64,000 nucleotides of DNA from positions 4,447,001 through 4,511,000 of the forward strand of contig NZ_CP163443.1 of NCBI RefSeq assembly GCF_041053055.1, given 5' to 3'. A program made the translations under genes and the position numbers. Shown in pieces: positions 1 through 64,000 of the stretch. Source of the DNA: Streptomyces sp. R41. Its GTDB lineage: Bacteria; Actinomycetota; Actinomycetes; Streptomycetales; Streptomycetaceae. The notes below the pieces were generated by a model that was not told the DNA's origin, ran no database searches, and saw only the letters and a list, made by a program, of their open reading frames with translations. Position 1 is the stretch's first letter. Each line of letters opens with the position of its first letter.

Positions 1-357
1 GTCCGCCGTCTGCGCACCGCCCGCCTTCAGCGTGCCCGTCGGCTTGACCGTGTCCTTCTCCAGGTCGATGACGTCGGGATTCTTGGACGCCGCCTGGACG
101 AACTTCCAGGTGATGGTGACCTCGTCGCCCACCTTCGCCTCGGCCGGCGCGGTGATCTCCACCTTCGTCGTGCCCTCGACCGGGGGGAGCCCGGAGATCG
201 AGGGCGGAACGCACTCCGTCTTGTACGCCACCTCGGCGGCCTGCGCCGGGGCCGCGGCCACACCCAGCAGGATGCCCGCGCCGCCGAGCATCAGCGCGAC
301 CCCGGCCGCGCTCACTCTGCGTCCGGCCGTCGGTACCACTCTCCGTTGCGTGCTCAC
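1..357 (-). CDS. Secreted protein, N-terminal part (cut by window edge)
   Basis: Only the first ~119 codons are present; the gene runs off the left edge. Translation starts at GTG 357, whose GTGA overlaps the stop of the upstream gene, so it is translationally coupled as the last visible gene of a four-gene minus-strand cluster. The N-terminus has several Arg, then a hydrophobic core and an AxA cleavage site (around APAQAAE, residue ~40), so it is exported. The mature part starts AEVAYKTECVPPSISGLPP and resembles the mature start of the LPQTG protein at 2492-3196 (short Cys-containing opening, beta-rich body), suggesting a duplicated pair. Function is unknown; the context is cell surface. Confidence 0.75.
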   Translation of the reverse strand, partial: MSTQRRVVPTAGRRVSAAGVALMLGGAGILLGVAAAPAQAAEVAYKTECVPPSISGLPPVEGTTKVEITAPAEAKVGDEVTITWKFVQAASKNPDVIDLEKDTVKPTGTLKAGGAQTAD

Positions 358-1448
358 GTATTTCCCTTCGTCGTCGGGCTGTTCTCTTGCGGTGCGGAGA
401 GCTGACCGTTCGCCGTGGTGCCCGGATCGCTGTCCGGCGTGAACCACGGCAGGGCCGGGGTCGTGGAGGTCTTCGACGACACCGGCGCGGGGGCCGGTGG
501 CGGGCTCGACTTCGGTATGCGGAAGGAAAGTTCGGGCAGGCGCAGACCCCGGTGCCGACCCCCGCGCCCGTTCGACCTGCGCGGCCGCACCCGGTCCACC
601 ACGGCCATCCCGATGCGGAACACCGCCCCAGGTACGACCACGCAGAGCAGGATCCAGAAGAGGGTCACGCCCCAGGGGCGGCCCACGCCCCACGGCTGCT
701 CGGCGAGCACCTTTCCGCCGTACTTCAGGGAGACGGTGTAGTCGCCGTGCGCACCGGCGGACAGTTCGACCGGGAGTGTGATCTGCGCCTTCCTGCCGGG
801 CGCGATCGTGCCGCGCCATTGCTGTTCCTCCCACTGCGGGGCGAACACCCCGTGGGAGGTGCCGACCTGGAAGACCGGGTTCTTCACGGGGGCGGTGCCG
901 ACGTTGCCGACGGTGAAGACGAGCTTGCGGGAGGGGGGTGAGCCGAACCAGGTGAGCAGGCCGCTCGACCCGTCGAGCCGGGTGTCCGTCAGCACCGAGA
1001 GCCGGCCGCCGCTCTCCTCCTTCGGCAGCGGCTCGACCGAGTGTCCGGCCACCATGAAGATGGCGTCGGCGTCCGCCTTCTCCCCCGTGACCGTGGCGAC
1101 GTGCACCACGCACGGACACGGCTTGGGCGGCTCGGTGACCGGCAGCCGCTTGCTGAAGTTGCCCTTCGCGTCGGTGGTGACGGCCCGGCCGTCGGCGTTG
1201 GCACAGGAGTTGGTGCCGCCGATCACGCCCCGGGACGGCACGGACTGCCCGCAGATCAGCATCATCAGCAAGGTCTTGGGCCGCCATCCGCTGCCGGTCA
1301 CCGTGATCGAACCACCCGTCCCCGCCTGGGACTCGGACAGCTTCACACTCGGTTTCCCGTCGGCGGACACAGCGGCCGTCCCCGCCAGCGGGACCAGGAC
1401 GAGCGCGAGCACCGCCCCCAGCGCCGCCATCCGCACCTTGACGCTCAC
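354..1448 (-). CDS. Exported membrane-anchored protein, neocarzinostatin-like domain
   Basis: 364 residues: signal peptide (1-29), a beta-sandwich region containing VTGSGW and a conserved-looking Cys set (CGQ, SCAN, CPCVVHV), then a DUF11-like beta region, one transmembrane helix near residues 265-290 (VTLFWILLCVVVPGAVF) and a basic Ser/Pro-rich cytoplasmic tail. The G-x-G-W and Cys pattern recalls the neocarzinostatin-type fold of Streptomyces surface proteins; that assignment is inference. The start ATG overlaps the upstream stop by 4 bp (1445-1448), and its own stop overlaps the next gene. Likely an accessory of a surface complex together with the DUF916-like and LPQTG proteins beside it. 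Confidence 0.8.
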   Translation of the reverse strand: MSVKVRMAALGAVLALVLVPLAGTAAVSADGKPSVKLSESQAGTGGSITVTGSGWRPKTLLMMLICGQSVPSRGVIGGTNSCANADGRAVTTDAKGNFSKRLPVTEPPKPCPCVVHVATVTGEKADADAIFMVAGHSVEPLPKEESGGRLSVLTDTRLDGSSGLLTWFGSPPSRKLVFTVGNVGTAPVKNPVFQVGTSHGVFAPQWEEQQWRGTIAPGRKAQITLPVELSAGAHGDYTVSLKYGGKVLAEQPWGVGRPWGVTLFWILLCVVVPGAVFRIGMAVVDRVRPRRSNGRGGRHRGLRLPELSFRIPKSSPPPAPAPVSSKTSTTPALPWFTPDSDPGTTANGQLSAPQENSPTTKGNT

Positions 1449-2410
1449 GACACCGCTCCCGTCAACTCGACTTCCGTACGCGGCTCTTCCTCACGCGCCT
1501 CGCCGCCCGGCCCACGACGCCTGTGTCGCCGCACGACCAGCCAGGCACCCACCACCGCCACGAGTCCGCACCCGGCCCCGGCGACCGCGCCCCACGGCAC
1601 GAAGCGCGCCGACGCGGAAGCCGTGTCGCGCGCCCCGCCCGCCGCCGTCACCGTCAGCCGCACGTCGACCGCGTCCAGCGCCGGGGTGTCCGGCCACGGC
1701 TCGCTGAGCGTGACGCGGCGGCCCGGCAGGAGTTCGAGGGGCAGAGTGCGCGGGGCGCGGTCGAGGAGCTCGCCGAAGACGCCGTCGGCGTGCACCGCGA
1801 GTCTCGGGGTGAGGACGGTGGTGCCTCGGTTGACCAGCTCGTACAAGATCCGGTCGGCGTGCACGGCGACGTGCTCGACGGTGAGCGCCGACAACGTCGG
1901 TCCATTCACCCGCAGTTGGACCCGGGCCGCCGAGGACCGCCCACCGCCGCTCGCGACGATCGCACCGGGGTGGTCCCCGGGCGCCGCGCCCGCCGGGACG
2001 CTCAGGGTGAACGGCACATCGGCGCGAGTGTGCGCGGGAACCCGTACGGACAGCTCGCGCACCGCCGTCCGGCGGCCGTCCGTCTCCCGCGCGAAGCCGA
2101 TCCACGCGCCCGTGTCCGTCGACCTCTTCCGTACGGTGAAGCCGCCGCCCTTGGTGTTGTCGGCGTCCGCGCCGCGCAGCCGCACGGTGAGCGGCTTCGC
2201 GCCCGGGTTGAGCACCGACACGGCGTCCTGCAGGACCGTGCCGGGCGCGCCCTCCGCGTAGACGTACGGCCGCCCGTCCGCCGTATCCGCTGTACTCGCG
2301 GACGGCACGACGGACCAGCCGTCGTCGGCCAGGGCCAGGGGCACCGGTACCGTGATCGACAACACCAAGGTCAGGCCCAGCACGCGGGCAGCGGAGAGTG
2401 CGTACGGCAT
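1445..2410 (-). CDS. DUF916-like secreted membrane protein
   Basis: 321 residues. Signal peptide (1-28, ending LALADDG), then a domain with 'WSVVPS', 'LNPGAKPLTVRLRGADA' and 'PGDHPGAIVAS', the hallmarks of the DUF916 / WxL-associated peptidoglycan-binding family. A C-terminal helix (VAGAGCGLVAVVGAWLVV) is followed by RRHRRR, so the protein is anchored with most of its mass outside. In Firmicutes, DUF916 proteins sit next to WxL and LPXTG genes and tie surface proteins to the wall. Here an LPQTG protein lies just upstream, a comparable arrangement. Translation is coupled to the next gene by an ATGA overlap. Confidence 0.8.
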   Translation of the reverse strand: MPYALSAARVLGLTLVLSITVPVPLALADDGWSVVPSASTADTADGRPYVYAEGAPGTVLQDAVSVLNPGAKPLTVRLRGADADNTKGGGFTVRKRSTDTGAWIGFARETDGRRTAVRELSVRVPAHTRADVPFTLSVPAGAAPGDHPGAIVASGGGRSSAARVQLRVNGPTLSALTVEHVAVHADRILYELVNRGTTVLTPRLAVHADGVFGELLDRAPRTLPLELLPGRRVTLSEPWPDTPALDAVDVRLTVTAAGGARDTASASARFVPWGAVAGAGCGLVAVVGAWLVVRRHRRRGPGGEAREEEPRTEVELTGAVS

Positions 2411-2491
2411 CGAGCGGCTCCCATGTACAGGGGCGGCGCGCAGCGCCTCATTGAGGGGCGGTGGTCGACAGGCGGGTGGGCGCAGCAGACT

Positions 2492-3196
2492 TCAGCGGCG
2501 TACCGCCTGATGCCTCCGCGTCAGCCACAGCACGCCCGCCGCACCCGCCAGCAGCACCGTGCCGCCGAGCGTGCCGAGGGCGATCGCCGAGTCCTCGGGG
2601 CCGGTCTGCGGAAGCTCGCCGCCGGAGTCGGAGCCGGTCTGGGTCTGGCCGGAACTCGACGATCCCGAACCGCCGCTCGCGGCCGTGACATCGAGGGTCA
2701 GCGAGGGCTTCGGGTTGTTCGAGGGCGTGCACGTGGTCGTCGTGCCGAGCGCCTTGATGGTGAGCACGCCTGCGGTGAAGGTGACCTTGCCGGTCTTCTT
2801 CGGCGTGTACGTACCGCTCAAGTCGCTGATTTTGATGGGGGTGTTGGCGGGGATCGCGGCGGCGTTGGCCGGGCCGCTCACGGGCACCGAACCGCTGTCC
2901 GCGCCGCCCAGCTTGATCACGGCGCTCGGCTTCATCGCGCCCTTGCCCAGCTCCACCGGACTGGACGAGACGCCCTTCTGCCAGGACATGGTGAGCTTGT
3001 AGCCGCTGCCACTCTTGACGCTCTTGATGTCGATCGGTGAGACGGCGCTCTTGTCCCCGATCGGCGTCTTGCACTGGTAGTTGACGTCCACCACGTCGGC
3101 CTGGGCGGCGGGGGCGGCCATCAGCACCGCCGAGCCGGCCAGGGCCGCGGCGAACGCGAGCGCGGCGGTTCGTTTCTGGTACGTCCGGTACGACAC
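2492..3196 (-). CDS. LPQTG-type wall-anchored surface protein
   Basis: 234 residues: signal peptide (about 1-33, AQADVVD), a beta-rich body with 'GTYTPKKTGKVTFTAG', a Ser/Gly linker, then ELPQTG at residues 194-199, a hydrophobic segment and the tail TRRHQAVRR. Sorting motif, hydrophobic stretch and positive tail form a textbook sortase signal. Streptomyces chaplins usually carry LAXTG for class E sortases, so LPQTG is worth noting; no sortase gene is in the window. It is the first gene of the cluster, 81 bp ahead of the DUF916-like gene. Substrate or ligand unknown. Confidence 0.85.
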   Translation of the reverse strand: MSYRTYQKRTAALAFAAALAGSAVLMAAPAAQADVVDVNYQCKTPIGDKSAVSPIDIKSVKSGSGYKLTMSWQKGVSSSPVELGKGAMKPSAVIKLGGADSGSVPVSGPANAAAIPANTPIKISDLSGTYTPKKTGKVTFTAGVLTIKALGTTTTCTPSNNPKPSLTLDVTAASGGSGSSSSGQTQTGSDSGGELPQTGPEDSAIALGTLGGTVLLAGAAGVLWLTRRHQAVRR

Positions 3197-3286
3197 CTCG
3201 AAGTCCCCTCGTCGCCGAAATTTACTGACGGCACATCAGATTGGGCGCTCAAAGTACGCCCGGGGTCTTGTGGAGGGAAGACAAAG

Positions 3287-3318
3287 TGCGCGCCGGATCT
3301 GAGGAGATCCGGCGCGCA
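3287..3318 (-). terminator. Perfect 14-bp hairpin terminator
   Basis: Arms 3287-3300 and 3305-3318 are perfect inverted complements around a 4-base loop. It lies 50 bp past the prsI stop and before the start of the LPQTG gene, so it should end the prsI transcript and separate it from the surface cluster. No U-tract follows, as is usual in streptomycetes. Confidence 0.75.
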
Positions 3319-3369
3319 TACGGCGACGTACGAAGAGGGGTTCGAACCCTGGGTAACCCCAGATGACGG

Positions 3370-3915
3370 TTAGGCGGGCGCCCCGAGCTCCGCCCACACG
3401 GTCTTGCCCGCGACCCCCGGAGTCCGCACGACCCCCCAGTCGAGACACAGCCGCTGCACGATGAACATCCCGTGGCCGCCGGGGCGTCCCGCGCGGTGCG
3501 GGGTGCGCGGGGCGGGCTGGCCGGTGCCCCGGTCGGAGACCTCGACGCGCAGCACCTTGCTGTCGCAGGCGATCCAGAGCTCGTCCGGGCCCTCGGCGTG
3601 CAGACAGGCATTGGTGACGAGCTCGGAGACGACCAGCAGGACATCCTCGGCGGCGGCCCGCCGGTCGGCGCTCGCTGCGGGCAGCCAGCCCCACGCGTAC
3701 AGCGCCTGACGGGCGAAGTCGCGGGCGAGCGGCACGACGCCGCTCTCGCCGTCGAAGCTCAGCCTGCGGGCCTGACGACCGGCGGAGGGGACGGTCACGC
3801 CGCCCCGGGACGCGCCGTCTCCGGGCGTCACGCCGTCTCCGGACGCCCCGGAAGCGCCGCCGTCGCCCGACTCCGGGCCGCGGTCGCCCGGCGAGTAAGG
3901 CCGGGTGGTGCTCAT
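3370..3915 (-). CDS. prsI: Anti-sigma factor, HATPase-type serine kinase (PrsI-like)
   Basis: 181 residues. After a disordered Gly/Pro N-terminus (1-45) comes a GHKL ATPase domain of the SpoIIAB/RsbW type: N-box VSELVTNACLH, the ADP-binding motif VEVSDRGTGQP and a G-box-like GGHGMFIVQRL. Such proteins bind a sigma factor and phosphorylate an STAS antagonist. The STAS gene and a SigB-family sigma gene follow immediately, matching the sigI-arsI-prsI locus of S. coelicolor, where PrsI is the anti-sigma factor for SigI (published partner-switching system). The symbol rests on this synteny and domain content. Transcribed away from sigI on the minus strand, ending in the 3287 hairpin. Confidence 0.85.
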   Translation of the reverse strand: MSTTRPYSPGDRGPESGDGGASGASGDGVTPGDGASRGGVTVPSAGRQARRLSFDGESGVVPLARDFARQALYAWGWLPAASADRRAAAEDVLLVVSELVTNACLHAEGPDELWIACDSKVLRVEVSDRGTGQPAPRTPHRAGRPGGHGMFIVQRLCLDWGVVRTPGVAGKTVWAELGAPA

Positions 3916-4159
3916 CAGCGCTTCACCTCACCGATTCACCGGTTCACGATTCAAGACTCAGTACTCAGTACGTAGGGATCAACGGCGCGTTCGCCGCTTG
4001 GGCTGTCGACATATGCGGTGCCGACGTGTTCAGGATGTCTCCTGCCCGACCGAACCGTCCGAACACCCACTTATTCGGCACAGAAGATGTGACGCAAGTA
4101 ACCTGGCGATCACACAGGGGCAACTGAGTCATGACTTCGACGTCGTCGGGCCGGGCGGG

Positions 4160-4528
4160 TCAGTCGGCCAAGGCCGCGTCGAGCGTCTCGTGGACGGTGA
4201 AGACGGCCTCCGCCCCGGTGATCTCGAAGACCCGGGCCACCACCGGCTGCATCCCGGCCAGATGGACCCCGCCCCCCGCGGCCTCGGCCTTCAGCCGGGC
4301 GCCGAGCAGCACATTGAGCCCGGTGGAATCACAGAATTCGAGGCGTGAGCAGTCGACGACCAGGCGGGCGTACCCCTTTTCGAGGCAGCTCTCGAGTGGC
4401 GCACGCAACAAATCGGCCGTGTAGTGATCCAACTCACCCGCGGGGGTCACGACGGCGCTTGAGCCCTCTTCCCGCACCTCGACAAGAAGCCGGCCCGACT
4501 GTGCGCTGCCGACCGTCCCGCGGTCCAT
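4160..4528 (-). CDS. arsI: STAS anti-anti-sigma factor (ArsI-like)
   Basis: 122 residues, single STAS domain. The motif LEFCDSTGLNVLL contains the Ser that the partner kinase phosphorylates in SpoIIAA/RsbV proteins, followed by the typical 'AGGGVHLAGMQPVVARVFEITG' helix-strand pattern. By family knowledge the unphosphorylated form binds the anti-sigma factor and frees the sigma factor. It is on the same strand as the prsI-like gene, 244 bp upstream of it, and divergent from the sigma gene with 250 bp between them, so both may share a control region. No clear sigma-B-type promoter could be fixed there. Confidence 0.88.
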   Translation of the reverse strand: MDRGTVGSAQSGRLLVEVREEGSSAVVTPAGELDHYTADLLRAPLESCLEKGYARLVVDCSRLEFCDSTGLNVLLGARLKAEAAGGGVHLAGMQPVVARVFEITGAEAVFTVHETLDAALAD

Positions 4529-4778
4529 GCCGTCTCTCTCCCGAGCGTCGCGACTGCTGATGTACGCACTCGCACACTACGCCTTCCTCACACTCCCTGA
4601 CACCCGAACAACCCCCTGAAAGCGGACATTTCGCAACGAAACGCACTTGCGGCGACCTCGCGAAAGCGGGTAGGGCTAGTAGAGACAGCTATTCGACACG
4701 GCCGGCTTTGGAGGCGCCGCACACCGCAGTGCACGAATTGGCATCGGCGGCCATATGCCGAGAACGATGGAGGACATC

Positions 4779-5690
4779 ATGTCACCCCGGCTCGACGCAT
4801 CGCAGACCCAGACGGCGACGTCGACACCCTCTCTGGAACGCCCGGAGCACCTCGACGACGCCGATGGAACCAGCGGATTCGACGGACTCGCCGGACTTCC
4901 GGAGATCCCCCCGTACGACGAGGTGGGACCGGTGGACGCGCGGGCCCTGTCCAAGACACTCTTCGAGCGGCTGGAGTCCCTCGAAGAAGGCACGCACGAG
5001 TACTCGTACGTCCGCAACACGCTCGTCGAACTCAACCTCGCGCTGGTCAAGTTCGCCGCCTCCCGCTTCCGCTCCCGCAGCGAGCCGATGGAGGACATCA
5101 TCCAGGTCGGCACGATCGGCCTGATCAAGGCGATCGACCGCTTCGAGCTGAGCCGCGGCGTCGAGTTCCCCACCTTCGCGATGCCGACCATCGTCGGCGA
5201 GATCAAGCGCTTCTTCCGCGACACCTCGTGGTCGGTACGCGTACCGCGCAGGCTGCAGGAGCTCCGTCTCGACCTGGCCAAGGCGGGCGACGAACTCGCC
5301 CAGCAACTCGATCGCGCTCCGACGGTGGGAGAGCTGGCGGAGCGCCTCGGCCTCAGCAACGACGAGGTCGTCGAGGGCATGGCCGCCTCGAACGCCTACA
5401 CGGCCAGTTCGCTCGACGCCCAGCCCGAGGAGGACGACTCCGAGGGCGCGCTCGCGGACCGCATCGGCTACGAGGACCACGGACTCGAAGGCATCGAGTA
5501 CGTGGAGTCCCTGAAGCCGCTGATAGCCGAACTCCCGCCGCGTGACCGCCAGATCCTCTCGCTGCGCTTCGTCGCCAATATGACCCAGTCCGAGATCGGC
5601 GACGAACTCGGCATCTCCCAGATGCATGTCTCCCGGCTGCTGTCGCGCACGTTGGTGCGGCTGCGGAAGGGGCTGACGATCGAGGACTGA
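4779..5690 (+). CDS. sigI: SigB-family alternative sigma factor (SigI-like)
   Basis: 303 residues. I chose ATG 4779 because GGAGG sits 5 bases upstream; the in-frame ATG at 4755 lacks such a site. Region 2 includes LVKFAASRFRSR and DIIQVGTIGLIKAIDRFEL, region 3 VEFPTFAMPTIVGEIKRFFR, and region 4 LPPRDRQILSLRF...MTQSEIGDELGISQMHVSRLL, the standard group-3 SigB/SigF architecture at normal length. Neighbouring anti-sigma and anti-anti-sigma genes identify the partner-switch module. In S. coelicolor SigI responds to stress; the trigger here is not visible. A 14-bp hairpin follows the stop. Confidence 0.9.
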   Translation: MSPRLDASQTQTATSTPSLERPEHLDDADGTSGFDGLAGLPEIPPYDEVGPVDARALSKTLFERLESLEEGTHEYSYVRNTLVELNLALVKFAASRFRSRSEPMEDIIQVGTIGLIKAIDRFELSRGVEFPTFAMPTIVGEIKRFFRDTSWSVRVPRRLQELRLDLAKAGDELAQQLDRAPTVGELAERLGLSNDEVVEGMAASNAYTASSLDAQPEEDDSEGALADRIGYEDHGLEGIEYVESLKPLIAELPPRDRQILSLRFVANMTQSEIGDELGISQMHVSRLLSRTLVRLRKGLTIED

Positions 5691-5708
5691 CGCCTCGCAG
5701 TCGTCCTG

Positions 5709-5745
5709 TGCGCCCGGTGCCCCAAGTAAGAGGGCGCCGGGCGCA
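5709..5745 (+). terminator. Terminator hairpin after sigI
   Basis: Arms 5709-5722 and 5732-5745 pair over 14 positions with one G-U pair and a 9-base loop. It starts 18 bp after the sigI stop and insulates the next gene. Confidence 0.75.
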
Positions 5746-5888
5746 GTTACAGCTTGGCATCGGGCTGGGTTACCCACGGGAACCCCTTTCCCCAAAGGTT
5801 CACCTCCATCACTATGGGCACCCCCCATACCCGCCGGTAGGTCAGGGCTACGGCGGGCTGAGCACCGGGGATGCGAGGAGGCACGGGA

Positions 5889-7478
5889 ATGGCTGGGGCC
5901 GGCCGGACCGACGCTGAGGACGACGGGGACGGGTACGAGGGCGGGTACGAAGCCGGCGCCGAGGGCGGCGGCATGTTCGCCACCGTCTCGGACGCGCGGC
6001 TCACCGAACTGCTGCGCGCCGAGACCGCGACCGCGTATCCGGCGCTGCGCGAACTGCGCCTGCGCCACCGGCCCGCGGTCCTCTCCTACGCCCGTCTGTG
6101 CACGGTGGGCGAGTCCGCCGCCCGGCAGCTCACGGCCCAGGCGTTCGCCCTCGCGGCCCGCGACACGGCACGCGGTATCGAACCCCGGGGGCCCTGGCGC
6201 CATCAGCTGCTGCTCCTGGCGGGGCGGGTGGCCGCGTCCTGGGCCGTGGACGAGCGCGGGAGCCGCCTCGACCCCGGTCTGCTCGTCCACCTCCGCGAGG
6301 CGGGCCCGGACGGACCCGTGCCGCCGATGCTCGACGCGTTCCAGGCGCTGCCGACCCGCGTCCAGGGACTCGTCTGGTACGGCGTCGTCGACGAGGAGCC
6401 CGACGCCAGGACCGCGACGCTCCTCGGGGCCACGCCCCCGGACGTGACGTACGGCAAGGAGCCCGCGTTCCAGACGCTGCGCCAGGCCTGCCTCAAGACC
6501 CGCCTCGCCCGCTCCGGCAACCCCCGCTGCCAGGATTTCCGCCGGCTGATCGAGGAAGCCGCACACCCCGAGAACCCGCGCTACAGCGCCGACTTGCAGG
6601 CCCACATGGCGCACTGCGCGCACTGCGCCGCCGGATACGAGGAGCTGGGCGCCCTGCGGGACACCCCGCGCGAGGCGCTGGCGGACGGGCTGCTGCCGTG
6701 GGGCGGGGCGGCGTACGTGATGGGTGGAGCGGGCGGGACACCAACTCGCTCGAAGACACAGGCTGGTTGGGCCTGGCTGCCCTCCCGGCGCCTCGTCCTC
6801 GCCTCGGCCGCGCTCGGCGTCGCGGTGGCGCCGCTGCTGCTGTTCCTGCTGACGTCGGGCGGATCGGAGCATACGGAGACGGCCGGTTCGGTACGGACTC
6901 CTCAGGCACCGCCTCCGGTGACGGTGACCGCGACGGTTTCGCTGACTCCGTCCCCGTCACCGTCCCCCACGCACACCACCAAGTCGCCGAAGCCCACGCC
7001 CACTCCGAAGCCTTCGAAGTCGCCTTCCAAGACGCCCAAGCCCTCTCCCACGCACGCCGCCTCCCATCCCCCGAACGGCACCTTCGCCCAGGTGGTGAAC
7101 GACGACTCGGGCCTGTGCCTGGACATCCGCGACGGCGACATCGACCAGGGCACGGACGTCGTCGCGGCCCGTTGCACCTCGTCCCGCACCCAGATGTGGC
7201 GCGTCGACACCGACCGCGGCGTCCTTCAGTCGTACGCCGACCCCGACTTCTGCCTCGACAGCCGCGGCTCCACGGACAGGGGTGTCGGCATCTGGGACTG
7301 CCAATCGGTCTACGGCCGCAACGGGATGAACCTCCGCTTCACGGTGGACGGCAACGGCGTGATCCGCCCGGGCATCGCCCCGGACCACGCCGTCACGCCG
7401 TACGGCGACGGTCTTGTGCTGTCCCCGGATCAGGGGCAGGACGACCAGCGGTGGCGGGCCGGTGCCGCCGCCGCGTGA
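5889..7478 (+). CDS. Sigma-like / zinc anti-sigma-like membrane protein with ricin B lectin domain
   Basis: 529 residues from ATG 5889, chosen over ATG 5871 because GAGGAGG (5875-5881) is correctly spaced. Residues ~20-100 resemble sigma-70 region 2 (RHRPAVLSYARL, AARQLTAQAFALA), ~140-210 a degenerate region 4, and ~235-245 contain HMAHCAHC, the H-x3-C-x2-C motif of zinc anti-sigma domains. A transmembrane helix follows (LVLASAALGVAVAPLLLFLL), then a Thr/Pro/Lys wall-spanning linker and a C-terminal ricin-type beta-trefoil (GLCLDIRDGD, QMWRVDTDRG, FCLDSRGS, DDQRWR). The layout suggests an external carbohydrate sensor joined to an intracellular sigma/anti-sigma module; whether the sigma part binds DNA is unknown. 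Confidence 0.82.
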   Translation: MAGAGRTDAEDDGDGYEGGYEAGAEGGGMFATVSDARLTELLRAETATAYPALRELRLRHRPAVLSYARLCTVGESAARQLTAQAFALAARDTARGIEPRGPWRHQLLLLAGRVAASWAVDERGSRLDPGLLVHLREAGPDGPVPPMLDAFQALPTRVQGLVWYGVVDEEPDARTATLLGATPPDVTYGKEPAFQTLRQACLKTRLARSGNPRCQDFRRLIEEAAHPENPRYSADLQAHMAHCAHCAAGYEELGALRDTPREALADGLLPWGGAAYVMGGAGGTPTRSKTQAGWAWLPSRRLVLASAALGVAVAPLLLFLLTSGGSEHTETAGSVRTPQAPPPVTVTATVSLTPSPSPSPTHTTKSPKPTPTPKPSKSPSKTPKPSPTHAASHPPNGTFAQVVNDDSGLCLDIRDGDIDQGTDVVAARCTSSRTQMWRVDTDRGVLQSYADPDFCLDSRGSTDRGVGIWDCQSVYGRNGMNLRFTVDGNGVIRPGIAPDHAVTPYGDGLVLSPDQGQDDQRWRAGAAAA

Positions 7479-7493
7479 CCGGGGCCACGGCCT

Positions 7494-8669
7494 CTATGCG
7501 ACGGGAGCCCCGCGCCGCCAGACCTCCGACACGAGCGGTACGCCCGGCCGGTACGCCAGGTGCACATGGCTCGGGGCGTCGAGGAAGGCCAGGTCGGCGT
7601 AGGTGCCGGGCGTCAGACGGCCGATGTCGTCACGGCGCAGAGCCGCCGCGCCGCCCGCCGTGGCGGACCAGAGGGCCTCGTCGGGCGTCATCCTCATGTC
7701 CCGCACCGCCAGCGCGATGCAGAACGGGACCGACGAGGTGAAGGACGAACCCGGGTTGCAGTCCGTGGAGAGGGCGACGGTGACACCCGCGTCGAGCAGG
7801 CGACGGGCGTCCGGCCACTCGGCGCGGGTGGAGAACTCGGCGCCGGGGAGCAGCGTCGCGACGGTGTTGCCGCCGGCCAGCGCGTCCACGTCCGCGTCCG
7901 TCAGGTGGGTGCAGTGGTCGGCGCTGGCCGCGTCCAGTTCGACGGCGAGCTGGACGCCGGGGCCGTACGAGAGCTGGTTGGCGTGGACGCGCGGGTGCAG
8001 GCCCTTGGCCTTGCCCGCCGTGAGGATCGCGCGGGCCTGGTCGCCGTCGAAGGCGCCCTTCTCGCAGAAGACGTCGACCCAACGGGCGTACGGGGCACAG
8101 GCGTCGAGCATCTCGCCGGTCACCAGGGCCACATACGCGGCGGGGTCGTCGGCGTAGTCCGGCGGGACGATGTGCGCGCCGAGGAAGGTGACCTCGTCCG
8201 TGTGCGCGGCCGCGATGCGCAGGGCCCGTGCCTCGTCCTCGACGGTGAGGCCGTAGCCCGACTTCGTCTCGAAGGTGGTGGTGCCCTGGCGCAGGGCCTC
8301 GCGGAGGTAGTGCGTGAGGTTGCGCTCCAGGTCCTCGTCGCCGGCGGCGCGGGTCGCGGCGACCGTGGTGCGGATGCCGCCCGCGGTGTAGCCGCGGCCC
8401 GACATGCGGGCGTTGAACTCCTGGGTGCGGTCGCCCGCGAAGACCAGGTGCGAGTGGGAGTCGACGAAGCCCGGGATCACCGCGCGGCCACCGGCGTCGA
8501 CGCGATTGTCAGTGGCGGGTGCTTTGCTTGATTCACCGGTCCACGCGATGCGGTCGCCGTCGATGACGACGGCCGCGTCCTGGATCAGACCGAGGGGGGA
8601 CTCGTCACCGAGGGAGGGGTCGTTGGTGACCAGACTGGCGATGTTGGTGATGACGGTCGTGCTGCTCAT
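7494..8669 (-). CDS. hutI: Imidazolonepropionase
   Basis: 391 residues, normal for HutI. It hydrolyses 4-imidazolone-5-propionate to N-formimino-L-glutamate, step three of histidine degradation, in the cytosol. The amidohydrolase metal motif [12 protein letters not shown] (residues ~77-88) and the later H-A-N-Q and S-T-D-C-N-P-G-S-S motifs, specific for HutI, are present. ATG 8669 has GAGG about 5 bases upstream. Last gene of the minus-strand hut operon, 35 bp after hutF; it converges with the lectin gene with only 15 bp between stops. Confidence 0.95.
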
Positions 8670-8704
8670 GGTGTCCTCGTGGGTGGCGGGACTGGGGGTT
8701 GACT

Positions 8705-10066
8705 TCAGGCGCGCAGGGCGTCGATGGCGTCCGCGAGGGCTGTCGGCACATCCGGTACGAGGGTGTGCGCGCCGTCTCGTACGACGTGCCGGCCGCCCAC
8801 GACCGTGTGGCGTACGTCGGCCGCCGTCGCGGCGAATACGGCCGTCTCGGCACCGAGGCGCGGCAGCGGTCCCGCTGTCCTGACCGAGTCGAGGGCGATC
8901 GTCGTGAAGTCGGCGAGCGCGCCAGCCTCCAGGACGCCCGCGCCGTCCCAGCCCAGGGCCGCGTGGCCGTCCGCGGAGGCGGCGCGCAGGAGGGCGGCCG
9001 CCGTCCAGTGGCCGCGGGTGCGGGTGCGCAAGCGCTCGTTCAGCTCCATCGCGCGGGCCTCTTCGAGGAGGTCGATGACGGCGTGGCTGTCGGAGCCCAG
9101 GGAGAGGGGCGAGCCCGCTCGCTGGAGGGCGACGGCGGGTCCGATGCCGTCGGCGAGATCGCGCTCGGTGGTGGGGCACATGCAGGTGCCCGTCCTGGAG
9201 CCGCCGATCAGGGCGATGTCCTCGTCCGTGAGGTGCGTGTTGTGGACGCCGGTGGTGCGCGGGCCGAGGACACCGTGGTCGGCGAGCAGCCGGGTGGGCG
9301 TGCGGCCGTGCGTGTCCCGGCAGGCGTCGTTCTCCGCCGTCTGCTCGGACAGGTGCACATGCAGCGGGGCCCGCCGCTCCTCGGCCCATCGCGCGACTGT
9401 CGCCAGTTGCCCGGCGGGCACGGCCCGTACGGAGTGAATGGCCGCACCGATCCGTGCGTGATCCCGGTCCTTGAGAACTGAACAGCGTTCCGCCCAGGCA
9501 TCGGCCGTGCCGTCGGAGAAGCGCAGCTGGTGCTGGTTGGGCGGCTGTCCGAAGCCGGAGGACAGATAGGCGGTGTCGAGGAGGGTGATGCGGATCCCGG
9601 CTTCGGCGGCGGCGGCGATGAGCGCCTCGCCCATCGCGTTCGGGTCGGCGTACGGGGTGCCGCCCGGGGCATGGTGGACGTAATGGAACTCGCCGACGGC
9701 CGTGACGCCCGCGAGCGCCATCTCCGCGTACACCGCGCGGGCGAGCTCGTGGTACGTGTCCGGGGTCAGCCGGTCCGCGAAGGAGTACATGATCTCGCGC
9801 CACGTCCAGAAGGTGCCGGAGCCGACCTGGACGGTGCCGCGCAGGGCACGGTGGAAGGCATGGCTGTGGGCGTTGGCGAGCCCGGGGAGGGTGAGTCCGC
9901 GGAGGATCTCGGCGCCGGGGGGCGGGGTGTCGACGCCCGTACGGACGGCGGTGATCAGGCCGCCTTGCCCCTCGGCGGAGCCGCTTGTCGACACAGTCAG
10001 GGCCACGCCCGGCTCGACATGGGTGTCGAGCCAGGCGTGCTCCAGCCAGTACGTCTCCGTCGTCAC
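8705..10066 (-). CDS. hutF: Formimidoylglutamate deiminase
   Basis: 453 residues. Amidohydrolase fold with [15 protein letters not shown] (metal HxH) near residue 60, HVHLSEQ for a further metal ligand and [10 protein letters not shown] near the end. HutF converts N-formimino-L-glutamate to N-formyl-L-glutamate and ammonia, the route typical of pseudomonads and actinomycetes. Its ATG overlaps the stop of the upstream M20 gene (10063-10066), so the two are co-translated. Its presence means the pathway must continue through N-formylglutamate, which bears on the role of the neighbouring M20 enzyme. Confidence 0.93.
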
Positions 10067-11427
10067 CTGCAGGCCAGCCCTTCGAGTACGTCGGCGAGTG
10101 CGGTCACCCCGGCCACGCAGTCGTCCTCGGCGGCGTACTCGGCCGGGGAGTGCGAGACACCCGTGGGGTTGCGTACGAACAGCATGGCGGTCGGGATGGT
10201 GCCGGAGAGGATTCCGGCGTCGTGTCCCGCACCGGTGCCCAGGACGGGGACCGTGAGTCCCGCGGCCCCTTCCACGTCCTTGCCCAGGATGCGGGCGAGC
10301 TCGTCGCGCAGCGCGTGCTCGAACTCCACGACGGGGGTGAACGACTCACGGACGACGTCGAGTTCGACGCCGTGCGCCTCCGCGTACTCGCGGGCCGCCT
10401 TCTCCACGCCGGTGACCACCGTGTCGAGGGTCGCCTGGTCGGCGGCGCGGGAGTCGAGCCAGCCCCGTACGAGGGAGGGGATGGCGTTCACGCCGTTCGG
10501 CTCGACGGCGATCTTGCCGAAGGTGGCGACGGCACCGGCGAGTTGTGCCTCGCGGCGGGCGGCGAGCACGGTCTCGGCGTACGACAGCATCGGGTCTCGG
10601 CGGTCCACGAGCCGGGTGGTACCGGCGTGGTTGGCCTCCCCACGGAAGTCGAACCGCCAGCGCCCATGCGGCCAGATGGCGCTCGCGATACCGACACGAT
10701 CACCGCTCAGGTCGAGCGCACGCCCCTGCTCGACGTGCAGCTCGACGAAGGCGCCGATGCGGGCGAGCCGCTCGGGGTCCGGCCCGATGGTTCCGGGGTC
10801 GTACCCGGCCCGCTCCATGGCCTGGGGCAGCGAAATCCCGTCCGCGTCCGTCAGCCGGTGCGCCTGCTCGACGGTGAGCTGCCCCGCCGCGAGCCGCGAC
10901 CCGACGCACGCCAGCCCGAAGCGGGCGCCCTCCTCGTCACCGAAGTTCACGATGGCGAGGGGCCGGGTGAACTTCACATGGCGGGCGCGCAGTTCGTCCA
11001 GCGCGGCGAAGGACGACACGACCCCGAGGGGCCCGTCGAACGCCCCGCCGTCCGGCACGGAGTCCAGATGAGACCCGGTGACTACGGCGTCCCCCTCGGC
11101 GGGGTCCCCCAGCCAGGCCCACTGATTCCCGTTCCGGTCCAGCTCGTAGGTCAGCCCCCGCCCCTCGGCCTGCGCCCGAAACCACGCCCGGCACTCGGCA
11201 TCGGCCCCGGTCCAGGCGAAGCGCCGGTACCCACCGGAGTCGGGGTGCCGCCCGATGGGCTTCAGCTCGCGCCACATGTCGTGAAAGGAGGCACCGGGCC
11301 GGGGCCCGGCGGCCGCCGCTGACGGCTGTGGGCCGCCGTCAGCCGCACCCGCGGACGGCGACGAGGCACCAGCCCCCACCGGGGAGCTGCCGCCTCGCGC
11401 CGCAGGCGCGGAATCGTGCTGGGTCAC
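10063..11427 (-). CDS. M20 amidohydrolase (annotated type: allantoate amidohydrolase); possible N-formylglutamate deformylase
   Basis: 454 residues with an ~40-residue disordered Ala/Ser start. M20 motifs: [18 protein letters not shown] (metal His/Asp), [10 protein letters not shown] (catalytic Glu pair), FVELHVEQG, and [11 protein letters not shown] near the C-terminus. The family includes allantoate amidohydrolase, N-carbamoyl-amino-acid amidases and ureidoglycolate hydrolase. No other purine-degradation gene is adjacent. It sits between hutU and hutF with 4-bp overlaps on both sides, and no HutG-type N-formylglutamate amidohydrolase is present, so hydrolysis of N-formylglutamate is a reasonable inference. 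The general annotation is safe; the substrate is not. Confidence 0.85.
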
Positions 11428-13088
11428 GCGTCGCCACCCTCACGCATCGGCACGCGCACGCCGCGCTCATCGGCGACCGACTCGGCGATGTCGTATCCGG
11501 CGTCGACGTGGCGGATGACACCCATGCCGGGGTCGTTCGTCAGCACACGCCGGATCTTCTCGCCGGCGAGCTTGGTCCCGTCGGCGACGGAGACCTGCCC
11601 CGCGTGGATGGACCGGCCCATGCCGACGCCACCACCGTGGTGGATGGAGACCCAGGACGCGCCCGACGCCACGTTCACCATGGCGTTCAGCAGCGGCCAG
11701 TCGGCGATCGCGTCGGACCCGTCGAGCATGGCCTCCGTCTCGCGGTACGGCGAGGCGACGGACCCGCAGTCGAGGTGGTCGCGACCGATGGCGAGGGGGG
11801 CCGCCAGCTCGCCGGAAGCCACCATGTCGTTGAAGCGCTCACCGGCCTTGTCGCGCTCGCCGTAGCCGAGCCAGCAGATACGGGCGGGCAGGCCCTGGAA
11901 GTGGACGCGCTCACCCGCCATCTTGATCCAGCGGTGCAGGGACTCGTTCTCAGGGAAGAGGTCGAGCATCGCCTTGTCGGTCTTGGCGATGTCGGAGGCC
12001 TCACCGGACAGCGCCGCCCAGCGGAAGGGGCCCTTGCCCTCGCAGAAGAGTGGGCGGATGTAGGCGGGGACGAAGCCGGGGAAGGCGAACGCCCGCTCGT
12101 ACCCGGCGAGCTGGGCCTCACCGCGGATCGAGTTGCCGTAGTCGAAGACCTCGGCACCGGCGTCCATGAAGCCGACCATGGCCTCGACGTGCGTGGCCAT
12201 GGACTCGCGGGCACGGGTGGTGAAGCCCGCCGGGTCCTTGGCGGCCGCGTCGGCCATGTCGTCGAAGTCGACGCCGATGGGGAGGTAGGCCAGCGGGTCG
12301 TGGGCCGAGGTCTGGTCGGTCACGATGTCGATGGGGGCGCCCTCGGCCAGCATCTGCGGGAGCAGCTCGGCCGCGTTGCCGAGCAGGCCGATGGAGAGCG
12401 GCTTGCGGGCGTCGCGCGCCTCGACCGCCAGCTCCAGCGCGTGCCGCAGGTTGTCTGCCTTGACGTCGAGGTAGCGGTGCTCGATGCGGCGCTCGATGGC
12501 GCGCGGGTCGACGTCGATACAGATCGCGACGCCGTCGTTCATCGTCACGGCGAGCGGCTGGGCGCCGCCCATGCCACCGAGACCGGCGGTCAGGGTGATC
12601 GTGCCCGCGAGGGTGCCGTTGAACTTCTTCGCGGCGACGGCGGCGAAGGTCTCGTACGTGCCCTGGAGGATGCCCTGGGTACCGATGTAGATCCAGGAAC
12701 CGGCGGTCATCTGGCCGTACATGGTCAGACCCAGCTGCTCAAGGCGCCGGAACTCCTCCCAGTTCGCCCAGTCGCCGACCAGGTTGGAGTTGGCGATGAG
12801 GACGCGCGGAGCCCACTCGTGGGTCTGCATGACGCCGACGGGGCGGCCGGACTGGACGAGCATCGTCTCGTCCTGCTTCAGGGTCTGCAGCGTGCGGACC
12901 ATGGCGTCGAAGGAGCGCCAGTCGCGGGCGGCCTTGCCGGTGCCGCCGTAGACGACGAGCTTGTCGGGGTGCTCGGCGACCTCCGGGTCGAGGTTGTTCT
13001 GCAGCATCCGCAGGGCGGCTTCCTGCTGCCATCCCAGGGCACTCAGTTCCGTACCGCGCGGCGCTCGTACGGGGCGGGGTCCTGACAT
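11424..13088 (-). CDS. hutU: Urocanate hydratase
   Basis: 554 residues, the expected length. Urocanase converts urocanate to 4-imidazolone-5-propionate using tightly bound NAD+. Signatures seen: [47 protein letters not shown] and the C-terminal [12 protein letters not shown] with [17 protein letters not shown]. First gene of the operon hutU-M20-hutF-hutI. Its start is preceded by AGGAGGC. Just upstream, 13103-13170 holds five near-identical 12-13-bp repeats that may be regulatory. Confidence 0.96.
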
Positions 13089-13102
13089 GGTCTGCCTCCT
13101 AT

Positions 13103-13170
13103 GCGGACTGTTCCGGCTCTGCGGACTGCTCCAGCGAACTGCTCCAGCGGACTGTTCAGCGACTGTTGCA
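13103..13170. repeat. Five 12-13-bp direct repeats in the hutU leader/promoter region
   Basis: Copies start at 13103, 13121, 13134, 13147 and 13159, with consensus GCGGACTGYTCCA; the last four are contiguous. They lie 15-82 bp upstream of the hutU start, between hutU and the divergent decarboxylase gene. The array could bind a regulator in repeated register or be a slippage product; I cannot tell which. Confidence 0.8.
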
Positions 13171-13239
13171 GTAGATATTCACATCCTGACTTCTTGAATA
13201 GGACTAGTCAATAGGCGCATAGGCCAGCGCGGGCACGTC

Positions 13240-14727
13240 ATGGATGTTTGGCTGGGATGTATGGGCGCAGACAGGGACAGGACGGGGGATCCGGTGGGCG
13301 ACGGGGTGGACGGGACTGCGGCGTTTTCCGGCGGTGGGTTCGGCCATGGATCCGGCGGTGGAATCGGCGGTGGGTCCGGCGCCGGCGGCGAGCCGGACTC
13401 CCACCGCGTCGTCCGGCGCGACGACGCCGTCCGGGCCGCCGTGGAGCAGGGACTCCTCGGGCCCGGAACCCCCATCGTCGCGCTCCTCGACGTCCCCGGC
13501 ATCCGGGCCTCGGCGGCAGCCCTGCGGGCCGCCTTCGACGCGGTGACCGCTCCCGGCACCCCCGTGCTGCACGCCTTCGCGGTGAAGGCGACCCCGCTCG
13601 TGCCCGTCCTGCGGCTGCTGCACGAGCAGGGCATCGGCGCGGAGGTGGCGAGCGCCGGCGAGCTGGCCCTCGCGCGGGCGGCCGGAGTAACTCCGGCGCG
13701 CACCGTGCTCGACTCACCCGCCAAGACGTCCGCCGAGCTGCGCGAGGCGCTGGCACTGGGCATCGCGGTCAACGCGGACAACCCGCAGGAGCTGGACCGC
13801 ATCGACGGCCTGGTGCGGTCCGCGAGCACCCGCTCCCCCCTCGGAATCCGGGTGAACCCGCAGGTCGGCGGGGGTTCCATCGAGGCGCTGTCAACGGCCA
13901 CGGCGACCTCCAAGTTCGGGGTCGCGCTGCGGGACGAAGGGGCCCGCGAGTGGATCGTCGGGGCGTACGCCGACCGCCCGTGGCTGACTCGGCTGCACGC
14001 GCACGCCGGGTCGCAGGGCATCCCGCTGTCACTGATGGCGCAGGGCGTGGCGGAGACGTACGCGCTGGCCGAGGAGATCAACCGGCGCATCGGGCGGCGG
14101 CAGATCGACACGATCGACATCGGCGGCGGGCTGCCGGTGAACTTCGGCTCCGACGCGACGACCCCGACGTACGCGCAGTACGCGCGGCTGCTCGCCGAGG
14201 TGGTGCCCGGGCTCTTCGACGGACGGTACGGACTGGTCACCGAGTTCGGACGGTCGCTGCTCGCCAAGCACGGGACCGTGCTCGCGCGGGTCGAGTACAC
14301 GAAGTCCGCCGGGGGCCGGGCGGTCGCGGTCACGCATGCCGGGGTCCAGGTGGCGGCCCGTACGGTGTACGCGCCCGCGTCCTGGCCGCTGCGGATCGCC
14401 GCGTACGACGCGAAGGGCCGCCCCAAGGCGGGACCGGACGTCGTCCAGGACATCGCGGGCCCCGCCTGCTTCGCGGGCGACCTCCTCGCCGAGGGGCGCG
14501 CGCTGCCGCTGCTCGAACAGGGCGACTACGCGGCCGCGCTGGACACGGGTGCGTACTACTTCGCCCACCACTACGCGTACAACTCCCTTGCCCGGCCGGG
14601 CATCTACGGCTTCGCGCCGGACGGGGAAGGCGGGGTGCGCTTCGCGGTCGTACGGGAGCCGCAGACCCTCGACGAGATCGTCGCGGAGTCGGGCGGGGCG
14701 CAGCCGTCGGCACTGACTGGGCTTTAG
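13240..14727 (+). CDS. PLP-dependent decarboxylase, DAP/Orn/Arg decarboxylase family 2
   Basis: 495 residues. Alanine-racemase-type barrel: PLP lysine in HAFAVKAT (residue ~110), substrate/phosphate motifs HAHAGSQG and IDIGGGLPVNFG, and the active-site Cys/Asp region GPACFAGD followed by DTGAYYFAHHYAYN. Most similar in pattern to diaminopimelate decarboxylase, but with an extra Gly-rich N-terminus; divergent from hutU rather than in a lysine cluster. A paralogue acting on another D/L-diamino acid is possible. ATG 13240 or ATG 13261 could start translation; neither has a strong Shine-Dalgarno site. The last ~25 bases, stop codon included, are tandemly repeated downstream. Confidence 0.82.
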   Translation: MDVWLGCMGADRDRTGDPVGDGVDGTAAFSGGGFGHGSGGGIGGGSGAGGEPDSHRVVRRDDAVRAAVEQGLLGPGTPIVALLDVPGIRASAAALRAAFDAVTAPGTPVLHAFAVKATPLVPVLRLLHEQGIGAEVASAGELALARAAGVTPARTVLDSPAKTSAELREALALGIAVNADNPQELDRIDGLVRSASTRSPLGIRVNPQVGGGSIEALSTATATSKFGVALRDEGAREWIVGAYADRPWLTRLHAHAGSQGIPLSLMAQGVAETYALAEEINRRIGRRQIDTIDIGGGLPVNFGSDATTPTYAQYARLLAEVVPGLFDGRYGLVTEFGRSLLAKHGTVLARVEYTKSAGGRAVAVTHAGVQVAARTVYAPASWPLRIAAYDAKGRPKAGPDVVQDIAGPACFAGDLLAEGRALPLLEQGDYAAALDTGAYYFAHHYAYNSLARPGIYGFAPDGEGGVRFAVVREPQTLDEIVAESGGAQPSALTGL

Positions 14728-14850
14728 TCCACCGCAGCCGTCGGTACCTACCGGGCTTTAGTCCACCGCAGCGGTCGGCACTCACGCGGCTTTAGACCAC
14801 CGCGGCCAGGAAGGCGCTCGCGCCGTCCGGGCTTCAGCCACCGCGGCGAG
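14700..14850 (+). repeat. Stop-codon-anchored tandem repeat after the decarboxylase gene
   Basis: The final part of the CDS (about 14700-14727, ending GGGCTTTAG) is repeated at 14728-14761 and 14762-14795, period exactly 34, each again ending CTTTAG; diverged copies follow to ~14850. The rest of the gap, 14851-15088, holds nothing I can name beyond GC-rich sequence and the leader of the next operon. Confidence 0.85.
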
Positions 14851-15088
14851 AAAGGCGCCGCGTCGTCATCGGGCGCGACGCCACGCCACCGCGCGCCCTG
14901 GCACACCCGCGCGCGCCCCCTGAAAGGTCTCCAGGGCGGCCCCAACCGGCCGGAAAATATGGCCAGTTGACCCACCTTAGTCACCCCAGGCATGTTCCAC
15001 AGGAAAATGCCAGAACCCTCACCCCTCGCGCACACGTTGCGTAACTTCGGCGTCACTCGGCCGAACCCTTGGCGGGAGGGGAGACACG

Positions 15089-15487
15089 GTGCCCGGAATC
15101 GACGAGTGCCTACTGGAAGCCATGACACTGCCCGGTGCCCGGGGTGCCGCGGTGGTCGACTGGACCAGCGGCCTGGCCCTGGGCACCGTCGGCGAGGCAC
15201 CGGGCGGTGACCACGAGACGACCGCGGCGGAGGCGGCCGAGCTGGCCCGGCTCGCCGCGGAGCACCGGGCGTTCGCCCCGGCCGACGGCTCCGACTGGTC
15301 CGAACGGGAGACCCCGGTCGAGGACCTGATCATCAGCAACCGCGACAGCTACCACCTGCTGCGGTTCGTGAGCACCACCTTCGACAGCAGTGTGTTCCTG
15401 CACCTGTGGCTGGCCCGCTCGGAGGGCAATCTCGCGCTGGCCCGCATCCGGCTCGGCGAGATGGCCGGACGGCTGGTGCTGGTATGA
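15089..15487 (+). CDS. Roadblock-like small protein (paralogue of 16896-17270)
   Basis: 132 residues from GTG 15089, which follows GGAGGGGAG at good spacing. The start GAAVVDWTSGLALGTVG closely matches GAALVDYTSGMALGTIG in the fourth gene of this operon, and both share a 'DSYHLLR' / 'DQYHLIR' strand, so the two arose by duplication. Compact alpha/beta proteins of this kind fall in or near the roadblock/LC7 family, which regulates small GTPases. First gene of a four-gene operon; its stop overlaps the next start (ATGA at 15484). Confidence 0.75.
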   Translation: MPGIDECLLEAMTLPGARGAAVVDWTSGLALGTVGEAPGGDHETTAAEAAELARLAAEHRAFAPADGSDWSERETPVEDLIISNRDSYHLLRFVSTTFDSSVFLHLWLARSEGNLALARIRLGEMAGRLVLV

Positions 15488-16296
15488 CGACGGTCAGGAC
15501 ACCTCCCCCGCCCCGGCTGCCCGTACGGGACAGAGCGACGGAGGCCGGTGGCGGTGTGTCGCCGATGCTCAGCCGGCTCGCCGCCGAGCGGGCCACCGGC
15601 GTCCTCCTGCGCGAGCGCGGCACGCTCTACCTCGCCGACGGCGACGTGGTGCACGCCGAGAGCCCGGCCACACCGGGGCTCGAGGTGCTGTTCGCCGCCC
15701 GCGGGGTGCTGGACGCCGAGGTGTGGCGGGAGGCCGTCGCCGCGGCCGGGGCACGCCACCGGGTCGGCCGCTTCCTGGTCGACAGCGGCCGGATCGCCAA
15801 GGGCGCGCTGGAGCTGTGCCACCTCGGCTCGCTGTACGACGCGGCGTACTTCGCGCTCGGGCCGAGCAGCACCCCGACCCGCTTCCGGTACGGCGCCGCG
15901 CACTGGCTCGGCCCCGTCCGCCCCGTGCCGGTGGTCGCACTGGAGCGCGAGACGGTGCGCCGCCGCGCGCTGCTGCACCGCATCTGGCCCGACCCGGCCA
16001 CGGACACCGCGCCACTGGTGCGCTCCAAACTGGCCGCCGGGCCGTCGGTCCCGCTGCGCCAGGAAGCCGTACTCGGCCGGGTGGACGGCGTGCGCACCGC
16101 GGCGGACGTCTCGCTCGCGCTGGGGCGGCCCGCGTTCCACACCCTGGTCGACCTGCGCCGACTGGCCGCCGCCGGGCTCGTGACGGCGGCGGTCCCGCCG
16201 CAGCCGCCTCCCGTGCCCGGTGTGCTCACCCAGCCCTCCGCCGATCCCGACGTCGCGTTGCTGCGGCGGCTGCGAGACGCGCTGGAGGCCCTGTGA
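15484..16296 (+). CDS. DUF4388 domain protein
   Basis: 270 residues from ATG 15484, overlapping the previous stop. Residues ~20-110 form a DUF4388 (PatA-N-like) domain: LAAERATGVLLRERGTLYLADGDVVHAESP, VLFAARG and GRFLVDSGRIAKG. The C-terminal third (VDGVRTAADVSLALGRPAFHTLVDLRRLAAAGLV) looks like a winged helix. DUF4388 proteins commonly occur with roadblock and MglA-type GTPase systems and response regulators. The roadblock neighbours support a signalling scaffold role, but no GTPase is encoded here. Confidence 0.8.
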   Translation: MTTVRTPPPPRLPVRDRATEAGGGVSPMLSRLAAERATGVLLRERGTLYLADGDVVHAESPATPGLEVLFAARGVLDAEVWREAVAAAGARHRVGRFLVDSGRIAKGALELCHLGSLYDAAYFALGPSSTPTRFRYGAAHWLGPVRPVPVVALERETVRRRALLHRIWPDPATDTAPLVRSKLAAGPSVPLRQEAVLGRVDGVRTAADVSLALGRPAFHTLVDLRRLAAAGLVTAAVPPQPPPVPGVLTQPSADPDVALLRRLRDALEAL

Positions 16297-16318
16297 GCCC
16301 CGACCCGCGGGAGGCCTT

Positions 16319-16879
16319 GTGATCCGCGCGCTGCGACAGCGTGCCGAGAGGAGACTGCTGATGGCGGCGGAGCCCGAAGTCCTCGATGAACTCCACCGGT
16401 TGAGGGCCCGCGTGCCCCAGCTCACCGGGGCGCTCGCGGCCAGCGTCGACGGTCTCGTCCTCGCCCAGGACACCCCCGGCGTGGAGCCGGAGGGCCTGGC
16501 CGCGCTCACGGCGGCCGCGCTCGGGGTCGCCGTGCGGATGGCGGACGCCACCGGGCAGGGCGACTTCCGCGAGCTGCTGGTGCGCGGCGTCCACGGCTAT
16601 GTGGCGACGTACGCGGCGGGCGCCTCCGCCGTGCTGACCCTGCTCGCCCAGGACCGGGTCAACGTCGGCCGGCTGCATCTGGAGGGGCGCCGCTCCGGCA
16701 CCCGGATCGGAGAGCTCGTGGACGCCGCGACGGCGCGCGGCGAACCGGCCGCACCGGCCGCACCGGCCAAGGCGTCCGCCAAGACCGCCACCGGCACTTC
16801 ACGGACCCGTACGGCGCGCGGCACAGCACCCGCGCGCACCACCCCTACCCCCAACACCCCGACCACATCGGAAAGCTGA
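16319..16879 (+). CDS. Roadblock/LC7 domain protein
   Basis: 186 residues if translation starts at GTG 16319, which has GGGAGG upstream; ATG 16361, preceded by AGAGGAGA, is an equally acceptable start. Residues ~20-130 match the roadblock/LC7 (MglB-like) fold: LDELHRLRARVPQLTGALAA, DGLVLAQDTPGVEPEGLAALTAA and LVRGVHGYVATYAAG. A Thr/Ala/Pro-rich tail of ~45 residues is probably disordered. Third gene of the operon, 22 bp after the DUF4388 gene. Confidence 0.82.
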   Translation: MIRALRQRAERRLLMAAEPEVLDELHRLRARVPQLTGALAASVDGLVLAQDTPGVEPEGLAALTAAALGVAVRMADATGQGDFRELLVRGVHGYVATYAAGASAVLTLLAQDRVNVGRLHLEGRRSGTRIGELVDAATARGEPAAPAAPAKASAKTATGTSRTRTARGTAPARTTPTPNTPTTSES

Positions 16880-16895
16880 AAGGAATCACAGCACC

Positions 16896-17270
16896 ATGGC
16901 CAACACCGAAACCGCGCTGAAAGAGGCGCTGGCATCCATCGAGGGAGCGACCGGAGCCGCCCTCGTCGACTACACCAGCGGAATGGCGCTGGGCACGATC
17001 GGCGGCAGCAAGGGCTTCGACCTCACCGTCGCGGCGGCCGGCAACACCGACGTCGTACGGGCCAAGCTCCGCACCATGGAGCACCTCGGCCTGAAGGGCG
17101 AGATCGAGGACATCCTGATCACACTGACCGACCAGTACCACCTGATCCGGCTGATCAAGGGCCGCGGCGGCAACGGGCTCTTCCTGTATGTGGTGCTCGA
17201 CGCCAAGCGGTCCAATCTTGCGATGGCCCGGCATCAGCTGAAGAAGATCGAGGCGGACCTGGAGGTGTAG
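16896..17270 (+). CDS. Roadblock-like small protein
   Basis: 124 residues. Starts MANTETALKEALASIEG, then GAALVDYTSGMALGTIG, an insertion-free alpha/beta body, LGLKGEIEDILITLTDQYHLIRLIKG, and a strand-helix end (SNLAMARHQLKKIEADLEV). Shorter and more regular than its paralogue at 15089. AAAGGA lies about 11 bases before the ATG. Last gene of the operon; it converges with the membrane protein gene with 19 bp between stops. Confidence 0.78.
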   Translation: MANTETALKEALASIEGATGAALVDYTSGMALGTIGGSKGFDLTVAAAGNTDVVRAKLRTMEHLGLKGEIEDILITLTDQYHLIRLIKGRGGNGLFLYVVLDAKRSNLAMARHQLKKIEADLEV

Positions 17271-17289
17271 CGAGTCCGCCTCGACACGG

Positions 17290-17859
17290 TCAGCGGCGCC
17301 GCGCTCCGCCGGGCGCGGCGTCGCCCGCCGCGACGCCGGTGGCCCGGCAGGCCTTGACCGGCTTGCCCGCGGGGGCGCCGGCGCCTCTGCCGAGCCAGTC
17401 GACGCGCACCCAGATCAGCGCCTGCTCGGCGCGTTCGCGACGCCCGAGCCAGCCGGCCTTCAGCCACAGGCCGACGCCCGCGCCGGCGAGCAGCATGCCG
17501 CCCGCGGCGGGCACCGCGAACGAGCTGCCCAGCGCGGCCACGAAGGCGACCAGGAGCCACCAGCGGTGGCCGCGGCGCCAGTTGCGTACCGTCACGGCGC
17601 GGTCCTGGAGCACATCGTGCTTACCGGCCCGGGCGGCGGAACGGACCAGGGCGGCGTACCGCTTCCGGCGCCAGTACGCCACCACGGCGCCCGCCACGAT
17701 GAACAGTGCCGCCCCGGCCATGACCCCGATCCGACGCCCGGTCAGCCCCGGCACCAGCACCCCGACCCCGGCCGCGAACACCCCGCACCACCACAGCGGT
17801 GCGGCTCCCGCCCGCACCACGACGGCCACCCGAGCCAGCCCCTGCCCTCCGCGCGCCAC
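17290..17859 (-). CDS. Small integral membrane protein, unknown function
   Basis: 189 residues with about four hydrophobic segments in two hairpins (APLWWCGVFAAGVGVLV / GVMAGAALFIVAGAVVAYW, and WWLLVAFVAALGSSFAV / GMLLAGAGVGLWL) separated by a basic loop (RRKRYAALVRSAARAGK). The C-terminus is soluble and basic. I do not recognise the family. It is a single minus-strand gene between the roadblock operon and the RpiR regulator, about 100 bp from the latter. Confidence 0.65.
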   Translation of the reverse strand: MARGGQGLARVAVVVRAGAAPLWWCGVFAAGVGVLVPGLTGRRIGVMAGAALFIVAGAVVAYWRRKRYAALVRSAARAGKHDVLQDRAVTVRNWRRGHRWWLLVAFVAALGSSFAVPAAGGMLLAGAGVGLWLKAGWLGRRERAEQALIWVRVDWLGRGAGAPAGKPVKACRATGVAAGDAAPGGARRR

Positions 17860-17955
17860 GATCCGCCTCCCGTCTCAGCGCCTCTTTGGGCGCGCACGCT
17901 AGCGAGGAAAGGTGAGACGAATCTGAGAAGGCACGGGTGCTCCACCAAACCGTGA

Positions 17956-18816
17956 CTACTCCACGAACAGGCCCCTGGCGGCAGCCCGCGTGTCGAACTC
18001 CTCCAGCCGGGCCTGCGCGTCCGGCAGGTCGTCGCACATCGCTTCCAGGAGGACGCGGCCCAGCAGCATCGGGGCGCAGGCCGTGTCGAAGGCGAGGCCG
18101 GTGCCGACGGCGGCGGGAAGCAGCAGGTCCGACACCTTCGCCACCGGCGCGAAGGCGGAGTCGGCGACCGTGACGACGGTCAGCCCGGCCTCCTTCGCGT
18201 AGCCGAGGGAGTCGACGACCTCGCGCGGATGCCGGGGCAGCGCGAAGCACAGCAGTGCCGTCGCCCCGGCCCTGACCGCCGCGTCGATGCGGTCGTGGAG
18301 CATCGTGCCGCCCTCGTGCAGCAGCCGTACGTCGGGGTGGACCTTGGCGGCGAAGTACGCGAAGCCGTACGCCTGGGAGGCGGCGGCCCGCAGGCCGAGG
18401 ACGGGGAGCGGGCGGGAGGCGGCGAGCAGGCGGCCCGCCTTCGCGACCGGGCGCGGGTCGGCGAGCACCTCCGCGAGATGCTTCAGGTTCTCGATCTCGG
18501 CCTCGACGGCCTGCTGGTACTCGTTGTACGACCCCGAGTCCACCGTCTGCTCCGCCGGCGCGACCTCGCGCAGGTGCCTGCGCAGCGCGGGGTAGCCGTC
18601 GAAGCCGAGCGCGACCGCGAAGCGGGTCACCGACGGCTGGCTGACCCCGGCCAGCTCGGCCAGCTCGACGCTGGACAGGAACGGTACGTCGGCGGCGCTG
18701 CGCACCATGCTGTGCGCGATGCGCCGCTGGGTCGGCGTCAGCCGGTGCCCCTCGAAGAGCGCCTGCAGCCGTGTGGCAGGACTGTCCGTCACGTTCATAT
18801 CCCTGTCCACGCTCAT
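17956..18816 (-). CDS. MurR/RpiR-family transcriptional regulator
   Basis: 286 residues: N-terminal HTH_6 domain (LTPTQRRIAHSM, SSVELAELAGVSQPSVTRFAVALGFDGYPALRRHL) and a C-terminal SIS domain (~120-270; LGLRAAASQAYGFAYFAAKV, HDRIDAAVRAGATALLCFALPRHPREVVD). RpiR proteins sense phosphosugars or other small ligands. The ATG overlaps the stop of the lyase gene (18813-18816), so regulator and lyase are made together, and a divergent transporter operon lies beyond. It probably controls the locus; the 20483-20502 palindrome is a candidate target. Confidence 0.88.
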   Translation of the reverse strand: MSVDRDMNVTDSPATRLQALFEGHRLTPTQRRIAHSMVRSAADVPFLSSVELAELAGVSQPSVTRFAVALGFDGYPALRRHLREVAPAEQTVDSGSYNEYQQAVEAEIENLKHLAEVLADPRPVAKAGRLLAASRPLPVLGLRAAASQAYGFAYFAAKVHPDVRLLHEGGTMLHDRIDAAVRAGATALLCFALPRHPREVVDSLGYAKEAGLTVVTVADSAFAPVAKVSDLLLPAAVGTGLAFDTACAPMLLGRVLLEAMCDDLPDAQARLEEFDTRAAARGLFVE

Positions 18817-20378
18817 GACGTGTTCCCCCTCCAGATCTCCGTGAATCGGTCCAGCACTGCGGCCGCCGCCGTCACATCGTCCGTGAGCGGCCGGTCGGCC
18901 TGGTCCGGTTCGAGCACCGACTCGGCCAGCTCCAGCGCGTGGCCCACCGGCAGCTCCGGCTCGGGCCGCAGGTCGCGCTGGCGCAGCGCCCGTACGGCGG
19001 CGACCAGTTCACAGCCGACGACGAGACGGTACGCACCGCACGCCCGCAGTGTCTGACGTGCCGCGAGCGAGGCGAAGCTCGCCTGCTCCTCGACGCCCCG
19101 GGAGAGTACAGCGTGCCCGAGCGAGGCGGGCGCGGAGAAGGCCCGCAGGTCGCCCAGGGCGGCCCCGGCGGCGTACTCCAGGATCATCACGCCGGAGGAC
19201 GCGGGCTCGTGGTCGGCGAGGAAGGGGCGCAGCCGGGTGTAGGCGGGCTCGTTCAGGGTGGAGAGCCGGGAGGTCGACAGGCGGGCGACCTGGGTGACGG
19301 CGAGCCTGAAGTGGTCGAGGGCGAGGGCGAGTTGGGCCTGGTAGAAGCCGCCGTGGTGGTACGCGGCCATGTCCTCGGGTGAGATGAGGGGGTTCTCGGC
19401 GGCGGCGTTGATCTCCACCGTGAGGACCGCCTCCAGCGCGTCCGCCGCGTCGTGCGCGGGTCCATGGATCTGCGGGACGCACCGGAAGCCGTACGGGTCC
19501 TGGATCCTGCCGAGCGGCGGCGTCGGCCGGTCGGCCGCACCGATCAACTCCCGCATCCGCCGGGCCACTTCGACCGACCCGTGGTGCGGGCGGGCGGCGT
19601 GCACGGGCGCAGCGTACGCCTCGTGCGACCCGTCGACGGCCAGCAGCGACAGCGCGGCCACGACCTGGGTGGCCCCGATCAGCCCGCGCAGCTCGTGCAG
19701 CGCGAGCGCGGCCTGTCCGAGCGTGAGCGCGTTGCTGCTGATGAGCGCGAGGGCGTCGTTGTTGTCCAGGGGCTGGGGAGCGGGGGCGAGATCCTGCGGG
19801 GAGCGCCCGCCCTCCAGGACGAGGTCCTCGATGGAGTGTCCGCCCTCCGGCCGCCGCCAGGGATGCTCGCCCACCAGCGCGAGCCCCAGCTGCGCGAGCG
19901 CCGCAATGTCGCCCGTACCCACGGACCCGAACTCGTTCACGACGGGATACGCGCCGCTCTCCAGCGCCTCGCACAGCGCCGTGACGACGGTGGGCCGCAG
20001 CCCCGCTCCGCCGGCCAGGAGCTGGTTGGCGCGGACGGCGAGCATGGCGCGGACCTGGCGGGCGGGGAGTTCCTCGCCGATGGCGCCGGCGTGGCTGCGC
20101 AGCAGGCGCAGGCCGTGCTCGGCGGCGGCCTCGGTCGGCACGTCCTCGTTCCGGTTGGCGCCGACGCCGGTGGAGCGGCCGTAGACGCGGCCGGTCGCGG
20201 CGATCTGCCGGGCCGCGTCCCAGGACTCCTCGACCCGCTTCATCGCCTCGGTGCCGGGCACCGGCCGCGCGGCCCCGTCGGCGAGGCGGACGATGTCGTC
20301 CACGCCGGTGCCGACACCGTCCAGCACCACGAGGCCCGCCGACACCGCACTCGGCGTATCCACATCCTGAGACGACAT
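18813..20378 (-). CDS. Aromatic-amino-acid-lyase family protein lacking the MIO tripeptide
   Basis: 521 residues, fold and length of histidine/phenylalanine ammonia-lyase. Conserved: YGRSTGVGAN (catalytic Tyr loop), LRLLRSHAG (His), IQDPYGFRCVPQIHGP (Tyr/Arg), AAENPLIS and VEEQASF (Glu). Missing: where MIO enzymes have GSVGASGD, this one has GSVGTGD, one residue short and without Ala-Ser-Gly; the MIO-contacting LNGT is changed to ISSN. It therefore should not make the electrophilic MIO group and is unlikely to be HutH. Known MIO-less relatives eliminate better leaving groups (ergothionase releases trimethylamine; from memory). The divergent betaine transporter supports a quaternary-amine substrate. 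Confidence 0.85.
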   Translation of the reverse strand: MSSQDVDTPSAVSAGLVVLDGVGTGVDDIVRLADGAARPVPGTEAMKRVEESWDAARQIAATGRVYGRSTGVGANRNEDVPTEAAAEHGLRLLRSHAGAIGEELPARQVRAMLAVRANQLLAGGAGLRPTVVTALCEALESGAYPVVNEFGSVGTGDIAALAQLGLALVGEHPWRRPEGGHSIEDLVLEGGRSPQDLAPAPQPLDNNDALALISSNALTLGQAALALHELRGLIGATQVVAALSLLAVDGSHEAYAAPVHAARPHHGSVEVARRMRELIGAADRPTPPLGRIQDPYGFRCVPQIHGPAHDAADALEAVLTVEINAAAENPLISPEDMAAYHHGGFYQAQLALALDHFRLAVTQVARLSTSRLSTLNEPAYTRLRPFLADHEPASSGVMILEYAAGAALGDLRAFSAPASLGHAVLSRGVEEQASFASLAARQTLRACGAYRLVVGCELVAAVRALRQRDLRPEPELPVGHALELAESVLEPDQADRPLTDDVTAAAAVLDRFTEIWRGNTS

Positions 20379-20482
20379 AACGCCCAGACTCCCCTCAATA
20401 CGGACATTGGATCTTGCCTGGTGGTCATAAGTAACGAGCGATTAACGCGGGACCGTTGACAACCTATTCAGGTACAGAGAAC

Positions 20483-20502
20483 TCTGCATGACGATATGCA
20501 GA
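20483..20502. promoter_or_regulatory. Perfect 7-6-7 palindrome, candidate operator of the lyase/transporter locus
   Basis: TCTGCAT and ATGCAGA flank GACGAT. It lies 18 bp before the transporter ATPase start in the 142-bp divergent gap. A TTGACA hexamer occurs at 20456-20461, so the palindrome falls where a repressor could block transcription from that promoter. The RpiR regulator at 17956-18816 is the obvious candidate binder; this is inference. Confidence 0.5.
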
Positions 20503-20520
20503 CCGGGCAAGGGACACCTC

Positions 20521-21564
20521 ATGATCCAGTTCGACACGGTCCACAAGCGCTTCCCCAACGGCACCACCGCAGTCCACGACCTCTCCCTGGAGATGCCGGA
20601 GGGCGGTGTGACCGTCCTCGTCGGATCTTCCGGTTGCGGTAAGACGACCACCCTTCGGATGATCAACCGGATGGTCGATCCGACCTCCGGAACCATCCGC
20701 GTCGGCGGCAAGGACGTCCTGGAGCAGGACGCCGCCGAGCTGCGCCGGTCCATCGGTTACGTCATCCAGCAGTCGGGGCTCTTCCCGCACCGCACGGTGC
20801 TCGACAACATCGCCACCGTGCCGCTGCTCCTCGGCTGGGGCCGCAAGAAGGCGCGGGCCAGGGCGGCCGAGCTCCTGGAGACCGTCGGCCTCGCCGCCGA
20901 CGCGGGCAAGCGGTACCCGCACCAGCTCTCCGGCGGGCAGCAGCAGCGCGTCGGCGTCGCCCGCGCGCTCGCAGCCGACCCGCCCGTCCTGCTCATGGAC
21001 GAGCCCTTCGGCGCGGTCGACCCGGTCGTGCGCACCCAGCTCCAGGACGAACTGCTGCGGCTCCAGAAGGAGTTGAGCAAGACCATCGTCTTCGTCACGC
21101 ACGACATCGACGAGGCGGTCCGGCTGGGCGACCAGATCGCGATCTTCCGCACGGGCGGCCATCTGGTGCAGTGCGCGACGCCCGCGGAGCTGCTGGCCCA
21201 CCCGGCGGACGACTTCGTGGCGGACTTCCTCGGCGCCGAGCGCGGCCTCAAGCTGCTCTCGCTGAAGTCCCTCGCGGATCTGCCGCAGGGCCCGGCCCCG
21301 GAGGGCGGCGCCTGGACCCTCGTACTCGACGAGGCCCGCAAGCCGCTGCACTGGGCGTCGAAGTCCTCGACGAGCACAGAACTCCCGGTACGGCCGCTGA
21401 GGGACACCGACTCCCTGCTGGCGGCCCTCAACGAGTCGATCGCCTCGCCCACCGGCCTGATAGCCCGCGTCGACGCGGCCGGAGTGCTCACCGGAGTCTC
21501 GTCGCGGGACGACATCCACGAGCACGCGGGCCGCGCCCACACGGAAGCGAGCGTGCCCGCATGA
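20521..21564 (+). CDS. ABC transporter ATPase, quaternary-ammonium (OpuA/OpuC) type
   Basis: 347 residues from ATG 20521, preceded by AAGGGA; the ATG at 20488 lies inside the palindrome and is unlikely. Walker A GSSGCGKTT, Q-loop QQSGLF, signature LSGGQQQR, Walker B VLLMDEPFGAVDP and H-loop THD are intact. The last ~80 residues form a weak CBS-like regulatory region, as in glycine-betaine transporter ATPases. Energises uptake through the two permeases that follow; its stop overlaps the next start (ATGA). Confidence 0.9.
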   Translation: MIQFDTVHKRFPNGTTAVHDLSLEMPEGGVTVLVGSSGCGKTTTLRMINRMVDPTSGTIRVGGKDVLEQDAAELRRSIGYVIQQSGLFPHRTVLDNIATVPLLLGWGRKKARARAAELLETVGLAADAGKRYPHQLSGGQQQRVGVARALAADPPVLLMDEPFGAVDPVVRTQLQDELLRLQKELSKTIVFVTHDIDEAVRLGDQIAIFRTGGHLVQCATPAELLAHPADDFVADFLGAERGLKLLSLKSLADLPQGPAPEGGAWTLVLDEARKPLHWASKSSTSTELPVRPLRDTDSLLAALNESIASPTGLIARVDAAGVLTGVSSRDDIHEHAGRAHTEASVPA

Positions 21565-22202
21565 CCATCGACTGGTCGTGGATAGGCGACCACACGGACG
21601 ACCTCACCACGCTCACCTTCTCCCACCTCCAGGCCGCCCTCGCGGCAGTCTTCTTCGGCCTGCTGATCTCCCTCCCGCTGGCCGTCGTCGCCCACCGGGT
21701 CCGCCCCCTGCGCGGCTTCCTGCTCGGCCTCTCGAACGTCCTGTTCACGATCCCGTCGATCGCGATCTTCGTCCTCCTGCTGCCGGTGTCCGGCCTGACC
21801 CGCACCACCACGGTCATCGGCCTGACGATCTACTCCCTGGTCGTCCTCCTGCGGAACACGGTCGAGGGCCTCGACTCGGTCCCGGCCAAGACGAAGGAAG
21901 CCGCGAAGGCGATGGGCACGCGCCCCCTGCGCACCCTCCTGACCGTCGAACTCCCCCTCGCCCTCCCGGTGATCATGGCGGGAGTCCGGATCGCGACGGT
22001 CATGTCGATCTCCCTGGTCTCCGTGGCGACCTACATCGGCGACGGCGGCCTCGGCCAGCTCTTCACCGACGGCTTCCAGCGCAACTTCCCGACCCCGGTC
22101 ATCGCCGGCGTCGTACTGACCCTGCTCCTTGCCCTGGTCGCGGACGCGCTGCTGGTCGCGATCCAGTACGTACTCACCCCGTGGACGAGGCGGCGAGCCT
22201 GA
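21561..22202 (+). CDS. ABC transporter permease (OpuCB/EgtU-type) 1
   Basis: 213 residues with five to six membrane helices and the coupling-helix motif EAAKAMGTRPLRTLLTVELPLALPVIMAG typical of binding-protein-dependent permeases. Pairs with the next permease as a heterodimer; ATP is supplied by the preceding gene. Overlaps upstream by 4 bp and downstream by 1 bp, so the operon is tightly coupled. Confidence 0.9.
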   Translation: MTIDWSWIGDHTDDLTTLTFSHLQAALAAVFFGLLISLPLAVVAHRVRPLRGFLLGLSNVLFTIPSIAIFVLLLPVSGLTRTTTVIGLTIYSLVVLLRNTVEGLDSVPAKTKEAAKAMGTRPLRTLLTVELPLALPVIMAGVRIATVMSISLVSVATYIGDGGLGQLFTDGFQRNFPTPVIAGVVLTLLLALVADALLVAIQYVLTPWTRRRA

Positions 22203-22873
22203 TGTACGAACTCTTCAAGAACCTCGGCAGCTGGCTGATCAGCGGCGACCAGTGGTCCGGCACGGACGGCATAGCGCACCGCATGGCCGAGCACCTGGAG
22301 TACTCCCTCTTCGCCACGCTCATAGCGGCCGCCATCGCGCTCCCGCTGGGCCTGCTGATCGGCCACACCGGCAAGGGCGCGTTCCTGGCCATCAACCTCT
22401 CGTCCTTCGGCCGCGCGCTCCCCACGGTCGGCCTGGTGGTCCTGGTCTTCCTGGTCAGCGGCCTGTCCCTGTGGTCGGTGTACGTGGCCCTCGTCGTCCT
22501 CGCCGTACCGGCCATCGTCACCAACACGTACGCGGGCATGAGCGCGGTGGACCCGGAGGTGAAGGACGCGGCGCGAGGCCAGGGCATGCGAGGCCATCAG
22601 GTCCTCTTCCAGGTGGAGATCCCGCTGGCCCTCCCCTTGATCATGACGGGCCTGCGCCTCTCCCTGATCCAGGTGGTGTCCACCGCCACGATCGCCGCGT
22701 ACGTCAGCTTCGGCGGCCTCGGCCGGTACGTCTTCGACGGCCTGGCCCAGCGCGACCTCGTCCAGGTCCTCGGCGGCGCGGCCCTCGTCGCGATCGTCGC
22801 CGTCGTACTCGACCTGGCGCTGGCCGGACTCCAGCGCTATCTGTTCCGCCACCGCCGTACCGCAGCCCACTGA
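22202..22873 (+). CDS. ABC transporter permease (OpuCD-type) 2
   Basis: 223 residues, same family as its neighbour (about 30-40 percent similar by eye). Contains GHTGKGAFLAINLSSFGRALPTVGL, and the EAA-type loop DAARGQGMRGHQVLFQVEIPLALPLIMTGL. The start is the TGATG junction with the first permease. Having two distinct permeases of this type is usual in quaternary-ammonium transporters. Confidence 0.9.
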   Translation: MYELFKNLGSWLISGDQWSGTDGIAHRMAEHLEYSLFATLIAAAIALPLGLLIGHTGKGAFLAINLSSFGRALPTVGLVVLVFLVSGLSLWSVYVALVVLAVPAIVTNTYAGMSAVDPEVKDAARGQGMRGHQVLFQVEIPLALPLIMTGLRLSLIQVVSTATIAAYVSFGGLGRYVFDGLAQRDLVQVLGGAALVAIVAVVLDLALAGLQRYLFRHRRTAAH

Positions 22874-22887
22874 GGAGCCGAAGAACC

Positions 22888-23820
22888 ATGAACCGTAGGA
22901 CTCTGCTCGGCGGCCTCTTCGCCGCCGCCTCCGTCCCCGCCCTCGCCGCCTGCGGCAGCGGCATCACCTCGCTCGACGGCTCCGGCAACGCGGGCAGCGG
23001 CGGCTCCGGATCGAGCGCCGGCGGCGTGACCATCGGCACCGCCAACTTCTCCGAGAACCAGATACTCGGCTACCTGTACGCGGGCGTGCTGGGGGCCGCG
23101 GGAGTCAAGACGAAGGTCCGCCCCAACCTCGGCTCGCGCGAGATCGTCGTCCCCGCGCTCAAGAGCGGCGACATCGACCTGCTCCCCGAGTACCAGGGCA
23201 GCCTCCTCCTCTACCTGGACGAGAAGGCCACGGACACCGAGGCGGGCGCGATGCAGAACACGCTGACCACCGTCCTCCCCAGCGGCCTCGAAGTCCTCCC
23301 GTACGCGGCGGCCGAGGACCGCGACAGCTTCGCCGTCACCAAGGAGACCGCCGACAAGTACGGCCTCACCTCCCTCGCCGACCTGCGCAAGGCCAACGGC
23401 AAGCTGATCCTCGGCGCCGCGGCCGAGATGAAGAAGCGTGTCGTCGGCGTCGTGGGCCTCAAGGACCGCTACGGCGTGGAGTTCAAGGAGTTCAAGTCCC
23501 TCGACTCCTCCGGCCCCCTGGTCAAGGGCGCCCTGAAGAAGGGCGACATCGACGTGGCCAACGTCTTCACCACGGACGTGGACGTCATCGAGAACGGCTG
23601 GGTGGTCCTGACGGACCCCCTGAACCTGATCCCGTCCCAGCACATCGTCCCCCTCATCGCCTCCCGCAAGGCCGACGCCAAGGTCCGCAAGGCCCTCGCG
23701 ACCCTCGGCAACGTCCTCACCTCCGAGGAACTCACCAAGCTCAACCGCCTGGTGGACAAGGACAAGAAGGACCCGGACGAGGTCGCGAACGCCTGGCTGA
23801 AGGGGAAGAAGCTGGCGTGA
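22888..23820 (+). CDS. Substrate-binding lipoprotein of a quaternary-ammonium ABC transporter
   Basis: 310 residues. Signal peptide MNRRTLLGGLFAAASVPALAACG has a twin-arginine start and the lipobox LAAC, so it is probably a Tat-exported lipoprotein; a Ser/Gly linker follows. OpuAC/ProX-type fold: VTIGTANFSENQILGYLYAG, GSREIVVPALKSGDIDLLPEYQG, and the hinge LVKGALKKGDIDVANVFTTD. Ligands of this family include glycine betaine, choline, carnitine and, in EgtUV-type systems, ergothioneine. The specific ligand cannot be read directly. Start supported by GAGGAG. Confidence 0.9.
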   Translation: MNRRTLLGGLFAAASVPALAACGSGITSLDGSGNAGSGGSGSSAGGVTIGTANFSENQILGYLYAGVLGAAGVKTKVRPNLGSREIVVPALKSGDIDLLPEYQGSLLLYLDEKATDTEAGAMQNTLTTVLPSGLEVLPYAAAEDRDSFAVTKETADKYGLTSLADLRKANGKLILGAAAEMKKRVVGVVGLKDRYGVEFKEFKSLDSSGPLVKGALKKGDIDVANVFTTDVDVIENGWVVLTDPLNLIPSQHIVPLIASRKADAKVRKALATLGNVLTSEELTKLNRLVDKDKKDPDEVANAWLKGKKLA

Positions 23821-23823
23821 GGG

Positions 23824-23890
23824 TTGAACTGCCGGGCGGTTCAAGGTGTTTCAGCCCGTCCGGCATTTCTTCGAGGACGAGACCGCCGGC
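23824..23890 (+). terminator. Hairpin plus copy of a dispersed streptomycete repeat
   Basis: A short stem (23824-23844, GAAC...GTTC core) follows the binding-protein stop. Next comes a copy of a dispersed element whose core TTTCAGCCCGTCCGGC (from about 23855) continues into CGAGGACGAG; the same core recurs at 35301-35331. Confidence 0.5.
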
Positions 23891-23952
23891 CCACGACGGC
23901 TCGCAACAACAAGCGCACGCTGCACGGGACTTCGGGGACGGCGCCGAGGGAG

Positions 23953-24303
23953 TCATCGGCCCGGCGCCATCACCGCCCTGAGCTCCGCCGCTGTCTTCTT
24001 CGCGTCGTAGTCGGCCGCAACGCCGTCCACGAACAACAAGTTGCCCTCGATGTGGTCTTTGCGCAGCGGCAGGATCTCCTGATACGCGGGGGACGCGTAC
24101 CACGCCTTGATGCTGTCCATGTCGGGGAACTCGACGACGACGATGTCACCCGGCCATTCCCCCTCCACCACTTCGGCCCGGGCGCCATGAACGAGGAACC
24201 GGCCGCCGAACGCGGCGAAGGTGTCCTGGACCTGTTCGATGTAGGTCAGGATGTCCTCGTTCAGGCCGGTCGGGAACAGGTTGCATATCGCGTACGCGGA
24301 CAT
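23953..24303 (-). CDS. DUF1330 family protein
   Basis: 116 residues from ATG 24303, chosen because AAGGAGGGCTC directly precedes it. Dimeric ferredoxin-like alpha/beta-barrel pattern: FGGRFLVHGARAEVVEGEWPG, VVVEFPDMDSIKAWYASPAYQ, and the C-terminal helix region. DUF1330 proteins are small, cofactor-free and mostly uncharacterised. Transcribed toward the transporter operon, so the two converge. No clear functional link to neighbours. Confidence 0.8.
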   Translation of the reverse strand: MSAYAICNLFPTGLNEDILTYIEQVQDTFAAFGGRFLVHGARAEVVEGEWPGDIVVVEFPDMDSIKAWYASPAYQEILPLRKDHIEGNLLFVDGVAADYDAKKTAAELRAVMAPGR

Positions 24304-24497
24304 GAGCCCTCCTTCGGTGGGTGACACCCCGGCGGTCGGCGATGCCGAGCGGTTGCCATGAAGCCTGCCGTACCGCGGGAGCGCGGTCGATTACCTCCGG
24401 GGTAAGCCCTGCCACGCGGACAGACCTCGACCGCCTTCACTCCCGCCCGCTGCGGACAGGGGGCCGATCCGGGCGTAACCGTCACGGAAGCACGGCC

Positions 24498-25502
24498 CTA
24501 CACCCGCACCGCCGACCCCCGCTCACTCATCCGGGGCGCGCAAAGAATCCGCTTCTTCCGCACCCGCTTCCCCTCGATCGCCGCGACGGTCAGTCGGGCC
24601 GCCTCCGCGGCGATCTCGGCGAGCCCCCAGTCGACGGTGGTCAGCGGCGGCGTGAGGACGCGTGAGACGGGGTGATCGTCGAAGCCGACCACGGAGACGT
24701 CGCGGCCGACTTCGAGCGATGCCTCGGCCGCGGCCGCGTACACCCCGTACGCGAGGGAGTCGGAGAAGCAGAAGACGGCGGTCGCGGGGCGCGCGCCGTC
24801 CAGGACGCGCCGTGCCACCACCGTCGCCTCGCCCAGCTCCTGAGGGCAGGGGACCAGTTCGGCCCGCAGGCCGAGGCGGTCGGCGGCCTCGCGGACATAT
24901 ACGTCGGCGGGGCGGTCCGGCGTACTCGGGCGGGTCGGGGTCAGTACGGTCACCCGGCGGTGACCGAGGCCGTGCAGGTACTCCAGTACGGCGTCGATGC
25001 CGGCCCTGTTGTCGAAGATGACCTGTCCGGCGGTGCGGGCGGCACTGAGCGAGTCGCCGACGGCCACCACCGGCAGCGCGTCGGCGATCGCGGCCCAGCC
25101 CTCGGCCGAGGGGTTGACGGGAGACACCAGCAGCGCGTCGACGCGCTGGTCGCGCAGCTGCTTGGCGAGGGCCAGCTCGCGGTCGGGGTCGCCGCCCGCG
25201 TCAAGGATCAGCGCGTAGCGGTCGCCGGCAAGGAGTTCCCGGCCAATAGCGGCCATGAGCTGCTGCTGCCACAGGTCCTGGAGGTCGCCCGCGAGGACGC
25301 CGACCATGCTGGTGCGGCCGCTGGCGAGGGCGCGCGCGATGGGGTCGGCCTCGTAGCCGAGCTCGGCGGCGGCCTTGCGTACCCGCTCCTCGGTCTCCTT
25401 CGAGACATGCTTGCCGCGCAGGGCATAGGAGACGGCGGCGGTGGAGAGGCCCGTGGCCTCGGCCACCTCCCGGAGGGTGGTGCGCTTGTTGGGCCTGGCC
25501 AT
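24498..25502 (-). CDS. LacI-family transcriptional regulator
   Basis: 334 residues from ATG 25502. N-terminal HTH TTLREVAEATGLSTAAVSYALRG with hinge helix YEADPIARALASGR, then a periplasmic-binding-like effector domain (VGVLAGDLQDLWQQQL, VDALLVSPVNPSAEGW, VFCFSDSLAYGVY, VVGFDDHPVSRVLTPPLTTV). Divergent from an amidohydrolase operon; the shared gap has strong GTTAACCGC repeats, its probable operator. Likely a repressor relieved by a catabolic substrate. Confidence 0.9.
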   Translation of the reverse strand: MARPNKRTTLREVAEATGLSTAAVSYALRGKHVSKETEERVRKAAAELGYEADPIARALASGRTSMVGVLAGDLQDLWQQQLMAAIGRELLAGDRYALILDAGGDPDRELALAKQLRDQRVDALLVSPVNPSAEGWAAIADALPVVAVGDSLSAARTAGQVIFDNRAGIDAVLEYLHGLGHRRVTVLTPTRPSTPDRPADVYVREAADRLGLRAELVPCPQELGEATVVARRVLDGARPATAVFCFSDSLAYGVYAAAAEASLEVGRDVSVVGFDDHPVSRVLTPPLTTVDWGLAEIAAEAARLTVAAIEGKRVRKKRILCAPRMSERGSAVRV

Positions 25503-25570
25503 GCCGGGAAGCCTACCGGGCCCCGTCCGCATTGTGGGCATGCGGCGCCGTCCGCTCCAGGGGCGCACGG

Positions 25571-25601
25571 TTGACAGAGGGGCTTGTTAACCGCTTAAGT
25601 T
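25571..25601 (+). promoter_or_regulatory. Candidate promoter of the amidohydrolase operon
   Basis: TTGACA at 25571-25576 and TAAGTT at 25596-25601 with a 19-base spacer. The -10 element lies inside the palindromic operator array, which suits repression by the divergent LacI protein. Confidence 0.5.
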
Positions 25602-25625
25602 AACCGCATAAGTGAAGCGGTTAAC
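25586..25625. promoter_or_regulatory. LacI-type operator array (three GTTAACCGC sites)
   Basis: GTTAACCGCTT at 25586-25596 is the exact inverted complement of AAGCGGTTAAC at 25615-25625, and a third direct copy GTTAACCGCAT lies between them at 25599-25609. The site is 84 bp from the LacI start and 100 bp from the amidohydrolase start. Confidence 0.7.
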
Positions 25626-25725
25626 CACACTCAGACCAGTCAGACCACCTTTCCCCTCAGACCACCTTTCCCCTCAGACCACCCCTCCCCGAAGATCGAG
25701 GACCCGAAGACCCGAGGACCGCCGC

Positions 25726-26616
25726 GTGCCCACCGACGTCCACCAGCACATCTGGCCGCCCGCCTTCATCGAGCTGCTGCGTGCCCGCACCACGCCGCCG
25801 TACCTCGACGGCTGGACCCTGCATCTGGAGGGCGAGCCGCCGTACGAGGTCGACCCGGCCGACCACGACATCGCGGCCCGCACCGAGCTGGCCCGCGCCG
25901 ACGGCCTCGACCTGGCCCTGGTCTCCCTGTCCAGCCCGCTGGGCATCGAGTACCTGGCGCCCGCCGAGGCCGGGGAACTCCTGACCGCCTTCCACGACGG
26001 CGCCCTCGCCCTCCCCGCACCTTTCGGCGCCTGGGCCTCGCCCTGTCTGACGGCACCGGACCCGGAGGCGGTCGCCCGCGAGCTGAGCCGCGGCTGCGTG
26101 GGGCTCCAACTCCCCGCCACGGCCCTGCTCGACGCGCCCGGCTGGGACCGCTGCGCCCCTCACCTCGACGTCCTCACCCGCCACGACAAGCCCCTCTTCA
26201 TCCACCCGGGCGCCGCGCCGCCCACCCCCGACGCCCCGCCGTGGTGGCCCGCCCTGGTCCCCTACCTGCACCAGATGCACGCGTCCTGGTTCGCCTTCCG
26301 CGCCTTCGGCCGCGCCCGGCACCCGCGCCTGCGCGTCTGTTTCGCCGCCCTCGCGGGCCTGGCCCCGCTGCACGGCGAACGGCTCGCGGCCCGTGGCGGA
26401 GGGCGCGGCGAGATCGACTTCGACGCCTTCTACGAGACGTCGTCCTACGGAACGCGCGCCGTGGACGCGCTCGTCCGGGCCGTCGGCATCGACGTGGTCG
26501 TCACCGGCAGCGACCGCCCCTACGCAACCCCCGTCATCCCCGACCTCGGCGCGGACGCCGCCGTCCACGCCCTGCGCACCGTCAACCCCGCCCGTCTGCT
26601 GCGCGGCCACGCCTGA
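25726..26616 (+). CDS. Amidohydrolase 2 family (TIM-barrel) protein
   Basis: 296 residues from GTG 25726, which has GAGGA upstream and places the metal motif DVHQHIWPP at residues 4-12, as usual for this family. Further motifs: KPLFIHPGAAP (metal His), an aromatic stretch and VVVTGSDRPYATP near the end (catalytic Asp region). Decarboxylases and lactone or imide hydrolases share this fold. First gene of a LacI-controlled operon with a cysteine-dioxygenase-like gene 45 bp downstream. Substrate unknown. Confidence 0.82.
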   Translation: MPTDVHQHIWPPAFIELLRARTTPPYLDGWTLHLEGEPPYEVDPADHDIAARTELARADGLDLALVSLSSPLGIEYLAPAEAGELLTAFHDGALALPAPFGAWASPCLTAPDPEAVARELSRGCVGLQLPATALLDAPGWDRCAPHLDVLTRHDKPLFIHPGAAPPTPDAPPWWPALVPYLHQMHASWFAFRAFGRARHPRLRVCFAALAGLAPLHGERLAARGGGRGEIDFDAFYETSSYGTRAVDALVRAVGIDVVVTGSDRPYATPVIPDLGADAAVHALRTVNPARLLRGHA

Positions 26617-26661
26617 GCCACGCCACGCGGCCGACACGACACGACACGAGAGGAGCCATCC

Positions 26662-27162
26662 ATGACGTACGAGGCCCTGCCGCACCGCACGCTCGACAAG
26701 CGCGAACTCCAGGCGCTTGTCGACGATCTCGCCGTCCGCCCCGACCTCTGGCGCGAACAGGTCGCCTTCTCCGACGAGGAGCGGCACTACGCGTCCCTGT
26801 ACCGCGACGAGTACGTCGACGTCTGGCTGCTGTGCTGGACCCGGCAGAACGACACCGGCTGGCACGACCACGACATCTCCTCCGGCGCGGTCGCCGTCGT
26901 CCAGGGCGCGCTGAACGAGTCCAACCCGCGCATAGGCGGCAGCCATGTGTCCGTCACCGTCGGCGCGGGCGAGTCGTTCCACTTCGGCCCCGAGCACATC
27001 CACCGCCTCACCGGCGCCACCGACGACGCGGTCTCGATCCACGCGTACTCGCCGCCGCTGTGGCGCCTCGGCCAGTACGACATCACCGACGACGGTCTGA
27101 TGCGCCGGATCTCCGTCTCGTACGCCGACGAACTGCGTCCGCTGGACACTCCGGCCGCCTGA
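26662..27162 (+). CDS. Cysteine-dioxygenase-like cupin
   Basis: 166 residues. Iron site HDHD (WHDHDISSG) with the third His in EHIHRLTGA, the 2-His-plus-His arrangement of thiol dioxygenases; AYSPPLWRLGQYD resembles the C-terminal part of bacterial cysteine dioxygenase. The protein should oxidise a thiol with O2, cysteine or a related mercapto compound. GAGAGGAG precedes the ATG. Co-transcribed with the amidohydrolase, suggesting they act on one sulfur-containing substrate. Confidence 0.8.
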   Translation: MTYEALPHRTLDKRELQALVDDLAVRPDLWREQVAFSDEERHYASLYRDEYVDVWLLCWTRQNDTGWHDHDISSGAVAVVQGALNESNPRIGGSHVSVTVGAGESFHFGPEHIHRLTGATDDAVSIHAYSPPLWRLGQYDITDDGLMRRISVSYADELRPLDTPAA

Positions 27163-27273
27163 AATGCCCACTACGCCCCACTCGGCAACCATGATTTAAC
27201 TCCGAACCATTGACCTTCCATTCACTCTCACCGAACCTGCATGGAGTCATACAGAGCGGTGAGAGGACGGGCC

Positions 27274-28692
27274 ATGGCGGAACTGGTGGAGCAGCGCTCG
27301 ATCGATGTCGTGCCGGACGGCGAACGGCACGGCACCGCCTTTTCCCAGTTCACGTTGTGGCTCGGAGCCAACCTCCAGATCACCGCCGTGGTCACCGGCG
27401 CGCTCGCGGTCGTCTTCGGCGGTGACGTGGTCTGGTCGATCGTCGGGCTGCTGATCGGCAATCTGCTCGGCGGTGCGGTCATGGCGCTGCACTCGGCACA
27501 GGGCCCCAAGCTCGGACTGCCCCAAATGATCCAGTCCCGCGCGCAGTTCGGGGTGCGCGGAGCCGTTGTCCCGCTGCTCCTCGTGATCGTGATGTACGTC
27601 GGCTTCTTCGCCAGCGGCAGCGTGCTGGCCGGTCAGGCGGTCGGCGAGCTGACACACACCGGCGACACGACCGGAATCGTGGTCTTCGCCGCCGTCACGG
27701 CGGTGACGGCCGCGGTCGGCTACCGGGTCATCCACGCCCTCGGCCGGGTGGCGAGCGTGATCTGCGCGCTCGCCTTCGTGTATCTCGGGATACGGCTGCT
27801 GGACCGGGCCGACGTCGGCGCGCTGCTCGGCGACGCCCACTTCTCGCTGCCCATGTTCCTGCTGGCCATGTCGCTGTCCGCGTCCTGGCAGCTGGCCTTC
27901 GGGCCGTACGTCGCCGACTACTCGCGCTATCTGCCGCGTACGACGTCGGGGCGGGCCACCTTCTGGTGGACCCTGTCGGGCTCGGCCGTCGGCTCGCAGT
28001 GGTCGATGACCTTCGGGGTGCTCGTCGCGGCCACCGCGGGCGAGAAGTTCCTTGCGAGCCAGGTCGGTTACGTCGTCGCCCTCGGCGGTACCGGCCTCGT
28101 CGCGTCCTTCTTCTACTTCGTGATCGCGCTCGGCAAGCTGACCATCAACGTGCTCAACACGTACGGCGGCTTCATGTCGATGGTCACCGGTATCAGCGGC
28201 TTCCGGGGGCAGCGGGTGCTCTCGCGGCGCGGCCGGGCGGCGTACATCGGTCTGATCATGGTGGCCGGCACGGCGGTCGCCCTGCTCGGCAAGGACAGCT
28301 TCCTGTCCTCGTTCAAGGACTTCCTCCTCTTCCTGCTGACCTTCTTCACGCCGTGGTCGGCGATCAACCTGGTCGACTACTACCTGATCTCGAAGGAGCG
28401 GTACGACATCCCGGCCCTCTTCGACCCCAACGGCCGCTACGGAGCGTGGCGCTGGGACGCGCTCGGGGTGTACGCGGCGGGGCTGCTCGCCCAGCTTCCC
28501 TTCCTCGCGACGAGCTTCTACACGGGCCCGTTGGTGGAGCCGCTGGGCGGTGCGGACGTGTCGTGGATCGTGGGTCTGGCCGTACCGGCGCTGCTGTATT
28601 GGCTGGTCGCACGGCGCAACACGGCGCACATCCCGGAGCGGACGGCGTATCCGCCGGTTCCCGATCAAGAGCCGGTATCGCCGCGGCGATGA
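27274..28692 (+). CDS. NCS1-type purine/cytosine permease
   Basis: 472 residues from ATG 27274 (GAGAGGA upstream). About twelve hydrophobic segments; motifs SQFTLWLGANLQI, NLLGGAVMALHSAQGPKLGLPQM (classic NCS1 start), FGPYVADYSRYLP and TPWSAINLVDYYLI. NCS1 carriers move nucleobases, allantoin, hydantoins or thiamine-type rings with H+ or Na+. It lies 111 bp after the thiol dioxygenase gene on the same strand and may import the substrate of that operon or be separately transcribed. Confidence 0.88.
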   Translation: MAELVEQRSIDVVPDGERHGTAFSQFTLWLGANLQITAVVTGALAVVFGGDVVWSIVGLLIGNLLGGAVMALHSAQGPKLGLPQMIQSRAQFGVRGAVVPLLLVIVMYVGFFASGSVLAGQAVGELTHTGDTTGIVVFAAVTAVTAAVGYRVIHALGRVASVICALAFVYLGIRLLDRADVGALLGDAHFSLPMFLLAMSLSASWQLAFGPYVADYSRYLPRTTSGRATFWWTLSGSAVGSQWSMTFGVLVAATAGEKFLASQVGYVVALGGTGLVASFFYFVIALGKLTINVLNTYGGFMSMVTGISGFRGQRVLSRRGRAAYIGLIMVAGTAVALLGKDSFLSSFKDFLLFLLTFFTPWSAINLVDYYLISKERYDIPALFDPNGRYGAWRWDALGVYAAGLLAQLPFLATSFYTGPLVEPLGGADVSWIVGLAVPALLYWLVARRNTAHIPERTAYPPVPDQEPVSPRR

Positions 28693-28795
28693 TCTGACGA
28701 CGAATCAACCAAGTGTCGTTAAACGGCCACTCAGGGTGAATGTTCCTGTGCGTACGGTGAATGAGCGCTACACGAACAACTCCTGAGGGAGCGTC

Positions 28796-29464
28796 ATGCC
28801 CTCGAACCGCAGGGCCTTTCTGGCGGCGACCACCGCCGCGCTCACCGCGACGCCGGCCGCTTCGGCCGCCGCCGCGCCGCATCCACACCCACATCCGACG
28901 ACCGCCCGTGGGGCCCTCGCCGAACTCCTCGCGGGCAACCGGAGGTACGCCGCCGGACGTTCGCGTCATCCGCACGAGGGGAGTGCTCGGCGGCATGTCC
29001 TCGCCGCCGAGCAGCACCCGTTCGCGGTTGTCGTCGGGTGCGTCGACTCCCGTGTGCCGCCCGAGCTGGTCTTCGACCAGGGGCTCGGGGATCTGCTCTG
29101 CATAAGGACCGCCGGCCAGGTGCTGGACGAGGCGGTGCTCGGGTCCGTCCAGTACGGGGTCGAGGTTCTGCACATTCCGTTGGTGCTCGTGCTGGGGCAC
29201 GAGCGGTGCGGGGCCGTTGCGGCGACGCTCGCGCATCTCCGCGACGGGACGCCCGTGCCGGGGCATCTCCGGTTGTTGGTGGACGAGATCATGCCTGCGG
29301 CCCGGCGGACCTGGGGTCGGCCCGGGGACTGGGCCGATCTCACCGTGCGGGCGCATGCGGCGTGGGTGCGGGACGCCATCCGGGCGGACCCGGCGTTCGC
29401 CTCTGCCGAGGTGGCTGCCGCGCGGTTCGATCTCGACAGCGGGCGGGTTGCCGTGCTGCCGTGA
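28796..29464 (+). CDS. Beta-carbonic anhydrase with Tat-type signal
   Basis: 222 residues. N-terminus NRRAFLAATTAALTATPAASA is a twin-arginine signal, so the enzyme is exported. Zinc ligands: VVGCVDSRVPPE (Cys, Asp-Arg) and LGHERCGAV (His-x2-Cys), typical of beta-class enzymes. It interconverts CO2 and bicarbonate outside the membrane. The SulP transporter 669 bp downstream suggests a bicarbonate-handling pair, as in known SulP/CA fusions. The last codons, GTGCTGCCGTGA, are the first unit of a tandem repeat that continues past the stop. Confidence 0.9.
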   Translation: MPSNRRAFLAATTAALTATPAASAAAAPHPHPHPTTARGALAELLAGNRRYAAGRSRHPHEGSARRHVLAAEQHPFAVVVGCVDSRVPPELVFDQGLGDLLCIRTAGQVLDEAVLGSVQYGVEVLHIPLVLVLGHERCGAVAATLAHLRDGTPVPGHLRLLVDEIMPAARRTWGRPGDWADLTVRAHAAWVRDAIRADPAFASAEVAAARFDLDSGRVAVLP

Positions 29465-29575
29465 ACCGTCGCCGGCCTGAGCCGTTGCTGCCGGGTGCCC
29501 TTGCTGTCCTGAGCCCTTGCTGTCCTGAGCCCTTGCTGCCCAGGGGCCTTTGCTGCCCTGAGCCCTTGCTGCAAC
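29450..29575 (+). repeat. Stop-codon-anchored 16-17-bp tandem repeat after the carbonic anhydrase gene
   Basis: The unit CCCTTGCTGTCCTGAG (16 bp) is present in about six to seven copies; the first, diverged copy is the end of the CDS itself (CCGTGCTGCCGTGA). Most copies keep a TGA at the position of the gene's stop codon. Confidence 0.8.
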
Positions 29576-29633
29576 CGTGCCCGGCGCTGTCGGCTGTGCC
29601 CACCCGTTCCGCCCTGCGGAACGACTGCCCACA

Positions 29634-30136
29634 GCGGGAGCGGGGGGTAGCGGTAGCCGTCGCGGTCTCCGCGTCCGCGCCCACAGCGGTGGCGGTATCT
29701 ACGGCGGCTGTCGCGTCCGCCACAGCGGGAGCGGGGGGGTAGCGGTAGCAGTTGCGGCCTCCGTGTCCGCGCCCACAGCGGTGGCGGTATCCGTGGCGGC
29801 TGTCGCGTCCGCGCCACAGCGGTAGCCGTCGCGGACGCACCGCCCGCGCCGATAACCGCAGCCGTCGCAGAAGCCTCCCCTACAAGCGAAACCCCCGCCC
29901 CCGCTCTCGCCCTCGCCCTCGCCCTCGCGGAAGCCACGCCCACAACCGAAGCCGTCGCAGAAGCCCCACCCACTCCCGAAACCACCGCCCTCGCAGAAGC
30001 CCCGCCCACAACCGAAGCCCCCGCCATCGCGGAAGCCGCGCCCTCGGCGGTGGCCGTTGTGGCTGCCGTCACCGGTGCCACGCGGTGCGCCCCCTCACCC
30101 GCCAACTCCCACGCGAAGAAGCCACACCCCCCATGA
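29634..30136 (+). pseudogene. Frameshifted Ala/Val/Pro/Glu-rich open frame with ~90-bp duplication
   Basis: Two near-identical ~90-bp copies (about 29634-29724 and 29725-29823) encode Ala-Val-rich peptide such as SAPTAVAVSTAAVASA, each in a different frame; a third frame then continues AVADAPPAPITAAVAEASPT to a repetitive AEAPPTTEA stretch and stops at TGA 30134-30136, which overlaps the SulP ATG. Repairing two single-base shifts gives one continuous low-complexity reading frame of ~165 codons. It may be a decayed or length-variable gene formerly coupled to the transporter. There is no identifiable start or function. Confidence 0.4.
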
Positions 30137-31746
30137 AGCGATCCCCCGCCCTTACCCGGGCCCTGTCCGTTCTCCCCGCCCCCGCCGACTTCCTTTCCAT
30201 GACTCGTGCCCCACGGCGCGACCTCCTCTGTGGGCTCACGGTCGCCGTGGTTGCCCTACCGCTCGCGCTCGGGTTCGGGGTGACCTCCGGGCTCGGGGCC
30301 GCGTCCGGACTGGTCACCGCGATCGTCGCGGGGGCGCTGGCCGCGCTGTTCGGTGGGTCGGCGAGACAAGTCAGTGGGCCCACGGGGGCGATGACCGTCG
30401 TGCTCGTGCCGATCGTCCACGAGTACGGCGCCGACGGGGTGCTGACCGTCGGGCTGATCGCCGGAGTGATGCTGCTGGCGCTCGCGTTCGCGCGGGCGGG
30501 GGCCGCGATGGCGTACGTGCCGGCGCCCGTGATCGCCGGATTCACCGTCGGCATCGCCTGTGTGATCGCGTTGCAGCAGGTGCCGTCGGCGCTGGGCGTA
30601 CCCGTACCGGGCGGCGACCAGGTCGCCGCGGTGGCGGCGCGGGCGGCGGAGGAGTTCGGGCGGGGCCCGCAGTGGGCGGCGCTCGCGCTGTCGCTGGGGG
30701 CGGCGGCGGTGATGCTGGCGGGGGCCCGCTGGCGGCCCGGCGTGCCCTTCTCCCTCGTCGCCGTGGCCGCCGCGACCCTCGTCGCGGAGGGGCTCGGATT
30801 GCACGTGGCCCGGATCGGCAGCCTGCCCGCCTCCCTCCCGGCTCCCTCCCTCGCCTTCTTCGACGTCTCCCGCGTGCCGTCCCTCCTCGCGCCCGCCGCC
30901 GCGGTCGCCGCCCTCGCCGCGCTGGAGTCCCTCCTGTCCGCCTCCGTGGCGGACGGCATGCGCCCCGGTGAGCGCCACGACCCCGGCAAGGAACTCTTCG
31001 GCCAAGGCATCGCCAACCTCGCGGCCCCGCTGTTCGGCGGCGTACCGGCGACGGGAGCCATCGCGCGTACGGCGGTGAACGTCCGTACCGGCGCGGCCTC
31101 CCGCCTCGCGGCGCTCACGCACGCGGTGATCCTCGCCGGGATCGTCGCGGCGGCGGCCCCGCTGGTGGCACGGATCCCGCTGGCCTCGCTGGCGGGAGTG
31201 CTGCTCGCCACCGCCGTACGGATGGTGGAGACGGACGCCGTACGGGCGATGGCGCGCGCCACCCGCGGGGACGCCCTCGTGCTGGCGCTCACCGCGTTCG
31301 CGACGCTCGCCCTCGACCTGGTGCGGGCGGTGCTGCTGGGCCTCGCGGTGTCCGTGCTGCTCGCCCTGCGCGCGGCGGTCCGGGGCACCCGGCTCACCCC
31401 CGCCGCGGGCGACGAGGGGCCGGGGTGCGCGGAGGTCACGTATCGCTTCGACGGGCCGCTGCTCTTCGCCGCGGCCCACCGTTTCCGGCGCAGCCTCGCG
31501 GATGTGCACGGGGTGTCGGCGGTCGACCTGCGGATGTCGGGGCTGACGGCGGTCGACGCGACGGGCGCGCTGGCGCTGAAGGACGCGGTGGGGGATCTGC
31601 GGGGCCGGGGCATCGAGGTCCGCATCACCGGAGTCGAACGGGGTCACCGCAAGGTCCTGGAGTCCCTCGGCGTGCTGCCCTCGGGGGCGCAGCCCAGTTC
31701 CAACAGGGGGGCTATCCCCAGTGCCTCGGGGGCCTCGGCTCCCTAA
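30133..31746 (+). CDS. SulP-family anion transporter with STAS domain
   Basis: 537 residues from ATG 30133. About ten to twelve membrane helices with the SulP signature region GLTVAVVALPLALGFGVTSG, RQVSGPTGAMTVVL and ELFGQGIANLAAPLFGGVPATGAIARTAVNVRTGA. C-terminal STAS domain (~440-520) with MSGLTAVDATGALAL. SulP proteins carry bicarbonate, sulfate or other anions; the exported carbonic anhydrase upstream favours bicarbonate, by inference. The final ~20 residues are Ser/Gly/Pro-rich and variable. Confidence 0.9.
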   Translation: MKRSPALTRALSVLPAPADFLSMTRAPRRDLLCGLTVAVVALPLALGFGVTSGLGAASGLVTAIVAGALAALFGGSARQVSGPTGAMTVVLVPIVHEYGADGVLTVGLIAGVMLLALAFARAGAAMAYVPAPVIAGFTVGIACVIALQQVPSALGVPVPGGDQVAAVAARAAEEFGRGPQWAALALSLGAAAVMLAGARWRPGVPFSLVAVAAATLVAEGLGLHVARIGSLPASLPAPSLAFFDVSRVPSLLAPAAAVAALAALESLLSASVADGMRPGERHDPGKELFGQGIANLAAPLFGGVPATGAIARTAVNVRTGAASRLAALTHAVILAGIVAAAAPLVARIPLASLAGVLLATAVRMVETDAVRAMARATRGDALVLALTAFATLALDLVRAVLLGLAVSVLLALRAAVRGTRLTPAAGDEGPGCAEVTYRFDGPLLFAAAHRFRRSLADVHGVSAVDLRMSGLTAVDATGALALKDAVGDLRGRGIEVRITGVERGHRKVLESLGVLPSGAQPSSNRGAIPSASGASAP

Positions 31747-31756
31747 CGTAAGCACC

Positions 31757-32194
31757 ATGACCGGTATGGATGCCCGCGGCGACGCCGAACTGAAGAAGGA
31801 ACTCGACGCCACTCTGCACGCGCGCAGGGAACTGGGTGACGAGTACGAGTCCGCGCTGGTCGACTCGTTCCTGGAGAAGGTCGAGCAGCGCCTCGACGGC
31901 GCGGTCGACCGCCGGGTGCGGCGCCAGCTCGCCGAACAGCAGATGGTGGTGGCCCGGGGCTCGCGGTCACCCCAGTCCTCCGACTCCTTCGGCGAGCGTT
32001 TCGGCTTCGGGATCGTCTCGCTCGTCCTCGCGGTCCCCTTGTCCGCGATCGGCGGCGGTGTCGCGAACCTGCCGGGCCTGCTGGTCGCCTGGGGCGGCAT
32101 CGTCGGGGTCAACGTGGTCCAGGCCGCGCGCCTGTCCCCGAACTTCTTCGGCCGCCGCAAGGACAAGTCACAGGCCTCGGACTGGGACGAGTAA
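31757..32194 (+). CDS. Small membrane protein, unknown function
   Basis: 145 residues. The N-terminal half is charged and helical (AELKKELDATLHARRELGDEYESALVDSFLEKVEQRLDG, likely cytoplasmic coiled coil); two hydrophobic segments follow (GFGIVSLVLAVPLSAIGGGV and GLLVAWGGIVGVNVVQAA). The layout recalls small streptomycete integral membrane proteins with a DUF1707-like cytoplasmic head, but I do not recognise the family firmly. ATG 31757 begins 10 bp after the SulP stop; ATG 31766 is an alternative start. Confidence 0.75.
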   Translation: MTGMDARGDAELKKELDATLHARRELGDEYESALVDSFLEKVEQRLDGAVDRRVRRQLAEQQMVVARGSRSPQSSDSFGERFGFGIVSLVLAVPLSAIGGGVANLPGLLVAWGGIVGVNVVQAARLSPNFFGRRKDKSQASDWDE

Positions 32195-32295
32195 CCCCCC
32201 GGTTGTCGAAGCGACGAACGCCGAAACCACTCATTGAGGAACCACGACGGCGAGAACCAGGTCCGCGAGAGCGGCGCCGGATTAGGCGCAAAAAG

Positions 32296-32327
32296 GGGCC
32301 CCGGCACCTTGACAGGTGCCGGGGCCC
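32296..32327. terminator. Bidirectional terminator, 13-bp perfect stem
   Basis: GGGCCCCGGCACC (32296-32308) and its inverted complement (32315-32327) surround TTGACA. A run of five A bases precedes it, giving a U-tract on the minus strand. It sits between convergent genes (membrane protein and cystathionine beta-synthase). Confidence 0.85.
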
Positions 32328-32341
32328 TCTTCACGTGTTGC

Positions 32342-32394
32342 GCGGGGACCGCCGCACCCCCGTTACCGGGGGGCGGGACGACGGCGGTCCCCGC
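32342..32394. terminator. Second long hairpin in the convergent gap
   Basis: Arms 32342-32354 and 32382-32394 are perfect 13-bp complements; the loop holds a smaller CCCCCG/CGGGGG stem. A third weaker hairpin lies at about 32491-32526. The rest of the 482-bp gap (to 32676) shows no gene. Confidence 0.6.
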
Positions 32395-32676
32395 GAGGGA
32401 CGCGGGCCGGGTCAGGGCCGGGCTTGCGCGTCCTTGGCGTCCATGGAGGTCCGGGAGCCGCTCCGGAGGTCCTTGGCGCCGTTTTCGGTGTCGGCCGGGG
32501 CGGGGAGCCGCTCCCGCCCTGCCGACACCCACTAATGTGCCGGACCCGTGTTAAGCGTGTGCTGCGCGGACGTGACGCGCTCGTACCACTTCCGCGAAGT
32601 TCCCCGCCGAAAGAGCCGGAAGATCCCTGTCCATGGCGGTACTTCAGGAGATTTCTTGCTGTCTCCCGGCGTATCC

Positions 32677-34071
32677 CTACTGCTTGGCGCCGCCCTTGGC
32701 GAGGAAGGAGAGCAGGTCCTGGCGGCTGACGACGCCGGTGGGCTTGCCCTCGACGAGGACGATCGCGGCGTCGGCGCTGCCGAGCACGGACATCAGGTCG
32801 CCGACCGGCTCGCCGGAGCCGACCTGCGGCAGCGGCGCCGACATGTGCTTCTCCAGCGGGTCCTCCAGGGAGGCCCTCTTGGTGAACAGCGCGTCGAGCA
32901 GCTCGCGTTCCACGACGGACCCGACGACCTCGGCGGCCATCACGTCCGGGTGCCCGGCGCCCGGCTTGACGATCGGCATCTGCGAGACGCCGTACTCGCG
33001 CAGCACCTCGATGGCCTGGCCGACGGTCTCGTCCGGGTGCATGTGGACGAGGGAGGGGATGGCGCCGGGCGCCTTGTCGTTCAGTACGTCGGCGACGCGC
33101 GCGCTCGGGCCGGAGTCCTCCAGGAACCCGTAGTCGGCCATCCACTCGTCGTTGAAGATCTTGCTGAGGTAGCCGCGCCCGCTGTCGGGAAGGAGGACGA
33201 CCACGACATCGTCCGGGCCCAGCCGCTCGGCGACCCGCAGCGCCGCCACGACGGCCATGCCGCAGGAGCCGCCCACGAGCAGCCCCTCTTCCTTCGCGAG
33301 CCGCCGCGTCATCTGGAAGGAGTCCTTGTCGGACACGGCGACGATCTCGTCGGCGACGGTCCGGTCGTACGCGGTCGGCCAGAAGTCCTCGCCGACGCCC
33401 TCGACGAGATATGGCCGTCCGGAGCCGCCGGAGTACACCGACCCCTCCGGGTCGGCGCCGATCACCTGGACCTTGCCGTCACTGGCGTCCTTCAGGTACC
33501 GCCCCGTGCCGGAGATGGTCCCGCCCGTCCCCACACCCGCCACGAAGTGGGTGATCTTCCCCTCCGTCTGCTCCCACAGCTCGGGGCCGGTGGAGTGATA
33601 GTGCGAGAGGGGGTTGTTGGGGTTGGAGTACTGGTCCGGCTTCCAGGCGCCGGGCGTCTCGCGCACCAGCCGGTCGGAGACGTTGTAGTACGAGTCCGGG
33701 TGCTCGGGATCGACGGCGGTGGGGCAGACGACGACCTCGGCGCCGTACGCGCGCAGCACATTGATCTTGTCGGTGCTCACCTTGTCGGGGCACACGAAGA
33801 TGCACTTGTACCCCTTCTGCTGAGCGACGATCGCGAGGCCGACGCCCGTGTTTCCACTGGTGGGCTCGACAATCGTGCCCCCCGGCTTGAGGGCGCCGCT
33901 CTCCTCCGCGGCCTCGATCATGCGCAGGGCGATGCGGTCCTTCACGGAGCCGCCGGGGTTGAAGTACTCAACCTTCGCCAGGACGGTCGCCTGGATGCCC
34001 GCGGTCACGTTGTTGAGCCTCACCAGCGGGGTGTTGCCGACGAGACTGATCATCGAGTCGTGGAATTGCAC
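32677..34071 (-). CDS. Cystathionine beta-synthase with CBS domain pair
   Basis: 464 residues. PLP-dependent fold type II: GNTPLVRLNN, PLP lysine in NPGGSVKDRIA (residue ~42), TSGNTGVG, GVGTGGTISGTGRYLK and the cofactor Ser in GGSCGMAV. Residues ~335-460 contain two CBS motifs (MHPDETVGQAIEVLREYGVSQMPIV and the final ADAAIVLVEGKPTGVVSRQDLL). It joins serine and homocysteine to cystathionine, the first step of reverse transsulfuration. The CBS pair may bind a nucleotide effector. Convergent with the preceding gene across terminators. Confidence 0.93.
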   Translation of the reverse strand: MQFHDSMISLVGNTPLVRLNNVTAGIQATVLAKVEYFNPGGSVKDRIALRMIEAAEESGALKPGGTIVEPTSGNTGVGLAIVAQQKGYKCIFVCPDKVSTDKINVLRAYGAEVVVCPTAVDPEHPDSYYNVSDRLVRETPGAWKPDQYSNPNNPLSHYHSTGPELWEQTEGKITHFVAGVGTGGTISGTGRYLKDASDGKVQVIGADPEGSVYSGGSGRPYLVEGVGEDFWPTAYDRTVADEIVAVSDKDSFQMTRRLAKEEGLLVGGSCGMAVVAALRVAERLGPDDVVVVLLPDSGRGYLSKIFNDEWMADYGFLEDSGPSARVADVLNDKAPGAIPSLVHMHPDETVGQAIEVLREYGVSQMPIVKPGAGHPDVMAAEVVGSVVERELLDALFTKRASLEDPLEKHMSAPLPQVGSGEPVGDLMSVLGSADAAIVLVEGKPTGVVSRQDLLSFLAKGGAKQ

Positions 34072-34214
34072 CGTTGTCTCCGGAGCTGCGTTTTAACAGG
34101 AATGGTCCCGTCAGCCTAAGGCCCTGGGGGACCGTTCACGCGCCGTTGAGATTGGCTGACCTGGTCCACGGGGCAAGCAGTGGTTGTACGGCTACGAGGA
34201 GGTGGCGGCGACGG

Positions 34215-35234
34215 ATGTCGAGCTTGTCGAGAGCGAGGGTGGCCCGGCGCATCGCGGCGGGCGCGGCGTACGGCGGCGGCGGAATCGGCCTGGTCGGGGC
34301 GGCCGCCGTCGGACTGCTACTGGCCGAGGTGCAGCTGGCGAAACGCCACGTCGGCAACGGACACAGTCACGCACCCCGGGCGGACGGCCTGTACGGCTAC
34401 GCGTACACCGGTCCTGACGATCCGCCCCTCCGCCTGACGATGCTCGGCGACTCCACGGCCGCGGGCCAGGGCGTGCACCGGGCCCGCCAGACACCGGGCG
34501 CGCTGCTGGCCTCCGGGCTCGCGGCGGTGGCCGAACAGCCGGTGGAGCTGTGCAACGTGGCGCTGCCCGGGGCGCAGTCGGACGACCTGGACCGCCAGGT
34601 GGCGCTCGCCCTCGCGGACACCTCGCGGGTGCCCGACATCTGCGTGATCATGATCGGCGCGAACGATGTGACGCACCGGATGCCGCCGACGCGTTCGGTG
34701 CGTCATCTGTCCTCGGCGGTACGGCGGCTGCGCACGGCCGGTGCGGAGGTGGTGGTCGGCACCTGTCCCGACCTGGGGACGGTCGAGCAGGTCCAGCAGC
34801 CGTTGCGGTGGCTGGCGCGGCGGGCGTCCCGCCAGCTCGCGGCCGCGCAGACGATCGGCACGATCGAGCAGGGGGGCCGTACGGTGTCGCTGGGCGACCT
34901 GCTGGGCCCCGAGTTCGAGGCGAATCCGCGGGAGCTGTTCGGGCCCGACAACTACCACCCCTCCGCGGAGGGGTACGCCACGGCGGCGATGGCGGTGCTC
35001 CCGACGGTCTGTGCGGCGCTGGGCCTCTGGCCGGCGGAGGAGGAGCGCCCGGACGTCTCGCGTCGCGAGGGCTTCCTGCCCGTGGCCCGCGCGGCCGCCG
35101 AGGCAGCCTCGGAGCCCGGCACAGAGGTCACCGCCGCCATGCCCACGGGCCCGCGCGGCCCCTGGGCTCTCCTGAAGCGCCGCCGGCGCCGCCGCCTCCC
35201 CGCCACGGACCCGGCTCCGGCCCCGTCCACCTGA
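34215..35234 (+). CDS. SGNH/GDSL-type hydrolase, membrane-anchored
   Basis: 339 residues from ATG 34215, 11 bases after GAGGAGG. An N-terminal hydrophobic anchor (GGIGLVGAAAVGLLLAEVQLA) precedes the hydrolase: block I LGDSTAAGQG (nucleophile Ser), block III IGANDVTHR, and the catalytic Asp-His in DNYHPSAEGYATAA. A basic, Pro-rich tail of ~80 residues ends RRRRRRLP. Such enzymes hydrolyse esters of lipids or cell-envelope sugars. Divergent from cystathionine beta-synthase with 143 bp between. Confidence 0.88.
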   Translation: MSSLSRARVARRIAAGAAYGGGGIGLVGAAAVGLLLAEVQLAKRHVGNGHSHAPRADGLYGYAYTGPDDPPLRLTMLGDSTAAGQGVHRARQTPGALLASGLAAVAEQPVELCNVALPGAQSDDLDRQVALALADTSRVPDICVIMIGANDVTHRMPPTRSVRHLSSAVRRLRTAGAEVVVGTCPDLGTVEQVQQPLRWLARRASRQLAAAQTIGTIEQGGRTVSLGDLLGPEFEANPRELFGPDNYHPSAEGYATAAMAVLPTVCAALGLWPAEEERPDVSRREGFLPVARAAAEAASEPGTEVTAAMPTGPRGPWALLKRRRRRRLPATDPAPAPST

Positions 35235-35270
35235 CCGCTGGGGGGTTTCTTCGCCCCAGCCCAAACGCCA

Positions 35271-35331
35271 GACGGGCTGAAACTGGCCGGCGCTGGAGAT
35301 TTTCAGCCCGTCCGGCGTTCGAGGACGAGGC
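35271..35331. repeat. Inverted copy pair of the dispersed TTTCAGCCCGTC element
   Basis: GACGGGCTGAAA (35271-35282) and TTTCAGCCCGTC (35301-35312) form a perfect 12-bp stem; the second continues into CGGCGTTCGAGGACGAGG. The same core is at about 23855. It could also terminate the SGNH hydrolase transcript. The following stretch 35341-35460 consists of GGGGGC/GCCCCC hairpin repeats with no gene. Confidence 0.65.
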
Positions 35332-35586
35332 CGTCAAGGCCGATGGGGGTCCAGGGGGCGCAGCCCCTTGGCGGGGGTTTGGGGGCGGAGCCCCCAAGGA
35401 ACGGGACGGGTAGGGGCGGAGGGGGCGAAAAACACACCCCGCGCCCCCGGCGCCCCCGCCAGAGAAAAGCAAGCGCTTAGAAAAGTGCGGCCGGAGTCAC
35501 ACACCGACACCCGTGACCTCGACCATACGTACGGGTAACTTCCCAAACAGTCCTGCCAGTCACCCCCGTACGCCAATGGAGCCGTG

Positions 35587-36807
35587 ATGCCCGAAGCCGT
35601 GATCGTCTCAGCCGCCCGCTCCCCGATCGGCCGCGCCTTCAAGGGGTCCCTGAAGGACGTACGCCCCGACGACCTGACCGCCACGATCATCCAGACCGCC
35701 CTCGCCAAGGTCCCCGAGCTGGACCCGAAGGACATCGACGACCTGATGCTCGGCTGCGGCCTCCCCGGCGGCGAGCAGGGCCACAACCTCGGCCGCATCG
35801 TGGCCGTACAGATGGGCATGGACCACCTCCCGGGGTGCACCATCACCCGTTACTGCTCCTCCTCCCTCCAGACCTCCCGCATGGCCCTGCACGCCATCAA
35901 GGCGGGCGAGGGCGACGTCTTCATCTCGGCGGGCGTGGAGATGGTGTCGCGGTCCGTCAAGGGCACCTCCGACGGGCTCCCGGACACCCACAACCCCTTC
36001 TTCGCCGACGCGGAGGCCCGCACCGTCGCCGTGGCACAGACGGAGGGCTCGACCTGGCACGACCCGCGCGAGGACGGCCTCGTCCCGGACGCGTACATCG
36101 CGATGGGCCAGACCGCCGAGAACCTGGCCCGTCTGAAGGGCGTCACCCGCCAGGACATGGACGAGTTCGGCGTCCGCTCGCAGAACCTCGCCGAGGAAGC
36201 CATCAAGAACGGCTTCTGGGAGCGCGAGATCACCCCGATCACGACCCCCGACGGCACGGTCGTCAGCAAGGACGACGGCCCGCGCGCGGGCGTGACGCTG
36301 GAAGGCGTCCAGGGCCTGAAGCCCGTCTTCCGCCCGGACGGCATGGTCACGGCCGGCAACTGCTGCCCGCTCAACGACGGCGCCGCCGCGCTCGTCATCA
36401 TGAGCGACACCAAGGCCCGCGAGCTGGGCCTCACCCCGCTCGCCCGCATCGTCTCGACCGGCGTCACCGGCCTCTCTCCCGAGATCATGGGCCTCGGCCC
36501 GGTGGAGGCGTCGAAGCAGGCCCTCCGGCGTGCCGGCCTCACCGTCGACGACATCGACCTGTTCGAGATCAACGAGGCGTTCGCCGCCCAGGTGATCCCG
36601 AGCTACCGCGACCTGAACATCCCGCTGGACAAGCTGAACGTGAACGGCGGCGCCATCGCCGTCGGCCACCCCTTCGGCATGACCGGCGCCCGCATCACCG
36701 GCACGCTCATCAACAGCCTCCAGTTCCACGACAAGCAGTTCGGCCTGGAGACGATGTGCGTCGGCGGCGGCCAGGGCATGGCGATGGTCATCGAGCGCCT
36801 CAGCTGA
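35587..36807 (+). CDS. Acetyl-CoA C-acetyltransferase (thiolase)
   Basis: 406 residues from ATG 35587. Nucleophile Cys in TITRYCSSSLQTSR (residue ~92), NEAFAAQV, the GHPFGMTGAR motif carrying the catalytic His, and the second Cys in CVGGGQGMAM. It catalyses reversible condensation of acetyl-CoA units or thiolytic cleavage of 3-ketoacyl-CoA. Monocistronic: repeats upstream, strong hairpin downstream. The sequence around the nucleophile (CSSS) departs slightly from the usual CASG. Confidence 0.93.
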   Translation: MPEAVIVSAARSPIGRAFKGSLKDVRPDDLTATIIQTALAKVPELDPKDIDDLMLGCGLPGGEQGHNLGRIVAVQMGMDHLPGCTITRYCSSSLQTSRMALHAIKAGEGDVFISAGVEMVSRSVKGTSDGLPDTHNPFFADAEARTVAVAQTEGSTWHDPREDGLVPDAYIAMGQTAENLARLKGVTRQDMDEFGVRSQNLAEEAIKNGFWEREITPITTPDGTVVSKDDGPRAGVTLEGVQGLKPVFRPDGMVTAGNCCPLNDGAAALVIMSDTKARELGLTPLARIVSTGVTGLSPEIMGLGPVEASKQALRRAGLTVDDIDLFEINEAFAAQVIPSYRDLNIPLDKLNVNGGAIAVGHPFGMTGARITGTLINSLQFHDKQFGLETMCVGGGQGMAMVIERLS

Positions 36808-36845
36808 TTCCGTACGGGTAACCGCAGTTGAACCCAGCGCGACCG

Positions 36846-36888
36846 AATCGGCCCAGAGCCCGGTAACCACCGGGACTCTGGGCCGATT
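36846..36888 (+). terminator. Terminator after the thiolase gene
   Basis: AATCGGCCCAGAG pairs with its complement at 36876-36888, extended inside by CCCGGT/ACCGGG with one bulged base: about 19 paired positions. The rest of the gap to 37083 shows nothing definite. Confidence 0.8.
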
Positions 36889-37083
36889 TGTGATCCAATC
36901 CCCCCCAAGATGTGACCTATCTCCCCCCAGAGAGGCATTTGCGCAGGTCAGAGGCCTTGCGGGCCTAAACATCAAGACCAAAGTCCTGCCCCTTTCGTGA
37001 CGTTACGCACTGACAGCTCGATGGTCCGCCCTTCAAGCTGATGTAGGAAGTCGGGGGTCGACTTTGGAACCGGGAGTACGTCA

Positions 37084-37875
37084 GTGAGCGCCATGCCGAT
37101 TGCTTTGCTGCTCACCACCGCCGCCACCGCGGCCGTGGGCGTCGCCGTTCTGCGCACCCTGCGGGGACTGCGCCGGCAGGTCGCGGCCCTGCGCAGCGAA
37201 CTCGCCGAGAGCCGCGCCGGTGCCGCGCGCGGCCTCGTGCCCGCGGCCCGCACAGCCGCTGACGCGGACGAGATACGCGCTGCCGTGGCCGAGGCGCTCG
37301 CCGAGGAGCGGGAGCGGGAGCTCGCCGAGGCACGGGCGTTCTGGGCCGCCCAGGAGGCACGTGACGCCACGGACATGCCCTCGCTGCTCGGGCTGCCCGA
37401 CAACGATCTGTTCCTGCCGCGCCCGTCGGACTTCGTGGGCCTGGAGCCCCTGGAGCCGGTGACCGAGGCCGGCCTGGACGCCGAGGAGTTCGCCGGGGAC
37501 TCCCCCGAACTCGCCGCGGCCCGCCGCCGCCACCCCTCGCACCCCGACTTCGTACCGGTCCAGTCACCCGTCGTCAACGACCATGAGCGCACGGTGGCCT
37601 GTCTGGAGGAACTCGCCGAGTCCCGCACGGAGCTGGCTGACGTCCGCCCCGGCCCCCTCGGCACCCTCGACGTCTACGTCTTCGCGGACGGTACGACCCT
37701 GTGCATGACGCCGGGTCACCGCGAGACCGCGGAGCAGCTGGCCACGGCCCTGCGCGCCGGCCAGACCCCGGTCCTGCTCGGCGGCTCCGGCGTCTCGGGC
37801 GCCTACGCCCTGACCTTCGCGTGCGGCGAGGAGAACGTGTACATCCTGGCGGACCGCGTCATAGCGTCCTTGTAA
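37084..37875 (+). CDS. Membrane-anchored coiled-coil protein, unknown function
   Basis: 263 residues from GTG 37084 (GGGAG upstream). A single N-terminal membrane segment (PIALLLTTAATAAVGVAVL) leads into a coiled coil (~20-95: LRRQVAALRSELAES, EALAEERERELAEARAFW). The C-terminal domain (~190-263) starts LGTLDVYVFADGTTLCMTPGH and ends NVYILADRVIASL, beta-rich and well ordered in appearance. I do not recognise the family. Stands alone between thiolase and a small minus-strand gene. Confidence 0.75.
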   Translation: MSAMPIALLLTTAATAAVGVAVLRTLRGLRRQVAALRSELAESRAGAARGLVPAARTAADADEIRAAVAEALAEERERELAEARAFWAAQEARDATDMPSLLGLPDNDLFLPRPSDFVGLEPLEPVTEAGLDAEEFAGDSPELAAARRRHPSHPDFVPVQSPVVNDHERTVACLEELAESRTELADVRPGPLGTLDVYVFADGTTLCMTPGHRETAEQLATALRAGQTPVLLGGSGVSGAYALTFACGEENVYILADRVIASL

Positions 37876-38028
37876 GAGCGCGCCCACAGGAGCGCCGCAA
37901 GGGGCGCGGGGCTCTGACACCGTGCGGCTCCGCCGCGTGGGCGCGACAAGCCACGACGGCCCCGCGGTCGAGAACCGTCCGCCGATACCCGGCGCCACCC
38001 AGCGGAGCGCCCTCGCGCTGGAGTCGAT

Positions 38029-38340
38029 TCAGACTCCGGCGCGTTTTTGTGCCTCCGCCACGAGAGTCACCGCCTCAGCCAACTCCCCCTCGTCTTTCAG
38101 TGCGACCGCCAAGTCGTGCGCGGCGACAGTGATCTGATCCGCCGCCGCGAACATCCCCGCGTCGGGCATCTCGTGGGGCTCGCACGAAGGATCCTCCAGA
38201 CGCTGGGCACGCCGTGCCAACTCCCTGGCCAGCCCCAGTGCCTCGGCGGCAGCCCCCCGCTGCAGCCGGCTCTGCGGCGCGGCCCTCAACCGGTCGGCGA
38301 AGTGATCCACGGCACGGGTCAAAGGCGTCGTATCAAGCAC
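38029..38340 (-). CDS. Small helical protein, unknown function
   Basis: 103 residues from GTG 38340; the ATG at 38385 would add 15 unconvincing Cys-rich residues. Almost entirely helical: TPLTRAVDHFADRLRAAPQS, EALGLARELARRAQRLED, MFAAADQITVAAHDLAVALKDEGELAEAVTL. No enzymatic motif. Its pattern resembles small streptomycete regulatory or toxin-antitoxin-like helical proteins, but I cannot assign it. Divergent from the DUF4287 gene. Confidence 0.65.
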   Translation of the reverse strand: MLDTTPLTRAVDHFADRLRAAPQSRLQRGAAAEALGLARELARRAQRLEDPSCEPHEMPDAGMFAAADQITVAAHDLAVALKDEGELAEAVTLVAEAQKRAGV

Positions 38341-38444
38341 GCGGCGAGCGTACGCGTCGCAGCAGGACTGTTGCCAACAACCCAACCCTCAGGCACGGTG
38401 GCGTGAAGGACCGGCTTACATCCCCTTTGCGTCCGGAGGCGCCG

Positions 38445-38675
38445 ATGTCCCAAGTCTTCTCCGAGGAGACCCATCGCAATCTGCTCGCCCGCATCCCCCA
38501 CTGCACCGGTCGTGAAGTCTCCGACTGGCTTCGCACCGTCGACGAAGGCCCCGCTCTCTTCCGCTTCGAGGAGAAGGTCAGCTGGCTCCGCGCCGAGCAC
38601 AATCTCGCGTACGGCCACGCCAAGGCGATCATTCACGAGTACGACCTGAGGAGGGCCGCGCGCAAACTGCTCTGA
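38445..38675 (+). CDS. DUF4287 family protein
   Basis: 76 residues from ATG 38445, with GGAGG 7 bases upstream. Contains RIPHCTGREVSDWLRTVDEG and LRAEHNLAYGHAKAIIHEYDL, the two halves of the DUF4287 motif (H-x5-W...HGHA). Function unknown. Followed by a strong terminator. Confidence 0.82.
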   Translation: MSQVFSEETHRNLLARIPHCTGREVSDWLRTVDEGPALFRFEEKVSWLRAEHNLAYGHAKAIIHEYDLRRAARKLL

Positions 38676-38716
38676 GCGCGCACCACCGAGACGACAGGCA
38701 TCCGACGACAGAACGA

Positions 38717-38753
38717 CGAAGGGCCCGCGAACCAGTGGTTCGCGGGCCCTTCG
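38717..38753. terminator. Bidirectional 17-bp terminator
   Basis: Arms 38717-38733 and 38737-38753 are perfect complements with a 3-base loop. It separates the DUF4287 gene from the convergent BI-1 gene. Confidence 0.85.
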
Positions 38754-38816
38754 GTTACGTACGGACGACACGTGCTGGGCACGCACTACCGGCTATGACC
38801 GGCCTTTTCCGTCGTT

Positions 38817-39719
38817 TTAGTCGTCGCCGCTGAAGATGGCGACCAGGCGCAGCATCTCGACGTAGATCCAGACGAGGGTCATGGTCAGGCCGAACGCGGC
38901 CAGCCAGGCCTCCTCCTTCGGAGCGCCGTACGCGATGCCGTCCTCGATCTGCTTGAAGTCGAGGGTCAGGAAGAACGCGCCGATGAGGATCGCCAGGATG
39001 CCGACGATCGCGCCGAGCGGGCCCATGCTGCGCAGTCCGCCGTTCTCGGCGACGCCGAAGACGACCAGCAGCAGGTTGACCGCCGTGACGACGATGAACG
39101 CGATGGCGATGGCCATGCCGATGCGCGCGTAACGCGCGGTCACGCGGATCCAGCCCGCCTTGTAGACGAGCAGGGTCGCGCCGGCGACCGCCATGGTGCC
39201 CAGGACCGCCTGGAAGGGCGCCCCCGACCACTGGCTGTTGTACATCTCACTGATGACCCCGAGGAAGACGCCCTCGAAGGCGGCGTAACCGAGGATCAGC
39301 GCGGGCGAGGCGGTGCGCTTGAAGGACTGCACCATGGCCAGCACGAAGGCGACCAGGGCGGAGCCGATGGCCAGGCCGTAGCTGGTGGACGACACCGGCA
39401 GCAGCGCCCAGGCCAGGATGGCGCCGACGGCGACGGTGCCGAGCGTCATGGCCGAGCGCATGACGACGTCGTCCATCGTCATACGGCCGGTGGTGGTGAC
39501 CGGGGCCTGCGGCGGAGCGCCGTACTGCAGGTCCTGCTGGGCGTACGGGTTCTGCGCGTAGGGGTTGCCGCCCTGCTGGGCGTACGGGTTGCCCTGGGCG
39601 TACGGGTTGCCCTGGGTGCCGACAGCGGGTCCCCCGGCCTGCGGCGCCGCGTTGAAGCCCGCGTAGCCGTTGTCGCGGCTGAACCCCCGTCGCGAGAAGA
39701 CCGGGTTACTGCTCCTCAT
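38817..39719 (-). CDS. Bax inhibitor-1/YccA family membrane protein
   Basis: 300 residues from ATG 39719, preceded by GGAGGAG. The N-terminal ~90 residues are a soluble, Gln/Pro/Tyr-rich tail with four NPYAQ repeats; the rest has seven hydrophobic segments ending DFKQIEDGIAYGAPKEEAWLAAFGLTM and VEMLRLVAIF, typical of the Bax-inhibitor-1-like UPF0005 family. Homologues act as pH-sensitive ion leak channels, with unclear role in bacteria. Single gene. Confidence 0.9.
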   Translation of the reverse strand: MRSSNPVFSRRGFSRDNGYAGFNAAPQAGGPAVGTQGNPYAQGNPYAQQGGNPYAQNPYAQQDLQYGAPPQAPVTTTGRMTMDDVVMRSAMTLGTVAVGAILAWALLPVSSTSYGLAIGSALVAFVLAMVQSFKRTASPALILGYAAFEGVFLGVISEMYNSQWSGAPFQAVLGTMAVAGATLLVYKAGWIRVTARYARIGMAIAIAFIVVTAVNLLLVVFGVAENGGLRSMGPLGAIVGILAILIGAFFLTLDFKQIEDGIAYGAPKEEAWLAAFGLTMTLVWIYVEMLRLVAIFSGDD

Positions 39720-39928
39720 TTCACTCCTCCATGGCCACCCTTCGTGGCCTTGGCTCAAGAGTAATAGGTAGGCAAAGGATTGACCCTACTGCTTGGGGAG
39801 GATCTTTCCCTTGTGGTGCCACGGTACGCGTGTGTCTCTTGCCCTGCCCGCACTGGTACGAAGCCGTGACACCAGCCCTTGTGCCCTCTCAATCCGCCCC
39901 GGCCCCCTCTTATTCCGGCTTGTTCCGG

Positions 39929-41104
39929 TTACTCCAGGGGGAAGCCCGTGTAGCCCTCCGCGAGGTCGGTCTCCGCCGCCCGTGAGCTCGCGACCCGCTC
40001 CAGGCGGGCCAGTTGGATGCGGTCCTCGAAGGGGGTCGCGTCGGGGTCGCGGTGCAGCAGGGTCGTCATGTCGTACGAGAACCGCTCGGCCTGCCAGACA
40101 CGGCGCAGACAGGTCTCGGAGTAGGTGTCGAGCCGCTCGGCCGATCCGGTGTCCCTGAGGTGGATGAGCGCGCGGGCGAAGGTGACGACGTCGCCGACGG
40201 CGAGGTTGAGCCCCTTAGCGCCGGTCGGCGGCACGATGTGCGCGGCGTCCCCGGCGAGGAAGACCCGCCCGTGCCGCATGGGCTCGTGGACGTAACTCCG
40301 CATCGGGGTGACGGACTTGGAGGTGATGGGCCCCCTTTGGAGCTGCCAGGCGTCGTCCGTCGCGAAGCGCCGCTCCAGCTCGTCCCAGATCTCCTCGTCG
40401 CTCCACTCCTGGGCGTCCGTGCCTTGCGGCACCTGGAGGTAGAGCCGGGAGACGGCGGGCGAGCGCATGCTGAGCAGGGCGAAGCCGCGGTCGTGGCGGG
40501 CGTAGACCAGCTCGTCGTGCGAGGGCGGGACATCGGCGAGGATGCCGAGCCAGCCGAAGGGGTACGTCCGTTCGAAGACACGGGAGAGCTCGGCCGGTAC
40601 GGCCTTCCGGGCGACGCCCCAGAATCCGTCGCACCCGACGACGTAGTCGCACTCGAGCACGTCCTCGCGCCCTTCGTACCTGAACCGGACAAGCGGCCGC
40701 TCGCTCTCGGCGTCCTGCACGGCGAGCGCCTCGGCCCCGAAGAGCAGCGGGCCACCCTCCTTGAGTTGCAGGGCTATGAGGTCCTTGCACACCTCGGTCT
40801 GCGCGTACACCATCACCGAACGCCCGCCGGTGAGCGCGGGAAAGTCGACGCGGTGCCGCTTGCCCGCGAACCGCAGCTCGATCCCGTCGTGGCGCAGCCC
40901 CTCCCGGTCCATCCGCTCCGCGGCCCCGGCGGCCCGCAGCACATCCACGGTTCCCTGTTCCAGGATCCCGGCCCGCTGCCGCTGCTCCACATACGCCCGG
41001 TCCCGGCTCTCCAGCACCACGGACTCGATCCCCGCGTTGTGCAGCAACCGCGCCAGCAGCAACCCGGCCGGCCCGGCCCCGATGATCCCGACGGTGGTAC
41101 GCAT
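39929..41104 (-). CDS. pobA: 4-hydroxybenzoate 3-monooxygenase
   Basis: 391 residues from ATG 41104 (AAGGGGC upstream). Flavin hydroxylase: GIIGAGPAGLLLARLL (FAD), DYVVGCDGFWGVAR (the DG motif) and VFLAGDAAHIVPPTGAKGLNLAVGDV. ERAYVEQRQRAGILEQG is the substrate-proximal PobA signature. Converts 4-hydroxybenzoate to protocatechuate with NAD(P)H and O2. Immediately downstream of bldA on the same strand, an arrangement I remember from S. coelicolor. Confidence 0.92.
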   Translation of the reverse strand: MRTTVGIIGAGPAGLLLARLLHNAGIESVVLESRDRAYVEQRQRAGILEQGTVDVLRAAGAAERMDREGLRHDGIELRFAGKRHRVDFPALTGGRSVMVYAQTEVCKDLIALQLKEGGPLLFGAEALAVQDAESERPLVRFRYEGREDVLECDYVVGCDGFWGVARKAVPAELSRVFERTYPFGWLGILADVPPSHDELVYARHDRGFALLSMRSPAVSRLYLQVPQGTDAQEWSDEEIWDELERRFATDDAWQLQRGPITSKSVTPMRSYVHEPMRHGRVFLAGDAAHIVPPTGAKGLNLAVGDVVTFARALIHLRDTGSAERLDTYSETCLRRVWQAERFSYDMTTLLHRDPDATPFEDRIQLARLERVASSRAAETDLAEGYTGFPLE

Positions 41105-41249
41105 CGGCACGCCCCTTCGCGTCCTCTGTTCGTCCAGTGAAATTTCCTTCACCATTTCCTGAAGGGAGTCTCCGACCGCATGCGCTTGCTGTCAACGGCC
41201 GACGGCGAAGTCTCTCCCGAAGGCCGCGGCCGAGGTGAGAGGTCGGAGG

Positions 41250-41332
41250 TGCCCGGAACCGGACTTGAACCGGTACGCCCGCGAGGGGCAGCGAGGTTTA
41301 AGCTCGCCGTGTCTGCATTCCACCATCCGGGC
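41250..41332 (-). tRNA. bldA: tRNA-Leu(UAA), the bldA tRNA
   Basis: 83 bases from GCCCGGAUGG to the discriminator A (41250). Acceptor GCCCGGA pairs with UCCGGGC, the anticodon arm GCGAG-CUUAAAC-CUCGC carries anticodon UAA, a long class II variable arm (GCCCCUCGCGGGC region) follows and the T arm ACCGG-UUCAAGU-CCGGU is perfect. CCA is not encoded (CCU follows). This tRNA reads the rare UUA codon; in streptomycetes it gates morphological and antibiotic genes. It lies 145 bp upstream of pobA. Confidence 0.97.
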
Positions 41333-41757
41333 AGGCCATGGGCTCCGCATCGAGGTTCCGAGCCTATCGGGGCGCATCCCCCGAACAGCGGACGGGCGGC
41401 CCGATGTTGTCTTATTTTATTGACGTCTGAGGGTGCATCAGCCCTCGGTACGGGCCATCCGCACTTGCCAACAGCCTTTCGGACGCCCCAGGGCGGCGTA
41501 TACGGAATGACGGAATTTCACCGTCCGAACGCACCGTCCGAACGCGCGGCCTCCACCACGTCGCCCCTGCGGGTGCCGAGGCCGTACCCGGAGACCGCTC
41601 AGGGAAGCCCCGTCATCCCCAGGTATGACACGACCGCTCCCGGTCCGACCGCAGGCTGCCCCCGGAACCGGAACAGCGGCTGACTACAGCGCGCGGATCG
41701 CATCCGACGATGGGACAGACCCCAAAAACGTCGTCGTCCCGACAGGAGCACCCTCCC
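41333..41757. promoter_or_regulatory. bldA upstream region with AT-rich block
   Basis: On the minus strand, TAAAAT (41419-41414) lies 82 bases before the mature tRNA end, within the only AT-rich stretch of the region, and may be a -10 element; no convincing -35 box accompanies it. The rest of the 425-bp gap up to the exporter gene holds no gene I can support. Confidence 0.35.
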
Positions 41758-42528
41758 GTGACCACCACTCCCCTCGCCGGCCGAACCACCGCTGTGGCAG
41801 CCCGTGCCACGGAACTGTCGAAGGTCTACGGACAGGGCGAGACCCAGGTGGTCGCCCTCGACCGGGTCACCGTCGACTTCCGCCAGGCCGAGTTCACCGC
41901 GATCATGGGTCCCTCCGGGTCCGGCAAGTCCACGCTGATGCACTGCGTGGCGGGCCTGGACACCTTCAGCAGCGGCTCCGCACGCATCGGCGAGACCGAG
42001 CTGGGCTCCCTCAAGGACAAGCAGCTCACCAAGCTCCGCCGGGACAAAATCGGCTTCATCTTCCAGGCGTTCAACCTGCTGCCGACCCTGACGGCCCTGG
42101 AGAACATCACGCTCCCGATGGACATCGCGGGCCGCAAGGCGGACAAGGAGTGGCTGGAGACGGTCATCAAGATGATCGGCCTCGCCGACCGCCTCGGCCA
42201 CCGCCCCTCCCAGCTCTCCGGCGGCCAGCAGCAGCGCGTCGCCGTGGCCCGCGCCCTCGCCTCCCGGCCCGACATCATCTTCGGCGACGAGCCGACCGGA
42301 AACCTCGACTCCCGCTCCGGCGCGGAGGTGCTGGGCTTCCTGCGCAACTCCGTACGGGAGTTGGGGCAGACCGTGGTGATGGTGACCCACGACCCGGTGG
42401 CGGCGGCGTACGCGGACCGCGTGGTCTTCCTCGCGGACGGACGGATCGTCGACGAGGTGTACGAGCCGACGGCCGACTCGGTCCTGGACCGCATGAAGCA
42501 GTTCGACGGCAAGGGCCGCACGAGCTGA
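41758..42528 (+). CDS. MacB-type ABC transporter ATPase
   Basis: 256 residues from GTG 41758 (AGGAG nine bases upstream). Walker A MGPSGSGKST, signature LSGGQQQRVAVARAL, Walker B DIIFGDEPTGNLD, H-loop VTHDP; the GDEPTGNLDS variant is characteristic of the LolD/MacB/FtsE group. It drives the large permease that follows 59 bp later. Such systems use mechanical force across the membrane for export or envelope work. Confidence 0.92.
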   Translation: MTTTPLAGRTTAVAARATELSKVYGQGETQVVALDRVTVDFRQAEFTAIMGPSGSGKSTLMHCVAGLDTFSSGSARIGETELGSLKDKQLTKLRRDKIGFIFQAFNLLPTLTALENITLPMDIAGRKADKEWLETVIKMIGLADRLGHRPSQLSGGQQQRVAVARALASRPDIIFGDEPTGNLDSRSGAEVLGFLRNSVRELGQTVVMVTHDPVAAAYADRVVFLADGRIVDEVYEPTADSVLDRMKQFDGKGRTS

Positions 42529-42587
42529 CCCACGCCGGATCCCCTCAACTCCCTGCGTCTTCCCGCGATCCCCTGGACTGAGAAACC

Positions 42588-45119
42588 ATGTTCCGTACCG
42601 CCTTGCGCAACGTACTCGCGCACAAGGCCAGGCTCCTGATGACCGTGCTCGCCGTGATGCTCGGCGTGGCGTTCGTGTCGGGGACCCTGGTCTTCACCAA
42701 CACCATCTCGGACGCCTACCAGAAGAGCTCCGCCAAGGGCTTCGACCAGGTCGACGTCGCCATCCAGCCGGAGAGCCGGGCGGACGAGGGCGACACGGTC
42801 GGCAAGACGGCGAAGCTCACGCAGCCGCTGCTCGACAAGGCCGCCAAGGTCCCGGGCGCCGCCTCCGCCATCGGCGTCGTGAACGGCTTCACCGCCATCG
42901 CCGACAAGGACGGCAAGCTCATCGGCGGCGGCTTCCAGTCGCAGGGCGGGAACTACTGGGGGGCCAAGGACCCCCGGTATCCGCTGACGAGCGGTCACGC
43001 GCCCAAGGGGACGGGCGAGATCGCGATCGACTCGGAGACCGCGAAGCGAGCGGGCTACAAGGTCGGCGACACCGTACGGCTGTCCGTCGACGGGCCCGTC
43101 CTCACGCCCACCGTCACCGGCATCTTCACCACCGACGACGGCAACGTCGCCGCGGGCGGCAGCCTCGCCCTGTTCGACACGGCGACCGCGCAGAAGCTCT
43201 TCCACTCAGTCGGCTCCTACGACGAGATCGACGTGAAGGCGGCGCCGGGCACCAGCCAGACCGCGCTGCGCAATGCCCTGGACGACGTCGTGCCGAAGGA
43301 CGTCGCCTCCACCACCACCGGTCAGCGGCTCGCCGACGACCAGGCCGAGCAGATCTCCTCCGCGATGAGCGGCATGAAGACGGGCCTGCTGGTCTTCGCC
43401 GGTATCGCGCTCTTCGTCGGCACGTTCATCATCGCCAACACCTTCACCATGCTGGTCGCCCAGCGCACCAAGGAGCTGGCCCTGCTGCGCGCCGTCGGCG
43501 CCTCCCGCAAGCAGGTCACCCGGTCCGTCCTCATCGAGGCGTTCGTCGTCGGCGCGGTCGCGGCTGTCGCGGGTCTGGCCGCGGGCATCGGCATCGGGGC
43601 GGGCATGCGCTCCCTGATGGGCACGCTCGGCGCCACCGTGCCGGACGGGCCACTGGTCATCTCGCCGGGCACGGTCGCCACGGCCCTGCTGGTCGGCGTC
43701 CTCATCACGATGCTGGCCGCCTGGCTGCCGGGCCGCCGCGCCGCGAAGATCCCGCCGGTCGCCGCGATGAGCAGCGTGCACGCGAAGGCGACGACGAAGT
43801 CACTGGTGCTGCGGAACACGATCGGCGCCCTGTTCGCCGCCGCGGGCGTCGCCGTGGTCCTCTACGCGACGACCATGGACGGCTCGGACGGACAGGCCCC
43901 GATGGGCTTCGGCGCGGTCCTGCTGATCATCGGCGTCTTCGTCCTCACCCCGCTGCTGTCCCGCCCGCTGATCGCGGCGGCGGCCCCGGTGCTCCGTATC
44001 TTCGGGGTCTCCGGCAAGCTGGCCCGCCAGAACTCGGTCCGCAACCCGCGCCGGACGGCCGCCACCGCCTCCGCCCTGATGATCGGCCTCACCCTCATCA
44101 CCGGCATGACGGTGATGGCGGGCAGCCTGCAGAAGTCGATCGACAAGATGGCCAGCTCCGCGCTCAAGGCGGACTACGTCGTCTCCATGGCGAACGGCAA
44201 CTCCCTCTCGCCGGACGTCGAGAAGAAGCTCGCCGGCGTCGACGGGGTCACGGACATCAGCTCCCTGCGCGACGCGCCCTCACGCATCGACCAGCAGACC
44301 GAGTACCTGACCGGCGTCAACAGCGCGGCCATCACCAAGCTCACCGACCTCACGATCAGCGACGGGACCTTCAGGGTCGGCGGCGAGCGGATCGTCGTGG
44401 ACAAGGACACCGCCGAGTCGCACGGCTGGAAGGCCGGTTCGCACTTCACGGTCTCGTACGAGGACGGGAAGAAGGGGAAGCTGTCCGTCGCCGGTGTCTA
44501 TGAGGGCAACGAGATGATCCACGGCATCATCGTGGACAACGCGATGCTGTCGCCCCACCTGACCGGCACCGCCTCCGACATGCAGGTCATGCTGAAGACG
44601 TCGAACGGCACGTCGGACGCGGCCAAGGACAAGCTGGAGAAGGCCCTCGGCGACAACCCGGCCATCAAGGTCCAGGACAAGCAGGACATCTCCAACGGCA
44701 TCGCGCAGATGTTCACCCTGATGCTGAACATGCTCTACGGCCTGCTCGCCATGGCGGTCATCGTCGCCGTCCTCGGCGTCATCAACACCCTCGCCATGTC
44801 GGTCTTCGAGCGCTCGCAGGAGATCGGGATGCTGCGCGCGATCGGCCTGGACCGCAAGGGCATCAAGCGCATGGTCCGCCTGGAGTCCCTGGTCATCTCG
44901 CTCTTCGGCGGCGTCCTCGGCATCGGCCTGGGTGTCTTCTTCGGCTGGGCGGCCGGTGAGCTGCTGGGCAGCAAGATGGCGACGTACGAACTGGTGCTGC
45001 CCTGGGCCCGGATGGGGATCTTCCTCCTCCTGGCGGCGACGGTCGGCGTCCTGGCGGCGCTGTGGCCGGCCCGGCGGGCGGCTCGCCTGAACATGCTGAC
45101 GGCGATCAAGTCGGAGTAG
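42588..45119 (+). CDS. FtsX/MacB-family ABC transporter permease
   Basis: 843 residues: N-terminal membrane helix, a first extracytoplasmic domain (~50-255, MacB-PCD type), three helices, further helices, a second extracytoplasmic domain (~515-690) and three C-terminal helices with NTLAMSVFERSQEIGMLRAIGLDRKGIKRM, the FtsX coupling motif, which also occurs earlier (ELALLRAVGASRKQVTRS). It is a tandem duplicate within one chain, as usual in actinobacteria. Substrate unknown. A 23-bp terminator follows. Confidence 0.9.
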   Translation: MFRTALRNVLAHKARLLMTVLAVMLGVAFVSGTLVFTNTISDAYQKSSAKGFDQVDVAIQPESRADEGDTVGKTAKLTQPLLDKAAKVPGAASAIGVVNGFTAIADKDGKLIGGGFQSQGGNYWGAKDPRYPLTSGHAPKGTGEIAIDSETAKRAGYKVGDTVRLSVDGPVLTPTVTGIFTTDDGNVAAGGSLALFDTATAQKLFHSVGSYDEIDVKAAPGTSQTALRNALDDVVPKDVASTTTGQRLADDQAEQISSAMSGMKTGLLVFAGIALFVGTFIIANTFTMLVAQRTKELALLRAVGASRKQVTRSVLIEAFVVGAVAAVAGLAAGIGIGAGMRSLMGTLGATVPDGPLVISPGTVATALLVGVLITMLAAWLPGRRAAKIPPVAAMSSVHAKATTKSLVLRNTIGALFAAAGVAVVLYATTMDGSDGQAPMGFGAVLLIIGVFVLTPLLSRPLIAAAAPVLRIFGVSGKLARQNSVRNPRRTAATASALMIGLTLITGMTVMAGSLQKSIDKMASSALKADYVVSMANGNSLSPDVEKKLAGVDGVTDISSLRDAPSRIDQQTEYLTGVNSAAITKLTDLTISDGTFRVGGERIVVDKDTAESHGWKAGSHFTVSYEDGKKGKLSVAGVYEGNEMIHGIIVDNAMLSPHLTGTASDMQVMLKTSNGTSDAAKDKLEKALGDNPAIKVQDKQDISNGIAQMFTLMLNMLYGLLAMAVIVAVLGVINTLAMSVFERSQEIGMLRAIGLDRKGIKRMVRLESLVISLFGGVLGIGLGVFFGWAAGELLGSKMATYELVLPWARMGIFLLLAATVGVLAALWPARRAARLNMLTAIKSE

Positions 45120-45131
45120 CGCTTCTCGGCG

Positions 45132-45181
45132 GTACGAGAGAGGGGCCCCGTTCCGGGCGGAACGGGGCCCCTCTCTCGTAC
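45132..45181. terminator. 23-bp perfect hairpin terminator
   Basis: Arms 45132-45154 and 45159-45181 are exact complements with a 4-base loop. It separates convergent genes; by far the longest perfect stem in the window. Confidence 0.9.
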
Positions 45182-45202
45182 GTACGTCTCTCCTGCGTCA
45201 GG

Positions 45203-46495
45203 TCATGAACCCCAGGTACGCGCCCGCAGCGGCATCCCTGAGGCACCGGACGCCTCCGGTGTCCTGACCGCCAGTACCTGGTTGACGCCGATGCGGTTGC
45301 GCTCGAAGGCGACCGCGCTGGCCGCCATGTACAGCCGCCAGACGCGGGCCCGCGCGGGGCTGGTGAGCTTGACGGCCCGCGCCCACTGCGCCTCCAGGTT
45401 GGCGACCCAGCGGCGCAGGGTGAGCGCGTAGTGCTCGCGGATGGACTCCACGTCGCGCACCTCGAACCCGGCACGCTCCAGCTGCGTCACGGTCGTGCCG
45501 ATGGGCGCGAGCTCGCCGTCCGGGAAGACGTACGCGTCGATGAACTCGTCCACGGAGTACGCCGATTCGTCGCGCCGCGGCCGCCGCGCGATCTGGTGGT
45601 TGAGCAACCGACCGCCGGGCTTGAGGAGCTGGTAGAGCACCTCGGCGTACTCCAAGTAGCGCTCGGCGCCGACGTGTTCGGCCATTCCGATGGAGGAGAT
45701 GGCGTCGTAGGGCCCGTCGATGACGTCCCGGTAGTCCTGCACGCGGATCTCGACCTTGTCGGTCAGCCCCTCGTCGGCGACCCGCTTACGGGCGTACGCG
45801 GCCTGCTCCTGCGACAGGGTCACGCCGACGACGCTCACGCCGTGCTCGCGGGCCGCGTGGATGGCCATCGAACCCCAGCCGCAGCCGACGTCGAGCAGCC
45901 GCTGACCGGGCTTCAGGTCGAGTTTGCGCGCGATGAGTTCGAGCTTGTCGCGCTGGGCCTCCTCGAGGGTGCCGCCGTCCTCCCAGTAGGCGCACGAGTA
46001 GACCATGGACGATCCGAGGACGATCTCGTAGAAGTCGTTCCCCACGTCGTAGTGGTGGCTGATGGCCCGCTTGTCGCTGCGCTTGGTGTGCAGGTGGCGG
46101 CGTCTGCGGATCTCCTCTCGGGGCGGGGAGGGCGGCAGCGGGGGCCCGGCCATCTTCACCAGACCCCGTACGGCGGCGCGCACCTCGGGGTCGCGCAGCG
46201 CCTCCCCGACTCCCCTGGCGTCCTCGCCCCGCTCCCACACCAGCCCGGACATCAGGTCCAGGGCGGTGTACAGGTCGCCCTCCACCCCCAGGTCTCCGGC
46301 AACCCAGGCCCGGGCGAGCCCCAACTCGCCCGGTTTCCACAGCAGCCGGCGCACGGCCTTTCGGTTGCGTACGACGAGGGCGGGGGCGTCGGGGGGGCCC
46401 GCTTCCGAACCGTCCCAGGCGCGGATGCGCAGCGGGAGCGGGACCCCCAGCAACTGTTCGACAAGGCTCTTCAGCCGCGGCGCGGCGTCCTGCAT
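45203..46495 (-). CDS. Cyclopropane-fatty-acid-synthase family methyltransferase
   Basis: 430 residues from ATG 46495, 8 bases after GGAGG. SAM-binding LLDVGCGWGSMAIHAA, then GVTLSQEQAAYARKR and SSIGMAEHVG, all diagnostic of CFA/mycolic acid cyclopropane synthases. The N-terminal ~130 residues hold the lipid-binding part. It would methylenate unsaturated acyl chains of membrane phospholipids using S-adenosylmethionine. The 326-bp gap upstream (46496-46821) contains only dispersed repeats and the ndh terminator. Confidence 0.9.
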   Translation of the reverse strand: MQDAAPRLKSLVEQLLGVPLPLRIRAWDGSEAGPPDAPALVVRNRKAVRRLLWKPGELGLARAWVAGDLGVEGDLYTALDLMSGLVWERGEDARGVGEALRDPEVRAAVRGLVKMAGPPLPPSPPREEIRRRRHLHTKRSDKRAISHHYDVGNDFYEIVLGSSMVYSCAYWEDGGTLEEAQRDKLELIARKLDLKPGQRLLDVGCGWGSMAIHAAREHGVSVVGVTLSQEQAAYARKRVADEGLTDKVEIRVQDYRDVIDGPYDAISSIGMAEHVGAERYLEYAEVLYQLLKPGGRLLNHQIARRPRRDESAYSVDEFIDAYVFPDGELAPIGTTVTQLERAGFEVRDVESIREHYALTLRRWVANLEAQWARAVKLTSPARARVWRLYMAASAVAFERNRIGVNQVLAVRTPEASGASGMPLRARTWGS

Positions 46496-46609
46496 GGCGT
46501 ACACCTCCGAGACAACACTCCCGAACGCTCCAACACCACGTAAACACCAACGGGCCTGCTGCGCAGTCCCCCTTCCGCGTTACAGCTGAGCAAAATAGCT
46601 GTAGCGGCC

Positions 46610-46760
46610 ACGCGTTTTTCGCCCCCGCCGCCCCTGTCCGACCCGTCCCTGGGGGCTGCCGCCCCCTGGAAGGGGCGCGGGGAACTGCGCGATCAGCCCC
46701 ACCGGTCCGTACCAAATCAACAACCCAGGGGGGTCTGGGGGCAGAGCCCCCAGGTACGCC
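46610..46760. repeat. Dispersed streptomycete intergenic repeats
   Basis: Includes GGGGCGCGGGGAACTGCGCG (about 46671-46690), identical to the arm of the hairpin at 49801-49820, and TGGGGGCAGAGCCCCCA. Similar GC-rich elements recur at 35341-35400 and 49690-49736. Confidence 0.6.
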
Positions 46761-46800
46761 GAAGGGGCCGCCCGCACCACGGATGGCGGGCGGGCCCTTC
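46761..46800 (-). terminator. Terminator after ndh
   Basis: Arms 46761-46775 and 46786-46800 pair over 15 positions with one mismatch and a 10-base loop, 21 bp after the ndh stop. Confidence 0.8.
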
Positions 46801-46821
46801 GGGGCGTTCAGTGACCGGAGG

Positions 46822-48222
46822 TCAGGAGGCCTTGGCCTTCTCCTCGGTCTTGGCGGCGGGCGCAGCCGCGGCGGCAGCAGGCGCCGGCGCCGGCTTGGCG
46901 GCCTCGTAGAACTCCTCGCGAGGAGACTCCATGGCCCCGAGCGAGACGACCTCACGCTTGAGGAACATCGCGAGCGTCCAGTCCGCGAAGACGCGGATCT
47001 TCCGGTTCCAGGTGGGCATGGCCAGACCGTGGTAGCCACGGTGCATGTACCACGCCAGACGACCCTTGAGCTTGATCTTCATCTTGCCCATGACGATCAT
47101 CGCGACGCCCTTGTGGAGGCCGAGCCCGGCCACAGCGCCCTTGTTGGCGTGGCTGTACTCCTTCTGCGGGAAGCCCCGCATGCCGGAGACCACGTTGTCG
47201 CCGAGGACCTTCGCCTGTCGCAGCGCGTGCTGCGCGTTCGGCGGGCACCAGGCGTTCTCGACACCGGCCTTGCGGGCGGCCACGTCCGGCACCTGGGCGT
47301 TGTCGCCGGCCGCCCAGATGTAGTCCGTGCCCTGCACCTGGAGGGTGGTCTGGGTGTCCACGTGACCGCGCGGGCCGAGGGGCAGACCGAAGCGGGAGAG
47401 AACGGGGTTCGGCTTGACGCCGGCCGTCCACACGATGGTGTTGGAGTCGACCTCGAGGCCGTTCTTGAGGACCACGTGGCCGTCGACGCAGGAGTCCATG
47501 GACGTCGAGAGGTAGATCTCGACCCCGCGGCTCTCCAGGTGCTCCTTGCCGTACTGGCCGAGCTTCGGGCCGACCTCGGGAAGGATCTTGTCCGCGGCGT
47601 CGACGAGGATGAAGCGCATGTCCTCGCGGGACACGTTGGTGTAGTACTTCGACGCGTCGCGGGCCATGTCCTCGACCTCGCCGATGGTCTCCGCACCCGC
47701 GAAGCCACCGCCGACGAAGACGAAGGTGAGCGCCTTGCGCCGGACGCCCTCGTCGGTCGTGGAGTCGGCCTTGTCGAGCTGCTCAAGTACGTGGTTGCGC
47801 AGGCCGATGGACTCCTCGATGCCCTTCATGCCGATGCCCTGCTCGGCGAGGCCGGGGATCGGGAAGGTGCGGGAGACCGCGCCCATCGCGATGACGAGGT
47901 AGTCGAAAGGCAGCTCGTACGCCTCACCCACGAGGGGGGCGATCGTGGCGACCTTGCGGTCCTGGTCGATGGTGGTGACCCGGCCGGTGAGGACCTCCGC
48001 CTTGGGGAGCACGCGTCGCAACGGGACGACGACATGCCGAGGGGAGATGCTGCCGGCGGCGGCTTCGGGGAGGAAGGGCTGGTAGGTCATGTACGACCGG
48101 GGGTCGACGACCGTGACGGTCGCCTCGCCGTAGCGCATCTTCTTGAGAATGCGCCGAGCTGCGTACAGGCCTACGTACCCACCGCCTACTACGAGGATCC
48201 TGGGACGCTCCGTGGTGCTCAT
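46822..48222 (-). CDS. ndh: Type II NADH:quinone dehydrogenase
   Basis: 466 residues from ATG 48222. Two dinucleotide folds: ILVVGGGYVGLYAARRIL (FAD) and FVFVGGGFAGAETIGE (NADH), plus IWAAGDNAQVP near the C-terminus. The tail after residue ~445 is Ala/Pro-rich. NDH-2 oxidises cytosolic NADH and reduces membrane quinone without pumping protons. A Rex-type palindrome 309 bp upstream suggests redox control. Terminator at 46761. Confidence 0.92.
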   Translation of the reverse strand: MSTTERPRILVVGGGYVGLYAARRILKKMRYGEATVTVVDPRSYMTYQPFLPEAAAGSISPRHVVVPLRRVLPKAEVLTGRVTTIDQDRKVATIAPLVGEAYELPFDYLVIAMGAVSRTFPIPGLAEQGIGMKGIEESIGLRNHVLEQLDKADSTTDEGVRRKALTFVFVGGGFAGAETIGEVEDMARDASKYYTNVSREDMRFILVDAADKILPEVGPKLGQYGKEHLESRGVEIYLSTSMDSCVDGHVVLKNGLEVDSNTIVWTAGVKPNPVLSRFGLPLGPRGHVDTQTTLQVQGTDYIWAAGDNAQVPDVAARKAGVENAWCPPNAQHALRQAKVLGDNVVSGMRGFPQKEYSHANKGAVAGLGLHKGVAMIVMGKMKIKLKGRLAWYMHRGYHGLAMPTWNRKIRVFADWTLAMFLKREVVSLGAMESPREEFYEAAKPAPAPAAAAAAPAAKTEEKAKAS

Positions 48223-48530
48223 GCCATCGAGTATCCACCCGCTCATGGGGGGTCGCTCGTGCGCCCCTTCACAAGCTTGGGCAGGGGCTCTGCTACACTG
48301 CGCGGCCCACGTGACCCAGGTCATGGCGGTGGCGGGGAACCACCGTGTACCGCGGACCGTTGTCAACACCGCGTGAGCTGCCGCTCCGGCCTTTCGAACC
48401 GACCGGACCAGGCCCCCGTTTCACCCGTCGGCAACAGCCTTGAAACGTTCCCGTGAGCGCACCCTCGGACCGCCTGAGCCCTCCTGGATGACCGCGGGGA
48501 CACATTCCTCGCCCAGCAGGGCCCTTTTCC

Positions 48531-48549
48531 TTGTGAAGAACTTCACGAA
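48531..48549. promoter_or_regulatory. Rex-type operator upstream of ndh
   Basis: TTGTGAAGAACTTCACGAA: half-sites TTGTGAA and TTCACGA around 4 bases, one change from the symmetric Rex consensus TTGTGAA-N4-TTCACAA. Rex is the NADH/NAD+-sensing repressor of respiratory genes in Streptomyces. The site lies in the 455-bp gap before ndh; the remainder of that gap (48223-48530, 48550-48677) shows no gene. Confidence 0.65.
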
Positions 48550-48677
48550 GTTTCCTGGCGACGCGTCACCGAGGGGCTTTTCGGCGCCGCTCAGGTGCGC
48601 TCATACGTTATCCGAACTGCTCAGCCGAGGGCTACTGATCGGTAGCAATGGAGACCTATGACACCGCGCGAAGGGGC

Positions 48678-49619
48678 TTACGCCACCGACCACGCGATGC
48701 CGTCGAGGATGTCGTGCTCGCTCACCACGACCTCCCGCGCCCCGATCCGCTCCATGATCGAGAGCAGGACGAGAGCGCCCGCGGCGATCACGTCGACACG
48801 ACCCGGGTGCATGGAGGGGACGGCCGCGCGCTCGGCGTGGGTGGAGTGCAGCAGCCACTCGGTGATCTCGCGGACGCGGTCGTGCGAGACGCGGGAGTGG
48901 TGGATGGCCGTGGAGTCGTACTCGGGCAGGTTCTGCGCGATCGCCGACACGGTGGTGACGGAGCCGGCGAGGCCCACCAGCGTGTGCGCCTCGCGCAGCG
49001 GAACCGTCTTCTCGGCCAGGTCGAGGGCCGCCTCGATGTCGGCCCGCATCGCCGCGATCTGCTCCGCGGTGGGCGGGTCGGTCACGACGCCGTCGTGCAC
49101 GAGGTGCCGCTCGGTCATTCGCACGCAGCCGACGTCCACGGAGCGCGCCGCGCGCACGTGGTCGTCGCCGACGACGAACTCGGTCGACCCGCCGCCGATG
49201 TCCACGACCAGGTACGGCTTGGCGAGGTCGTCGCGACCCGTCAATTCCTTGGTCGCGCCGGTGAAGGAGAACTCGGCCTCCTGGTCGCCGGAGATGACCT
49301 CCGGTTCGACCCCGAGGATGTCGAGCACCCCGCGTACGAACTCGTCCCGGTTCTCGGCGTCGCGGGATGCCGAGGTGGCCACGAAGCGCAGGCGCTCCGC
49401 GCCGTGTTCCTTGATGATCGCCGCGTACTCGTGGCATGCCGCGAACGTCCGCTCCAGCGCCTCCGGCGCGAGCCGCCCCGTGCGGTCGACGCCTTGCCCG
49501 AGCCGCACGATCGTCATCCTGCGGTCCAGCTCGACGAGTTCACCCGTCCGCGGGTTCACGTCGGCGACGAGCAGCCTGATGGAGTTGGTGCCGCAGTCGA
49601 TGGCAGCGACCCTGGTCAT
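48678..49619 (-). CDS. Ppx/GppA-family exopolyphosphatase
   Basis: 313 residues from ATG 49619. Actin-like ATPase fold: VAAIDCGTNSIRLLVAD (phosphate 1), VVDIGGGSTEFVVG (phosphate 2), ISGDQEAEFSF and GLAGSVTTVSAI. Hydrolyses polyphosphate or guanosine pentaphosphate. Shorter than E. coli Ppx, as is usual for the actinobacterial form lacking the C-terminal HD-like domain. Same strand as the DUF501 and FtsB genes, with repeats between. Confidence 0.9.
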   Translation of the reverse strand: MTRVAAIDCGTNSIRLLVADVNPRTGELVELDRRMTIVRLGQGVDRTGRLAPEALERTFAACHEYAAIIKEHGAERLRFVATSASRDAENRDEFVRGVLDILGVEPEVISGDQEAEFSFTGATKELTGRDDLAKPYLVVDIGGGSTEFVVGDDHVRAARSVDVGCVRMTERHLVHDGVVTDPPTAEQIAAMRADIEAALDLAEKTVPLREAHTLVGLAGSVTTVSAIAQNLPEYDSTAIHHSRVSHDRVREITEWLLHSTHAERAAVPSMHPGRVDVIAAGALVLLSIMERIGAREVVVSEHDILDGIAWSVA

Positions 49620-49777
49620 GGTGTCCGGTCTCCTGTCGTGATGGTTCTCGCCCCCTCCGCCCCTACCCTCCCCCACTCTCGGCTTCGCTCGAGCGGGGGG
49701 ACCCCCATCGTCCCTGGGGGCTGCGCCCCCAGACTCCGCTGGGTTGTGTTTTTGCTGCGGGCCGGTGGGGGTTGTTC

Positions 49778-49820
49778 GCGCAGTTCCCCGCGCCCCTTTC
49801 AGGGGTGCGGGGAACTGCGC
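49778..49820 (-). terminator. Long hairpin made of a dispersed repeat
   Basis: Arms 49778-49797 and 49801-49820 pair over 20 positions (one G-U) with loop TTC; two further pairs lie outside. It follows the DUF501 stop (49857) and the CTGGGGGC/GCCCCCAG element at 49718-49736. Confidence 0.75.
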
Positions 49821-49856
49821 GATCTTTTGAGCGGAGGCCTCGAGTGAGGCAGGGGG

Positions 49857-50393
49857 TCAGGCCCCGTCCACGGGGACTACGCACGCGCCCTTGCGCCACC
49901 ACTCCGGCAGCATCGCGATGGCCTCGTCCCCGAGGGGGTTCACCCCGGGTCCCGCGGCCAGGGAGTGGGCCACCAGGACATGGAGGCACTTCACCCGGTC
50001 CGGCATGCCGCCCGCGCTCGGGAAGCCCTCCAGGACCTCGATGGAGTCGCGGCGCGCGATGTAGTCCTCGTGGGCGGCGCGATACGCGGCGGCCAGCTCG
50101 GGATCGGTCGCCAGCCGGTCCGTCATCTCCTTCATGACACCGTTGGCCTCGAGCGTGCCGATCGCGGACGCGGCCCGCGGACACGTCAGGTAGTACGTCG
50201 TCGGGAACGGCGTCCCGTCGGGAAGACGCGGCGCCGTCTCGACGACGTCCGGCTGCCCGCAGGGGCACCGGTGCGCGATCGCGCGCAACCCGCGCGGCGG
50301 CCGGCCCAGCTGCTGCTTGAAGGCCTCGACGTCCGCGTCGGTCGGCTCGGTGCGCGGGGTGGGCGGCGGTGGCGTTTCCATGCCGTGAGTCAC
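49857..50393 (-). CDS. DUF501 domain protein
   Basis: 178 residues from GTG 50393; ATG 50381 is an alternative. Contains LGRPPRGLRAIAHRCPCGQPDVVET, PTTYYLTCPRAASAIGTLEANGVM and FPSAGGMPDRVKCLHVLVAHSLA, all in the DUF501 family, which is nearly always found between ftsB/divIC and ppx in actinobacteria. The Cys and His residues (CPC, C-L-H) suggest metal or redox chemistry, untested. Separated from ftsB by 17 bp. Confidence 0.88.
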   Translation of the reverse strand: MTHGMETPPPPTPRTEPTDADVEAFKQQLGRPPRGLRAIAHRCPCGQPDVVETAPRLPDGTPFPTTYYLTCPRAASAIGTLEANGVMKEMTDRLATDPELAAAYRAAHEDYIARRDSIEVLEGFPSAGGMPDRVKCLHVLVAHSLAAGPGVNPLGDEAIAMLPEWWRKGACVVPVDGA

Positions 50394-50410
50394 TTGTCTT
50401 TCTGGTCAGT

Positions 50411-50887
50411 TCACTGGTCGGCGGCGTCGGACTTGTCCACGCCGTCCCAGACATTGGCGTACCAGGGACGGGCAGCCGCCCCCTTGTCGGCGCGGGCCTG
50501 CTTCGACGCGTCCGGGTCGATCACGATGTAGCCGGTCTCGCCCGGCATCACATAGTGCAGCCGCTGCCGGATCTGCTGCTCGGCGTACGCGTCGTCCTTC
50601 CAGCGTGCCTTGAGGTCGCGCAGCTGCTCGACCCGCTGGCGGGCCTGCTCCCGCTGCCGCTGCACATCGGCGATCTCGGCGCGCTGGGAGACGTACTGCC
50701 TTATCGGGTACGCGAGGGCCACGATCAGGGAGCACAGGACGAGGGCCAGGAGCGCCGCCCGGCCGGTCAGCCGCGAGCGGCGGGCCTGCCGCTTGGTCTG
50801 GGAGCGGTAGACACGGGCCGCCGTCTGCTCGCCGAGCAGCCGCAGCCTGGTCGCGGTGGAGAACCGGTCCCGGTCCTTCACGGCCAT
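50411..50887 (-). CDS. FtsB/DivIC septum formation initiator
   Basis: 158 residues. Basic N-terminal cytoplasmic part, one membrane helix (LLALVLCSLIVALAYPI) and a coiled coil (AEIADVQRQREQARQRVEQLRDLKARW) followed by IRQRLHYVMPGETGYIVID, the FtsB/DivIC signature. It bridges divisome proteins FtsQ and FtsL. Located between enolase and DUF501, the standard actinobacterial order. Confidence 0.9.
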   Translation of the reverse strand: MAVKDRDRFSTATRLRLLGEQTAARVYRSQTKRQARRSRLTGRAALLALVLCSLIVALAYPIRQYVSQRAEIADVQRQREQARQRVEQLRDLKARWKDDAYAEQQIRQRLHYVMPGETGYIVIDPDASKQARADKGAAARPWYANVWDGVDKSDAADQ

Positions 50888-50921
50888 GAGTCCCGCCTCC
50901 CCGGTGCAAGCCCGTCACGTG

Positions 50922-50966
50922 CGTACGTCCCCGCACACGGTACGGGACCGAGTACGGGGACGTACG
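50922..50966 (-). terminator. Hairpin between enolase and ftsB
   Basis: CGTACGTCCCCG (50922-50933) and its complement (50955-50966) form a 12-bp stem with a GC-rich loop, downstream of the enolase 3' repeats. Confidence 0.6.
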
Positions 50967-50991
50967 TACGACGCTTCCTACGACGCTACGG

Positions 50992-52456
<1,465 letters not shown>

Positions 52457-52700
52457 CTAACCGCCTCCGGGGGATCGGCCAGCCGGTCGACCACCCCTTG
52501 GGCAGAACCGAGAGTAAATTGTTTCCGAACGGAACAAAAACCTGCCCCGTACACGAAACTCGCCGCGCACGAGAGCCGCGCACAAAAAGCCCCGCCCCGG
52601 TGCGTACGGGGGAACACGCACCGGAGCGGGGAGCCCGTGGGGACGGGGGACCCTCACGAGGCCTTCACTATGGAGACCACGTATAGGAGAGGGCTGTGGT

Positions 52701-52823
52701 TCAGCTGCGAGCCCGTTGTGGACTTCAGCTGCGAGCCTGTTGTGGACTTCAACTCCGAGCTCGTTGTCGACTTCGGCCGCGAGCTCGTTGTCGGCTTCAC
52801 CCGCGAGCCCGCCGCCGACTCGG

Positions 52824-52826
<3 letters not shown>
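52701..52826 (-). repeat. 24-bp tandem repeat starting at the stop of the Rpf gene
   Basis: Five contiguous units of exactly 24 bp fill 52701-52820; the bases immediately beyond (to 52826) include the rpf stop TGA in the same AGCTGA context that begins two of the units. On the minus strand most units keep a TGA in frame with the gene. Confidence 0.85.
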
Positions 52827-53510
<684 letters not shown>

Positions 53511-53515
53511 TCACC

Positions 53516-53666
53516 GACGCCTGCGAGGTGAGCTGTCGGGTTCGGGCGGGTGAGTGCCCGGTCGTACGCCACTGGCGCACGGCTTCACCCCAAGCCACTC
53601 CCGGTCAACTACCGGGCGCGGCGCTTACCTTGGGTCCCCCGCTCCTGCCTACGGCGCTGACGCGTC
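53516..53666 (-). promoter_or_regulatory. ydaO-type c-di-AMP riboswitch upstream of rpf
   Basis: Conserved blocks in order on the minus strand: GGCAGGAGCGGGGGACCCAA (53649-53630), CTTGGGGTGAAGCCG (53594-53580) and CGAACCCGACAGCTCACCTC (ending in GCAGGCG), with closing stem GACGC/GCGTC (53666-53662 with 53520-53516). Known ydaO switches of Streptomyces sit before rpfA and turn it off when c-di-AMP is high. It lies 18 bases before the start. Confidence 0.88.
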
Positions 53667-53848
53667 GACTGTTCCCGTACGGCCGTTGGCAGGATTCGGC
53701 GTTGCGACCGTCGGGGCCCGCTGTGGCGAGCGGTGATGACCGTAGACATGCGATCGGCGGAATTTCAAAGACGATCAGGGCTTCTGAGACTCATATCTCA
53801 CTTGCGCCAAACCGGACATTCCACGGCGAACCATGACGCGAACTCCCG

Positions 53849-54817
53849 CTACTTTTCGCCCGATTCAGCACCAACTGCAAGGCTCTGACCGGGGAGGATG
53901 AGGTCGGGATCGGTGCCGACCGCATCCTTGTTCTCGGCATACAGCTCGGTCCATCCGCCCTTGAGGTCAAGGGAGTCGGCGATGGTCCAGAGACTGTCTC
54001 CGGCACGCACGACGTAGGAGCCGTCGGCGGCGTCACGGGAGGCGTCGGAGCCGCGCGAGGCGTGCCGCCCGGAGGCGCTGTCCGTACGACCGTCGGTCGC
54101 GCCCTCCGTCACGCCCTCGTCGGCGCTGTCGCCGCGGTGGCGCCCGGCGCCGGACGTCGCACTGCCGGACTCGGCCGAAGAGTCGTCGTTCTGGCCGGAC
54201 TTGTCCGACTCGTCAGCCTTGGGCGTTTCTGTATCCGAGCTGTCGGAACCCTGTGAGGCGTCGGACTTCGTCGAGTTCTCGGTCGCGTCCGAGGGGGCGT
54301 CGGACGAGGAGTCGGAGCCCAAGCCGGATGAGTCGGATGAACCGGACTCGGCAGACGAACTGGACGAGCCGGACGAATCAGTGGAACTCGACGAGCTCGA
54401 TGAGTCGTCCGCCACACCCGTGTCGACCTCGACCGAGCCGGAGTCCTTGCTGAGCCCGGAGAGCGGTCCACAGGTCGGCCAGGCGGCGAAGCCCTGGCCG
54501 TCGAGGACCTTCTCGGCGACGGCTATCTGCTGCGAGCGGCTGGCCTGGTCGGCGCTCGGGGCGTATTCGAGGCCGCCGTACGACTCCCAGTTCTCCTGGG
54601 TCAACTGCAGCCCGCCGTAGTACCCGTTGCCGTCGTTCGCGCTCCAGGCGCCGCCGCTCTCGCACTCCGCGACCCGGTCCCAAGTGGTGCCGTCGGCCGC
54701 GCTCGCGCTGGTGGCGCCGAGCAACGGGATCGCGATGGCCGATCCGGTCACTCCTGCGGCGACGATGAGGGCCGGGGCCTGACGGGGGCGACGATGACGG
54801 CCGTTCCCGGAGAGCAT
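53849..54817 (-). CDS. Second Rpf/LysM protein with acidic Ser-rich linker
   Basis: 322 residues from ATG 54817. Signal peptide (1-40, ATSASAADG), Rpf domain with TTWDRVAECESGGAWSANDG and GYYGGLQLTQENWESYGG, WPTCG; then ~140 residues of Ser/Asp/Glu low complexity (SSSSSSTDSSGSSSSSAES and more) and a LysM (YVVRAGDSLWTIADSLDLKGGW). Paralogue of the previous gene with a far longer, strongly acidic spacer. Its 200-bp leader lacks the ydaO blocks, so the two are regulated differently. Confidence 0.92.
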   Translation of the reverse strand: MLSGNGRHRRPRQAPALIVAAGVTGSAIAIPLLGATSASAADGTTWDRVAECESGGAWSANDGNGYYGGLQLTQENWESYGGLEYAPSADQASRSQQIAVAEKVLDGQGFAAWPTCGPLSGLSKDSGSVEVDTGVADDSSSSSSSTDSSGSSSSSAESGSSDSSGLGSDSSSDAPSDATENSTKSDASQGSDSSDTETPKADESDKSGQNDDSSAESGSATSGAGRHRGDSADEGVTEGATDGRTDSASGRHASRGSDASRDAADGSYVVRAGDSLWTIADSLDLKGGWTELYAENKDAVGTDPDLILPGQSLAVGAESGEK

Positions 54818-55016
54818 GCGGAAGCCTTTCGCGTGACAGCAGGTGACGACAGCCGCTACAGCGACTGCAGCGACGGATGGGCCGCGTTGATGGGTGAACG
54901 TATCCGCACTCGAACGCTTGTCACAAGTCGATGCAGCGTAGATCACGTGAAGATCACAGAGCTGAGGGAGCGTCACTTTTTCGCTGCCGAGCGGCCGCTC
55001 CCTGCACGCCCGCCGA

Positions 55017-56303
55017 CTACGGACGGGACAAGTCAAGCGGAGGCGTGAACTCCACGGGAAGTGTGCGCAATCCACGCATAATGAGCCCACCACGCCAGCG
55101 CAAATCGGCCGAATCTCCCGCGAGTTGGAGATCGGGGAGGCGGGTGAGCAGGGTGGCGAGCGCGGTCTGGCCCTCCAGGCGGGCGAGCGGCGCGCCGAGG
55201 CAGTAATGGATGCCGTGGCCGTACCCGAGGTGTTGGTTGTCACGTCGCGAGAGGTCGAGCGTGTCCGGCTGCTGGAACCGCTCGGGGTCACGGTCCGCTG
55301 CCGCCAGTACGACGAGGACGGGGTCGCCGGACGCGATGTCCTGCCCGCCGATCCGGACGGGCTCGGTCGCGAACCGCCACGTGGCGAGTTCGACGGGGCC
55401 GTCGTAGCGCAGGAGTTCCTCGACGCCGGTTTCGAGGAGTCCCGTCTCCTTGGCGGCGAGGGAGGCCTGCAGTCGCTGTCGCTGCTCGGGGTGGGTGAGG
55501 AGGGCGTAGGTGCCGTTACCGATGAGATTGACGGTGGTCTCAAACCCTGCGAACAGCAGGATGAACGCCATCGCGGCGGCCTCGTTCTCGGTGAGGTGCT
55601 CGCCGTGGTCGGAGGCGCGGATGAGCCCGGAGATGAGGTCCTCGCCCGGGGCGGGCTCGTCCGGGAGCAGTTCGCGCTTGCGATGGATGAGTTCGGCCAA
55701 ATAGCCGCGCATCTTTTTCACGGACCGCGCGACCCCGCCCCGCGGCCCTCCCCCGTGCCGGATCATCATCCCCGCCCAGTCCCGGAAGTCGTCCTGGTCC
55801 TCACGGGGGACGCCGAGCAGGTCGCAGATGGCGTAGATGGGGAGCGGGAAGGCGAACTCGTGGATGAGATCGGCGGAGCCCTTGTCGGCGAACTGGTCGA
55901 TCAGGTGGTCCGTGAGCTCCTGCACACGCGGCGCGAACTCGGCCACCCGGCGCGGCGTGAACGCCTTGCTGACCAGCCGCCGCAGCCGGGTGTGGTCCGG
56001 CGGGTCGATGTTCAGCAGATGCGTCATCAACTCGGCCTTGCGCTCACCGGGGATACCGGTCTTCCCCTTGGCATGCGCGGGCTCGTCGTGATGGGCGGGA
56101 TTCTTGGACAGCCGCGCGTCGGCGAGCGCCTGCTTGGCGTCGACGTACCGGGTGACCAGCCAGGCCTCCACCCCACTGGGCAGCCGGGTCCTGTGCACGG
56201 GGGCGTGCTCCCTGAGCCAGGCGTACGCCGGGTAGGGGTTGGTGGCGAACTCCCACGTGAAGAGTTCGGGGGCGGCGCTGGAGGGCTGGGGCTGGTCGGT
56301 CAC
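55017..56303 (-). CDS. Cytochrome P450
   Basis: 428 residues from GTG 56303. I-helix AGFETTVNL, K-helix EELLR, heme loop GYGHGIHYCLGAPLARLE with the Cys ligand. Class I bacterial P450, CYP107-like in pattern; substrate unknown. The GTG has an AAGGAG directly abutting it, too close for a normal ribosome site, and overlaps the stop (GTGA) of an upstream open frame, so translation may be coupled or leaderless. No ferredoxin gene is adjacent. Confidence 0.9.
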   Translation of the reverse strand: MTDQPQPSSAAPELFTWEFATNPYPAYAWLREHAPVHRTRLPSGVEAWLVTRYVDAKQALADARLSKNPAHHDEPAHAKGKTGIPGERKAELMTHLLNIDPPDHTRLRRLVSKAFTPRRVAEFAPRVQELTDHLIDQFADKGSADLIHEFAFPLPIYAICDLLGVPREDQDDFRDWAGMMIRHGGGPRGGVARSVKKMRGYLAELIHRKRELLPDEPAPGEDLISGLIRASDHGEHLTENEAAAMAFILLFAGFETTVNLIGNGTYALLTHPEQRQRLQASLAAKETGLLETGVEELLRYDGPVELATWRFATEPVRIGGQDIASGDPVLVVLAAADRDPERFQQPDTLDLSRRDNQHLGYGHGIHYCLGAPLARLEGQTALATLLTRLPDLQLAGDSADLRWRGGLIMRGLRTLPVEFTPPLDLSRP

Positions 56304-56632
56304 TCCTTGACGGTATCGGGAGGGGGCCGGGGTGCCTGGGCCGACCAGCGGTCGGCCCAGAACTGGAAGAGATCCGCGAGGGCGCGTGCTGCGCCTCGGT
56401 CACCTCGCGCGCGAGTGGTTCCAGGCAGGGCACTGCGGCGAGCCTTCCGTTCTCCGCGAGACGAAACCCACGGTCCGCATCGCCCTGCGGTGCCCGAGGC
56501 CCGCTGCGAGGCGAAACCGGTCGAACGACTCCGCTGCCACCCCTCCGGCTTCCGCCGGACGATGACCTGTGCCGGCTCCGCCGCCAACTCCGGTGCCACC
56601 ACGTCCCCTTGCGCCCGAACGCCCTGGACCAA
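56300..56632 (-). pseudogene. Possible decayed ORF overlapping the P450 start
   Basis: The frame ending ALADLFQFWADRWSAQ stops at TGA 56300-56302 inside the P450 GTG. Upstream, protein-like sequence switches to another frame (GFRLAENGRLAAVPCLEPLA), which would suggest a frameshifted remnant of a small gene. Evidence is weak. The remainder of 56304-56737 shows no other gene. Confidence 0.2.
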
Positions 56633-56700
56633 CGGTTCTCAGCCACGTCCTCGCCGGCCCCGTCTGCTTCACCCCGGACTGTCCGTAAATCACCTGCTGT

Positions 56701-56737
56701 TTGACTTCGCGGCTCGAGAACTCCCTACATTCGCGCC
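56701..56737 (+). promoter_or_regulatory. Promoter giving a leaderless globin-reductase mRNA
   Basis: TTGACT (56701-56706), 19-base spacer, TACATT (56726-56731). Only 6 bases separate the -10 box from GTG 56738, so transcription should start at or next to the start codon; no Shine-Dalgarno site is present. Confidence 0.6.
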
Positions 56738-57949
56738 GTGGACCCCGAAATACTCAGATCCAGCTTCGCGGTCGTCGAGAGACGGGCCGAGTTCGCGGTC
56801 AAGTACTTCTACTCGCACCTGTTCCGGCACCACCCGGAGATCCGCGGACTGTTTCCGGTGGACTTCCCGGAGGACATGGAGCGGCAGCGGGACAGACTGT
56901 TCGCGGCGCTCACGTATGTGATGGAGCGGCTGGAGGATCCGGAGCTGCCGAGGTACTTACGGGAGCTCGGGAGGGACCACCGGAAGTATCTGGCGGAGCC
57001 GGAGCACTACGCCGCCGTCGGGGCGAGTCTGATCGCCGCTTTCGCCGTCGTCGCGGGGTCGGCGTGGAACGCGGAGGTCGAGAAGGCCTGGGGCGAGGCG
57101 TACGGGGCGATCACGAATGTGATGCTGCAGGGCGCGTGGGAGGCGCAGCAGCACGGCGAACCGCCTTGGTGGGACGCCGAGGTGATCGCCCGGACGCGGC
57201 ACGGCGACGACCTCGTCGTACTGACCCTGCGACCGCGCCGCCGGCTGCGCTACTCCCCCGGCCAGTACGTCAGCGTCAACGTCGCCCATCTTCCGGGCAT
57301 TTGGCGGCCGTACTCGCTGGCCAACGCGCCCCGCGCCGACCACACCGTCGACCTGCACATCAGCCGGGTCGAGGACGGCGTCCTCTCCACCGCGCTCGTC
57401 CGGCAGACCCGGGAGGGCGACGTCCTGCGGCTGGGCGCGCCCGGCGGCGGGCTGACCCTGCGCACGCCCGTGGAACGGCCCCTCACCCTCATCGCGGCCG
57501 GCACCGGATGGGCACCCGTGAAGGCGCTGCTGCAACAGCTCGACGACACGCACGAGGCCCGGCTGTTCCTCGTCGCCCGCGACACCTCGTACCTGTACGA
57601 CCGGGACGCCGTCGAGCGGTTGCAGGCCCGGCTTCGGCGGCTCGCCGTCACCTTCATCACCCCCGCGCCCGGCCGGCCCAAGGCCCAGGCGACCGAACGG
57701 CTGCTGACCGCGCTGGGCAACCGCGCCGGCTGGACCCGGCACGACGTCTATCTCGCCGGTCCGCCCCAGCTCGTCGAGGAGATCGGCGAGACGCTGCCCG
57801 CTTTCGGCACGCCGACAGAGCGGATCTTCCACGATGTCCTGGCACCGACCGGCCGCGGGAACCCCCGGCCGGTGGGCGCGGCGGAGTGGCTCCTCGATCG
57901 TCCACAGCCGAGCTGGCACAACCCGTCGAGCCGCGCCCCGCAGGCGTAA
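56738..57949 (+). CDS. Globin-reductase (flavohemoglobin-like) with a TTA codon
   Basis: 403 residues. Globin domain (1-135: FAVKYFYSHLFRHHPEIRGLFP, proximal His in RDHRKYLAEPEHYAAVG), then an FAD domain (~150-245; SPGQYVSVNVAHLPGIWRPYSLANAP) and an NAD-binding domain (PLTLIAAGTGWAPVKALLQQL, DVYLAGPPQLVEE). Flavohemoglobins detoxify nitric oxide. A ~45-residue Arg/Pro tail is extra. Codon 74 (56957-56959) is TTA, the only in-frame one I found in the window, so translation should need bldA. Likely leaderless. Confidence 0.88.
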   Translation: MDPEILRSSFAVVERRAEFAVKYFYSHLFRHHPEIRGLFPVDFPEDMERQRDRLFAALTYVMERLEDPELPRYLRELGRDHRKYLAEPEHYAAVGASLIAAFAVVAGSAWNAEVEKAWGEAYGAITNVMLQGAWEAQQHGEPPWWDAEVIARTRHGDDLVVLTLRPRRRLRYSPGQYVSVNVAHLPGIWRPYSLANAPRADHTVDLHISRVEDGVLSTALVRQTREGDVLRLGAPGGGLTLRTPVERPLTLIAAGTGWAPVKALLQQLDDTHEARLFLVARDTSYLYDRDAVERLQARLRRLAVTFITPAPGRPKAQATERLLTALGNRAGWTRHDVYLAGPPQLVEEIGETLPAFGTPTERIFHDVLAPTGRGNPRPVGAAEWLLDRPQPSWHNPSSRAPQA

Positions 57950-57980
57950 CTCCGGCCCGGCCGCCCCGGCTCCCCCGATC

Positions 57981-58119
57981 GTCAGGCATCCGACCCTCAC
58001 CCCCGGGGCTTCAGGTACCCGGCCCTCAGCCGTCCCCCTCCGCCCCCGGCCTCAGGCACCCGGCCCTCAGCCGTCCCCCTCCGCCCGGCCCCTCAGGCAC
58101 CGGCGCTCAGTCCCCCGCG
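57981..58119 (-). repeat. Stop-codon-anchored ~40-bp repeat after mazG
   Basis: Units of 40-41 bp at about 58091-58119 (contains the mazG stop), 58051-58090 and 58010-58050, with a decayed fourth to 57981. Shared core on the minus strand: GGGGGACGGCTGAGGGCCGG; the gene's own end is GGGGGACTGAGCGCCGG. Confidence 0.82.
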
Positions 58120-59141
58120 TCTGCCCCCGAAGACCCCTCCGCCGCCCGGATCGCGTCCCGGTACGCCCGTGCCGCCGCCCGGAGCGCCGCCTCCGGGTCC
58201 ACGCCCTCGGCCTCGGCGCGCGCGGCTGTCGCCAGCAGCTCGTACCCGACGCCCTCGCCCCGCGGCAGCTCGACGTCAAGTCCCGCCGTGCGCACCCTGG
58301 ATGCCAGCTTCGCCGCCAGCGCCAGGCCCGGCTGGCCCAGCGGGACCCCCTCCGTCACGGATGTCCGCTGCTTCTCCACGGCCTTCGTGCGCAGCCAGTG
58401 CTCCTTGACCTCCTCAGGGGTGGTGGCCGTCTCGTCCCCGAAGACGTGCGGGTGGCGGTGGATGAGCTTGGCCACGATGCCGCCCGCGACGTCGTCGATG
58501 GAGAAGGGCGCGTCCTCGTCCTCCTCGGCGATGCGGGCGTGGAAGACGACCTGGAGCAGGACGTCGCCGAGCTCTTCGCGCAGCTCGTCGCGGTCGCCCT
58601 CCTCGATCGCCTCGACCAGTTCGTACGCCTCCTCGATGCCGTACTTCGCCAGGCCCTTGTGGGTCTGCTGGGACGACCAGGGGCACTCGGCGCGGATGCG
58701 GTCCATGACCTGGACGAGGTCGAGGAGGCGGGCGCCCGGCAGGTCGTACGAGGCGGGGAGCAGCTCCAGGTCAGGCATCTGTATGCGGCCGGAGCCGGCC
58801 AGGCGGGCCAGGCCGTCGGTGAGCCGTGGCTCGCCCTCGCCGGTGGCGACGACGACCAGGGTGCGGCCGCCCGCGCACGCGTCGACCAGCTCCTGGGCGG
58901 TCGGGGACGCCTCGTCGACGGCGATGCCCGCCTCACGCAGATAGGGCAACTGCGGGTGCGCGCCGTCCGCGCACAGCACCTGGTCGGCCCCACGGAGCGC
59001 CTGCCAGGCGGGCCAGGACAGCAGCCCGGGCGCCACCCGGTGGCTGGTGGTGAGCAGGACGATACGACCGGGGTCGGTGGAGGGGGCGGGGGCACCGGGG
59101 CCGGTCGCGTCCGGGGCGCCGTCGAAGCTGGTTGCGTTCAC
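58107..59141 (-). CDS. MazG-family nucleoside triphosphate pyrophosphohydrolase
   Basis: 344 residues from GTG 59141 (GTG 59159 is possible). The N-terminal ~130 residues resemble a SAM-methylase-like fold (GRIVLLTTSHRVAPGLLSWP). The MazG core: CPWSSQQTHKGLAKYGIEEAYEL with EEAYEL, REELGDVLLQVVFHARIAEE and FGDETATTPEEVKEHW, giving the EExxE...ExxD metal site. Removes aberrant NTPs and may lower (p)ppGpp. This N-terminal extension is common in actinobacterial MazG. Confidence 0.9.
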   Translation of the reverse strand: MNATSFDGAPDATGPGAPAPSTDPGRIVLLTTSHRVAPGLLSWPAWQALRGADQVLCADGAHPQLPYLREAGIAVDEASPTAQELVDACAGGRTLVVVATGEGEPRLTDGLARLAGSGRIQMPDLELLPASYDLPGARLLDLVQVMDRIRAECPWSSQQTHKGLAKYGIEEAYELVEAIEEGDRDELREELGDVLLQVVFHARIAEEDEDAPFSIDDVAGGIVAKLIHRHPHVFGDETATTPEEVKEHWLRTKAVEKQRTSVTEGVPLGQPGLALAAKLASRVRTAGLDVELPRGEGVGYELLATAARAEAEGVDPEAALRAAARAYRDAIRAAEGSSGADAGD

Positions 59142-59232
59142 CCCTCGAACGTAACCCACACCACCGACAGCCCCAGGAGTTGTCCACAGGCCCGGCGGCC
59201 GACCGTCGGTCCACGAGCCGGCTGGACGCGGA

Positions 59233-59325
59233 CGCCGTACGACTGCCGGACGGAAACGCCCTCACGACTGCCGAAAGAGGACGGCCCTTCGACTGCCGAA
59301 CGGGGATCGCCGTACGACTCTATCC
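59233..59325. repeat. ~24-25-bp tandem repeat between lipoprotein and mazG
   Basis: Four degenerate units built on CGACTGCCGAA/GACGG at about 59234, 59258, 59283 and 59308. They lie 54-146 bp past the lipoprotein stop and upstream of mazG, not anchored on a stop codon. Confidence 0.6.
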
Positions 59326-59378
59326 GCGAGCCGCCCGGCCGAACCGTTTATCCACAGCCCCGCCCGCCCCGCAGGCCG

Positions 59379-60038
59379 TTACGTCGTCTGCTGGGTCCCC
59401 GCCGCGGTGACCTCCCGCAGCCACGGCGTCTTCGCGTCGACGCGGCTGCTCTTCTGGACGTCCCAGGCGCCGTAACGCGGGTTCAGGTCGACGTGGAGTT
59501 CCTTGGAGGCGACGGACATCGCCTTCCAGAAGGTGGCCTTGCCGTCGGTGGTGTTCATGTCGACGCCCAGCGTGGCGGCGAGCTTCTGCGCCTCGACCTC
59601 GGTGCGCAGGCTGTCGCCGAGGCGCGCCGGCGCCACCCCGTAGTTCTGCAGCCAGGCGGCCTCCAGTGCCTGCGCGCCGCCCGCCTGCTGCTCGAGGGAG
59701 GCCCGCAGCTGCTGAGTGTCCTTGCGGGTCACAGTGACGCCCGCGTTCTTCGCGGCGCGGTCCAGGACCCGGTCGAGGACCATGCCGTGCAGGGTGTCGC
59801 GGGCGAGTGTGCCGGTCCTGGCGATGGTCTGCTCGTACTGGGCCTCGTCCTTGGTGGCGGCCTTCTGCGCCGCGCGCACCTCTTTCACCCGGCTCTCCAG
59901 CTGCGCGACCGTGATCCGCTGACCGCCGACGACGGCCGCGGCGCCCGGATGCGCGTCGCTGCCGCACGCGGACAGGAGAGGGGCCGCGGCGACGAGCGCG
60001 GCGGAGAGGACGAGCGCGGTGCGACGGCGGCGGTGCAA
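59379..60038 (-). CDS. SurA-N-like lipoprotein (foldase-like)
   Basis: 219 residues from TTG 60038, which has GGAGG five bases upstream; ATG 60155 would add 39 residues that do not look like a signal peptide. Lipobox LLSACGSD (Cys ~22). The rest is helical: GGQRITVAQLESRVKEVRAAQ and MVLDRVLDRAAKNAGVTVT, resembling the SurA/PrsA N-terminal chaperone part, with no PPIase domain. Likely membrane-tethered; role unknown. Confidence 0.82.
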   Translation of the reverse strand: MHRRRRTALVLSAALVAAAPLLSACGSDAHPGAAAVVGGQRITVAQLESRVKEVRAAQKAATKDEAQYEQTIARTGTLARDTLHGMVLDRVLDRAAKNAGVTVTRKDTQQLRASLEQQAGGAQALEAAWLQNYGVAPARLGDSLRTEVEAQKLAATLGVDMNTTDGKATFWKAMSVASKELHVDLNPRYGAWDVQKSSRVDAKTPWLREVTAAGTQQTT

Positions 60039-60188
60039 GGAAGCCTCCTGAGGAGATTGTGCGACGGTGCACAAAGTCTTGCGGTGATCGATGGTAGGCA
60101 GTGGCCCAGCTCTCGGCCACCCTTTCGACCAACGATTCGCCCAGCCTTCGGGCACCGTCGCACCTTCACCTCGGCGTCATTCGCCGCA

Positions 60189-60206
60189 CACGGGCATCAG
60201 CCCGTG
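60189..60206 (-). terminator. Short hairpin with the stop codon in its loop
   Basis: CACGGGC and GCCCGTG flank a 4-base loop that contains the stop codon of the DUF1906 gene. Weak terminator candidate. Confidence 0.4.
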
Positions 60207-61024
60207 ATCGCCACCGGCGCGTCCCACGCGTCCCGGTCCACGGTGATCGTGTAACCGCCGCGCGACTCCTTGCTGTTCACCATGTACTGGTGGGCGCGGC
60301 TGTGGTTCGTGAACTGGGTGGCGCCGAACGGCCAGTCCGCGGTCGTGGTGTTCTGCTTGTCCCACAGCGCGTACCAGAGGTTGCCCGGCAGGTCGGTCTT
60401 GTCGGTCGCGTTCGCGATGGCCTTGGCGCTGGAGCTGGTGAAGCCGTAGTAGCCGGTGCGGTACGTCTTGGCGTGCAGCGCTTGGTCGAAGGCGCGGACA
60501 TATGTCAACACGGCGTTGTTGCAGGCCGTGTTCGTCGTGTCGTACGCCTCCATGTCAAGGTAGATCGGGCTGCCGGCCTTCATGCCGAGCGCCGATGCCT
60601 TGGCCACGGCGTCCGCGGCGTCGGTCGCACCGAGCGAGGCCGCAGTGGACGCGGTGAGCTTCTCGGGGCTGGACCCGGTCTGGCAGGGCGGCTGGGCGCC
60701 GACGTACAGGGGGATGAGTTTCCAGCCGACCGTGCTGACCGACTTCACCCAGGAGGCGGTGAGGTTGGGCTGGCTGCAGCCGCGGTTCTTGCCGCCTACG
60801 TAGACGGCGGCTGCGCCGTAGAAGCCGGTGTGCCAGGCCTTCATCGCGGACAGCGAGGGCGCGGCGCAGGTGTCGAAGGCGCGCCCGGTGAAGGTCCGCT
60901 GCGCGGGCCACGTGGTGGCGGCCATCGAGGTCTGCGCGGCGATCCCGGCTCCGGCGACCACGGCGGCACCGGCCGCGGCCCATGCCACGTACCTGCGCTT
61001 CTTGGAATGCCGATGGCTGGACAT
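60197..61024 (-). CDS. Secreted DUF1906 (glycoside-hydrolase-like) protein
   Basis: 275 residues from ATG 61024. Basic start, membrane segment and signal cleavage near AQTSMAATT (residue ~35). Mature: FTGRAFDTCAAPSLSAMKAWH, GFYGAAAVYVGGKNRGCSQPNLT, LIPLYVGAQPPCQ, SPIYLDMEAYDTTNTACNN and LWYALWDKQN, the DUF1906 pattern shared with the Tat-exported Rv2525c of M. tuberculosis. Presumed envelope-glycan enzyme; activity uncertain. Confidence 0.88.
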   Translation of the reverse strand: MSSHRHSKKRRYVAWAAAGAAVVAGAGIAAQTSMAATTWPAQRTFTGRAFDTCAAPSLSAMKAWHTGFYGAAAVYVGGKNRGCSQPNLTASWVKSVSTVGWKLIPLYVGAQPPCQTGSSPEKLTASTAASLGATDAADAVAKASALGMKAGSPIYLDMEAYDTTNTACNNAVLTYVRAFDQALHAKTYRTGYYGFTSSSAKAIANATDKTDLPGNLWYALWDKQNTTTADWPFGATQFTNHSRAHQYMVNSKESRGGYTITVDRDAWDAPVAITG

Positions 61025-61270
61025 GAAATCCCCACCCCATGGTTCAAGTGACGGGTGCGCGGGGCACGCGCGCGTGCGGCACGAAATGGGATGGCCTGCT
61101 ACGGCCTTCGGGGGCCCTCGACGGACATGGACGGCGCGCACGCGTGCGCGTGGCGCACGGAAACGGATCGCAACGTACCGGGCGTGCCCTCACCGCTCGG
61201 GAAACCCCGCACCTTGATCATCACAAGCTTCGGCCAAGGTGGCGCAAAACTTACGGTCGGGCGCCGCGCT

Positions 61271-62794
61271 TCAGCCCCGCACCTGTCCCAGCCACTGCAA
61301 TGTCCGCCGGATTTCCGCCGCCATCGGGTGCCCGGGTCCGCGCAACCGCTCCACGTCGTGCAGCAGCCTGGCCAGTGTGTCGTGGGCGGCGCCCCGGTCG
61401 CCGAGGGCGAGCAGCAAGTGACCTATGCGGCGGCGGACTTCGAGGGAGATCTCCGGGTCCCCGGCGACGTACTGGTTCTCGTAGTACGGCAGCAGCGCGC
61501 GGTACTCCGCGAGCGCCGCGGCGGGTTCGCCGAGCTGCTCCAGGCACTGCGCGGCCTCGTAGCGGAAGCGCAGGGACTGCGGGTCGGCCTGACCGGCCTC
61601 GGCAGCGCGCTCGTCGGCGAGACGGCGCAGTTCGGGCAGGGCGCGCCGGTACTGGCCGTCGTCCATGAGCGTGGCCGCGTACTGCTTGCGCAAGGTGCGT
61701 ACGACGGGCGAGTGCTCGCCGTGTTCGGCGGCGGCCGCCGGGAGGATCGAACCGAGGATGTCGACGGCCTGCGTGATGCGCCCCTCGCCGAGCAGCCGCT
61801 TGACCTCGTCGACGGCGCCCGCGACATCGGCCTTCTCCACGGCGGGCGCGGCCTGCGGCTGCGACGCCGGCGTACGCGCCCGGTCCGGCCACGGGGCGTG
61901 CGGGCGCAGGAAGGGGCGCGTGGGGTCGAGGGGAGCTCCGGTGGGCATGCCGCGCGCGGGCAGCAGCGGGAGCAGTTGCTCGTACGTCTCCTGCGCGGAC
62001 CCCGGCCGGTGCTGCGGGTCCTTGGAGAGCAGGCGCAGCACGAGCCCCTCCAGCGCGGGCGGCACCTCGGGGCGCAGTCGGCGCACCGGGAGCGGCGGCT
62101 CGTAGAGGTGGCGGTGCAGCACGCCGAGCGCGGTGGAGCCGGAGAACGGCACGTCTCCGCTGAGGAGTTCATGCAGCAGTACGCCGAGTGCGTACAGGTC
62201 CGTGTACGGGCCGACCGCGCCGCCCATCGCCTGCTCGGGGGCCATGTAGGCGGGCGAGCCGATGGGCGAACCGGTGTGGGTGAGCCGGGTCGTGTCGGTG
62301 TCCATGACGGAGGCGACGCCGAGGTCGAGGACGGTGACCGTGCCGTCCTGCTTGACCATCACATTCCGCGGTTTCAGGTCGCGGTGCACGATCGGCACGG
62401 CGTGTACGGCGCTCAGCACGGCGCACAGCTGCGCGGCGACGGCGACCGCCCACTGCCAGGGGTACGGGTCGTGTTCGGCGAGGTGGTCGGAGAGGTCGGC
62501 CCCGTCGACGTACTGCATGACGAGGAACAGCTCCTCGCCCTCGCTGCCCGCGTCGTGAACCGTGACCAGGCCGGGGTGGTCGACCTGCGCGGTGACGCGG
62601 CACTCGCGCACGAAGCGGCGGCGCAGCTCGTCGGCCTCCTGGCCCGCGACCTTGTCGGGGCGCAGCAGCTTGACGGCTACGCGCCGGTCGAGGCGCTGGT
62701 CGTAGGCCGTCCAGACCTGGCCCATGCCGCCCTGCCCGATCAGCGTGGACAGTTCGTAGCGGTTCGCGATCATGCGTCCCGTCGCCACGCTCAC
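61271..62794 (-). CDS. Serine/threonine protein kinase with C-terminal helical repeats
   Basis: 507 residues. Kinase domain 12-275: GQGGMGQVW, VAVKLL (Lys), HRDLKPRNVMV (catalytic Asp), DLGVAS in place of DFG, and GSPAYMAPEQ. The C-terminal ~190 residues form TPR-like helices (GRITQAVDILGSILPAAAAEHGE, QYRRALPELRRLADERAAEAGQ). No membrane segment, unlike typical PknB. GTG 62794 overlaps the stop of the upstream membrane-protein gene (GTGA), so both are co-translated. Confidence 0.9.
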   Translation of the reverse strand: MSVATGRMIANRYELSTLIGQGGMGQVWTAYDQRLDRRVAVKLLRPDKVAGQEADELRRRFVRECRVTAQVDHPGLVTVHDAGSEGEELFLVMQYVDGADLSDHLAEHDPYPWQWAVAVAAQLCAVLSAVHAVPIVHRDLKPRNVMVKQDGTVTVLDLGVASVMDTDTTRLTHTGSPIGSPAYMAPEQAMGGAVGPYTDLYALGVLLHELLSGDVPFSGSTALGVLHRHLYEPPLPVRRLRPEVPPALEGLVLRLLSKDPQHRPGSAQETYEQLLPLLPARGMPTGAPLDPTRPFLRPHAPWPDRARTPASQPQAAPAVEKADVAGAVDEVKRLLGEGRITQAVDILGSILPAAAAEHGEHSPVVRTLRKQYAATLMDDGQYRRALPELRRLADERAAEAGQADPQSLRFRYEAAQCLEQLGEPAAALAEYRALLPYYENQYVAGDPEISLEVRRRIGHLLLALGDRGAAHDTLARLLHDVERLRGPGHPMAAEIRRTLQWLGQVRG

Positions 62795-63405
62795 CTGCCG
62801 TCCCTGCCGTCGTCGTGATGACCGTCGTGCTTGCGGAGGTAGTCACTGAGCTCGTCGAGCTCGGCACGCACCTGGTCGATCCGCGCGGGCGCGGGCCGCT
62901 GCGGGGGCGGCGGAACGGGGGTGTGCGGCGCGGGGGTGTGCTGCGCGGGAGCGGGCAGTGGTGTCACCAGCGGCTGCGGGGGCGTGGCCACGTACGGCGA
63001 CATTGGCTGCGGGTAGCCGTAGTTCACCGCCGGGGCCTGGGGCGGCAGATAGCCGGTGGGGTACAGCCGGTGGTAATGGCGTATGTCGGCGTACAGGTAG
63101 TAGCCGACGCAGGCCGCGGCGTTCAGCAGCAGGATGATCATGCCCACGTTGCCGTTCGGGCTGCTGAAGTCGTCGGTGTGGTCGGTGCTGAGGAAGGCGA
63201 AGCTGGTGCCGAGGACCACGAGCGACCCCCCGAAGATCCACCAGTCCGCGCGCCGGTGGGTGACGATCGCCGCCCTGAGCGGCGCCACCCACGCCAGGAA
63301 GCCGATGCTGAGGATCGCCACTGCCACGAAGATCACGCGCAGCACGACCAGCACCCCGGTCGAGGGTCGCTTCGGCGGAGGCGGCGCGTAGCCGTGGCCT
63401 TGCAT
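62791..63405 (-). CDS. Membrane protein coupled to the kinase gene
   Basis: 204 residues from ATG 63405 (AGGAG upstream). Three hydrophobic segments in residues ~15-115 (VLRVIFVAVAILSIGFLAWV, WWIFGGSLVVLGTSFAFL, VGMIILLLNAAACVGYYLYA), then a Pro/Gln-rich tail and a charged helix (IDQVRAELDELSDYLRKHD). No recognised family. Possible membrane partner of the soluble kinase. Confidence 0.75.
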   Translation of the reverse strand: MQGHGYAPPPPKRPSTGVLVVLRVIFVAVAILSIGFLAWVAPLRAAIVTHRRADWWIFGGSLVVLGTSFAFLSTDHTDDFSSPNGNVGMIILLLNAAACVGYYLYADIRHYHRLYPTGYLPPQAPAVNYGYPQPMSPYVATPPQPLVTPLPAPAQHTPAPHTPVPPPPQRPAPARIDQVRAELDELSDYLRKHDGHHDDGRDGR

Positions 63406-63568
63406 GGCTGCTCCTGGAGGCCTGATGGGGACGGACGTACGAGTTCGGAGTCCGAGCGTATAGGCCGACAAGGACAACGGGTCCCGGGTTGTACCGAACC
63501 GTTGTCGTGCTGATCACTTCGCGCGCCTCGGCGGGTTTTCGAGGGCTTCCCTGGAATCTCCCGTTCCG

Positions 63569-64000
63569 TCAGTCGGGCGCGACCGTCCCGTCCGTCAGAC
63601 CGTCGTACATGCCGCGCACCAACTGTTCGCCGAGCCGGCCCGCGCGCCGGAGCGCGTCCTCGAACTCGGCCAGCGCGCGGAAGCGCTCGCCGTAGCGGCG
63701 CTGTTCGTCGAGCGGCAGCCGGGGCAGCTGGAGGCGGCGCACGTCGAGCCGGGTGGCGGTGGACGCGTAACTGCTGGCCTGGCGGTTGTTGGCGGTGCCG
63801 CGCAGGAAGCCGGCCAGGAACCACGGGTCGAGGGCGGCCGGGTCGGGGCGCAGGAGCGTGAGGTTGCGCCCCAGGGCGGCGCCCGCCGTGAGCTCGTCGA
63901 CCACGCGCGCGACGGAGCCGCCGCCGAGCACAGGGACGACGACATCGCCCTTCTCGACCAGCACTGCTTCGTCCTCCCCTTCGGGAAGGGTCCCGGACGG
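63569..64000 (-). CDS. C-terminal part of a DNA methylase / specificity-type protein
   Basis: 144 codons to the window edge; the start lies beyond. Sequence such as LRPDPAALDPWFLAGFLRGTANNRQASSY, then LDVRRLQLPRLPLDEQRRYGERFRALAEFED, is typical of type I specificity-domain ends (half-domain followed by a coiled coil), often fused to N-6 DNA methylases in Streptomyces. Without the rest of the gene the exact type cannot be fixed. Confidence 0.6.
   Translation of the reverse strand, partial: PSGTLPEGEDEAVLVEKGDVVVPVLGGGSVARVVDELTAGAALGRNLTLLRPDPAALDPWFLAGFLRGTANNRQASSYASTATRLDVRRLQLPRLPLDEQRRYGERFRALAEFEDALRRAGRLGEQLVRGMYDGLTDGTVAPD

Follow-up and report, generated by a model that had tools for sequence, protein, structure and literature searches.

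The window, a stretch of 64,000 nucleotides of the Streptomyces sp. R41 chromosome, carries tandem arrays at the ends of five genes: a PLP-dependent decarboxylase, a carbonic anhydrase, an enolase, rpf and mazG. Pfam results agree with the gene identities at all five loci (Table 1). TRF finds head-to-tail copies with decay among the units, and the units appear unrelated from locus to locus. The original prediction had every one of these arrays spanning the stop codon of its gene, which holds for the decarboxylase, carbonic anhydrase, enolase and mazG; the first three arrays reach 29, 11 and 10 nt, respectively, into the CDS with the stop counted in, as judged from TRF and the ORF ends. At rpf the overlap with the stop is not confirmed, because TRF begins the array beyond it, and a degenerate first unit extending to the stop is arguable only by eye.

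Table 1. Tandem arrays and stop codons at five gene ends (positions within the window).
Feature	Position	Strand	Remarks
Decarboxylase array	14699..14807	+	34 bp x 3.2, spans stop (TRF); ORF 13240-14727; Pfam PF02784, PF00278
Decarboxylase stop codon TAG	14725..14727	+	Within first array unit
Additional decarboxylase-end array	14788..14867	+	41 bp x 2.0 (TRF); overlaps, then extends past the 34-bp array
Carbonic anhydrase array	29454..29572	+	16 bp x 7.4, spans stop (TRF); ORF 28796-29464; Pfam PF00484
Carbonic anhydrase stop codon TGA	29462..29464	+	ORF end
Enolase array	50992..51098	-	48 bp x 2.2, spans stop (TRF; translation; orthologues)
Enolase stop codon TGA	51089..51091	-	ORF end
rpf array	52700..52811	-	24 bp x 4.7 (TRF); begins 12 nt downstream of stop; Pfam PF06737, LysM
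rpf stop codon TGA	52824..52826	-	ORF end; outside array per TRF
mazG array	58007..58110	-	41 bp x 2.6 (TRF); takes in stop + 1 nt; Pfam PF03819
mazG stop codon TGA	58107..58109	-	ORF end

Beyond the window, we sampled 1.6 Mb of the 10.46 Mb R41 chromosome, with 1299 genes called by a custom codon-usage script (the carbonic anhydrase was absent from the calls at a first threshold and present with a truncated start at a later one). Arrays in this sample are beyond chance, because first-order Markov random sequence yields few of them: 4 at a score of at least 50, and 1 at 70 or above, in 400 kb, against 538 scoring at least 50 (TRF) in the 1.6 Mb of real chromosome. Arrays lie across stops in 45 cases, across starts in 6 and across both in 2, where uniform placement at tolerated positions predicts 14.9 ± 3.7 for stops and 17.4 ± 4.4 for starts. 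Enrichment over shuffled positions had been set beforehand as the test of the pattern, and it is present here, roughly threefold at stops; the comparison of stops with starts (45 and 6) points the same way. At a score of at least 60 there are 56 stop-spanning arrays, or about 1 gene in 23 in the sampled chromosome. A second genome, G015, agrees with R41 (15 arrays on stops, 1 on a start), the repeat-poor genome G009 gives no clear agreement (3 stop and 3 start arrays at a score of at least 70), and a wider actinobacterial set of 38 loci, less 8 excluded on length or GC and 1 that had too few genes, has a trend at most (7 arrays at stops against a null of 2.65, 1 at a start against 2.9). Uniform placement as the only null was dropped as too lenient, since it is blind to gap size and to the promoter side, and was replaced by gap-matched placement.

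Stop-spanning arrays extend into their genes by less than one period in 48 of 56 cases in R41, 16 of 18 in G015, 3 of 4 in G009 and again 16 of 18 across 41 Streptomycetaceae loci, and the place of the stop inside the first unit is variable (quartiles of overlap over period 0.40, 0.57 and 0.85; R41, all periods). For periods that are not a multiple of 3, the density of 5′ array edges in R41, per kb, is 0.00-0.08 in CDS lying over 40 nt ahead of the stop, 0.35 at 40-20 nt ahead of it and 1.13 in the last 20 nt, then 0.81 in the first 20 nt past the stop, 0.5-0.6 at 20-100 nt and 0.15-0.24 beyond 100 nt; within 40 nt of starts it is 0.04-0.24. Arrays are thus scarce both within CDS and near starts. 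Multiple-of-3 arrays were left out of the main edge tests, with all-period results given alongside, because 83 of 158 'intergenic' arrays have such periods, a figure pointing to arrays in coding genes that the caller overlooked. Among in-CDS arrays the period is divisible by 3 in 138 of 146, as expected if arrays that would alter the protein are excluded. Mirror counts of edges within one period P of the stop, [-P,0) versus [0,P), are 32:21 in R41, 14:10 in G015, 1:4 in G009 and 10:9 in the 41 loci. With all periods they lean stop-side (57:37, 17:15, 4:5 and 17:12), in counts that carry no correction for gaps of less than one period, an effect that favours the CDS side.

Our verdict is that the stop-array pattern is real and mostly neutral, and we think it likely that these arrays are ordinary short tandem duplications, silent at stops since the first copy preserves the protein. 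Such duplications, mostly with periods of 14-54 bp, would arise chromosome-wide in repeat-prone, GC-rich Streptomyces and would persist chiefly where the protein and the start region stay unchanged. When the copied segment includes a stop, its first copy would retain the old C-terminus and stop codon while later copies would land in non-coding DNA, and an array start up to one period within the CDS would be tolerated without protein cost. Further copying of units, which we infer to proceed by slippage or unequal exchange, would be followed by unit decay, and the resulting arrays would be neutral. The premise behind the original prediction, that a CDS is no place for an ordinary repeat to begin, does not survive this reasoning: a duplication is silent as long as it extends into the CDS by less than one period, and an array may begin there because its first copy leaves the protein intact.

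A hot spot of mutation at the ends of genes, at which duplications would form more often through the end of translation, transcription pausing or termination, or the meeting of convergent polymerases, is in our estimate unlikely, and it is not needed. It draws on the threefold excess over uniform placement and on the peak of 5′ edges within 20 nt of the stop, which convergent pairs show as well (about 2 per kb close to the stop, 0.6-0.9 per kb at 20-100 nt), a fall-off for which a mild hot spot and constraint by terminators are inseparable here. When arrays are re-placed in their own gaps under the silent-duplication overlap rule, a strict setting in which 18 non-multiple-of-3 arrays beyond the overlap limits are excluded, the pooled test still has 48 of 153 arrays spanning stops where 35.0 ± 4.2 are expected (z 3.1; over all periods, 78 of 280 where 58.8 ± 5.5 are expected, z 3.5), and the convergent gaps of G015 alone lean to the stop (8 of 12 against 5.2 ± 1.3). 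However, convergent gaps from all sets fit the gap-matched null, with 23 of 45 arrays stop-spanning against 19.6 ± 2.5 expected, an excess that is not significant (27 of 49 against 23.3 ± 2.8 when edges may wobble to 1.25 periods), and the mirror count for convergent pairs pooled over the three genomes is even, 22:22. The excess that remains is mostly in tandem (same-direction) gaps, at 25 of 108 against 15.5 ± 3.3, and probably arises because arrays avoid the promoter and ribosome-binding region of the next gene.

Selection for an array of back-up stops or 3′-end structures, guarding against read-through or stabilising the 3′ end, had also been proposed for these loci; we regard it as very unlikely, and the data favour neither version. 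By construction a stop triplet is part of every unit, and the stop is retained in later units in 22 of 29 cases in frame versus 23 of 38 out of frame (Fisher p = 0.20), but the periods are frame-blind (25 of 78 are multiples of 3, p = 0.90) and the stop bases of later units are not preferentially kept (171/201, or 85.1%, against 1472/1718, or 85.7%, for other bases). The fail-safe additional in-frame stops described in PMC6764699 are like the R41 arrays in supplying extra stops past the primary one; the absence of frame preference and stop conservation in R41 agrees with the failure of that study to find selection for extra stops in eubacteria. As for structure, a short GC hairpin can be seen by eye in the enolase units, but unit folding equals that of shuffled units (mean z 0.01, n = 71 stop arrays). 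The enolase locus also gave the impression that the space from stop to terminator is taken up by arrays: the array ends ahead of an inverted repeat in 5 of 5 array-bearing genes with a recognisable one, the motif having been picked by eye and being present in 41 of 52 genes, with a sixth array-bearing gene lacking it. Local folding of 58 array genes and 298 controls has no clear structure peak right past the array end.

Orthologues of the array loci have either one copy of the unit or an array of another kind. In one orthologue (L124) the carbonic anhydrase unit, together with its stop, is single-copy, and the enolase unit beyond the coding copy occurs once in four others (L044, L296, L297 and L298) and twice in R41. 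Whether copy number varies between strains had been put forward as a check; at the enolase and carbonic anhydrase the units vary, in number or presence, in comparisons between species. These orthologues show the units to be copies of the end of the gene itself. Reading-frame creep, in which an array once wholly downstream would have captured the end of the ORF when the old stop was lost, is highly improbable and, judged from the orthologues, disfavoured for the enolase and carbonic anhydrase. The decarboxylase and mazG do have C-terminal ends that differ in length among relatives, but the array-bearing enolase (ending FKG-stop) and carbonic anhydrase (LLP-stop) terminate where several array-free orthologues end, and creep predicts many overlaps of more than one period, of which there are just 8 among 56. 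MIRUs occupy places where a stop and a start codon overlap, and this, with the recurrence of position and weak or partial matches to the mazG array DNA in 89 of 198 further genomes, speaks for a small MIRU-like dispersed or mobile element inserting at stop codons, an idea that is scarcely credible against units that seem unrelated between loci, a 17-base pattern drawn from the enolase tails of relatives (up to 2 mismatches allowed) that is rarer than its reversed control (136 versus 225 matches in 31 genomes), a full-length decarboxylase array private to R41 among 199 genomes (the pieces in 21 others are no longer than 54 bases), and carbonic anhydrase and enolase units that are their own gene ends in orthologues.

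The arrays can be compared with known repeats. Borg tandem repeats (PMC9879509) are like the R41 arrays in being intergenic or having a first unit that lies wholly or partly inside gene ends, in having independent origins, and in having in-ORF arrays divisible by three, whereas their units are perfect, A-rich, extrachromosomal and archaeal; those of R41 lie on the chromosome, are rich in GC and are often 70-90% alike, and thus differ from repeats of the Borg type (perfect, A-rich, on Borg elements). On three points the R41 arrays fit neutral intergenic tandem repeats of the VNTR or minisatellite type, namely head-to-tail copies that decay, variation in number or presence among relatives, and exclusion from places where a protein would be altered, and the ETR and MIRU-VNTR arrays of Mycobacterium tuberculosis (PMC2734929) are likewise non-coding, tens of bp in period and variable in copy number among relatives. 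MIRUs, however, are one dispersed sequence family, whereas the R41 arrays have no obvious common sequence and do not form such a family, and the expression effect described comes from an array upstream of a gene, whereas the R41 arrays lie downstream. The TAACTGA repeats of Beggiatoaceae (PMC4679880) are copies of one 7-bp motif found mostly before start codons and thought regulatory; the R41 units are longer, unrelated and shun start regions. Among the literature matches listed, none describes stop-spanning arrays for Streptomyces, as far as title or abstract opening tells. Largely neutral copying can mimic a designed pattern at stop codons, which is a caution against inferring function, and stop arrays offer a way to gauge how fast short duplications arise in actinobacteria and to follow change in C-terminal tails and 3′ spacers.

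The coding tail of the R41 enolase is SAFPRFKG followed by a stop, and the two extra units in frame read AFPLVRSADRGHGKG and VFPHVRSADHGHSKA, each closed by a stop, so that sequence belonging to the other tail type of the family (FRSADQ-stop and the like) is present as non-coding DNA behind the short tail. Stop-spanning duplication might in this way serve as a route for C-terminal change, with alternative tails stored behind the stop and swapped by loss or exchange of units, a suggestion we make tentatively and hold to be rather improbable; in L298 the second unit does not lie in frame, which counts against it, and 3′-end exchange between species could be an alternative source of tail switches. 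Across 52 enolase genes, 30 tails are short, 20 long and 2 unclassified. A tree that unites all long tails in one clade is rejected (p_AU 0.0004, for a group defined after tree inspection), and on a weakly resolved tree, with 18 of 48 inner branches starred, the tail types of the 50 classified genes interchange at least 12 times, which makes the enolase tail a small and tractable case.

The enrichment of arrays at stop codons over shuffled positions, a central part of the original prediction, is present in this genome (G000) and in one relative, G015. Arrays were located by TRF and genes were called by a codon-usage script in 1.6 Mb of the G000 chromosome and in 400 kb each from two relatives, G015 and G009, with main counts at score ≥70 and period ≥10. 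Stop-spanning arrays, in which unit copies run from the last codons across the stop codon, number 45 in G000 (41 with a CDS overlap below one period), compared with 6 that span a start and 2 that span both; the remaining arrays of the same 1.6 Mb are 129 intergenic and 93 coding. Under a uniform null, with non-coding arrays placed at random and CDS overlap kept below one period, 14.9±3.7 stop-spanning and 17.4±4.4 start-spanning arrays are expected. In G015, 15 arrays span a stop, 1 a start and 1 both, where the null predicts 4.0±1.7 at stops and 6.0±2.4 at starts, and G009, which has fewer repeats, shows no stop/start asymmetry, with 3 stop vs 3 start (1.4±1.1 and 2.1±1.3 expected). The three genomes together give a stop:start ratio of 63:10 (p about 1.6e-10). 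At score ≥60, 41 Streptomycetaceae loci contain 18 stop-spanning vs 2 start-spanning arrays, and the ratio is 7:1 in the 29 of 38 loci from other actinobacteria, all outside Streptomycetaceae going by record titles, that pass length, GC and gene-count filters. Random Markov DNA (400 kb) yielded 1 array at score ≥70. These stop/start counts, together with the near-absence of arrays in Markov DNA, indicate that the enrichment at stops is real and extends beyond G000, with a strength that varies among genomes.

The window, G000:C1:4447001-4511000, is part of a single-contig genome of 10.46 Mb, and Pfam supports the names of all five genes whose stops had been said to carry arrays. By TRF and ORF ends, the arrays of four of them (decarboxylase, carbonic anhydrase, enolase, mazG) lie across the stop codon; the rpf array begins 12 nt past the stop. 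Judged from sequence, stop-spanning duplication may recur at rpf as well. In the rpf 3' ends of several orthologues (L044, L045, L055, L061, L068), the stop is followed by what by eye resembles a degenerate copy of the gene end. The codon-usage caller placed no gene in window 28692-30280, and overlooked carbonic anhydrase there too. The arrays between divergent genes adjoin a LacI-family regulator gene (Pfam) and are possibly operator-like repeats.

Tandem arrays in the window, as located by TRF
Array	Window position	CDS overlap	Period
Decarboxylase		29 nt, stop codon included	34 bp
Carbonic anhydrase		11 nt, stop codon included	16 bp
Enolase		10 nt, stop codon included	48 bp
mazG		4 nt, stop codon included	41 bp
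Row of differing arrays downstream of carbonic anhydrase	29454-30046		16 bp x 7.4; 92 bp x 2.1; 30-36-bp family
Two arrays between divergent genes	25586-25683		13 bp x 3.0; perfect 17 bp x 2.6

When a segment covering the stop is duplicated in tandem, the first copy is still read as before, and the duplication is silent while it extends under one period into the CDS. Overlap is below one period in 48/56 stop-spanning arrays in G000, 16/18 in G015, 3/4 in G009 and 16/18 in the 41 loci, and several of the rule-breaking arrays overshoot by a few bases only. Periods are divisible by three in 138/146 arrays inside genes vs 21/56 stop-spanning arrays. Within the first unit the stop lies anywhere (overlap/period quartiles 0.40, 0.57, 0.85), a scatter unlike that predicted by anchoring on the stop. 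We regard stop-spanning arrays as neutral non-coding tandem repeats, a known kind, here with a simple positional rule. Borg elements are reported to have arrays with the first unit within or partly within gene ends (PMC9879509), and Beggiatoaceae TAACTGA repeats to overlap upstream stops (PMC4679880); among the literature matches listed, none describes stop-spanning arrays in Streptomyces.

A hot spot for array formation at stops would also place arrays there. Among G000 arrays whose periods are not divisible by three, hardly any 5' edge falls in CDS >40 nt upstream of the stop (0.00-0.08 per kb). Edge density rises to 0.35 per kb at 40-20 nt before the stop and 1.13 in the last 20 nt, and past the stop falls from 0.81 in the first 20 nt to 0.5-0.6 up to 100 nt and 0.15-0.24 farther; within 40 nt of starts it stands at 0.04-0.24. 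Edges one period before and after the stop number 32:21 in G000, 14:10 in G015, 1:4 in G009 and 10:9 in the 41 loci for these periods, and 57:37, 17:15, 4:5 and 17:12 for all periods; in the three genomes this mirror count is 22:22 for convergent pairs and 24:13 for tandem pairs. In our sharpest test, pooled over the three genomes and 41 loci, each array was re-placed inside the gap where it lies, with the silence rule imposed, a strict setting that omits 18 arrays breaking the overlap limits. Stop-spanning arrays make up 23/45 in convergent gaps, between two gene ends (19.6±2.5 expected), and 25/108 in tandem gaps, between same-direction genes (15.5±3.3 expected). Pooling all gap types gives z 3.1 (3.5 with all periods), an excess supplied mostly by tandem gaps, the far side of which contains the promoter and ribosome-binding site of the next gene; taken by itself, G015 leans stopward in convergent gaps too (8/12 vs 5.2±1.3 expected). 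Allowing edges to wobble to 1.25 periods gives 27/49 (23.3±2.8 expected) in convergent and 28/111 (19.4±3.6 expected) in tandem gaps. A stop-specific hot spot is thus not needed to explain array positions. There may be a mild hot spot close to gene ends, since in convergent pairs edge density still drops past 20 nt from the stop.

The tests of function speak against back-up stops and shared 3'-end structures, both offered in the original prediction. Stop-spanning periods show no reading-frame preference (multiples of three in 25/78, p=0.90); in indel-free arrays of G000 and G015, bases of the stop triplet are no better conserved in later units than other bases (171/201 vs 1472/1718); and later units retain a stop in 22/29 in-frame vs 23/38 out-of-frame cases (p=0.20). 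Units of 71 stop arrays fold no better than shuffled ones (mean z 0.01), and those of intergenic arrays average -0.37 (n=92). These results are in line with the negative result on additional stops in eubacteria published in PMC6764699.

Copy number varies between orthologous loci. The enolase has two extra units in G000, one each in L044, L296, L297 and L298, and none in most other orthologues; the closest carbonic anhydrase orthologue found (L124, 80% identity) carries the unit once, spanning its own stop, without an array. Among 199 sampled genomes, the decarboxylase array at full length was matched only in its own. TRF arrays (score ≥45) cross the stop in 6/52 enolase genes. In L050, L066 and L082, separated from each other in the enolase phylogeny, this stop is crossed by different arrays of 24-25 bp; L299 has 24-base copies by eye. 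A 1401-codon G000 gene (G000:C1:3.7-5.3 Mb) ending IGTN* has a 24-bp stop-spanning array, and a 1351-codon G015 gene (G015:C1:4.0-4.4 Mb) with the same end has a different one of 29 bp. On sequence grounds this pair is likely a second recurrence of arrays at one stop.

The C-terminal tails of the 52 enolases are short in 30 (FKG* and alike), long in 20 (FRSADQ* and alike, counting FQHEG* of Catenulispora) and unclassified in 2. On a tree computed without the tail, at least 12 changes between short and long are required (window 51089-51098 and L043-L085, L295-L297, L300-L303, L307, L310), and a single long-tailed clade, a group named once the tree had been seen, is rejected (p_AU 0.0004). The silent third base of the arginine codon before the tail tracks the type, being C in 27/28 scored short and G in 18/20 long tails, and the extra units past the G000 stop translate in frame to long-type tails. 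Behind the changes may be either tail switching mediated by arrays or the swapping of gene ends among species. Elsewhere in G000:C1:3.7-5.3 Mb, a 377-bp x 2.6 array runs across the ends of small, seemingly tandem-copied genes.
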